This document shows, piece after piece, positions 1-37,275 of a stretch of DNA of 37,275 bases. How positions within the stretch are numbered: the first letter of the stretch is position 1; each line of letters starts with the position of its first letter. Source of the stretch: Moraxellaceae bacterium (GTDB lineage Bacteria; Pseudomonadota; Gammaproteobacteria; Burkholderiales; Rhodocyclaceae); assembly GCA_031119205.1 (NCBI GenBank), contig JAVHYF010000037.1:1-37275 (forward strand), read 5' to 3'. The notes beneath the pieces were generated by a model. The model saw only the letters and a list, made by a program, of their open reading frames with translations. It was not told the DNA's origin and ran no database searches. A program made the position numbers and the translations under genes.

Positions 1-1163
<1,163 letters not shown>

Positions 1164-1232
1164 GCGTCCTGCTGACAGGACGGGCGGTCGTCACGCTGCG
1201 TGACGGCTGCTTGCTCCAGGAAGGATTTGGAA

Positions 1233-1658
1233 ATGGCAATGACTGTTCATGTCGACGTCGTCAGCGCAGAAGAGCAGATCTTCTCCGGCCTCGCCGAGAT
1301 GGTGATCCTGCCGGGCGAAGCGGGCGAGCTGGGCATCATGCCCGGCCACACGCCGCTGCTGACGCGTATCCGTCCGGGTACCGTGCGACTCAAGCTGCCC
1401 AACCAGGCTGAAGACGAAGTCATCTTCGTGGCTGGCGGCATGCTGGAGATCCAGCCGGGCTCCGTGACGGTGCTGGCTGATACCGCGATCCGCGGTACGG
1501 ACCTGGACGAAGCGAAGGCGATGGAAGCGAAGCGCAAGGCCGAAGCGGCCCTCGCGAACCGCGGTGGTGCCATCAACTACGCAGCGGCCCAGTCCGAGCT
1601 GGCTGAGTCGGTTGCACAACTGGCAGCCATCGAACGGATGCGCAAGCGCGGTCACTGA
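1233..1658 (+). CDS. atpC: F1F0 ATP synthase subunit epsilon
   Basis: Epsilon subunit of the central stalk, which couples F1 to the c-ring and inhibits ATP hydrolysis. The 141 residues match the usual 139-142. The start [15 protein letters not shown] aligns with the enterobacterial protein, and AGGA lies about 8 bases upstream. An upstream GTG in frame at 1200 was not chosen because it would add 11 residues not found in the family. The N-terminal beta-sandwich contains [14 protein letters not shown]. The C-terminal helical region contains [20 protein letters not shown]. It is the last gene of the atp operon, with a strong terminator directly downstream. Confidence 0.97.
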
Positions 1659-1678
1659 CGGCGCGATGTCGCACAGAC

Positions 1679-1710
1679 AAAAGGCACCCCGCGGGGTGCC
1701 TTTTGTTTTG
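1679..1710. terminator. Bidirectional rho-independent terminator between atpC and ubiJ
   Basis: A near-perfect inverted repeat, AAAAGGCACCCC/GGGGTGCCTTTT with a GC centre, is followed by TGTTTT on plus and preceded by A residues. It can therefore end both the atp operon (plus) and the ubiJ operon (minus). It lies 20 bases after the atpC stop. Confidence 0.88.
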
Positions 1711-1732
1711 GATGCTGCCTGTTCGCCTGGTG

Positions 1733-2308
1733 TTAACGACGGAGGGGGGCCAGCCGGTCGGCCCGTTTCTCAGCGCGCGCGACGGCGTCACGCAGTGCTG
1801 CGACCTCGCTGGCGAAAGTCGCGTGCTCGCTGGCGGCGAGTACGGTGCGAGATTCCACGCCGATGTAGTCGCTGAGATTGCGGGCGAGGCGGCCGGCGGC
1901 GTCGGTCAGCTGCAGGCCTGCGGTGTGTACGGTGCGCTGGATCCGTTCGGCCAGAATACCGCCGACGTAGGGGGCAAGCTGGGCACCGAGGTCCGGACGC
2001 AGATGCGCGAGCAGTTCCGAGAGGGTCTCGGCGAAGCCGGCATCGCCCTCGATGCGTGCCTGGCTGGCGAGGCTGGCAGGGTTGGTCGCGACGTCCAGCA
2101 GCGCGCTTGCGGGAAGCTCGATCCGGAGGTCTGGCGTAGCCGCGGCAATACTCTGCAAGCTGCCGTCAGCCTGGACAGCGAAGCTCAGGCCCAGGCCGCC
2201 GAGCTCCAGCCTGGCCGTCTTGTCCGCGTGTGCCGCCAGCCGCTGCATGCCCCAGGGTTCCGAGGCCAGCAGCCGGTTGGCAGCACCCAATATCAGACGG
2301 TCGAGCAC
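1733..2308 (-). CDS. ubiJ: Ubiquinone biosynthesis accessory factor UbiJ (SCP2 domain)
   Basis: UbiJ has an SCP2-like lipid-binding fold and, with UbiK and the other Ubi proteins, forms the soluble complex that hydroxylates and methylates ubiquinone precursors. The protein opens with a helix LDRLILGAANRLL, then a beta-rich SCP2 section with RIEGDAGFAETLSELL at mid-length. The end is a charged coiled-coil-like helix, FASEVAALRDAVARAEKR. This is the family arrangement, and 191 residues is close to the usual ~200. No ATG fits. The GTG at 2306-2308, 14 bases after the Tim44-like stop, puts the start at the family N-terminus, but its ribosome site is poor and the start is tentative. It is probably co-transcribed with the Tim44-like gene. 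Family assignment is confident, the exact function inferred. Confidence 0.85.
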   Translation of the reverse strand: MLDRLILGAANRLLASEPWGMQRLAAHADKTARLELGGLGLSFAVQADGSLQSIAAATPDLRIELPASALLDVATNPASLASQARIEGDAGFAETLSELLAHLRPDLGAQLAPYVGGILAERIQRTVHTAGLQLTDAAGRLARNLSDYIGVESRTVLAASEHATFASEVAALRDAVARAEKRADRLAPLRR

Positions 2309-2324
2309 GCCAGGAAGAAGTGAA

Positions 2325-3239
2325 TTACTGGACCTGCTGGATGCCGGCCAGCATCCAGCCGCGATTGCCGTCGACTGGCTTGCTGAGGTGCCAGATTTCT
2401 TCGAACGCGGTCGGGGAAGCGTCGCGTTCCTCGCGCAGCTGACCCCAGAAGCGGACGCTGACGACATAGCGACCGTTCTCTTCGGCGACATCGACGACTT
2501 CCGCGTCCAGCATCATCACGTCGGTTTTCTGAGCCTCGCTGCCACGTGCGTCGATGGCCAACTTGACCTCGGCGAACATCTCCGGCGTAGTGAAGTCGCG
2601 GATGTCCTGCAGGTCACCCGCGTCGTTCGCCGCCTGAAGTCGTACGAAGTTCACCTTGGCCTGATGCGAGAACGCGGCGACATCGAAGCCGGCCGGGATG
2701 TTGCCGCTGCCAGCGGCTTGCGCCGGGGCCGAGGCGGCTGCCGGTTGCTGGGCCTGGAAGGCAGCGGGCGCCGGGGCTGCACGATAGCTGTTGTTGCCAG
2801 CACCGGCTCCGGCACCTGCATAAGCCGGTTGCTGGGCTTGCGACTTGTTGCCAAGGAAGCGGCGCAGCAGGGCGAAGACGACCACTGCGGCCAGCACTGC
2901 CAGCAGGATGCCGGCGACTTCCGCGCCGATGCCCAGGTGCGACAGCAGGGCGGCGATGCCGAGACCTGCCGCGATGCCGGCGAGAGGGCCGGCCCACTTG
3001 CGCCAGCCGCTCTGGGCGGGGGCGGCTGCAGGCGGCGTGGCCGGACGGGCTGCCGCGGCGTTCTGGGCGGGTTGCTGTGCCGGTGCTGCGGTCGGCGGAG
3101 TCGCCTGACGTTGTGGCGTGGCCTGGCGCTGCATGCCGAAGGACTTGCCGCCACCCAGGCGCTTGGCCTCGGCTTCGGGGATGGCGATGCCGACGCTGGC
3201 AGTAGCGACGGCGAGGGACAGCAGCAGGGTCTTCAGCAT
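2325..3239 (-). CDS. Tim44-like domain protein with signal peptide
   Basis: A 304-residue exported or membrane-anchored protein. A signal peptide (about residues 1-25, ending EAEA) is followed by a low-complexity segment rich in Ala, Pro and Gln (about 35-85). A hydrophobic stretch follows, with two likely membrane helices around LAGIAAGLGIAALL and GILLAVLAAVVVFALL. The C-terminal Tim44-like domain (about 175-304) contains FNVRLQ-like and DIRDFTTPEMFAEV segments and ends in GWMLAGIQQVQ. The family is common in Betaproteobacteria upstream of ubiJ. Its bacterial role is not established, though the domain is structurally related to mitochondrial Tim44 and to ribosome-binding proteins. A GGAG lies about 10 bases before the ATG. 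Confidence 0.85.
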   Translation of the reverse strand: MLKTLLLSLAVATASVGIAIPEAEAKRLGGGKSFGMQRQATPQRQATPPTAAPAQQPAQNAAAARPATPPAAAPAQSGWRKWAGPLAGIAAGLGIAALLSHLGIGAEVAGILLAVLAAVVVFALLRRFLGNKSQAQQPAYAGAGAGAGNNSYRAAPAPAAFQAQQPAAASAPAQAAGSGNIPAGFDVAAFSHQAKVNFVRLQAANDAGDLQDIRDFTTPEMFAEVKLAIDARGSEAQKTDVMMLDAEVVDVAEENGRYVVSVRFWGQLREERDASPTAFEEIWHLSKPVDGNRGWMLAGIQQVQ

Positions 3240-3390
3240 GAAAGGATGTCTCCAGGGTGCGCCGGAATGGCGCGTGCTTCGCTTAGATGCGTCTGACGCG
3301 CACAGGTTTCAAGCACTTCGACATGAAGTGCATGTGAAAGACCTGCATACGCGCGCAAGCCGACGGACGGCAATCGTAACAACGGCCCGG

Positions 3391-3438
3391 CGCCGGAGGA
3401 AGATGCCTGTCAGCTTGCGACAGGCATCCGTTCCGGCG
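3391..3438. repeat. Long imperfect hairpin downstream of pyk
   Basis: A perfect 10-bp stem GATGCCTGTC/GACAGGCATC (3402-3411 with 3419-3428, 7-base loop) is extended by an outer CGCCGGA/TCCGGCG stem after a short internal bulge. It lies 35 bases after the pyk stop in the 233-base gap before the Tim44-like gene. There is no convincing T-tract on the minus side, so it may be a weak terminator, a 3'-end stabiliser or an operator. The rest of this gap shows nothing recognisable. Confidence 0.5.
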
Positions 3439-3472
3439 TCGGGCCGCAGGGTAGGCCCTGAGGCCGTTCCGA

Positions 3473-4903
3473 TCAGTTCTCGCCGACGCGCACGATCTTC
3501 AGCGAATTGGTACCGCCGCTCTGGCCCAGCGGTTCGCCGACCGTGATGACCACGACGTCGCCTTTTTCCACCAGCTTGTGGCGCAGCAGGGTGTCTTCGG
3601 CCAGCTTCAGCAGGCGCTCACGGTCGTCGGTCACCTGTTCGATCTGGATCGGATAGGCCTCGCGGAACAGGGCGACCTTGCGCACCGTCTCGGCCTGCGA
3701 GGTCAGCGCGTAGATCGGCACGCCGGAGTTCATGCGGCTCATCCACAGCGCGGTGGAGCCGGATTCGGTCAGCGCCACCAGGGCCTTGGCACCCATGTGG
3801 TAAGCGGTGAACAGCGCGGCCATGGCGATCGACTGGTCGATGCGGTCGAAGGTGCGGTTCAGGAATTCCTGATCCAGGCGAACCGGGTTGGACTTCTCGG
3901 CTTCCACGCAGACGCGGGCCATGGTCTCGACCACTTCCACCGGGTACTTGCCGGCAGCGGTTTCGGCCGACAGCATGACGGCATCGGTGCCGTCGAGCAC
4001 GGCGTTGGCCACGTCGGACACTTCGGCACGGGTCGGCACCGGGCTGGTGATCATCGATTCCATCATCTGAGTGGCGGTGATGGCGAGCTTGTTCTGCTCG
4101 CGCGCCATGCGGATCATCTTCTTCTGCAGCGCCGGCACCGCGGCTTCACCGACTTCCACGGCGAGGTCGCCACGCGCCACCATCACGCCGTCGGAGGCGT
4201 TCAGGATGTCCTTCAGGCACTCGGACTCGACCGCTTCGGTACGTTCGATCTTGGCGATCGTCAATGCATGGCTGCCGGCAGCGCGGATCAGGGTGCGCGC
4301 CATGTACATGTCGGCGGCATTCTTGGGGAAGGACACTGCGACATAGTCGACGCCGATCTGCGCGGCGGTCTTGATGTCGTCCATGTCCTTGGCGGTCAGC
4401 GCCGGCGCGGTCAGGCCGCCACCCTTCTGGTTGATGCCCTTGTTGTTCGACAGCTCGCCACCGTAATGCACCACGGTGTGGATCTCGGGACCGGCGACGC
4501 GCTCGACTTCCAGCACGATGGCGCCGTCGTTCAGCAGCAGGATCACGCCCGGCTTCACGTCCTTCGGCAGGTCCTTGTAGTCCAGGCCGACGCGTTCGTC
4601 ATTGCCCAGTTCGCAGCTGGCGTCGAGGATGAATTTCTGGCCCTTTTCGAGGAAGGTCTTGCCCTTCTCGAACTTGCCGACGCGGATCTTCGGACCTTGC
4701 AGGTCGGCCAGGATCGCCACCGGCTTGCCGACCTTGGCGGCGGCCTCGCGCACGACACGGGCGCGTTCGATGTGGTCTTCCGCCTTGCCGTGCGAGAAGT
4801 TCATGCGCACCACGTCAACACCGGCGCGGATCATCTTTTCGAGGACTTCCGGGCTGGACGAGGCTGGGCCGAGGGTGGCGACGATCTTGGTATGGCGTTG
4901 CAT
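3473..4903 (-). CDS. pyk: Pyruvate kinase
   Basis: Converts phosphoenolpyruvate and ADP to pyruvate and ATP, the last step of glycolysis. The 476 residues are normal for the bacterial enzyme. The N-terminus MQRHTKIVATLGPASSSP is diagnostic. Other motifs are RMNFSHG, ADLQGPKIRVG, TIAKIERTEAV (catalytic Lys region), MVARGDLAVEVG and ITATQMMESM, with the C-terminal allosteric domain complete. The frame stays open 32 codons further upstream, but the ATG at 4901-4903 has AAGGAG about 7 bases before it and matches the family start. The gene lies downstream of pgk, with a terminator-like hairpin in between. A common betaproteobacterial neighbour, fba, is absent here. Confidence 0.97.
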   Translation of the reverse strand: MQRHTKIVATLGPASSSPEVLEKMIRAGVDVVRMNFSHGKAEDHIERARVVREAAAKVGKPVAILADLQGPKIRVGKFEKGKTFLEKGQKFILDASCELGNDERVGLDYKDLPKDVKPGVILLLNDGAIVLEVERVAGPEIHTVVHYGGELSNNKGINQKGGGLTAPALTAKDMDDIKTAAQIGVDYVAVSFPKNAADMYMARTLIRAAGSHALTIAKIERTEAVESECLKDILNASDGVMVARGDLAVEVGEAAVPALQKKMIRMAREQNKLAITATQMMESMITSPVPTRAEVSDVANAVLDGTDAVMLSAETAAGKYPVEVVETMARVCVEAEKSNPVRLDQEFLNRTFDRIDQSIAMAALFTAYHMGAKALVALTESGSTALWMSRMNSGVPIYALTSQAETVRKVALFREAYPIQIEQVTDDRERLLKLAEDTLLRHKLVEKGDVVVITVGEPLGQSGGTNSLKIVRVGEN

Positions 4904-5013
4904 GCGAGCTCCTTCGTAATAGCGGGTGAGCGGAACGTCCGCTCCGCTGCCGCGTGCGCGGCGCGTGTTCTTGGGGGGAAGCTTTTCTGGCTTGTTCATT
5001 GGAGGGAGATTAG

Positions 5014-5044
5014 CTAAAAGATTCGGGCCCGCATGCGGGCCCGA
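5014..5044 (-). terminator. Terminator-like hairpin after pgk
   Basis: A perfect palindrome at 5023-5044 (22 bases, very GC-rich, centre GCATGC) starts 8 bases past the pgk stop codon. On the minus strand it is followed by AATCTTTT. This fits a rho-independent terminator or attenuator that partly separates pgk from pyk transcription. Confidence 0.65.
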
Positions 5045-5052
5045 TCAAATTG

Positions 5053-6237
5053 TCATGAATTAGCGCGGGTGATCAGGGCTTCCACGGCCGGCAGGCGTTT
5101 GCCACCCAGGAACGCCAGGAAGGCGCCGCTGGCCGTCGACACATAGCCCAGGCGATCAGCCAGGCCGAACTTCTGGATGGCGGCGATGGTGTCATCACCG
5201 CCGGCGAGCGTCATGCCGCGCGTCTCGGCGATGGCTTCGCCAACGGTACGGGTACCGCCCGCAAAGGCTTCGTACTCGAACACGCCGAGCGGCCCGTTCC
5301 ACACGATGGTGCGTGCTGCGCCCAGTGCTACCGCCAGTCGTTGCGCGGTACGCGGACCGATGTCGAGGATCATGTCGTCCGGCTCCACCTCGCGCACGTC
5401 CTTGATATGCGCTTCGGCAGTGGCGGAAAACTCCTTGGCGACCACCACGTCGCTGGGCAGCGGCACCAGGGCGCCACGTACGGCCAGCTTGATGATGATG
5501 CGGCGCGCTTCCTCGACCTGGTCGGCCTCCACCAGCGACTTGCCGACCGGCAGGCCTGCGGCGAGCAGGAAGGTGTTGGCGATGCCGCCACCGAGGATCA
5601 ACTGATCCACCTTGTCGGCCAGGTTGTGCAGGATGTCCAGCTTGGCCGACACCTTGGCACCCCCGACGATGGCGACCAGCGGACGCTTGGGCGACACCAG
5701 TGCTTCGTCCAGTGCTTCCAGCTCCGCGCTCATCAAGGGACCGGCGCAGGCATAGGGCGCCGCCAGGGCCAGCGCATGTACGCTGGTTTCCTTGCGGTGC
5801 GCGGTGGACACCGCGTCATTGACGTAGATGTCGCACAGCGCGGCCATGCGCTGGGCCAGAGCCTCGCTGTTGGCCCGCTCGCCCCGGACGAGGCGGCAGT
5901 TCTCCAGCATCACGATCTGGCCGGGCTCGACGGTGAAGCCGCCATCCACCCAGTTCTGCTGCAGCGGGATGGGACGGCCGAGCAGTTCGCCGAGACGACG
6001 TGCCACTGGCGCCAGCGTATCGACAGGCTTGGGCTCTCCCTCGGTGGGTCGGCCCAGATGCGAGCTCAACAACACCGTCGCGCCGGCTTCCAGCACGCGC
6101 CGGATACCGGGCACCGCCGCGCGGATACGGGTGTCATCAGCGATGGCGCCCGCGTCGTCGAGCGGAACGTTGAGGTCGGCGCGATAGAAGACGCGCTTGC
6201 CGGCGAGGTCGGCGGTGGGAAGGTGGTTGAATCGCAT
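5053..6237 (-). CDS. pgk: Phosphoglycerate kinase, divergent motifs
   Basis: Interconverts 1,3-bisphosphoglycerate/ADP and 3-phosphoglycerate/ATP in glycolysis and the Calvin cycle. The 394 residues are full length, with [20 protein letters not shown] and [14 protein letters not shown] (substrate side), [28 protein letters not shown] and [13 protein letters not shown]. Three normally conserved motifs differ. NDAFGTAHR reads [14 protein letters not shown] near the nucleotide reads GGDDT, and STGGGA reads STASGA. The frame is intact, so this is divergence and not decay. No clear Shine-Dalgarno precedes the ATG. A GC-rich hairpin occupies the short gap after gap. A second pgk elsewhere in the genome is possible. 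The family call is secure, full activity less so. Confidence 0.95.
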
Positions 6238-6251
6238 GGAGGCGGAAGCGG

Positions 6252-6275
6252 GGACCCGGCAGGGAAGCCGGGTCC
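6252..6275 (-). other. Hairpin in the gap-pgk intergenic space
   Basis: An 8-bp perfect stem GGACCCGG/CCGGGTCC with an 8-base loop fills most of the 46-base gap between gap and pgk. There is no T-tract. It sits about 15 bases before the pgk ATG, which lacks a good ribosome site, so it could influence pgk translation or act as a processing or stability hairpin. The structure is seen in the sequence, the role is inference. Confidence 0.45.
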
Positions 6276-6283
6276 GGAGGCGC

Positions 6284-7288
<1,005 letters not shown>

Positions 7289-7399
7289 CTAACTCCTGAT
7301 TTCTTGTTGTTGCAACATCCACCAACACCGCGTGCCGCGCCTGGCGCGCAAGCCTTGCCCGGCCGGGGGAGGAGCCGGGTCACGCGAGAAACAAACAGT

Positions 7400-9412
7400 C
7401 TATACCAGCTTGCTGACGGCCTCGACCACCTTCTCGGCGGTGAATCCGAAGTGCTTGAACACCGCGGCAGCCGGGCCGGATTCGCCGAAACGATCCAGTC
7501 CGATCACCGCACCTTCCAGTCCGACGTACTTGTACCAGCCGTCCGTGACGCCCGCTTCGATGGCCACGCGCGGCAGCTTGCCGAGCACCTCGCTGCGGTA
7601 GGCCGCATCCTGCTGGTCGAACAATCGCGTGCAGGGCATGGACACCACGCGCACCGGCTTGCCTTGTTCGGCCAGCTGCTTCTGCGCGGCCAGTGCGATA
7701 CCGATTTCGGAACCGGTGGCGATCAGCGTGGCGACGGCATTGACGGCATCCGACAGCAGGTAGCCACCCTTGCGGATCGCTGCGATCTGTTCCGGCGTAC
7801 GCGCCGAGAACGGCAGGTTCTGGCGGGTCAGCGCGAGCAGGGTCGGGCCGTCCTTGCGTTCGATGCCGTGCGCCCAGGCCACCGCGGTTTCCGTGGTGTC
7901 ACAGGTGCGCCAGACGTTCAGGTTCGGGATCAGACGTAGCGAGGCAGTGTGCTCCACCGGCTGGTGGGTGGGGCCGTCTTCGCCGACGCCGATGGAATCG
8001 TGCGTGAACACCATGACCTGGCGCACCCCCATGAGGGCAGCCATGCGGATCGCGCTGCGGGCATAGTCCGAGAACACTAGGAAGGTACTGGTGTAGGGCA
8101 GCAGACCACCGTACAGGGCCAGGCCGTTGGCGATGGCGACTTCACCGAATTCGCGCACGCCGTAGTTCACGTAGTTGGCGCGGCCGCTCCAGACGTCGTC
8201 CTTCGAGCCGGACCAGATGGTCAGGTTAGAGCCGGCGAGGTCAGCCGAGCCGCCCACGAATTCCGGCAGCACGGTGCCGAAGGCTTCCAGCGCATTGGCG
8301 GAGGCCTTGCGGGTGGCGATGCTCTCGGCCTTTTTCAGCGTCTTGGCGATCAGCGCGTCGACGGTGGCGGTCCAGTTGTCCGGCAGGTCGCCACTCATGC
8401 GGCGCTCCAGCTCGGCCAGCAGGTCCGGGTGGGCCTCGCCCCAGGCGGCGTAGGTCTTCGCCCAGTCTTCCTCGTGGCGGGCGCCAGCGGCACGTGCGTC
8501 CCAGGCGGAATACACGTCGGCCGGGATCTCGAACGGCGCATGCGGCCAGCCGATGGTTTCGCGGGTCAGCGCAATTTCTGCAGCGCCCAGCGGTGCGCCG
8601 TGCGCGTCCGAGGTGTCGGCCTTGTTGGGCGAACCCATGCCGATATGCGTCTTGCAGATGATCAGGCTGGGACGGTCGGTGTCCGCCTTGGCGGCACGCG
8701 TGGCGGCGTCCAGGGCGGCGCTGTCGTGGCCGTCGATGGGGCCGATGACCTGCCAGCCATAGGCTTCGAAGCGGCCGGCCGTATCGTCGGTGAACCACTT
8801 GTCGGTACGGCCGTCGATGGAGATGCTGTTGTCGTCGTAATAGGCGATCAGCTTGCCGAGCTTCCAGGTGCCGGCCAGCGAGCACACCTCGTGGCTGATG
8901 CCTTCCATCAGGCAGCCGTCACCGAGGAAGGCATAGGTGTGGTGGTCGAAGATGTCGAAGCCGGGACGGTTGAAGCTCGCCGCCATGATGCGCTCGGCCA
9001 GCGCGAAGCCCACGGCGTTGGAGATGCCCTGGCCCAGCGGGCCGGTGGTGGTTTCCACGCCCGGCGTGTAGCCGACTTCCGGGTGGCCCGGCGTGCGCGA
9101 GCCCAGTTGGCGGAATTTTTTCAGCTCGTCGATCGGCAGGTCATAGCCGGTCAGGTGCAGCAGCGCGTAGTGCAGCATCGAGCCGTGGCCGTTGGACACC
9201 ACGAAGCGGTCGCGGTTGGGCCACTTCGGATTGGCCGGGTTATGGCGCAGGTGATGACGCCACAGCACTTCGGCGATCTCGGCCATGCCCATGGGCATGC
9301 CGGGGTGGCCGGAGTTGGCCTGCTGGACGGCGTCCATCGCCAGCGCACGGATGGCGCCGGTGATCGGGTTGAATTGCGGGGCTTTGGCGCTCACTGTGGG
9401 TGCGTGGGACAT
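7400..9412 (-). CDS. tkt: Transketolase
   Basis: A thiamine-diphosphate enzyme that moves two-carbon units between ketoses and aldoses in the pentose phosphate and Calvin pathways. The 670 residues match the family. Motifs are [16 protein letters not shown] at the N-terminus, the TPP/Mg site GDGCLMEG followed by DDNSISIDG, and [31 protein letters not shown] is in the pyrimidine domain, and the C-terminal domain ends at [14 protein letters not shown]. It follows phosphoribulokinase after 162 bases that contain a candidate promoter and is followed by gap, the usual order of cbb-type or glycolytic clusters. The symbol could be tktA or cbbT. Confidence 0.96.
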
Positions 9413-9490
9413 GGAACGGGCCGGGCAGGCGGTAAAGATGGGCGAAGCCGCAATTATCGGCGAAATCCGACACCCTGCGCGCGGTGCAGC

Positions 9491-9519
9491 ATGATATGAG
9501 CCGCAGTTTTACATGTCCG
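9491..9519 (-). promoter_or_regulatory. Candidate sigma-70 promoter for tkt-gap-pgk
   Basis: On the minus strand, CGGACA (4 of 6 matches to -35) and TATCAT (5 of 6 to -10) are separated by 17 bases. They end about 79 bases before the tkt start. A small palindrome CCGGCAATTGCCGG (9552-9565) just after the phosphoribulokinase stop could end upstream transcription. Consensus match only. Confidence 0.35.
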
Positions 9520-9574
9520 CACCGGCGCTTGCCTTGACGTGGAACAGAAGCCCGGCAATTGCCGGAAACCCGCA

Positions 9575-10447
9575 TCAGCCGTTGCGGCGACGCTCCATCA
9601 GGCGCAGGACCATCGGGGTGAGGATGATCTGCAGCGCCAGGTCGAACTTGCCGCCAGGGGCCACCAGGGTGTTGGCGCGGCTCATCCAGCTTCCCTGCAG
9701 CATCGACAGCAGGTAGGGGAAGTCCACCGAGCGCGGGTCGCGGAAACGGATCACCACCAGGGTTTCGTCCGGTGTCGGGACTTCCCGCGCAATAAAGGGG
9801 TTGGAGGTGTCCACCACCGGTACGCGCTGGAAGTTGATGTGGGTGCGTGAGAACTGCGGCACCACGTAGTGCACGTAGTCGTGCATGCGGCGCAGGATGG
9901 TTTGCTGTACGGCCTCGGGGGAGTGGCCGCGGGTGTTGATGTCGCGGTGCAGTTTCTGGATCCACTCCAGGTTGACCGCGGGCACCACGCCGATCAGCAG
10001 GTCGACATGGCGGGCCAGGTCCACCCCGTCGGTCACCACGCCACCGTGAAGACCTTCGTAGCACAGCAGGTCGGTGGGGGTGGGCAGGTCTTCCCAGGGT
10101 GTCAGGCTGCCGACCGGCTGGCCCAGCAGGGTGGATTCGGCGGCGTCATGCACGTAGTGCCGGGTCTGGCCCTGGCCGCTGGCGCCGTAGTCGCGGAAGG
10201 TCTGCTCCAGCCTGTCCCAGTGATTGGCTTCCGGGCCGAAGTGGCTGGGCGCTCGCTGCCTGAGGTGGTCGGCATCACTGATCTGCTGCGCCATGTCGCT
10301 GCGGTTCCAGCGGTGGAAGGCATCGCCCTCCACGAAGGCTGCGTTGATCTTCTCGCGCCGGAAGATCCATTCGAAGCTGCGCCGCGCCGTGCTGGTGCCG
10401 GAGCCCGAAGAGCCGGTGACGGCAATGATCGGATGCTTGGTGGACAT
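9575..10447 (-). CDS. Phosphoribulokinase (CbbP/PrkB type)
   Basis: Phosphorylates ribulose 5-phosphate to ribulose 1,5-bisphosphate, the RubisCO substrate. The 290 residues fit the bacterial class I enzyme. The start MSTKHPIIAVTGSSGSGTST carries the PRK-type P-loop, in which the usual Lys is replaced by Thr. Other retained motifs are VEGDAFHRW (catalytic Asp, His, Arg), YEGLHGG, NLEWIQKLHRD, PQFSRTHINFQRVP and VDTSNPF. The usual GDSFHRY is slightly altered. RRM and SWMSRANTLVAPGGK resemble autotrophic CbbP more than the enterobacterial PrkB orphan. No RubisCO is in the window, so autotrophy is not proven. The start was chosen at the family N-terminus, and in-frame codons upstream are ignored. 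It follows a phosphatase gene after 40 bases. Confidence 0.9.
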   Translation of the reverse strand: MSTKHPIIAVTGSSGSGTSTARRSFEWIFRREKINAAFVEGDAFHRWNRSDMAQQISDADHLRQRAPSHFGPEANHWDRLEQTFRDYGASGQGQTRHYVHDAAESTLLGQPVGSLTPWEDLPTPTDLLCYEGLHGGVVTDGVDLARHVDLLIGVVPAVNLEWIQKLHRDINTRGHSPEAVQQTILRRMHDYVHYVVPQFSRTHINFQRVPVVDTSNPFIAREVPTPDETLVVIRFRDPRSVDFPYLLSMLQGSWMSRANTLVAPGGKFDLALQIILTPMVLRLMERRRNG

Positions 10448-10487
10448 GCGGAGGCGCCTGCGTAGGGGTTTGGTGCGGGGGCGGGGC

Positions 10488-11288
10488 TCAGCCGAGATGG
10501 GCGCTGAGCCATGCCTGCCAGGCATCGTACAGGCTGGGGCTGGCAGCCACCACTACGGCGCGGCGCACAGCGGGGTCGGCCACTAGCGGATGGCCGCCCA
10601 GCACGCCCTGGCCGCAACCGGCCTCCTCGGCGACAAGGCGGCCGGCGGCGTAGTCCCAGAGTGCCTGGCCGCCATGGATGTACACATCCAGACGACCTGC
10701 CGCGACGAAACACCATTCCAGCGCCGATGAGCCGAAGTTGCGCTGCGAGTAGTACGGCGGCGTGGTTACCAGCGCGGCGGCAAGCTGCGGGGGCAGGCGT
10801 TTGAAGTCGATGCCGGCTACCGCGTCTTCCAGCCGCGTGGCCGGTTTGCGCAGTGGCAGCCGGGTGCCGTTGAGCCAGGCGCCGTGACCGCGCGCGGCAT
10901 GGAAGGATTCGTCAGCGATCGGGTTGTACACCACGCCGAACTGCGTCTCGCCATCGACCAAGTAAGCCACTGACAGGGAAAACACCGGCACGCCGTTGGC
11001 GAAATTGGTGGTGCCGTCGATGGGGTCGATGCACCACACGCCATCCGCACCCGCAGTCCAGGCCTCGGCCTGCTGCGTCGCGTTCATTTCCTCCCCGATC
11101 ACCGGGGCATCGACGATTTCCGGCAGGCGGGCGATGAGCGCGCGCTGCGAGGCGACATCCACCTCGGTCAGCGAACTGCCATCGGCCTTCTTCTCGCGCA
11201 CCGCGCGCAGGAAGGCCGGCATCACGGCCTCGCGGCTGACGTCGCGCAGGATGGATTCGAGGGCGCGGGCCTGGGTCAGGGTTGCCAC
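10488..11288 (-). CDS. Inositol-monophosphatase-family phosphatase
   Basis: A Mg-dependent sugar or polyol phosphate phosphatase of the IMPase/FBPase superfamily, 266 residues. Metal-site motifs are complete: ADGSSLTEVD near residue 45, GEEM, DPIDGTTNFANG and WDYAAG. Substrate cannot be read from these motifs. The family includes inositol monophosphatase (SuhB), histidinol phosphatase (HisN) and some fructose-1,6-bisphosphatases. The gene lies between a thioredoxin-fold gene (11-base gap) and phosphoribulokinase (40-base gap), so a role on a Calvin-cycle bisphosphate is tempting but unproven. The start is a GTG at 11286-11288 with GAGGT about 8 bases upstream, just after the previous stop. 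No better start exists. Confidence 0.88.
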   Translation of the reverse strand: MATLTQARALESILRDVSREAVMPAFLRAVREKKADGSSLTEVDVASQRALIARLPEIVDAPVIGEEMNATQQAEAWTAGADGVWCIDPIDGTTNFANGVPVFSLSVAYLVDGETQFGVVYNPIADESFHAARGHGAWLNGTRLPLRKPATRLEDAVAGIDFKRLPPQLAAALVTTPPYYSQRNFGSSALEWCFVAAGRLDVYIHGGQALWDYAAGRLVAEEAGCGQGVLGGHPLVADPAVRRAVVVAASPSLYDAWQAWLSAHLG

Positions 11289-11299
11289 GATTTTCGACC

Positions 11300-11866
11300 T
11301 CAGTTGTTCAACTCGTCCCGCCACTTGATCGAGCAGCCGATCGAGGCGACCTGCTCGCGCGGGCCGTGGCCGGTGGTGGCGATCTGGCGCATGGCCTCGA
11401 ACAGTTCGCGGCGGGCGTCCGCCGGGGCCGGCTCGCGCCGCGAGGCATCCAGGCGGCCGCGGTACTGCAGCTGCAGGTCGCCGTTGTAGCCGAAGTAATC
11501 CGGTGTGCACACCGCGCCATAGGCACGGCCGACGGCCTGGCTGTCGTCCAGCAGGTAGGGGAAGGGGAAGTCCAGCTCGCGGGCCCAGCGTGTCATGTTG
11601 TCAAAGCCGTCATCCGGATAGGCCTCGGTATCGTTGGACATGATGGCGACGCTGCCGACTCCCAGGGTGGCCAGCTCGCGGCAATCGCGCACGATGCGGT
11701 CGATGACAGCCTTCACGAAGGGACAATGGTTGCAGATGAACATCACCAGCAGGCCATTGGGGCCGCGGCAGGACTGCAGGGTGTGGAGGCGACCGTCGGT
11801 GCCGCGCAGGCTGAAATCCGGCGCCGGGGCGCCGAAGTCGCAGACGGGGGGAGTCAGGGCGGGCAT
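11300..11866 (-). CDS. AhpC/TSA-like thioredoxin-fold protein
   Basis: A 188-residue protein of the peroxiredoxin-like thioredoxin family carrying CNHCPFVK near residue 45, a CxxC-type redox motif at the usual place after a beta strand (GLLVMFI). DFGAPAPDFSLRGTDG is the typical AhpC/TSA opening. DDSQAVGRAYGAVCTPDYFGY holds the cis-Pro-like region, where the family has TPd. The end, IGCSIKWRD, is also typical. It is cytoplasmic, with no signal peptide. It is the first gene of the minus-strand run leading into the phosphatase and phosphoribulokinase, and it diverges from rsmE. Thiol oxidoreductase activity is likely, its partner unknown. Confidence 0.85.
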   Translation of the reverse strand: MPALTPPVCDFGAPAPDFSLRGTDGRLHTLQSCRGPNGLLVMFICNHCPFVKAVIDRIVRDCRELATLGVGSVAIMSNDTEAYPDDGFDNMTRWARELDFPFPYLLDDSQAVGRAYGAVCTPDYFGYNGDLQLQYRGRLDASRREPAPADARRELFEAMRQIATTGHGPREQVASIGCSIKWRDELNN

Positions 11867-11888
11867 GCTGGCCTCCAGTGGCTAAACC

Positions 11889-11894
11889 TATAAT
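11889..11894 (+). promoter_or_regulatory. Candidate -10 element for rsmE
   Basis: A perfect TATAAT followed by CCGCGC lies 68 bases before the rsmE start in the divergent gap. No good -35 is seen at 16-18 bases spacing. The GC-rich discriminator is shared with the cytochrome promoter at 31944. Confidence 0.4.
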
Positions 11895-11961
11895 CCGCGC
11901 TTTGCCCGCCAGCGGCTCTGCCGCGGGGTGTGGCGCTTCCCCTGATCTTAAACCACCCATC

Positions 11962-12732
11962 ATGACAGCGCGCTTCCATTGCCCCGTGACGGTCGCCGTC
12001 GGTACCGAGATGCCCTTGCCGGACGAGGCTGCCCATCATGCTGCCCGCGTCCTCCGGTTGGCCGAGGGGGATGCCGTTGTGCTATTCGACGGGGCGGGTG
12101 GCGAGTATGCTGCCCGGCTCGTCCGGGTGGGGCGAGAAGTCTGGGTCAGGGTCGAATCGCAGTCGGTTGCGGATCGCGAATCGCCGTTGGTGGTGAGCCT
12201 CGTACAGGGCCTGGCGGTGGCCGACAAGATGGACTGGATCGTGCAGAAGGCCACGGAGCTGGGGGTGGCGGCCGTGCATCCTGTGGCGGCGGCCCGCAGC
12301 GTCATGAAGCTGGCAGGGGACCGCGCCGACAAGCGGGTTGCTCACTGGCAAGGCGTGGCGGTGGCAGCCTGCGAGCAGAGCGGCCGCAACCGGTTGCCGG
12401 CGGTTGCCCCGGTGCGCAGCCTTGGGCAATGGCTGGCCGACTGGAAGCTTGCAGCCGGGCAGGACGGACAATGCTGGGTGCTGGACCCGCAGGGCGCGAT
12501 TCCGCTGCCCCGCATGGCGAAACCGGTGGGGGCTGTATCCCTGCTGATCGGCCCCGAAGGGGGCTGGACGGAGCAGGAGCTGGTGGCGATCCGTGCTGCG
12601 GGGGCGCAGGCAGTGACCCTGGGGCCGCGTATCCTGCGCACGGAGACGGCTGGCCTGGCCGCGCTGGCGGCCATGCAGGCCTTGTGGGGAGATTTCGATG
12701 CCGGGGCTGGCGCCATAGCAGGAGCCGCCTGA
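11962..12732 (+). CDS. rsmE: 16S rRNA m3U1498 methyltransferase
   Basis: A SPOUT-family methyltransferase that uses S-adenosylmethionine to methylate N3 of U1498 in 16S rRNA. The 256 residues are close to the usual 240-250. The N-terminal PUA-like domain starts MTARFHCPV and includes HHAARVLRLAEGD. The C-terminal knot domain has DKMDWIVQKATELGV, CEQSGRNRLP, LLIGPEGGWTEQE and LGPRILRTETAGLAAL, the family signatures for AdoMet binding. The ATG at 11962 matches the family start. The 28 open codons upstream are not family-like. The ribosome site is weak. argA follows after about 90 bases. Confidence 0.95.
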   Translation: MTARFHCPVTVAVGTEMPLPDEAAHHAARVLRLAEGDAVVLFDGAGGEYAARLVRVGREVWVRVESQSVADRESPLVVSLVQGLAVADKMDWIVQKATELGVAAVHPVAAARSVMKLAGDRADKRVAHWQGVAVAACEQSGRNRLPAVAPVRSLGQWLADWKLAAGQDGQCWVLDPQGAIPLPRMAKPVGAVSLLIGPEGGWTEQELVAIRAAGAQAVTLGPRILRTETAGLAALAAMQALWGDFDAGAGAIAGAA

Positions 12733-12822
12733 GGGAAGGACGATTGCCGGCATATGCGTCCGCACGGGCACCCTGCCCGGATTGACGCCGCCGGTGGTGA
12801 TGACGGGAAGGTAGAAGAAGGC

Positions 12823-14193
12823 ATGAACGACGAGTCGCGCTTCATCAGCGCAAACCTGGCAGCGGCCCAGCGCATGGGCGACGACGAAGCCATCCGGTTC
12901 GTGGACTGGGTGCGCGGCGCGGCGCCGTATTTCCACGCCTTCCGCGGCAAGACCTTCGTGCTCGCCTTTGGCGGCGAAGTGGCGCAAGGCGAACTGCTGC
13001 AGGACCTCTGCCACGACTGCAACCTGTTGGCCGCGCTGGGCGTGCGCCTGGTGCTGGTGCATGGCGTGCGGCCGCAGATCGAGGCCGAGCTGGCGCGCCG
13101 CCAGCAGCGCTCGCGCTATCACAACGGCCTGCGTGTCACCGACGAGGCGGCACTGGAGTGCGTGAAGGCGGCGGTGGGCGTGACCCGCATCGAGATCGAG
13201 GCCGCGCTGTCGCAGGGCCTGCCCAACACGCCCATGGCGGGTGCGTACATGCGTGTCACCGGTGGCAACTTCGTCATCGCCAAGCCCATGGGCGTGGTGG
13301 ATGGCATCGACTTCCAGCACACCGGCGCGGTGCGCCGCGTGATCGCCGACGAAATTTCCGCTGACCTGGACCAGCAGAACGTGGTGCTGGTGTCGCCGCT
13401 GGGGGTGTCGCCCTCCGGCGAGATCTTCAACCTCGCGATGGAGGAGGTGGCCGAGGCGGTCGCCATCTCGCTGAAGGCGGAGAAGCTGGTCTACCTCTGC
13501 GACGCCCCCGGCCTGCTGGACGGCAAGGGCCGCCTCATCGAGGCGATCACCGCTGACGAAGCCGAGCGCATGTTCAACGAGGGCGTGGGGCTCACCGAAG
13601 ACCTGCACCTGTTCCTGCCGCGCGCCATCCGTGCCGTGCGCAAGGGCGTGTCGCGGGCCCACCTGATCGATCGCGACAAGGACGGCGGCCTGCTGCTCGA
13701 ATTCTTCACCCACCAGGGTGTGGGCACGATGGTGGCGCACGAACCATTGCACCGCCTGCGCGAAGCCACCATCGAGGACGTCGGAACCCTGCTGTCCCTG
13801 CTCGCACCGCTGGAGGCCGACGGCACCCTGGTGCGCCGCGGCCGCGAGCTGCTGGAGATGGAGATCGACCGCTTCGTGCTGGCCGAGCACGATGGCATGG
13901 TGGTGGGCTGCGCGGCGCTCTATCCCTTCCCGGAGGACCGCATCGGCGAGATGGCCTGCCTCGTCGTCACTGCGGACTACCGCCGTGCTGGCCTGGGCGA
14001 GCGCCTGATGCACCACATCGAGGAACGCGCCCGCGCGGTCGGCCTCGACAAGCTGTTCGTCCTCACCACGCGTACCGAGCACTGGTTCCGCGAGCGCGGT
14101 TTCAACGAGGTGGGGCCGGAGGCTCTGCCGGGTCGCAAGCGTGATCTCTACAACTTCCAGCGCCGCTCCAAGGTGCTGATGAAGACGCTGTAG
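12823..14193 (+). CDS. argA: Amino-acid N-acetyltransferase (N-acetylglutamate synthase)
   Basis: The first step of arginine biosynthesis, acetyl-CoA plus glutamate to N-acetylglutamate. The 456 residues have the classical ArgA plan. An amino-acid-kinase domain (about 20-300) has FRGKTFVLAFGGEVAQ, LVLVHGVRPQIE and SPLGVSPSGEIFNL. A GNAT domain (about 310-450) has VVGCAALYPF, LVVTADYRRAGLGERLM and TEHWFRERGFNEVG. The start has GAAGAAGG just upstream. The frame is open 23 codons further up but not family-like. It is followed after 13 bases by a GGDEF gene that may be co-transcribed. Arginine feedback regulation would be expected from the family. Confidence 0.96.
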   Translation: MNDESRFISANLAAAQRMGDDEAIRFVDWVRGAAPYFHAFRGKTFVLAFGGEVAQGELLQDLCHDCNLLAALGVRLVLVHGVRPQIEAELARRQQRSRYHNGLRVTDEAALECVKAAVGVTRIEIEAALSQGLPNTPMAGAYMRVTGGNFVIAKPMGVVDGIDFQHTGAVRRVIADEISADLDQQNVVLVSPLGVSPSGEIFNLAMEEVAEAVAISLKAEKLVYLCDAPGLLDGKGRLIEAITADEAERMFNEGVGLTEDLHLFLPRAIRAVRKGVSRAHLIDRDKDGGLLLEFFTHQGVGTMVAHEPLHRLREATIEDVGTLLSLLAPLEADGTLVRRGRELLEMEIDRFVLAEHDGMVVGCAALYPFPEDRIGEMACLVVTADYRRAGLGERLMHHIEERARAVGLDKLFVLTTRTEHWFRERGFNEVGPEALPGRKRDLYNFQRRSKVLMKTL

Positions 14194-14206
14194 GCCAGCC
14201 GCCGCG

Positions 14207-15955
14207 ATGACGCCTCACCAGCCCGCTCCGCCGCCCGGCTCCGCGCGCTCGCCTTCGCGCTGGCGACTGGTGCGGCGTGCCTATTGCGTGGCGGCGGGCG
14301 TCAGCATCGCGCTGGTGTATCTGGCACTGCGCATGGCGGTGCCGGCGCGCCTGCAGGAACTGGTCATCGCGCTGGTCATGGCCGTGATGGGGCTGGTGCT
14401 GACCCTGTTGGCGTTCCGGCTGTCACGGGCCACGTCGATGGGGCGGGTGGACGACCTCACCCGGCGCGTGGATCAGGCCGTCGAGTCCGGTGGTTTTCCG
14501 CAGCTGGACGACACCGGCTGGTCGGCCTTCGATGCGCTGGCGCAGGCGATCAGCCGCTTTGCGGCGCAGCGCGTCGACACGCTGGCGCGCGTGCGCGCCG
14601 AATGCGACCACTTCCGCATGCTGGCGGAAGACGCCATCAGCCTGGAGGCCTACTTTGGCGGCAACGGTCGCCTGCTGTGGGTCAATCCGGCCATCGAGGC
14701 GATTACCGGCCACACGGTCGAGGAGTGTCTCAAGTCACACGACCTCATCGACCTGTGGATCTACACCAAGGACCAGGCGCTGATGCGTGACCTGGCGCGA
14801 CGCAGCCTGCTGGGCGAATCGCGCGAGGACCACGAGCTGCGCATCCAGCATCGCGGTGGTGGCGTCACCTGGTTTGCCTGCCGCTGGCACCCGCGCCGTG
14901 ACGAACTCGGCCGGGTGGTGGGTGTGCGCTTCTCTGCGCAGAACATCCAGCGCCGCAAGGACGCGGAACTGAAGCTGCTGGAAACCGTGGCCGCGTTGCG
15001 CCGCGCCCAGGCCCTGAAGGAGCACTACCTGAACCGCAGCAACGAGGAGCGCATGCGCCTGGCCTCGCTGCTGGACATCGTGCAGCTGGGCATCCTCTTC
15101 GTAGACCGCGACCACCGTGTGGTCTACATCAACCAGCCTGCGCTGGACATCTGGAACCTGGGCACGCGTGACACCGTGGTGGGCGCACGCGACGAAGTCC
15201 TGATCGACCGCACCATCCACCTGCGCTCCGACGACGAGGCGTATCGCACCCACGTTGCCGAGGTGCTGTCGCATCGCGGCTTCTCCGAGCCTTATGACAT
15301 AAAGATGAGCGACGGGCGGATCATCCGCGACCTGTCCGCCATCGTGCCGGCGCTGGAAGGCGAAGGTGGCATCGGCCGCGTGTGGATCTACGAGGATGTC
15401 ACCGAAGAACTTCGCGCCGCCCAGCGTCTCATCGATCTGGCCGAGCGCGACCCGCTGACCGGCCTGTTCAACCGTCGTCGCTTCATGGAAGAGCTGGAGC
15501 GTCAGATCGCCGACGCGATGCGCCGCGGCGAGCAGCTCGGCCTGCTGTCCTTCGACCTCGATGGCTTCAAGGCTGTGAACGACAATCACGGCCACCAGGC
15601 GGGTGACGAGGTGCTGACCCGTCTGGCCAACGAGGTGAGCGCCGTTATCCGCCGCAACGAGATGTTGTTCCGTCTGGGTGGAGACGAGTTCGCGCTGCTG
15701 GTGTCCAACACCGATGCAGAGCCCATGGAGCAGCTGGCGCGTCGTGTGCTGCAGCGGGTCAGCGGCATCGAGTTCCAGTTCGGCGGGCAGGCCGTGAGCA
15801 TCACCGTCAGTATGGGCATCGCCCTCGCGCCGCATCACGCCGCCGAGCGCAACGCGCTGATCGCGATGGCCGACCGCGCGATGTACGCCGCCAAGATGCA
15901 GGGCAAGAACCGGGTGCAGTTCGCCGACGCTGGCGAGCCGGACCCACAGTCATGA
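14207..15955 (+). CDS. Membrane PAS-PAS-GGDEF diguanylate cyclase
   Basis: A predicted membrane-bound cyclase that makes the second messenger c-di-GMP from two GTP. It has 582 residues. Two N-terminal membrane helices (about 25-42 and 50-68) are followed by a linker. PAS/PAC domain 1 (about 136-260) contains NGRLLWVNPAIEAITG, and PAS domain 2 (about 283-400) contains DHRVVYINQPALDIW. The GGDEF domain (about 415-580) has DPLTGLFNRRRF and an intact LGGDEFALL near residue 491. The product-inhibition I-site, normally RxxD five residues before GGDEF, reads RRNE, so feedback inhibition may be weakened. Signal unknown. It lies 13 bases after argA and 18 before yacG. Confidence 0.92.
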   Translation: MTPHQPAPPPGSARSPSRWRLVRRAYCVAAGVSIALVYLALRMAVPARLQELVIALVMAVMGLVLTLLAFRLSRATSMGRVDDLTRRVDQAVESGGFPQLDDTGWSAFDALAQAISRFAAQRVDTLARVRAECDHFRMLAEDAISLEAYFGGNGRLLWVNPAIEAITGHTVEECLKSHDLIDLWIYTKDQALMRDLARRSLLGESREDHELRIQHRGGGVTWFACRWHPRRDELGRVVGVRFSAQNIQRRKDAELKLLETVAALRRAQALKEHYLNRSNEERMRLASLLDIVQLGILFVDRDHRVVYINQPALDIWNLGTRDTVVGARDEVLIDRTIHLRSDDEAYRTHVAEVLSHRGFSEPYDIKMSDGRIIRDLSAIVPALEGEGGIGRVWIYEDVTEELRAAQRLIDLAERDPLTGLFNRRRFMEELERQIADAMRRGEQLGLLSFDLDGFKAVNDNHGHQAGDEVLTRLANEVSAVIRRNEMLFRLGGDEFALLVSNTDAEPMEQLARRVLQRVSGIEFQFGGQAVSITVSMGIALAPHHAAERNALIAMADRAMYAAKMQGKNRVQFADAGEPDPQS

Positions 15956-15973
15956 GCAGTTACTGAACGACCC

Positions 15974-16168
15974 ATGAGCAACGACCAGAAATTCCCCGTC
16001 GTCAAATGCCCTCAATGTGGCAAGCCGACTGAATTCCGCCCGGACAACAAATGGCGGCCGTTCTGCAGCGAGCGCTGCCGGCAGATCGACCTGGGAGCCT
16101 GGGCCAGCGAGTCCTATCGCGTGCCGGGCGAGGCCCAGGAAGACGAAGACACGCCGAAGGTGGAGTAA
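15974..16168 (+). CDS. yacG: DNA gyrase inhibitor YacG
   Basis: A small zinc-finger protein of 64 residues that in Escherichia coli binds GyrB and inhibits gyrase. The zinc ligands CPQCGKPT and [17 protein letters not shown] match the family signature. The acidic C-terminal tail (EDEDTPKVE) is also typical. The gene follows the GGDEF gene closely. Its stop codon TAA is immediately followed, with no spacer, by the structured repeat element described separately. Confidence 0.95.
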
Positions 16169-16281
16169 GAAGCCGTAACAAAACGATTCCGGCGTTGTTG
16201 TGCCGCCTTGCCGTACTACGTGTACTGTCTGTCGCGGCACGCCTAGCCAGAACCGTTACGCTTCGCTTCACTTACGGCTTC
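16169..16281 (-). repeat. Structured intergenic repeat, copy A
   Basis: Copy A of a dispersed element whose second copy is at 33737-33839 on plus. Reading the minus strand, in order: outer arm GAAGCCGTAA, the conserved segment GTGAAGCGAAGC, GTAAC, stem arm GGTTCTGGC, TAG, inner arm GTGCC, a conserved loop with GACAGTAC and GTACGGCAAGG, closing arms GGCAC and GCCGGAATC, and finally TTACGGCTTC, which pairs with the first arm. The core (16185-16254) aligns to copy B at 58 of 71 columns by hand. It begins one base after the yacG stop and ends 16 bases before the convergent GNAT stop. There are no genes in it and no T-tract. Confidence 0.85.
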
Positions 16282-16297
16282 CAAGCGCCCGGCAGGC

Positions 16298-16843
16298 TCA
16301 GTCGAGCGTGTCGAAGGCCGGGTGGTAGCGCAGCAGGCCGGTGATCGGTGCCCGCGCATCGCTGCCCCGCAGGGCGTGCGGCACCAGTTCCATCACCATG
16401 AAGGCCTCCGGCGGTGCGCCGCCCGGTTCGGTGTAGCGGCAATGCAGGCCATGGCGACCGGCCGGGGCGAAGCCGAAGCGCCGGTAGTAGGCCGGGTCAC
16501 CCAGCACTGCAACGGCCGCTACGCCCAGTTTGCTGCAGGCATGCAGGCCGGCGCAGACCAAGGCCGAGCCGATGCCGCCGCCTTGCCGCGATGGCGCAAC
16601 CGCCAGCGGTGCCAACCCCATCAGCAAGGCCTGTGGCCCATCGACTGGTCCTGCCGTCCGCATCGGCGAGAAGAGGATGTGGCCGGCGATGCCGTCGGCG
16701 TCCGCGGCCACGAGTGACACCAGCGGCTGCGCTTGCGCGCGCAGCAGGTCCACCAGTTTCGCTTCGGCGGGTGTGCTGAAGGCGGCGAGGTGCAGGGCAT
16801 GCACTGCGGCCTGGTCTGCCGCGGTCTCGTTGCGGATTTCCAT
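16298..16843 (-). CDS. GNAT family N-acetyltransferase
   Basis: A 181-residue GNAT acetyltransferase that transfers an acetyl group from acetyl-CoA to an unknown substrate. The start MEIRNETAADQAAVHALH is typical of YhbS-like members. The acetyl-CoA loop follows LAPLAVAPSRQGGGIGSALV (a Q/RxxGxG/A-type motif), then AVLGDPAYYRRFGF. The ATG follows the TGA of the upstream glyoxalase-like frame after one base (TGAGATG), so translation is probably coupled to that gene. It is the last gene of a DinB-glyoxalase-GNAT mini-operon. Confidence 0.88.
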   Translation of the reverse strand: MEIRNETAADQAAVHALHLAAFSTPAEAKLVDLLRAQAQPLVSLVAADADGIAGHILFSPMRTAGPVDGPQALLMGLAPLAVAPSRQGGGIGSALVCAGLHACSKLGVAAVAVLGDPAYYRRFGFAPAGRHGLHCRYTEPGGAPPEAFMVMELVPHALRGSDARAPITGLLRYHPAFDTLD

Positions 16844-16844
16844 C

Positions 16845-17246
16845 TCAGCCGGCCTGTGCGTCCGGCACTTCCTCGGTGAAGCGCAGACTGTTGCCGAAAG
16901 GATCGGTGATGGACATCTGGTCCAGACCCCAGGGCAGGCGTTAGATTGCCGGGCGATAGAAGTTGTACGGGCGCGAAGTGATGTCCGCATGGAACGTCAC
17001 CAGTCCCTTCATGCGCATGAACATCGCCGAGCCCGGGCAGGCGTCGCCGTGGTGTTCGCTCAGATGCAGGGTCAGGCCATGCCGGCTCAGCTGCATGTAC
17101 AGCGGCAGGCTGGGCTCGAAGCGGTGCTCCCAGTCGACATTGAAGCCCAGCCAGTCGGCGTAGCACTCGCGTGCTCGCTTCTCGTCGAAACTGCGCAGCA
17201 CCGGCACGGTGCCATGGATGTGAGGTTGTACGGGCGGCGTGGTCAT
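16845..17246 (-). pseudogene. Glyoxalase/bleomycin-resistance-like protein with internal nonsense codon
   Basis: A VOC-superfamily protein interrupted by one in-frame TAA (codon 102, 16941-16943). The part before it begins MTTPPVQPHIHGTVPVLRSF, has the family pattern CYADWLGFNVDWEHRF, and stops after NFYRPAI. The same frame continues without a shift into RLPWGLDQMSITDPFGNSLR, the conserved final strand of this family, and ends at a TGA that touches the GNAT start. A CAA-to-TAA change would explain it. The start overlaps the DinB stop by 4 bases. As it stands the product is 101 residues without its last beta strands. A sequencing error or stop readthrough are alternatives. Confidence 0.82.
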
Positions 17247-17782
17247 GTCTCATCCTCCGGGATCAGGAGCAACAGATCGGTGGCCCCCATGTCTTCGCCC
17301 GCCTGGCTGAGCAGCGTCGTGGCCTGGCCGCGATGATGCGTCTGGTGATTGAAGAAGTGCAGTAGCAGGTTGCCGAGCCGGCGGCCTACAGGCACGCCCT
17401 TCATGCTGCGATAGTGCAGCACGTGTTGCAGGTCGGCTTCGCTCAAGGCTGCGCACCAGTGCTCGATGCAGTCGTCCAGAAGCGCGCGGCGTGTGCGCAG
17501 TGTGTCGAGATCCTCGCAGACGGTCTGGTCCAGCGCGGTGGGCAAGGGCAGGGCGCGCACCGGGTCCAGTTGCGGGTGCCGGGCAGGGTGCAGCGCAAAG
17601 CGGTGCAGCCACACGGTGTCGGCGACGACCAGATGATTGAGCGTGCCCAGCAGGGAGCCGAAAAACGCGCCACGGTCCGCGCTCAGCGCTGCGGGCTCCA
17701 GACGGGCGCAGGCCTCCAGTAGTCGTTCATTCATCCACCGGTTGTAGCGGGCCATCAACTGGACCTGCGCGGGCGTGCTCAT
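17243..17782 (-). CDS. DinB-family protein
   Basis: A 179-residue four-helix-bundle protein of the DinB/YfiT metalloprotein group. QLMARYNRWMNERLLEAC at the N-terminus, LGTLNHLVVADTVWLHRF and LLHFFNHQTHHRGQATTLL provide the three histidines (NH, and HxxHHRG) expected to bind a metal. The C-terminus LLLLIPEDET is typical of the betaproteobacterial subfamily. Some relatives are mycothiol- or bacillithiol-dependent transferases, but substrate here is unknown. It is the first gene of a translationally coupled trio (ATGA overlap with the next gene) and diverges from the flavoprotein gene across 96 bases. Confidence 0.88.
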   Translation of the reverse strand: MSTPAQVQLMARYNRWMNERLLEACARLEPAALSADRGAFFGSLLGTLNHLVVADTVWLHRFALHPARHPQLDPVRALPLPTALDQTVCEDLDTLRTRRALLDDCIEHWCAALSEADLQHVLHYRSMKGVPVGRRLGNLLLHFFNHQTHHRGQATTLLSQAGEDMGATDLLLLIPEDET

Positions 17783-17878
17783 CGGAGTAGTGGGTCAGGC
17801 AAAGGAAAGCCGGATGCTAGCGCAGCGCAGGCGACATCGTGCGACACTGCGCGCCGTTGATGAAGGGAGTGGCCGGGC

Positions 17879-19183
17879 ATGCCGCAAGCAGGAAGTTCTG
17901 GAGACAGCGCGGTGTGCGACGCACAGGGCCGTGTCGCGGTTGCCGTCATCGGCGGCGGGCCCGCCGGCCTCATGGCCGCCGAGACGATGGCCGCGGCCGG
18001 CCTGCGCGTATCGGTGTTCGACGCCATGCCCTCGGTGGGCCGCAAGTTCCTGCTCGCTGGCGTGGGCGGCATGAACATCACCCATGCCGAGCCGTCCGCC
18101 GACTTCCGCAATCGCTACCGCGAACGCAGCGAAGAGGTCTCGCGCTGGCTGGATGTGTTCGATGCCGACGCGCTGCGCGATTGGGTGCATGGGCTGGGCA
18201 TCGAGACCTTCATCGGCAGCTCCGGACGGGTGTTTCCGCGCGAGATGAAGGCCGCGCCCTTGCTGCGTGCCTGGTTGCACCGCCTGCGCGAGCGCGGCGT
18301 CATCTTCCACCCGCGTCATCGCTGGCGGGGTTTCGACCAGGCCGGCACGTCCGTGCTGCATTTCGACACGCCCGCAGGGCCACAGCGATTCGAGGCCTCC
18401 GCCGTCGTGCTGGCGCTGGGCGGCGGCAGTTGGGCACGCCTTGGTTCGGATGGTGCGTGGCTGCCCTGGCTGCAGGCAAGCGGGGTGGACGTGGCACCGC
18501 TGCAACCGGCCAACTGCGGTTTCGATGTCGGCTGGAGCGAACACCTGCGCCAGCGCTTTGCCGGCCAGCCGGTCAAGACGGTGGAGCTGTCCTTCACCGA
18601 CCATCGCGGGCAACGGCATGCGCGCAAGGGCGAATTCATGCTGAGCGACACCGGCGTGGAGGGCAGCCTCATCTATGCCTTGTCCGCACCGCTGCGGGAC
18701 ACGCTTGCCTCACGAGGCGAGGCGATCCTTCAAGTCGACCTGCTGCCGGATCGCAGCGCTGCGCGGGTGCTGGCCGACGTTGCGCATCCGCGTGGCTCGC
18801 GCTCAATGGCCAGCCACCTGCAGAGCCGGGTCGGCATCGCCGGCATCAAGGCCGCGTTGCTGCGTGAATGCGCCAGTGCTGACGACTATGCGGAGCCGGC
18901 ACGGCTCGCAGCCATCATCAAGGCGCTGCCGATTCGCGTGACGGCGACACGTCCGCTGGACGAGGCCATCAGTACCGCAGGTGGCGTGCGCCTGGATGCG
19001 GTCGACCACCAGCTCATGCTCAAGGCCCTGCCGGATGTGTTCTGCGCAGGCGAAATGCTCGACTGGGAGGCGCCCACGGGCGGCTATCTGCTGACAGCCT
19101 GCTTCGCCAGTGGCGTCGTGGCCGGGCAGGGCGTCGTCGCCCGTCTGCACGGCGCAAGCCCGCAACCGGCCGCTACGCTGTAG
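17879..19183 (+). CDS. FAD-dependent flavoprotein of the HI0933/TIGR03862 family
   Basis: A 434-residue predicted FAD-binding oxidoreductase. The Rossmann motif VAVIGGGPAGLMAAETMA follows a short leader of about 20 residues. GRKFLLAGVGGMNITHAEP is the hallmark of the HI0933-like (BaiN/RdsA) group, and VVLALGGGSWARLGSDG resembles the TIGR03862 branch. The C-terminal FAD motif includes FCAGEMLDWEAPTGGYLLTACFASG. Substrate unknown. The leader is longer than usual. A later start closer to the Rossmann fold is possible, but the ATG at 17879 has GAAGGGAG about 11 bases upstream. Confidence 0.9.
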   Translation: MPQAGSSGDSAVCDAQGRVAVAVIGGGPAGLMAAETMAAAGLRVSVFDAMPSVGRKFLLAGVGGMNITHAEPSADFRNRYRERSEEVSRWLDVFDADALRDWVHGLGIETFIGSSGRVFPREMKAAPLLRAWLHRLRERGVIFHPRHRWRGFDQAGTSVLHFDTPAGPQRFEASAVVLALGGGSWARLGSDGAWLPWLQASGVDVAPLQPANCGFDVGWSEHLRQRFAGQPVKTVELSFTDHRGQRHARKGEFMLSDTGVEGSLIYALSAPLRDTLASRGEAILQVDLLPDRSAARVLADVAHPRGSRSMASHLQSRVGIAGIKAALLRECASADDYAEPARLAAIIKALPIRVTATRPLDEAISTAGGVRLDAVDHQLMLKALPDVFCAGEMLDWEAPTGGYLLTACFASGVVAGQGVVARLHGASPQPAATL

Positions 19184-19301
19184 GCGGCCGCTGCTGTGCA
19201 GGCAGGCGGCCTCCTGCTGCTTGTGTGCCGCGATTCCGTGTCTTTTTGCGACGTATCAAGTCGACTACCGCCGGATTGGAACCTACTGAACGAGGTGGCA
19301 T

Positions 19302-19313
19302 CACACCGGTGTG
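19302..19313. promoter_or_regulatory. 12-base palindrome upstream of the HPF-like gene
   Basis: A perfect palindrome CACACCGGTGTG stands 57 bases before the HPF-like start in a 186-base gap that otherwise shows no gene. It could be a dimeric regulator site. The evidence is only the symmetry. Confidence 0.2.
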
Positions 19314-19369
19314 GGCCGCAGGTTTTCGCGTCACCCATGCCACGAGCAAACTCGTACAGGAGGCTTGAT

Positions 19370-19720
19370 ATGAGAATCGAAGTCAGCATCGACACACGCG
19401 CAGCGGATCGCACGAGCGTCATGGCCGCCCTGGCGGCGGAGGTGGAAGCCGGCCTGAAGCATTACCGCATGCGTCTGACCAGTGCGCAGCTGCACTTGCG
19501 CGACACCAACGGCCCGCGCGCCGGCGTCGACCACCGTTGTGCGCTGGAAGTGAGGCCGGCCGGTTCAGACCCGATTGCGGTCACGCACGAGGCGGCGACC
19601 GTGAACGAGTCGGTCAAAGGGGCCATCGCGAAGATGAACCAGCGGCTGGCGACCGTCTTCGGCAAGCTGGAGACGGTCCGCGACCGCGAGCGCATTTCGG
19701 CAAGTGGTTTGCCGAGCTAA
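19370..19720 (+). CDS. HPF/RaiA-family ribosome-associated protein
   Basis: A 116-residue protein resembling the S30AE (HPF/RaiA) family, whose members bind the 30S decoding region and hold ribosomes inactive in stationary phase. Seen here: an N-terminal strand MRIEVSID, a helix, then SAQLHLRDTNGPRAGVDHRC and ALEVRPAGSDPIAVTHEAAT, the beta pattern of this group. The C-terminal helix is SVKGAIAKMNQRLATVFGKL. The start has AGGAGG 7 bases before it, a very strong ribosome site. It is more divergent than canonical HPF, so a modified role is possible. It converges on the Nudix gene. Confidence 0.8.
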   Translation: MRIEVSIDTRAADRTSVMAALAAEVEAGLKHYRMRLTSAQLHLRDTNGPRAGVDHRCALEVRPAGSDPIAVTHEAATVNESVKGAIAKMNQRLATVFGKLETVRDRERISASGLPS

Positions 19721-19771
19721 ACCGAGCTGAGTTTCGGCTCCTCCCTGGTTCCTTGACTACGACTCAGCTGC

Positions 19772-20200
19772 TCAATCGATGAGTCTGTCCGCTGCCAGCT
19801 TCGCGATGACCTGTCGCGCGGCTGGCGCGCAGCGGGCAGCGTCTGCCGCGCTGAACCACGCCATCGCTTCGATTTCGGCCTGCGGTGCGGGTGTGTCCGT
19901 GCTCGTGCCGAGATAGCAGCTCATCCGCACCCGGCGCTGCACGGCCAGGCCGTGCGATACATCCTCGACCGTGCAGTAGTGGCGCAGGCTGTCGCCATCG
20001 AGACGCACCCCCAGTTCCTCGCTCACCTCGCGCTGCAGGCCGGCGTCATCGCTCTCGCCAGGCTCGCGTTTGCCACCCGGCAGATACCAGGCATCGCGTC
20101 CACGTGTGCGCACGACCAGCAGGCGGCGGTCGCTCACGCATACCCACGCCAGCACGTCGAGCGCCTGCTGGTGCGCCGGCATGGCTTGCTCGTCCGTCAT
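19772..20200 (-). CDS. Nudix hydrolase
   Basis: A 142-residue Nudix protein that hydrolyses a nucleoside-diphosphate-linked compound. The complete Nudix box lies at about residues 42-64. It begins GGKREPGE and includes REVSEELGV, with all canonical Gly, Glu and Arg positions. VLAWVCVSDRRLLVVRTRGRDAWYLP is the usual preceding sheet. Substrate is not readable. It starts 7 bases after the mmsA stop and is probably in one transcript with it. Confidence 0.93.
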   Translation of the reverse strand: MTDEQAMPAHQQALDVLAWVCVSDRRLLVVRTRGRDAWYLPGGKREPGESDDAGLQREVSEELGVRLDGDSLRHYCTVEDVSHGLAVQRRVRMSCYLGTSTDTPAPQAEIEAMAWFSAADAARCAPAARQVIAKLAADRLID

Positions 20201-20207
20201 CCGCCCG

Positions 20208-21701
20208 TCATTTCAGCGTGGGCATGACGAACTCGGCGCCGGCACGGATGCCGGTCGGCCAGCGGCTCGTCACGGTCTTCAGCCGCGTGTAGAAGCGGAC
20301 GCCCTCCATGCCGTGCATGGCGTGGTCGCCGAACATCGACTGCTTCCAGCCACCGAAGCTGTGGAAAGCCATCGGCACCGGGATGGGCACGTTTACGCCC
20401 ACCATGCCGATCTGCACGCGCCGCACGAACTCGCGGGCGCAATCGCCATCGCGGGTGAACAGCGCCACGCCATTGCCATATGCATGGGAGTCGATCAGTT
20501 TCACGGCTGCATCGAAATCCGGCACGCGCACCACGGCAAGCACCGGGCCGAAGATCTCTTCGCGCCACAGGCTCATGTCCGGCGTCACATGGTCGAACAG
20601 GCAGCCACCGAGGAAGAAGCCGGCCTCATGCGCCGGCACCTGCAGCGCGCGGCCATCCACCACCAGCTTCGCGCCTTCCGCTACACCGGCATCTACATAG
20701 CCGCGCACCTTGTCGAGGTGCGCGCGGGTGACCAGTGGGCCCATCTCTGCGGCAGGGTCCGTGCCCGGGCCGACACGCAGCGCGCGCGTACGGGCCGCCA
20801 GCCGCTCCACCAGGGCATCCGCCACATCGCCCACCGCCACCGCAACGGAGATCGCCATGCAGCGCTCGCCGGCCGACCCGTAGGCGGCGCCCATCAGCGC
20901 GTCCACTGCCTGGTCGAGATCGGCGTCCGGCATCACGACGAGATGGTTCTTGGCACCGCCCAGCGCCTGCACGCGCTTGCCCTGCGCCGTGCCGGTGGCA
21001 TAGATGTGGCGCGCTACCGGTGTGGAGCCGACGAAACTCACCGCCGCGACGTCCGGATGCTCCAGCAGGCCGTCGACCGCTTCGCGATCACCCTGCAGCA
21101 CGTTGAACACGCCGTCGGGAAGCCCTGCCTTCTGCAACAGCTCCGCCAGCATCAGGCTGGCCGACGGGTCACGTTCGGAAGGCTTCAGGACAAAGGCGTT
21201 TCCGCAGGCCAGCGCAACCGGCAGCATCCACAGCGGCACCATGGCCGGAAAGTTAAATGGTGTTATGCCGGCGACCACGCCCAGCGGCTGGCGCATGCTG
21301 TAGCTGTCCACGCCGCCACCGACCTGCTCGGAGAATTCGCCCTTGATGAGGTGAGGAATGCCGCAGGCGAACTCCACCACCTCCAGCCCGCGCGTCACTT
21401 CGCCCAGCGCATCACCGGGCACCTTGCCGTGTTCGCGGCTGATGATCGCCGCCAGCTCGTGCTGATGCTGTTCCAGCAGTTCCTTGAAGCGGAACATCAC
21501 GCGCGCACGGCGCAGTGGTGGCGTATCGCCCCAGGCGGGCTGCGCAGCCTTTGCTGCCTGCACAACTGCCTGGATGTCGCTGCCGTCGGCCAGCACGACC
21601 TCGGCGCAGGGCTCGCCCAGGGCCGGGTTGAACACCGGGGCGCGTCGCTGGCCGTGGCCGCTCGTGCGAAGACCACCGATGAAATGGGAGATCTGCTCCA
21701 T
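20208..21701 (-). CDS. mmsA: Methylmalonate-semialdehyde dehydrogenase (CoA-acylating)
   Basis: An NAD-dependent aldehyde dehydrogenase that converts (methyl)malonate semialdehyde to propionyl- or acetyl-CoA in valine, thymine or inositol breakdown. The 497 residues are full length. Motifs are [59 protein letters not shown] and the catalytic Cys in [19 protein letters not shown] and [15 protein letters not shown], typical of MmsA, follow near the end. The start at 21701 has AGGAG about 10 bases upstream. The 39 open codons before it are not family-like. The gap of 188 bases to the divergent GGDEF-EAL gene should hold its promoter. No other valine-pathway genes are adjacent, so the physiological substrate is inferred. 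Confidence 0.94.
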
Positions 21702-21889
21702 GTGCGTGCTCCTGCCCGTAGATGGGGAGATTCTGTCAGCAAACACCGCCGGCTGCCGCGATGGCCCCGCATAAAGCTCATCGGGCCGCCCGCAAGCCTG
21801 TACGGCATGTCCTGACAATGCCGCTATGCTAAGAACGATTGCAGCATCCGGCGGGCAGGTTTCCCGGCCCGGCCATCCATGGAGGACGG

Positions 21890-24115
21890 ATGAGCACCCT
21901 GAGCAGCGCGGAGAGTCCGGTTGCGACGCGGGACGCGTCGCAACTGGCAGACGTGGTGGACAGTTGTGACGCCGCCTTCATCGTGGTGGCCCGCGACGGC
22001 AACATTGCGTTCGCGAACGCCGGGTTCCTGCGCCTGCTCGGCTTCTTGCCGGCCGAGGTGCTCGGCCGCCCGCCCGCGGCCCTGCTGGGGGGACACCATA
22101 CCGATCGTGCTGTACTGGCTGCGCTGAGCGATGCATCGACCGGCCAGGCTGAACTGCTGCTGTACACCCGCGAAGGCCGCCCACTCTGGCTGGCTGTGAC
22201 GGTCGGCGTGCTGCCGGCGACCGCAGGCCTGCCTGACGGAACGGTGTGGACCTTGCGCGACATGACGTCGGCAAAACTGCACGGACTGCTGCAGAGCCGG
22301 GTGCTGGAAGCCCTGGTGCGAGAAGAGCCCCTGCCCGAGGTGATGGCACTGGTGTGTCGTGAGGTCGAGCGCATCGCCCCGGAGGTGGTTGCCACCATCC
22401 TGTCGGTGGACTGTGAAGGCTGCATGCATCCCCTGGCCGGCCCCAGCATGCCGGCAGTGGTCGCCCAGGCCATCGACGGCCTGTCCATGGGGCCGCAGGC
22501 AGGCTCCTGCGGCACGGCCGCCTGGCGTGGCGAGCCGGTCGTCGTGACCGACATCGAGAACGATCCCCTGTGGCGCGACTACCGGCAGCTGGTGCTGCCG
22601 CTGGGACTGCTGGCCTGCTGGTCCAGCCCGATCAAGGCCAGTGACGGCCGCGTGCTGGGTACTTTCGCTTTCTACTATCACAGCCGGCGGGGGCCGGATG
22701 ACTTCCACCAGAACCTGGTGGATATCAGCGTGCACCTCTGCGCACTGGCACTGGAGCGTGAGGAGACGCGGGCACGCATCTACCAGCTGGCGTTCTACGA
22801 CGCCCTCACCGGGCTGCCCAATCGCACGTTGCTGCGGTCCCGCGCCGAGCGCGCACTGGCGGAGGCCGCCCGCAGCAAGACACAACTGGCGGTGCTGTTC
22901 ATTGACCTCGACAACTTCAAGGCGATCAACGACACCCAGGGGCATGCGGCCGGCGATGAACTGTTGCGCCAGGTGGCGCGTCGTCTGGCGGGCGAGCTGC
23001 GTGGCAGCGATCTGGTCGGGCGACTGGCTGGCGACGAGTTCGTGGCCTTGCTGTCCCACTGCTCCGGCAGCCGCGCTGCCGATCTGGTCGAACGCGTGCT
23101 GCAGGCCTTGCGTGTGCCGGTGGATACCGGCGGACGAGCCACGGTGCCGGCAGCAAGCATCGGCGTGGCCTTGTATCCGGATGACGGAGAGGACGTCGAC
23201 AGCCTCTTGCGCCATGCCGATATGGCGATGTACCAGGCCAAGACCGGAGGGCGTGGCAGTTTCCGTTTCTTCAATGCGGAGATGAACCGCCAGCGCCAGG
23301 AGCGCGTGCAGATGGAAGCCGCCTTGCGCCGCACCCTGCGCGATGGCGGATTGCAACTGCACTACCAGCCGCAGATGCGGACGGAGGCCGGCGATTCACT
23401 CACGCTGCATGGTGTGGAGGCCCTGTTGCGCTGGCATGACCCGCAGCTGGGCCAGGTGCCGCCCATGCGTTTCGTGGCACTTGCCGAGGAGTGCGGCCTC
23501 ATCGGTGAACTCGGGCGCTGGGTACTCGCCGAAGCCTGCCGCCAGCTGTCTGACTGGCGCAGGCGTGGTTGCGCGGTGCCGCGCGTTTCCGTCAACCTTT
23601 CGGCCAGCAATTTCCGCGACCCTGCGCTGCCGGTCTTCATCGAACACCTGCTGCGCACCCATGCGCTCGTCCCGGCCGACCTGACCCTGGAGATGACCGA
23701 GAGCGTGATGCTGGACCCGGACCCCGCCGTGCTGGCGGTGGTGGACACCATTCATGTCGTCGGCATCCGCCTGTCGATCGATGACTTCGGCACCGGCTTC
23801 TCCAGCCTCAGCTGCCTGCACCGTTTGCCGATAGGCGAGATCAAGCTGGATCGCAGTTTCGTCTTCGACGTCGAGCACAGCGAAGCTGCGCGTGCACTCA
23901 CCACCACCGTGCTGCGCATCGGTGAGAGCCTGAGCATGGAAGTGGTGGCGGAAGGGGTGGAGACGGATCTGCAACGTCGTTTCCTGACCGGGCAGGGCTG
24001 TGGCGTGCTGCAGGGGTTCCTGTTTGCGAAGCCGTTGTCCGCAACGGCCTTCGAAGAGTGGCTGGTGGCACAAGGGCCAGCGGCGCCTCAGCCGGGGGCC
24101 AGCGCGCAGGCCTGA
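21890..24115 (+). CDS. PAS-GAF-GGDEF-EAL c-di-GMP turnover protein
   Basis: A predicted soluble bifunctional protein, 741 residues, with no membrane helix. PAS domain (about 20-120, [17 protein letters not shown]), GAF domain (about 145-290, [18 protein letters not shown]), GGDEF domain (about 300-465) and EAL domain (about 485-730). The cyclase motif reads LAGDEF, a variant often still active, and the inhibitory I-site RGSD is intact. The phosphodiesterase motifs are present: [35 protein letters not shown] and VVAEGVET. Net activity cannot be told from sequence. The start was chosen at 21890 with GGAGG just upstream; the start at 21839 is possible. The 3' end overlaps the convergent VOC gene by 28 bases. 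Confidence 0.93.
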
Positions 24116-24609
24116 GTCAGCAAGGGATATCGCGTCGCATCGAAGAAGCTGCGCCCCGCCCGGTAGATGCGATCGGCGCCGGTGTCCGGTGGTGGGCCTG
24201 GCTCCGTCGCGCCTTCGAAGGTGAGCTCCAGTTGCACGCCGCTCGGGTCATACACGAACAGCTGCCACAGCGAAGTGCCCGGCACCGGGAACTCGCGCCA
24301 GTCCAGCCCCGCGGCGCGGAAGCGCGCGATGTAGGCGTGGTAGCCGGAGCAGGACAGCGATACATGATCGATGGCGGCTGTGCCCTTCGGCGCCTTGCCG
24401 TCGTCCCCCAGCGCGGGCCCGCCCGCGTAGACGTGGATGATGGCCTGCCCTCCCGGTTGCGGGCAGGCCAGCCAGGCACCGGGGTAGCCGAAGTCCGGCC
24501 GCGCAACCTCGCGCAGGCCGATGAGCTCGCACCAGAAGCGCCGGGTCGCTGCGAGGTCGCCGGTCTTGATGGCCAGGTGGAAGAGGCCGTGCACGACGGG
24601 CATTGTCAT
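24088..24609 (-). CDS. VOC-family (glyoxalase/dioxygenase-like) protein
   Basis: A 173-residue vicinal-oxygen-chelate protein. Likely metal ligands are His in HGLFHLAIKTGD, His in AAIDHVSLSCSG and Glu in GVQLELTFEG, the spacing seen in extradiol dioxygenases and glyoxalases. The tail after residue 135 ([20 protein letters not shown]) is extra to the core fold. The start overlaps the LysR stop (ATGA) and has GGAGG 7 bases before it, so the two are co-translated. Being linked with a LysR regulator and a monooxygenase-transporter cluster suggests a role in the same catabolic pathway, but substrate and reaction are unknown. Confidence 0.88.
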   Translation of the reverse strand: MTMPVVHGLFHLAIKTGDLAATRRFWCELIGLREVARPDFGYPGAWLACPQPGGQAIIHVYAGGPALGDDGKAPKGTAAIDHVSLSCSGYHAYIARFRAAGLDWREFPVPGTSLWQLFVYDPSGVQLELTFEGATEPGPPPDTGADRIYRAGRSFFDATRYPLLTQACALAPG

Positions 24610-25595
24610 GGCGCGTCCTCCGTGTCCGCCGCGTCCTGTGGCGTGTCGTCCACTGCCTGCGTGTCCAGCGCCAGCAGCCCGCCGCTTTCGCGGTCCTGAA
24701 GTTCCTTCAGGAACAGTTGCAGGAAGATGCTGGCTGCCTGCGGCAGGCTGCGCCCCGTCAGGGTGTAGATACCCAGCTCGCCCCACGCACGGTCGCTGCC
24801 TTTGAGCGTGACGTGGCGCAGGCGGCCGGCGGCGATCTCGCGTTCGTTGCCGATGCGTGTCTGGAAGGCGATACCGGCGCCCAACTCCGCCAGATGTTTG
24901 ATCATCTGCACCGAGTTCGCCTCGATGGTCTGCAGCGACGCCTCCGCCGCACGCTTGCGCACCTTCTGGATGAACTCGTTGCCGGAAGCCTCCGGCGTCG
25001 GCAGGATCAGCGGGTAGGCGATGCACTGCGACAGCGTCACCGACTCCTGTTGCGCGAGTGGGTGGTCGCTGCTCATCAGCGCGCCGATGGGAAAACGGGC
25101 GAGCGCAATCTGGCGCAACTCGGGGCCCGGCCGCAGCGAGAAGCTGAAGCCTATGTCGGCCTCGCCATCCACGAGCGATTGGCCGACCCGCGATGAAGGC
25201 ATGGTGCGGATGCTGATGTCGATGCGTGGATAGCGCTCGCGCATGCGTGTCAGCACGATGGGCAGCATGTCGACCGCCACCCCTTCGGTGGCGGCGATGT
25301 CCACGCGGCCGATGCGCAGACCGTTGAGCGCGGCCAGTTCCGAGCGTGTGCGCTCCAGGTCTTTCAGCACGTACATGACGTGCCGTGCCAGCACCTCGCC
25401 GGCTGCGGTGAGCCGTAAGCCCTGGGCGCTGCGGTCGAACAGTTTCGCGCCGACTTCCTCTTCCAGCTTGATGATCTGGCGATTGACCGCCGACGACGCG
25501 ACGAACAGGCGACGCGCGGCCTCGCGAATGGAGCCGGCACGGCGCACGGCGTCGAAGTAGAGGATGGCGGCGGAGTGGATCCGGAGTGTGCGCAT
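24606..25595 (-). CDS. LysR-family transcriptional regulator
   Basis: A 329-residue LysR regulator. The N-terminal winged helix-turn-helix includes AVRRAGSIREAARRLFVASSAVNRQI and KLEEEVGAKLFDRSAQGLRLTAAGE (split by one residue here). The effector domain covers about 95-300, ending FLQLFLKEL. A 30-residue acidic tail (DTQAVDDTPQDAADTEDAP) is unusual for the family. The chosen start MRTLRIHSAAILYFDAV is the family beginning, though no strong ribosome site is seen. It sits 3' of the monooxygenase gene in the same direction (114-base gap), not divergent as is usual. It plausibly controls the transporter-monooxygenase cluster. Confidence 0.92.
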   Translation of the reverse strand: MRTLRIHSAAILYFDAVRRAGSIREAARRLFVASSAVNRQIIKLEEEVGAKLFDRSAQGLRLTAAGEVLARHVMYVLKDLERTRSELAALNGLRIGRVDIAATEGVAVDMLPIVLTRMRERYPRIDISIRTMPSSRVGQSLVDGEADIGFSFSLRPGPELRQIALARFPIGALMSSDHPLAQQESVTLSQCIAYPLILPTPEASGNEFIQKVRKRAAEASLQTIEANSVQMIKHLAELGAGIAFQTRIGNEREIAAGRLRHVTLKGSDRAWGELGIYTLTGRSLPQAASIFLQLFLKELQDRESGGLLALDTQAVDDTPQDAADTEDAP

Positions 25596-25709
25596 GCCGA
25601 TGGAGGCGGGCTGATGGGACGCGGGGCGCTCCGCGCTTGCGCGCGGGTCCGCGTCGATCTTAGCCCAGCCGATGGTGTCGCTGTCCGTGAACATGATCGT
25701 GTCCGGTGC

Positions 25710-27236
25710 TCAGTCCGCGAAGGTCTCGCGCTGCCAGCGCTGCAGGCCCTCCAGGTACAGCGCGCTGTCGTCGGCGAACAGCTGGCGTGTCACGCCCTGC
25801 ACCACCCGTGGGATGCCGAACTTGATGCCGGACAGGCCGATGGCCATCGGCCCCATGCTGGGCTGGGCTGCGCGGCTGAAGTTGAACACGTTGCGCAGCC
25901 AGGGCGCGCTGCCGGCCGTTTTCTCCTGCAGCTCGAAGTGCGGGCCGAGGAAGGGCGCGCGACTGAAATTCGGCATGTCGTCGCCGGGCTCCGGCGTGTA
26001 GCAGTCGCGCCATAGCGCAATGTGCGGCAGATGCGGCGCGAACTCCGGGCGGATCGCCAGGTCCTGCAGGTAGCCGGTTGCGCAGATGATGTAGTCCACC
26101 TCCGCGACGCTGCCGTCGCTGGCGTGGATGCGCACCGCATCGCCGGCGAGTTCGACCTGTTCCCATCCGCACAGCGGATGCACGGTGACGGCGGGCAGGG
26201 CCTTGACGCGGCGGTAGGTGTCGACCGGCACGCCCACGCTCACCTTGCGCAACTGGCCGATGAACTTCCAGCGGGTGGCCGGATCGAGATCGCAGAAGTG
26301 GGCGAGGTAGCCGGTGAACTCCGCCCAGGTGATGGGGTTCTCGTGGCGCAATGCCACGGCGCTGCGGTGATACAGCTCGACGTGGGCACCGGCCTCGGCT
26401 GCCGTCGCTGCATTGTCGAAGGCCGACGCACCACCACCGAGGATAGCCACGCGCTTGCCGCGCAGCGCCTGGAAGTCGATCAGCTCCTGGCTGTGCGCCC
26501 AATGCGTCTTCGGCAGCTTGTCGACGACGAGGGCGGGTACGTTGCGTACGCCGTTGCCTTCGATGCCGGACGCCAGTACCAGCTTGCGACACCACAGCGT
26601 GCGCATCTGGCCTGCCTCCTCCACGGTCACGGCCATCAGCCCGCTGGCTGTGTCGTAGTGGAAGCCTGTCATGCGACAGGCATTGCGTACCGGCAGGTCG
26701 AGCACCTTGCGATACCACTGCAGGTAACGGTGCCATAGCAGCGTCGGCAGCTTGTTCATCCCGGCCCAGGCCGCGGGGCCGTCCTGTGCTTCCACCCAGG
26801 CCTGTACCGACAGGCTGGGAATGCCGAACTCGATGCCGCCTACATCCTTCTTGGTGCGCAGGGTGCGCATGCGGGCATAGCTACCCCAGGGGCCCTCCAG
26901 CCCGTGCGGGTTCTCGTCGATGACCAGTACGTTGGTGACTCGTTGCTGGGCCAGCGCGAAGGCCAGCCCCAGTCCGCTCTGGCCACCTCCCACGATGAGG
27001 ACGTCGAGGGCGCTGCTGCCGTCGGGCGCGGTCTTCGGCAGCACCCAGGACTTGGCGGGGAAGGCGCCCAGCGACAGCTCGCGGGCGACTGCCTGCTCCA
27101 GCTCTTCGAGGGAGCGTGCGCGCGGGCTGGCGGGCGGCGCATCGGCGAGTGGCAAGCGTACCGGTGGCATGAAGGCCGCGCGGTCCGGGTGGGTTTCAGA
27201 CAGGCCGTCGTGGGCCAGTGCAAGCGATGCATTCAT
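25710..27236 (-). CDS. Flavin-containing monooxygenase-like oxidoreductase
   Basis: A 508-residue FAD/NADPH-dependent enzyme predicted to insert oxygen into an organic substrate. The first Rossmann motif is VLIVGGGQSGLGLAFAL (about 80-95) after a 75-residue leader. The second, VAILGGGASAFDNAATAAE, is near 263-281. IICATGYLQDL is the ATG-type motif of flavoprotein monooxygenases. KTHWAHSQEL sits where the FMO identifying motif FxGxxxH lies but is degenerate, so Baeyer-Villiger or SidA-like relatives are also possible. The start overlaps the permease stop (ATGA), so it belongs to the ABC operon. Substrate presumably arrives through that transporter. Confidence 0.88.
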   Translation of the reverse strand: MNASLALAHDGLSETHPDRAAFMPPVRLPLADAPPASPRARSLEELEQAVARELSLGAFPAKSWVLPKTAPDGSSALDVLIVGGGQSGLGLAFALAQQRVTNVLVIDENPHGLEGPWGSYARMRTLRTKKDVGGIEFGIPSLSVQAWVEAQDGPAAWAGMNKLPTLLWHRYLQWYRKVLDLPVRNACRMTGFHYDTASGLMAVTVEEAGQMRTLWCRKLVLASGIEGNGVRNVPALVVDKLPKTHWAHSQELIDFQALRGKRVAILGGGASAFDNAATAAEAGAHVELYHRSAVALRHENPITWAEFTGYLAHFCDLDPATRWKFIGQLRKVSVGVPVDTYRRVKALPAVTVHPLCGWEQVELAGDAVRIHASDGSVAEVDYIICATGYLQDLAIRPEFAPHLPHIALWRDCYTPEPGDDMPNFSRAPFLGPHFELQEKTAGSAPWLRNVFNFSRAAQPSMGPMAIGLSGIKFGIPRVVQGVTRQLFADDSALYLEGLQRWQRETFAD

Positions 27237-28813
27237 TTCTGTACCTTCCGTTCGCAGGCGTCGGTGAGCCAGAACACGGCGAGGCCGGTGGCCACGCTGA
27301 GGAGGATGGCGGCCCACAGCGTGGGCAGTTCCATCATGGCGCTGCTCTCCAGGATGAGATGACCCAGGCCGCGGGCGCCGGTCAGCCATTCGGACAGCAT
27401 GGCGGCGAGCACGGCCTTCGGTGCTGCGACGCGGATGCCGGTGAAGAGATGCGGTATGGCGAAAGGGAAGCGCAGCATGGCGAAGGTCTGCCAGGCGGAT
27501 GCGGCATTCACGCGCATCAGCTCCAGATGCGTGCTGCGCACGCCCTGGAAGCCGCGCACTGCGTTGACCAGCATCGGGAAGAAGCAGGCCATCCACACCA
27601 CGATGACGCCGGACAGCAGGTTGCGGCCGAAGCTCAGCGTGATGAGCGGGGCGATCGCCACCATGGGGGCGCTGCGCACGGCGATCACGAACGGCATCAG
27701 CGTGCGTTCCAGCGCAGGCAGCTGGATGAACAGGCCGGCCACCAGCAGTGCCGACAGCACGCAGGCACCGAGGCCGAGGCCCGCCGTGCGCAGCGTGAAA
27801 CCGAGGTTGCTGGCAAAAATTTGCGGCGTGGCCTGGAAGGTGGCGAAGGTCTCCTGCGGGGAGGGCAGCAGGTAGGGCGGGATGCTGAACGCATGGATGA
27901 GGCCTGACCAACCGGCCAGCAGCAATGCCATGCAGGCGATGCTCCAGGCTGCGACATGCAGCACGCGACGCGGCCCGCCCTCACGCAGCGAAGCGCTGCC
28001 GGCATTCAGCACGGCGACGGCTTCCCAGCGCACGAAACGGCGCTCCAGCGCGTGCACCAGGCCATATGCGGCTACCGCCAGCAGCACGCACAGGATGACT
28101 GCCATCCAGACCTGTTCGATCTTGAAGGAGAACATCGCGTAGGCCATCATGGTGCCGACGCCCTGCGTGGCGCCCGTCCACTCGGAGACGATGGCGCCGA
28201 GCACGGCGGAGGCGGCGGCCACCTTGAGCCCCGAGAAGGCGAAGGGCAGGGCGTTCGGCAGCAACAGCATGCGCAGTCGTTGCCAGCGTGAAGCGGCCAT
28301 CACGGTGAACAACTCGTCCATGCCGCGCTCGCAGGCACGCAGCCCTTGCAGCAGGCCGACCAGGATCGGGAAGAAGCTCGCGAGCGCAGTCACCACGATG
28401 CGCGGTGCCAGTCCGTTGCCCAGCCAGATGATCAGGATGGGTGTGAGCGCGATCAGCGGCATGGCCTGCACCACGATTGCGGCGTTGTAGATCGGATCGC
28501 GCGTGGTGCGTGCCAGGGTGGCCAGCACGGCCAGGACGGTGGCGACCGCGAGTGCCAGTGCAAAGCCACCGGCAATCGCCTGCAATGTCGGCGCCAGATG
28601 CGGCCACAGCATGGCGTGGTCGCGCACGAAGGCCTGCGCGACCGCACTGGGGGCCGGCACGGAGATCGGCAGCAGGCCAGCACCCGCCGCCAGTTCCAGC
28701 ATGCCGAGCACGGCGGCCGCGAGCCCCAGTGGCAGCAGGTGTTGCGATAGGCGCGCCAGCTGGCGGCGCAGGCCAGTATGTGCGGGCATGGGCAAGCTGT
28801 GGCTGAGGCTCAT
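27233..28813 (-). CDS. ABC transporter permease, two fused permease domains (NitT/TauT type)
   Basis: A 526-residue inner-membrane protein made of two SsuC/TauC-like permease units in tandem. Each unit has a membrane set and its own EAA-type loop. Unit 1 has VVQAMPLIALTPILIIWLGNG and SEWTGATQGVGTMM; unit 2 has AVRSAPMVAIAPLITLSFG and SEWLTGARGLGHLI. A linker near residues 260-285 joins them. Usual family members are about 260 residues and work as dimers, so this single chain likely forms the whole pore. Starts and stops overlap by ATGA with both neighbours (ATPase upstream, monooxygenase downstream), which indicates strict co-translation. Confidence 0.93.
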   Translation of the reverse strand: MSLSHSLPMPAHTGLRRQLARLSQHLLPLGLAAAVLGMLELAAGAGLLPISVPAPSAVAQAFVRDHAMLWPHLAPTLQAIAGGFALALAVATVLAVLATLARTTRDPIYNAAIVVQAMPLIALTPILIIWLGNGLAPRIVVTALASFFPILVGLLQGLRACERGMDELFTVMAASRWQRLRMLLLPNALPFAFSGLKVAAASAVLGAIVSEWTGATQGVGTMMAYAMFSFKIEQVWMAVILCVLLAVAAYGLVHALERRFVRWEAVAVLNAGSASLREGGPRRVLHVAAWSIACMALLLAGWSGLIHAFSIPPYLLPSPQETFATFQATPQIFASNLGFTLRTAGLGLGACVLSALLVAGLFIQLPALERTLMPFVIAVRSAPMVAIAPLITLSFGRNLLSGVIVVWMACFFPMLVNAVRGFQGVRSTHLELMRVNAASAWQTFAMLRFPFAIPHLFTGIRVAAPKAVLAAMLSEWLTGARGLGHLILESSAMMELPTLWAAILLSVATGLAVFWLTDACERKVQK

Positions 28814-29592
28814 GCGACCAGCTCCGCGGATGCGTCCGGCGCGAACAGCTGGTCCCGCAGCATGTTGATGGCATCGGTGAAGGCCGGCAGCTTCATCATG
28901 GCCTGGCTGCGCGGCCGCGGCAGGTCGATCGCCAGCTCGGCCGTGATGCGCCCCGGGCGGGGCGACATCACGAACACCTTGTCGGACATGAACACCGCTT
29001 CCGACAGGCTGTGCGTGACCATCAGCGCGGTGGTGCCGGTCTCCGCCCAGATGCGCAGCAGCTCCAGGTTCATGCGCTGGCGGGTGATGTCGTCCAGCGC
29101 ACCGAAGGGCTCGTCCAGCAGGAGGATGTGCGGATCGAGCACCAGCGAACGGGCAATCGCCACGCGCTGCTGCATGCCGCCGGAAAGCTGCGACGGCAGC
29201 GCCTGTTCGAAACCCTTGAGGCCGACCAGTTCGATCAGCTCTTGCGGATGACGGCTCGCGATGGGCGCGCGGCGCGCGACCGTGAGCGGCAGGGCGACGT
29301 TCTCCATCACGGTCTTCCAGGGCAGCAGCGTGGCCTCCTGGAATACGAAGCCGATGCGCCGTGCGAGCCGTGCGCTCTGCGGCGGCGCGCCTGCCAGCGT
29401 GATGTGGCCGCTGGTGGGCTGGGTGATGTCCGCTACCAGCCGCAGCAGCGTCGATTTGCCGCAGCCGCTGGGGCCGATGATGGTGCCGAAGGCGCCGGAG
29501 GCGAGGCCCAGCGAGACGCCCTCGAGCGCCTTGATGCTCCCCTTCTCCAACGCGAATGTCATGCCGACCTGGTCGACCTGCAGTGCTGCCAT
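28810..29592 (-). CDS. ABC transporter ATP-binding protein (NitT/TauT type)
   Basis: The cytoplasmic ATPase subunit, 260 residues. Walker A GPSGCGKST (about 40-48), Q-loop FVFQEATLLPW, signature LSGGMQQRVAIARSL, Walker B ILLLDEPFGALDD and the switch His in ALMVTHSLSEAVFM are all intact. MSPRPGRI is characteristic of the SsuB/TauB group. It stands between the binding-protein gene (16-base gap) and the fused permease (4-base overlap). Confidence 0.95.
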   Translation of the reverse strand: MAALQVDQVGMTFALEKGSIKALEGVSLGLASGAFGTIIGPSGCGKSTLLRLVADITQPTSGHITLAGAPPQSARLARRIGFVFQEATLLPWKTVMENVALPLTVARRAPIASRHPQELIELVGLKGFEQALPSQLSGGMQQRVAIARSLVLDPHILLLDEPFGALDDITRQRMNLELLRIWAETGTTALMVTHSLSEAVFMSDKVFVMSPRPGRITAELAIDLPRPRSQAMMKLPAFTDAINMLRDQLFAPDASAELVA

Positions 29593-29608
29593 GATTGCGA
29601 CCCCTGCC

Positions 29609-30652
29609 TCAGGCGTAGATGGATTTCAGCAACGACTGATCGACGATCTCGTCGGCCGTGAAGCGGATGTTGGCGCCGCCTTCGCGGGCCAGTTCGATGG
29701 CGTCATCGAACACCTTGCGGTCCAGCCACAGCGCCTTGCTGCCGGTGCCCTTGGGGAGGATGAACTTCGGGTAGAGCTTCGCCTCGGCGGTCTCCCGCAC
29801 CAGATCCAGGCCTGGCTGGCCGTACTTCTGCACGGTGAGCCGGGCACCTTCTTCGGGATTCGCGGCGAACGCCGCCCAACCCTTGCTGACGGCACGCATC
29901 CAGCGCGTCATCACGTCGCGGCGGGTGGCGAGCGTCTGCTCGGTGGCGAACAAGGTCATGGAGGCGTCGACGTCGCCGAGGTCCGCCATCGACACGACTT
30001 CCACGTCGATGCCGCGCAGCTGCAGCGACAGGCCTTCGTTGGTGGCCAGTCCCATGTAGGCGTCGACCTGCCCGGTGGCCAGCACGGCGGGGTCGCCGCC
30101 GGTGGGGACGAAGTTGATCGTGGAGGGATCGACCTTGGCGCGCTTGAGCAAGGTCATCACCACGGCGCGTCGTTGCGCACCGACGGCGATGGTCTTGCCA
30201 CGCATGTCCTGGAAGCTGCGGATGGGCTTGGACTTCAGGCTCATCATGCCGCTGAGCGAGCCCTGGTAGACACAGCCGATGGCACGTACCGGCATGCCCT
30301 TGCTGCGCGCGAGGGCGACGTTCATGGGGTCGCGGTCGCCGATATCCGCCTGCCCTGCCGCAACCAGCGCGATGCTGTCGACGCCGGGGCCGCCGGCCTT
30401 GTAGACGACGTCCAGCTTCTCGTCGCGGAAGAAGCCCCGTTCCAGTGCCACGAAGTGGCCGGCGTACTGCACCAGCTTCAGCCAGTTCATCTGCACGGTG
30501 ATCTGGTCCAGCCCGGACGCAATGGCGGGGGCGGACAGCAGCGCGGAGGGCGCGACCAGCGCCGTGCCGGCGAGCGCGCTGCCGGCTTTCAGGAAATTGC
30601 GGCGTGTGGTTACGCCGGAGGGAGATTGGGAGGGAAATTCCTTGACCGCCAT
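29609..30652 (-). CDS. ABC transporter substrate-binding protein, NMT1/THI5-like, Tat signal
   Basis: A periplasmic binding protein of 347 residues. The N-terminus carries a twin-arginine signal (TTRRNFLKAGSAL, then a hydrophobic stretch ending SAPAIASG), so it is exported folded. The mature part begins DQITVQMNWLKLVQYAGHFV and has ERGFFRDEKLDVVYKAGGPG, close to NMT1/THI5-like proteins such as ThiY and RibY, which bind pyrimidine or flavin precursors. Related SsuA/TauA proteins bind sulfonates. Ligand not determinable. It is the first gene of the ABC-monooxygenase operon, with a 166-base upstream gap holding a candidate operator. Confidence 0.92.
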   Translation of the reverse strand: MAVKEFPSQSPSGVTTRRNFLKAGSALAGTALVAPSALLSAPAIASGLDQITVQMNWLKLVQYAGHFVALERGFFRDEKLDVVYKAGGPGVDSIALVAAGQADIGDRDPMNVALARSKGMPVRAIGCVYQGSLSGMMSLKSKPIRSFQDMRGKTIAVGAQRRAVVMTLLKRAKVDPSTINFVPTGGDPAVLATGQVDAYMGLATNEGLSLQLRGIDVEVVSMADLGDVDASMTLFATEQTLATRRDVMTRWMRAVSKGWAAFAANPEEGARLTVQKYGQPGLDLVRETAEAKLYPKFILPKGTGSKALWLDRKVFDDAIELAREGGANIRFTADEIVDQSLLKSIYA

Positions 30653-30755
30653 GTTGAGCCTCTTCGTTCCCGGCGCGATTCGCCGCTGTCTGGTTGCGAT
30701 GGCGCTACATCAGAAGGCGCCGTCCTGGAACGAAGAATGGTCAACTTTGCGTGCT

Positions 30756-30776
30756 TCGAATAGCAGAGAATTTCGA
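30756..30776 (-). promoter_or_regulatory. Inverted repeat, possible LysR-type operator
   Basis: On the minus strand TCGAA and TTCGA are separated by exactly 11 bases, an arrangement like the T-N11-A box of LysR regulators. It lies about 104-124 bases before the binding-protein start, where an activator site would be expected. The arms are short, so chance is not excluded. Confidence 0.25.
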
Positions 30777-30818
30777 TAAGCCTGATGCCGAAATGTGAGC
30801 ACCGCGCAGGGTGCATGG

Positions 30819-31616
30819 TCACATCAGGCGCAGCAGGAGCATCACCGCCACGCCCAGCAGCAGGGCCGCGAAACCGCGCTGGACGTGATGTGGCGCCAGG
30901 CTGCGCACGAAGCGGCGACCCACCAGCATGCCGGCAGCCACACTGGCGGCGAACCAGGGGGTGATGACGGCGGGCAGCACTGCGCCGTGCGACAGCGCGT
31001 TGGCGAGCGAGCCCAGGCTGACCAGCGCGACGATCATCAGGGAAGTGGCAACGATCACGTGCATCGAGGCGTCGGTGTAACGCCGTAGCAGGGGTACGAC
31101 CGCGAAGCCGCCGCCCACCCCCAGCAGGCCGCTGAGGAAGCCGGCCACGGCGCCGACGCCGACGAACAGCACGGCGGTGGCGGCGGACCACCTGAAGCGG
31201 CCGGACTCCGGGTCGATGTGGCCGGTGAGCGGGCCTTCCACCCAGCCCAGTTCGGCGGTCGCACTGCTGGCATTGCGGAGCAGGCGCAAGGCGACGAAGA
31301 CCAGGACGGCGGCGAAGGCCACGGTCAGCAGGCTGGTCGGCACGGCGTGCGCCAGCATGACGCCCAGCCAGGAGAAGGGCAGGCTGGCGGCTGCGATCAG
31401 CAGCGCCGCGCGATAACGCACCAGGCGCCGGCGCAAGCCCTCGGCGGTTCCCACGCTGGCACCGAGGCAGGTGGCCAGCAGTGCGACCGGTGCCGCCTGT
31501 TCGAGCGACCAGCCCTGGGTGGCGACCAGTGCCGGCACCGACAGGATGCCGCCGCCTGCGCCGCTCAGGCCCATCACGATGCCCACGAAAACGCCGGCCA
31601 GCAGGGTCAGGAGCAT
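30819..31616 (-). CDS. TauE/SafE-family membrane exporter
   Basis: A 265-residue polytopic membrane protein of the TauE/SafE group, linked in studied cases to export of sulfite, sulfoacetate or similar anions. [16 protein letters not shown] near the N-terminus and [18 protein letters not shown] near the middle are the paired family motifs. About eight hydrophobic segments fill the chain. A central loop ([19 protein letters not shown]) is hydrophilic. It is in the same direction as the ABC cluster, 166 bases upstream of its first gene, so it may be in the same transcript or separate. If linked, sulfite release by the monooxygenase pathway would make sense (inference). Confidence 0.88.
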
Positions 31617-31766
31617 GGAGTCACCGCAGGGAGCCGGGTGAATCCCGGCGAATGGACCGAACTTACCAGTTTGCAGGCAGCTTGCTGTGCGGCCTCAGGC
31701 ATACCCGGATTCGGCACGCGGACGGGTGCGAACGACGGAAAAGAAAAAGCGGAGAGGGGGAGAAGC

Positions 31767-31843
31767 TGGCGCATCCGACACGATTCGAACGTGCGACCCC
31801 TGCCTTCGGAGGGCAGTACTCTATCCAGCTGAGCTACGGATGC
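31767..31843 (-). tRNA. tRNA-Arg (anticodon CCG)
   Basis: A complete 77-base tRNA with encoded CCA. Acceptor GCATCCG pairs with CGGATGC, followed by discriminator G. The D-arm includes TAGCTCAGCTGGATAGAG. The anticodon stem CTGCC/GGCAG encloses CTCCGAA, giving anticodon CCG, which reads CGG codons. The T-arm is GCACG-TTCGAAT-CGTGT. A weak promoter-like TAAGAT with GC-rich discriminator lies about 40 bases upstream on minus (31882-31887). The 150 bases downstream, toward TauE, hold a T-rich minus-strand stretch and nothing else recognisable. Confidence 0.97.
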
Positions 31844-31943
31844 GTGGGGATGCCGGCCCCGGGAGGGGCAGGCAGGCCGCGATCTTACTGCATCGGGCCG
31901 GTGCAGGCGAGCGCCACGGCCATACCCATGACGGGAACGCGTA

Positions 31944-31949
31944 TATAAT
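31944..31949 (+). promoter_or_regulatory. Candidate -10 element for the cytochrome c gene
   Basis: A perfect TATAAT followed by CGCGCC lies 35 bases before the cytochrome ATG. No good -35 is visible at 16-18 bases. GAGGA at 31975-31979 is the ribosome site. Confidence 0.5.
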
Positions 31950-31983
31950 CGCGCCTTTATTTTGTCTGCCGTCTGAGGATCTC

Positions 31984-32478
31984 ATGGCGAAGGTGAGCGG
32001 GTTTCGTCGCTGGGCAATGCCCGCGATTGCGGTTGTAGCAGCGGGTGTGCTCGTGGCTTGCAGCAAGCAGGAGCCTGTAGATGAAGAAGAAACTGCGCAA
32101 CTGATCCAGCCCGTGGCCAAGGTGGAACTGTCTGGCGCGGCACCGGCGGCAAGTGCTGCGCCGCGGACCGGTGAGCAGGTGGTGAATAGCGTATGCGGTG
32201 CCTGCCACAACGCTGGCGTGGCCGGTGCGCCCAAGACGGGCGACAACGCTGCCTGGGCAACGCGCTTCAAGGATGGTCTGGACGGCATGGTCAAGATCGC
32301 GATTGCCGGCAAGGGCGCGATGCCGCCCAAGGGCGGTGGTGCCGACCTGACCGAACTGGAGATCACCCGTGCGGTGGTGTTCATGGCCAACAAGTCGGGT
32401 GGCAGCTTCAAGGAACCGGCAGCGCCGGCGCCCGCTGGCGGTGAGTCCGCGCCGGCCGAGGCTCCGGCCAAGAGCTGA
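31984..32478 (+). CDS. Lipoprotein cytochrome c (c5-type)
   Basis: A 164-residue single-haem cytochrome for periplasmic electron transfer. The signal peptide ends in lipobox LVAC (Cys at residue 26) followed by Ser, so it should be an outer-membrane-directed lipoprotein. A linker rich in Glu and Ala leads to the haem site CGACH (71-75). The axial Met is in GKGAMPPKGG (about 113), and the fold ends VVFMANKSGG. A final Pro/Ala tail of about 25 residues is low-complexity. The pattern is that of cytochrome c5/c555. It has its own promoter and terminator, so it is a single-gene unit. Confidence 0.93.
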   Translation: MAKVSGFRRWAMPAIAVVAAGVLVACSKQEPVDEEETAQLIQPVAKVELSGAAPAASAAPRTGEQVVNSVCGACHNAGVAGAPKTGDNAAWATRFKDGLDGMVKIAIAGKGAMPPKGGGADLTELEITRAVVFMANKSGGSFKEPAAPAPAGGESAPAEAPAKS

Positions 32479-32495
32479 CCGGCTTCTGCTGAATG

Positions 32496-32525
32496 AAAAA
32501 GGCGACCCGCGGGTCGCCTTTTTTG
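32496..32525. terminator. Bidirectional rho-independent terminator after the cytochrome gene
   Basis: AAAAAGGCGACCC/GGGTCGCCTTTTT, with a GC centre, forms a perfect stem bounded by A and T tracts. It starts 17 bases after the cytochrome stop and 25 bases past the minus-strand DUF3830 stop, so it serves both. Confidence 0.9.
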
Positions 32526-32550
32526 TTTGTGCGGGCTTGCCGGTGAACGC

Positions 32551-32961
32551 TCAGAGCGCCTCGAACACGATGTCCTGCGCGCCTTCCCACAGGCACTTCA
32601 CGCCCAGCGCGCGCAGGTTCTCCTTGCCTTCCACGATGGTCAGGAAGTGGTTGCCGGCCAGTTGGCCCAGCTTGCTGGAGAAGGAGCAGGCGCCGTAGGC
32701 CATGATGATCTCGGTTTCGCTGTAGCCGCCGGGGTAGAACAGCACGTCGCCCACGGACGGGTGGCTGGTGTGGTTCTCGAAGTCGACACCCAGCTTGAAG
32801 TCGCCCATCGGCACCCAGCAGCCTTCACCGCTCCAGCGTACGTGGATCAGTTTCTGCCGGTACGGCAGCATCTTCAGGAAAGCGGCCACGGTCTGCGGGG
32901 CGTCGGGGTGGGTTTCGGCGATGAAGCTGAAGTCGCCGGCGGTGATGCGGATCTTGCTCAT
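32551..32961 (-). CDS. DUF3830 family protein
   Basis: A 136-residue protein of the DUF3830 family, predicted to have a cyclophilin-like beta-barrel. It starts MSKIRITAGDFSFIAETH, contains VRWSGEGCWVPMGDF and DVLFYPGGYSETEIIMAYG, and ends LWEGAQDIVFEAL. No signal peptide. Function is not established. The family is often found beside amidohydrolases and hydantoin- or pyrimidine-like catabolic genes, which fits here. It is the last gene of the second ABC cluster, 79 bases after the LOG gene. Confidence 0.85.
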   Translation of the reverse strand: MSKIRITAGDFSFIAETHPDAPQTVAAFLKMLPYRQKLIHVRWSGEGCWVPMGDFKLGVDFENHTSHPSVGDVLFYPGGYSETEIIMAYGACSFSSKLGQLAGNHFLTIVEGKENLRALGVKCLWEGAQDIVFEAL

Positions 32962-33040
32962 GGTGGGTCTCGTCTGAACTGCAGATTGTTTATGTCGGTG
33001 AGCGCAGGGGTGGCGCCGCAGTGGCCGTTCAGGTCGCCGC

Positions 33041-33646
33041 TCAGGTCGTCGCCTTCGCCGGGAACCACTTCTCCACCGTCGGCATCTCCCAGGCGTCCAT
33101 GCGTGCGATGAGCTGCTTCGGGTCGGCGTCGAGCTGGATCATGTCCACGTGCTCGATGCGCATGAACTCCCCCTTCGCCATGTTCTCCAGCATCGCGCGC
33201 ATGGGGTTGTAGAAGCCGTTGATGTTCAGCACGCCGCTGGGCTTCACGTGGTCGCCCAGTTGCGTGAGCGTCGCCACCTCGAACAGCTCTTCCAGCGTGC
33301 CCAGGCCACCGGGCAGGGCGATAAAGCCGTCGGCGAGATCCGCCATGCGCGCCTTGCGGCTGCGCATGTCCGGCGTGATCTCGTGACGGGTCAGGCCGGG
33401 GTGCAGGTGGCCGCGTTCGAACAGGCGCTGGCTGATCACGCCATGCACCTCCCCGCCGGCCGCGAGCACCGCGTCGGCGGTGACGCCCATCAGGCCCTTG
33501 TGGGTGCCGCCGTACACCAGCGTGATGCCCAGCTCCGCCAGTACGGTGCCGAGAGCGCAGGCGCCTTCGGCGTACACCGGCGAGATGCCGAAGTTGGAGC
33601 CGCAGTACACGGCGATGCGTTTGAGTTTGAGTGTCGAGGTCGTCAT
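33041..33646 (-). CDS. LOG-family phosphoribohydrolase (TIGR00730)
   Basis: A 201-residue Rossmann-fold protein of the lysine-decarboxylase-like LOG family. Members release a free base and ribose 5-phosphate from nucleoside 5'-monophosphates, including cytokinin nucleotides. Motifs are IAVYCGSNFG, ITLVYGGTHKGLMG, the conserved Arg in DMRSRKARM (about 94-101), and LPGGLGTLEELFE (about 111-123), the PGGxGTxxE active site. It sits in an operon with an amidohydrolase and ABC transporter, so it may act on a catabolic nucleotide-like intermediate. It was formerly misannotated as a lysine decarboxylase. Confidence 0.9.
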   Translation of the reverse strand: MTTSTLKLKRIAVYCGSNFGISPVYAEGACALGTVLAELGITLVYGGTHKGLMGVTADAVLAAGGEVHGVISQRLFERGHLHPGLTRHEITPDMRSRKARMADLADGFIALPGGLGTLEELFEVATLTQLGDHVKPSGVLNINGFYNPMRAMLENMAKGEFMRIEHVDMIQLDADPKQLIARMDAWEMPTVEKWFPAKATT

Positions 33647-33736
33647 GGTTCTGATGATGCGATGTCTGTGCGTGTCAGGGTCACTCAGGCGCCAATGATG
33701 TTCATGTCCTCAGTGCCCTGCGAAATCAGGGAAGGG

Positions 33737-33839
33737 CCGAGCAGGGTGGAGCGAAGCGGTTCTGGCTAGGCGCGCCGACGCAGACAGTACATCCACGTAC
33801 GGCAAGGAGGCGCAACGACGCCAGAACCATCCTGCTCGG
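33737..33839 (+). repeat. Structured intergenic repeat, copy B
   Basis: Copy B of the element found at 16169-16281. Read on plus: outer arm CCGAGCAGG, conserved GTGGAGCGAAGC, GGTTCTGGC, TAG, inner arm GCGCC, GACAGTAC, GTACGGCAAGG, GGCGC, GCCAGAACC, then CCTGCTCGG closing the outer stem. The GGTTCTGGC/GCCAGAACC stem is perfect. The inner arm differs from copy A at one base pair (C-G here, T-A there). It ends 3 bases from the stop codon of the minus-strand permease, so it lies directly 3' of that gene, in the same relative orientation as copy A to yacG. Confidence 0.85.
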
Positions 33840-33842
33840 GCT

Positions 33843-34805
33843 TTATCCCATGGCAACTTCGTTGCCGCGTGCGGCCCAGCCGGTGACGCGCTGTTCGACC
33901 AGCGAGGAGATCACGTACAGCATGATGCCCATCGCGGCGAGGATGAACAGGCCGGCGAACACCAGGGGGACGTCGAAGTTGCCGCTGGCGATGATCATGA
34001 CATTGCCGATGCCCTTGTTGGCGGCGACGGTTTCGGACAGCACGGTGCCGACGAAGGCCAGGGTGATGGCGATCTTCAGCGACGCGAACAGGTAGGGCAG
34101 GGCACGCGGCAGGCCGACGTTCCACAGGATGTCCAGCTTGCGGGCGCCGAGTACCTTCAGCACGTCCTGCAGTTCCGGCTCGGTGTGGGCCAGGCCGGTG
34201 GCGACGTTCACCACCACGGGGAAGGTGCAGATCACCATCGAGGTGAGGATGGCGGGCACCGTGCCGGCGCCGAACCACACTACGAAGATCGGCACCACCG
34301 CCACCTTCGGAATGCTGGAGAAACCCACCAGCAGCGGATAGGCCACGTCGTAGGCGAAGCGGCTGGAGCCGATGATCATGCCGATGACCACGCCGGCCAG
34401 CACGCCCAGCGCGAAGCCGGTGATGGTGGTGTACAGCGTCTGCATGGCATGCGGCCACAGCAGCGGCCCCTTCTCCAGCAGCACCGCGAAGATCGCGCTC
34501 GGGCGCGGCAATATCAGGCCGGAGATGTTGAAGACGATGCAGGCCAGCTCCCAGAGCGCGAACATCGACACGATGGCGATGGCCGACAGCATGCGCTGGC
34601 GGAGCTTGCGTGACAGCTTGAAGCTGCGTTTGCGGGCGGCGGGTTTCATGGCGGGCGTTGTGATGCGGGGAGTGGTGACGGAGGCCGTGGCCGCGGCGGG
34701 CGAGGGGCCTGTCGACGAGGCCGCGCCGGTGCTCGTCGGCGAAGCTGCGGAAGAGGCGCCGGCCGGCGCGGTCAGCGCGTCATCGATGGTCGTGGCGGTG
34801 TTCAT
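33843..34805 (-). CDS. ABC transporter permease (NitT/TauT type)
   Basis: A 320-residue inner-membrane permease. A 60-residue Ala/Ser/Thr-rich, low-complexity N-terminal extension precedes the first membrane helix (LSAIAIVSMFALWELACIVF). The core has IPKVAVVPIFVVWFGAG and ETVAANKGIGNVMIIAS, the family loop and motif. The start overlaps the ATPase stop by one base (TGATG). The stop is followed after 3 bases by repeat copy B. No binding protein gene is adjacent in the window. Confidence 0.9.
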   Translation of the reverse strand: MNTATTIDDALTAPAGASSAASPTSTGAASSTGPSPAAATASVTTPRITTPAMKPAARKRSFKLSRKLRQRMLSAIAIVSMFALWELACIVFNISGLILPRPSAIFAVLLEKGPLLWPHAMQTLYTTITGFALGVLAGVVIGMIIGSSRFAYDVAYPLLVGFSSIPKVAVVPIFVVWFGAGTVPAILTSMVICTFPVVVNVATGLAHTEPELQDVLKVLGARKLDILWNVGLPRALPYLFASLKIAITLAFVGTVLSETVAANKGIGNVMIIASGNFDVPLVFAGLFILAAMGIMLYVISSLVEQRVTGWAARGNEVAMG

Positions 34806-35668
34806 CACGCAGCCTCCTTCTCGGCGCCGACAAGGGATACGGAGGGCTCCGTCGTGCGTGGCGACAGGTCGCTGCGTGCCTCGGCGATGCGCAGGCGCAG
34901 GGCCTGCACGAGTTCGGCGCATTCCGGCGCGTAGCTCATCTCGATGCTGCGCGGGCGCGGGAATTCCACGTTGCGTTCTTCCAGGATGCGGCCGGGCCGT
35001 GCGCTCATCACGCAGATGCGGGTGGCGAGGTAGGCAGCTTCGCGCAGGTCGTGGGTCACCAGCAGCACGGTGGGGCGCTGCGTCATCCACAGGTTCTGCA
35101 TCGTGCCCCACAGCTCTTCGCGGGTGAACTGGTCGAGCGCGCCGAAGGGCTCGTCGAGCAGCAGCAATTGCGGTTCGTGGACCAGTGCGCGGCACAGCGA
35201 GGCACGTTGCAGCATGCCGCCGGAGAGCTGCCAGGGGCGCTTGTCGCCCATGCCGGTGAGGCCCACCTGCGCCAGCAGTGCGTCGGCGCGTTCGGCGTAT
35301 TCGCCTTTCTTCTTCGCGCGGTAGTGCTGGCGGAAGGGCTCGACGATCTTCAGCGGCATCATCACGTTCTCGCGCACCGTCAGCCAGGGCAGCATGGTCG
35401 GGTTCTGGAAAGCGAGGCCGATGCGCGTGCGGTGCGGGCCGCCGACTTCGCGACCATCGACGATGACCCCGCCGCTGCTCGGCGACAGCAGGCCGCCGAT
35501 GAGCTTGAGGATGGTGGACTTGCCGCAGCCGCTGGGCCCGACGAGGGCGACGAAATCGCCAGTGTCGATGCGCAGGTCGGTGCGGTCGAGTGCGAGGGTG
35601 GAGGTCTCACTGTCGGCGGCACCGAAGCGCACGGTGACGTCACGGAGGTCGATGAAAGGCTGGTTCAT
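34805..35668 (-). CDS. ABC transporter ATP-binding protein (NitT/TauT type)
   Basis: The ATPase subunit, 287 residues. Walker A GPSGCGKST (about 44-52), Q-loop LAFQNPTMLPW, signature LSGGMLQRASLCRAL (with L where most have Q), Walker B LLLLDEPFGALDQ and switch LLVTHDLREA. MSARPGRI is the SsuB/TauB-group mark. A C-terminal extension of about 35 residues follows. It follows the amidohydrolase gene after 31 bases and overlaps the permease start. Confidence 0.94.
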   Translation of the reverse strand: MNQPFIDLRDVTVRFGAADSETSTLALDRTDLRIDTGDFVALVGPSGCGKSTILKLIGGLLSPSSGGVIVDGREVGGPHRTRIGLAFQNPTMLPWLTVRENVMMPLKIVEPFRQHYRAKKKGEYAERADALLAQVGLTGMGDKRPWQLSGGMLQRASLCRALVHEPQLLLLDEPFGALDQFTREELWGTMQNLWMTQRPTVLLVTHDLREAAYLATRICVMSARPGRILEERNVEFPRPRSIEMSYAPECAELVQALRLRIAEARSDLSPRTTEPSVSLVGAEKEAA

Positions 35669-35699
35669 GATGGGCCTCGGAGCAGGGGCGGGCGCAAGA

Positions 35700-37175
35700 T
35701 CAGCGCTGGTCAGCGGGCGTCACCACGTCGATCTGTGGCAGCGCGTTGTTGGGGAAGCCTTCCGGCACCTTCACGATGTTCTTCATCGTGGACCAGTCGT
35801 TGCGCACGTGCGGCGCCGGCATCTTCTGGATGCCTTTCACCGACTTGCCCCAGCCGACCGCGTCCTCCACCAGGCGACCGTCGCGCATCACGAAGCGGCC
35901 GCGCACGATGGTGTGTACCGGGTAGCCCTTCACGCGGCGGCCGTTCCACGGCGAAATCTTGCTGATCGACTGCAGCTTGCCGTGCGACAACATGCCGGCC
36001 TTGTCCATGTCGACGATGACGATGTCGGCATGCGCGCCGGCTGCGATGATGCCCTTGGTGCCGTACAGGCCCCAGGCCTTGGCGGGCGCCACGGCGCTCC
36101 AGCGCACGTAGTCCATCAGCGTCGCGCGGCCCTTGTTTACTTCGGTGAGCATCAATGCCATCTGGGTTTCCACGCCGGGGAAGCCGCAGTCGCATTCCCA
36201 GATGTTCTCGCGCGTGTTCTCCTCGATGGAGTGCGGCGCATGGTCGGTGGCGATCATGTCCACCGTGCCGTCGAGCAGCGCATCCCACAACGGCTGGTTG
36301 TGGCGCGCATCGCGGATCGGCGGATTGACGCGCAGCAGGCCGCCCTGGCGGATCATGTCCTGGGTGTTCAGCAGCACGTACTGCGGGCAGGTCTCCACCG
36401 TGATGTCGACGCCGCGCGCCTTGGCGTCGCGCACCAGCCACAGCGCATCCGCCGAGCTCTTGTGGGCGATGTGCACGCGGGCGCCGGTCCATTCGCTGAA
36501 GTGGATGATGCGGCTCACCGCCTCGATCTCGCACACCTCGGGGCGTGCCGCGAGATGGGCCTGCACGTCCATGCGGCCGGCGGCCTGCATGCGTTGCTGA
36601 CGGCGCGCCATGATCGATGAATTCTCCGCATGCACGACGGTGCGGATGCCCAGCGGGGCGAGGATCTCGAAGGCTTCCAGAAGCGCACCGTCGGATGGTG
36701 CCGGCAGGTTGCCGAAAGTGTTGCCGACGAAGGCCTTGAAGCTGGTGGCGCCGTTGTCCAGCAGGTCTTCCAGCACATCCACGGTGTCGTCGCCGAGCAG
36801 GGCGTGGATGCCGAAGTCGACATACGAAGCTTCCGCCGCGCGCAGCTTCATCTGCAGCGCTTCCACCGTGCCGGTGGCCGGCTTGGTGTTGGGCATGTCG
36901 AACACGGTGGTGACGCCACCCATCACGGCGGCTGCCGAGCCGGTCTTCCAGGTTTCCTTATGCGGATAGCCGGGGTCGCGGAAATGCACGTGGCTGTCGA
37001 TGGCGCCGGGCAGGATGTACTGGCCGTCGACACGAAATTCCTCGCGACCGGCGGGCATGATGTCGTCGTGGCCGACGGCGACGATGCGGCCGTTGTCGAT
37101 GGCGACCGAGGCTTCGATGATGGCATCCGGCGAGACGACTTTGCCGCCGCGGATGACGAGATCGACTGTGGGCAT
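35700..37175 (-). CDS. Cyclic amidohydrolase, allantoinase/dihydroorotase-like
   Basis: A metal-dependent amidohydrolase of 491 residues that should open a cyclic amide or ureide ring. The metal site is complete: DSHVHFRDPG (His62, His64), a carbamylated Lys in SFKAFVG (Lys147), VVHAEN (His182), VHIAHKSS (His238) and ATDHAPH (Asp311). MPNTKPAT and NPPIRDARHN favour the allantoinase/dihydroorotase branch over D-hydantoinase. It is longer than typical dihydroorotase (about 425), with an extra C-terminal 40 residues. AAGGAAGAA lies 5-10 bases before the ATG. Neighbours are an SDR and an ABC transporter, pointing to catabolism of an imported cyclic ureide, not pyrimidine synthesis. Substrate unproven. 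Confidence 0.9.
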   Translation of the reverse strand: MPTVDLVIRGGKVVSPDAIIEASVAIDNGRIVAVGHDDIMPAGREEFRVDGQYILPGAIDSHVHFRDPGYPHKETWKTGSAAAVMGGVTTVFDMPNTKPATGTVEALQMKLRAAEASYVDFGIHALLGDDTVDVLEDLLDNGATSFKAFVGNTFGNLPAPSDGALLEAFEILAPLGIRTVVHAENSSIMARRQQRMQAAGRMDVQAHLAARPEVCEIEAVSRIIHFSEWTGARVHIAHKSSADALWLVRDAKARGVDITVETCPQYVLLNTQDMIRQGGLLRVNPPIRDARHNQPLWDALLDGTVDMIATDHAPHSIEENTRENIWECDCGFPGVETQMALMLTEVNKGRATLMDYVRWSAVAPAKAWGLYGTKGIIAAGAHADIVIVDMDKAGMLSHGKLQSISKISPWNGRRVKGYPVHTIVRGRFVMRDGRLVEDAVGWGKSVKGIQKMPAPHVRNDWSTMKNIVKVPEGFPNNALPQIDVVTPADQR

Positions 37176-37216
37176 GATGTTCTTCCTTGAATTGGCGTGC
37201 AGGTGTGCGGGCGCGT

Positions 37217-37275
37217 TCAGAGCATCGCCCAGCCGCCATCGACCGGCAGGTCGACACCGGTGATCTGGCGCGACA
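37217..37275 (-). CDS. Short-chain dehydrogenase C-terminus (5' end outside window)
   Basis: Only the last 18 codons and the stop are inside the window. They read RQITGVDLPVDGGWAML, matching the usual C-terminal ITGxxLPVDGGW of NAD(P)-dependent short-chain dehydrogenases. It lies 41 bases upstream of the amidohydrolase in the same direction, so it is probably the preceding gene of the catabolic operon. The substrate is unknown. Confidence 0.75.
   Translation of the reverse strand, partial: SRQITGVDLPVDGGWAML

Follow-up and report, generated by a model that had tools for sequence, protein, structure and literature searches.

The window, i.e. the whole stretch of 37,275 nucleotides analysed here, contains two similar hairpin-forming sequences at gene ends, and the question is what they are and how they came to lie there. 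The first-pass annotation had described them as copies of one structured repeat, and both cores were recovered where it had placed them, at 16185-16254 on the minus strand and at 33758-33828 on the plus strand. The machine alignment, spanning GGTTCTGGC to GCC(A/G)GAA(C/T)C, gave 57 identical columns out of 71, so that the strong likeness holds and the exact figure of 58, counted by hand, does not. The fold proposed for both cores was also reproduced, with a 9-bp stem, an inner stem and a GTAC/GTAC hairpin, the loop lengths being 5 and 6. On the named strands the folding z-scores are −4.07 and −4.42, and the opposite strands fold too, with −2.92 and −4.46 (200 shuffles each).

Beyond this hairpin, each copy carries a further outer arm, and the arm sequence differs between the two: AAGCCGTAA/TTACGGCTT in copy 1 and CCGAGCAGG/CCTGCTCGG in copy 2. 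The whole of copy 1 measures 113 bp (16169..16281, minus strand), with arms flanking the core, one end reading GAAGCCGTAA and the other TTACGGCTTC; its covariance model match covers 16182-16256 (89.8 bits, E 6.3e-20). Its right end directly adjoins the TAA stop codon (16166-16168) of yacG, encoding the DNA gyrase inhibitor YacG (15974..16168, plus strand; PF03884, E 4.7e-25), and on its left lies a GNAT acetyltransferase gene (16298..16990, minus strand; PF13508, PF00583) convergent with yacG. Copy 2 extends over 33733..33842 on the plus strand, with arms GGGCCGAGCAGG and CCTGCTCGGGCT around the core, the arm ends being approximate and set by eye; the model match is at 33756-33831 (91.3 bits, E 2.4e-20). 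Its right end adjoins the stop codon (33843-33845) of an ABC transporter permease gene (33843..34805, minus strand, start codon uncertain; PF00528, E 5.3e-27), and downstream, in the same direction as the permease, is a gene of the LOG or "possible lysine decarboxylase" family (33041..33646, minus strand; PF03641, E 4.8e-35). The best-folding strand is antisense to the right-end gene at both copies; the repeat should therefore not be read merely as a structured element in the mRNA of that gene.

We consider it probable that each of the two hairpins is a copy of a Correia-type non-autonomous mobile element (MITE) of about 112 bp, one dispersed in this genome and in many Betaproteobacteria. On our best reading, the conserved part of the element is its folded core and not a terminal repeat.

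Dispersal and covariation of the folded core

Using a 26-base pattern drawn from the two cores, which fits both by construction, we found 27 matches with up to three mismatches in the whole genome; the reversed control and shuffled windows gave 0. One match (L021) looks degraded or a chance match and was left out of set A1 before the counts. The whole-genome covariance search that the annotation had called for returned 30 matches in 4.6 Mb, and a model built from the copies of this genome alone detected relatives in 25 of 61 genomes, its own included. Ten named genomes had from at least 7 to at least 128 model matches each, with at least 50 in N. gonorrhoeae, at least 35 in N. bergeri and at least 128 in N. 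sicca; the folded core was also matched in Cupriavidus, Acidovorax, Janthinobacterium, Glaciimonas, Chromobacterium and others. A survey of the class found at least 18 of 369 genomes positive at E <= 1e-5, its own included, of which at least 15 lie outside the order; these are lower bounds, with 13 candidates scored per genome and 13 of the 30 copies of this genome recovered. Deletion derivatives and solo ends of the element were also found. Two weak relatives (L070, L132) are arranged as inverted pairs.

Selection on the folded form, which had been claimed from the two window copies, is borne out by two-sided changes at 14 of 22 pairs among the 26 copies from this genome on which the model was built, and at 21 of 22 pairs in the wider set of 111 matches from this and related genomes. 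In either set, five covariation measures were reached by 0 of 500 shuffles, which do not preserve relatedness, the test being shuffle-based and not tree-aware. The opposite outcome, with no more copies and no excess of compensatory changes, was looked for and did not occur.

The non-Watson-Crick pairs favour one strand of the element. Read on the strand named by the annotation, 242 distinct cores contain 174 GU or UG pairs against 65 AC or CA, and 296 GA or AG mismatches against 22 CU or UC; counted by copy, 103 cores favour this strand and 27 the other. The arms have the same GU over AC bias (71 against 26 pairs; 53 against 12 copies). We also read 60 fresh loci, chosen non-randomly from the high-scoring matches listed for four of the ten genomes (20, 20, 10 and 10), and there the bias is 41 against 7 for GU and UG, 58 against 0 for GA and AG, and 19 against 5 in the arms.

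Arms, end repeats and neighbouring genes

The pairing score of the arms averages 7.3 for own arms and 2.0 for arms swapped between copies (the 200 copies left once duplicates, cores that were too short and copies close to the end of a locus had been removed), and own arms exceed the mean of swapped arms in 28 of the 30 copies of this genome. Outside Neisseria the outer arms vary from copy to copy and, in most copies, keep their complementarity; L003, L005 and L006 have long unbroken arm stems. Two arm families, K and G, are each common to many copies of a genome and have a modal length of 112 bp. Identical end 3-mers, all TAA or TTA, border 22 of 38 copies in family G, where 1000 shuffles gave 9.6 on average and 17 at most, and 12 of 38 in family K (shuffles: mean 4.1, maximum 9); each distinct site was counted once, and only if the element retained its core or part of it. 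Among the fresh copies, 8 of 43 have them, again all TAA or TTA (shuffles: mean 1.5, maximum 7), this figure being the best of six boundary offsets tried. In this genome, none of 14 family K copies has identical end 3-mers, and copy 1 of the window ends in TTG and TTA.

Outside the Neisseria group, 75 of 160 armed copies have the stop codon of an antisense gene directly at their right end, and 17 of 160 have one at the left (67 at the right alone, 9 at the left alone, 8 at both), with gene ends taken as those of open frames of at least 100 codons and not from annotation. As a control, moving the boundary 20 to 40 nt away gave 3 to 8 hits on each side. An ungapped script found no arm reaching the score in 98 of the 258 copies outside the Neisseria group and in 11 within it, and these are left out of the armed set; one flank-based count covered the 162 non-Neisseria and 27 Neisseria-group copies whose flanks were long enough, and another dropped 2 duplicates and 6 copies with short flanks. 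Stop-codon abutment was seen in 0 of 20 copies of the Neisseria group, a self-made list that includes viral contigs with ends of the TATAG type and a few loci that are not betaproteobacterial. In the fresh genomes the orientation rule is weaker, with 18 loci right only, 8 left only, 18 both and 16 neither (n = 60, 2 of 62 being dropped; p 0.076), and copies are related to each other, so that p-values overstate. By arm ends, the fresh counts are 15 right only, 7 left only and 4 both (n = 43), and the fresh Glaciimonas copies are reversed (1 against 4). Of five plasmid copies fetched, the four with gene tables, themselves incomplete, gave 0 cases of an abutting gene on the right.

The genes next to the copies were also read. 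Among 34 groEL 3′ ends, those of G000, G002, G003, G005, G010 (three loci) and L197 have the core behind the stop codon, and most of the others, judged by eye, carry an ordinary T-tailed hairpin; L413, L416 and L440, which a loose core regular expression had marked wrongly, were read by eye and are not counted. At L005 about 40 nt separate the 3′ terminus of a 6S RNA gene from the copy that follows it, and at L019, L117 and L140 (G000, G002 and G019) copies occupy the leader upstream of a start codon reading MAQYV, which we take to be that of ettA.

Mobility and alternative explanations

One site differs between genomes: it is filled in G060 and G062, has a partly deleted core in G065 and lacks the element in G064. 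The G064 site contains no inverted repeat and no clean junction, so that gain and loss cannot be separated. Two more sites in the G060 genus showed either a degraded element or a poor alignment. The 3′ end of yacG did not serve as an empty-site test, the sequence behind the gene being too divergent among the 30 loci read. The transposase domain DDE_Tnp_1 (PF01609) had 0 matches in three copy-rich genomes, G000, G019 and G060. A resident IS5/IS4-type transposase was rejected as the general mover, PF01609 being absent in 3 of 5 genomes; the transposase loci found in G004 and G043 remain candidates. Scanning by eye for an autonomous partner, with two arm patterns in 6 + 1 genomes, gave no convergent ends 0.5-3 kb apart among the places listed.

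The reading as a mobile element is somewhat weakened by the lack of end repeats in this genome (0 of 14 copies) and by the G064 junction, which is not clean; both slightly favour two explanations based on terminators. The copies could be host 3′-end hairpins, acting as terminator or mRNA 3′ stabiliser of the right-end gene under host selection. The right ends that adjoin stop codons in 75 of 160 armed copies, the groEL sites where most other loci have a T-tailed hairpin, and the copy behind the 6S RNA gene would all suit such a role. We judge it unlikely, since the best-folding strand is the antisense and not the mRNA strand, a scan of the two window stretches for intrinsic terminators (loops of 3-8) found none at the copies, and the element occurs in G000 alone among the 30 yacG 3′ ends. 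In the second of the two, a terminator hairpin was there first and the core inserted into its loop, which would make the variable arms host sequence. This explanation would account for arms that differ between copies and for the long unbroken stems of L003, L005 and L006, yet it was not borne out at the one readable site, G064, where the element-free sequence has no inverted repeat, and the arms form families common to many copies of a genome; its probability is very low.

A host regulatory or non-coding RNA, either a small RNA or a leader, read in the annotated direction and dispersed as a side effect, would explain the covariation and the strand asymmetry. It would also agree with the copies before the MAQYV start codon and with the tendency of Neisseria Correia elements to lie near predicted non-coding RNAs, as described in PMC5039591. 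Against it, 88 of 190 copies outside the Neisseria group, with strands taken from open frames, lie antisense to both of their neighbours, which is the commonest arrangement, and only 27 are sense to both. A consensus scan of both window stretches gave no promoter-like site, and Rfam had 0 matches at or above the gathering score in the window; over 10 element-bearing loci it matched one tRNA and one 6S RNA, neither over the element. We regard such an RNA as quite improbable, and give a similarly small chance to palindrome repair by template switching, which would keep the arms complementary without selection and leave only the loops selected. Long unbroken arms that differ between copies are what such repair would produce, but the mismatches of the internal loops persist throughout, and repair to perfect palindromes should erase the arm GU over AC bias, which is found in 53 copies against 12.

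The mobile-element reading, which we prefer, can be put as a mechanism. The element would be moved, now or formerly, in trans by a putative transposase, with TNA as target, including the stop codons TAA and TGA; a copy landing at a gene end would leave the gene with a stop codon and so be tolerated. For its spread the element would depend on the folding of one strand, whether single-stranded DNA or RNA, and the arms would need only complementarity; under this proposal, the constant loops and pairing stems are kept because that strand must fold. In several genome groups the commonest copies appear to have the folding strand antisense to the abutted gene, for which selection and insertion are both possible causes. 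Extended to a Correia-type superfamily, the proposal states that mobility goes through one folded strand of the core and not through terminal repeats, that the arms may be freely rewritten as long as they pair, that stop codons are safe landing sites and that the folding strand is kept off the messenger; this extension is speculative and, in our estimate, probably wrong at least in part.

Comparison with Correia elements and other repeats

The Correia core motif CAAGGCG..GCAGACAGTAC..GTACGGCAAGGC..GCAACGCCG is present in the copies of N. gonorrhoeae, N. bergeri, N. sicca and N. elongata, and the ends of these copies match the Correia repeat patterns given in PMC2649163. The same paper describes RNase III binding or cleavage, end promoters and, in the long form, an IHF site for the Neisseria elements; it presents the repeats as known, in 2009, only from Neisseria, and their mobilising mechanism as undetermined.

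The window element and the Correia elements (CREE, NEMIS) are alike in core sequence and fold, in similar length and in inverted arms; both are noncoding and occur as many dispersed copies with shortened derivatives. They differ in that the 26-bp Correia repeat TATAG(C/T)GGATTA... is absent from the window copies, and the K, G and other arms read differ from it too. Copy 1 measures 113 bp and families K and G have a mode of 112 bp, in comparison with 104-108 or 153-157 bp for Correia elements; the same script measured 104-108 bp in 21 of 25 rows of Neisseria copies. End repeats, where seen here, are TAA or TTA (3 bp), whereas Correia elements have a TA target duplication. Unlike the Correia repeat ends, the arms vary between copies and genomes, and outside Neisseria the right ends often abut stop codons, which those of the 20 Neisseria-group copies do not. 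The usual view of Correia-like elements is thus reversed, with the core constant and the terminal repeat variable, and if the core is indeed what is recognised, this would explain why comparison of terminal repeats has not settled the Correia mover. The presence of the core in environmental hosts beyond Neisseria provides systems where mobility could be tested, and stop-codon abutment together with the strand bias gives clues to the mode of insertion and to which copies last.

Resemblances to other repeats are partial. Integron attC sites lie behind stop codons, one folded strand matters, and structure is kept with the stem sequence free. In these respects the window element is alike; it differs from attC by a constant inner core, variable outer arms and dispersed copies. 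REP/BIME sequences with their RAYT transposases are likewise dispersed extragenic palindromes, and the inverted pairs of the weak relatives L070 and L132 are a further likeness, whereas the present element is longer, with three stems and internal loops that stay constant, and some of its copies have end repeats. The MITEs RUP, ERIC and YPAL are described in PMC2229807 as short, with long hairpins and a proposed movement in trans, and the RUP terminal repeat as resembling that of a resident insertion sequence. The window element is also short and folds into a long hairpin; in RUP the terminal repeat is IS-like, whereas here the terminal arm is variable and the inner core constant.

A folded element dispersed through the genome

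The two window copies belong to a Correia-related element that occurs in dispersed, folded copies, in which the stems covary and the arms can change. Both cores, within copy 1 (16169-16281, minus strand, beside yacG) and copy 2 (33733-33842, plus strand, beside an ABC permease gene), lie where the first-pass annotation had placed them, and they share sequence as claimed, although at 57 of 71 columns in a machine alignment instead of 58. The stems described form in both cores, with z-scores near -4. A pattern made from the two cores matched the whole 4.63-Mb genome 27 times with up to three mismatches, while the same pattern read backwards, as a control, gave no match there. The proposed whole-genome search, using a covariance model built from 26 of these 27 copies, found 30 copies at E <= 0.001, the last two being weak.

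In the alignment of the 26 own-genome copies, made without the model, two-sided changes were found at 14 of 22 pairs, and none of 500 shuffles attained any measure. With 111 matches from the own and related genomes, such changes were seen at 21 of 22 pairs; they occupied 359 cells, where shuffles averaged 78.6, and the covariation score was 0.461 as compared with 0.154. This alignment is fitted to the model, so that its counts lean to structure, and it has a few redundant rows (a copy repeated, L013/L014, or the opposite strand of a copy, L087). This covariation was lost when partners were slid by 1 to 3 columns. The stems vary and the loops are constant; the end of the inner stem carries tandem G-A/A-G pairs in 12 of 26 copies, G-C/C-G in 9 and others in 5. 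The earlier interpretation of selection on a folded form is borne out by the covariation in both alignments.

On the strand on which the fold was described, the inner stems of 242 distinct cores contain 174 GU+UG against 65 AC+CA, and 296 GA+AG against 22 CU+UC (with repeats still included, 188 against 65 and 312 against 22). As the model favours GU over AC, the outer arms, found by symmetric scoring, are the cleaner test of strand; they gave 71 against 26 (copies, 53 against 12). For 60 fresh loci, whose outcome was predicted beforehand, the values were 41 against 7 for GU+UG, 58 against 0 for GA+AG and 19 against 5 for the arms. Therefore, the excess in cores, arms and fresh loci identifies the described strand as the one that fits the fold.

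Outer arms, ends and proposed mobility

In most copies the arms, the complementary flanks beyond the 9-bp stem, vary from copy to copy, yet pair within a copy. In 200 copies, half of which attained 8, own arms scored 7.3 on average and swapped arms 2.0; in the own genome the averages were 8.0 and 2.6, and the own-arm score exceeded the swapped mean in 28 of 30 copies. In some genomes one arm family predominates, K (GAAGCCGTAACAAAATGG) in the window's genus and G (GAGCGGCTAACAAAACTC) in genome G060, and the commonest whole-element length in both families is 112 bp. Flanking 3-mers were identical in 22 of 38 family-G and 12 of 38 family-K copies, always TAA or TTA, each count exceeding all 1000 shuffles. 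All 12 family-K copies came from other genomes, and none of the 14 family-K copies of the own genome showed identical 3-mers; the own-genome copies may be old, with end repeats no longer visible, or of another history.

The element would have moved in trans into TNA targets. A PF01609 transposase was absent from three copy-rich genomes. At one site in the G060 genus, the element is present in G060 and G062, G065 has a copy whose core is partly deleted, and G064 has neither the element nor a visible inverted repeat; as the G064 junction is not clean, gain and loss are indistinguishable here. Shortened copies and solo ends also exist. Among 30 loci read, the yacG copy is present in the own genome only. 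At the groEL 3' end, the core directly follows the stop codon in the own genome, G002, G003, G005, G010 and locus L197, and most other groEL loci read have, by eye, an ordinary terminator. Additionally, at this gene end L416 (G001) and L420 (G007) carry a different hairpin with a GTAC...GTAC stem, in the place of the Correia-like core of sister genomes.

Position and orientation at gene ends

Stop codons, counted from open frames of at least 100 codons, lay within 60 nt of the right end only (ends as read on the folding strand) in 77 of 162 non-Neisseria copies, of the left only in 11, of both in 35 and of neither in 39; the corresponding values were 2, 5, 0 and 20 for the Neisseria group (n=27) and 18, 3, 5 and 11 for a second set (n=37). 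A fresh predicted set (n=60; 18, 8, 18 and 16) went in the same direction, not significantly (p 0.076), with Glaciimonas reversed. By arm ends (n=160), a stop codon adjoined the right end alone in 67 copies, the left alone in 9 and both in 8, and shifted boundaries gave 3 to 8 hits per side against 17 left and 75 right. By these arm ends, right only/left only was 14/1 in the own genome, 13/0 in the window's genus, 11/1 in G060, 10/3 in Cupriavidus, 3/2 in Chromobacterium, 1/1 each in Glaciimonas and Acidovorax, and 14/0 in others. Both window copies obey this rule, their right ends meeting the ends of yacG and the ABC permease gene; four plasmid copies for which gene tables exist are exceptions.

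Such a position could suggest a simple terminator for the abutting gene. The orientation speaks against this role, since the folding strand lies antisense to that gene; of 190 copies, 88 have both dominant neighbouring frames antisense to this strand and 27 have both in sense. We rather propose that copies at stop codons would be tolerated because the duplication would retain one stop codon, and that copies placing the folding strand in the messenger may be lost or avoided.

In L019, L117 and L140 (own genome, G002 and G019), the core stands in the leader just before a start codon, sense to the gene, with arms nearly alike across three genomes and two genera. The gene behind it, starting MAQYV, we take to be ettA; this leader copy is possibly domesticated. 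The L005 copy (1461-1535) lies about 40 nt beyond the 3' end of a 6S RNA gene (1593-1775), oriented as copies behind protein genes are.

Distribution and relation to known repeats

The core pattern found at least 111 stretches, mostly Betaproteobacteria by title, and 25 of 61 genomes in a survey of relatives, own included, had matches. Twelve places on the Cupriavidus metallidurans CH34 megaplasmid (NC_007974.2) resemble window copy 2; the phage collection gave no match. Copies with TATAGT-type ends occur beyond Betaproteobacteria in L180 (Streptococcus sp. 121), L175 (Avibacterium paragallinarum) and L234 (Regiella insecticola), perhaps by horizontal transfer. Tandem arrays of four matches, spaced by about 106-116 bp, were seen in L154 (Silvimonas, 1813-2243) and G438:C17:807955-808374 (Janthinobacterium sp. 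344).

Neisseria copies fetched by pattern end in TATAGTGGATTAAATTTAAATCAGGAC or TATAGTGGATTAACAAAAATCAGGAC, sequences that PMC2649163 gives, in its excerpted text, as patterns of the Correia repeat. Because these loci were pattern-selected, a genome search with the covariance model, which was derived from own-genome copies alone, is the fairer test of identity. It gave at least 50 matches in N. gonorrhoeae, 35 in N. bergeri and 128 in N. sicca (whole genomes), and from at least 7 to at least 58 in each of seven further genomes (Cupriavidus, Chromobacterium, Janthinobacterium, Glaciimonas, Acidovorax, Variovorax and Aquitalea); these are lower bounds, 150 candidates per genome being scored, in ten genomes all originally reached via the core pattern.

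In the excerpts available, the Correia repeat is described as known only from Neisseria, its mobilising mechanism not determined (PMC2649163), and as 100-155 bp long with a TA duplication, an IS1106 (IS5 family) transposase being suggested (PMC3898611); excerpts of PMC2229807, PMC10969869 and PMC5039591 agree with this general picture. Among open-licence papers, by title and abstract, we met no description of Correia elements outside Neisseria in the matches listed, and no account of dispersed betaproteobacterial hairpins matching the element.

Weak relatives form inverted pairs about 30 nt apart in L070 (1396-1468, 1501-1575) and L132 (505-578, 612-684), and sequence resembling CCCGAAGGG lies between the members or next to them; the pairing is somewhat like that of BIME repeats. 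The core of the window element is like that of Correia elements, whereas the element departs from the Neisseria form in three features that define the latter: terminal repeat, target duplication and length. Considering that the core matches and these three features do not, the element is of the Correia kind by its core, as a variant form.
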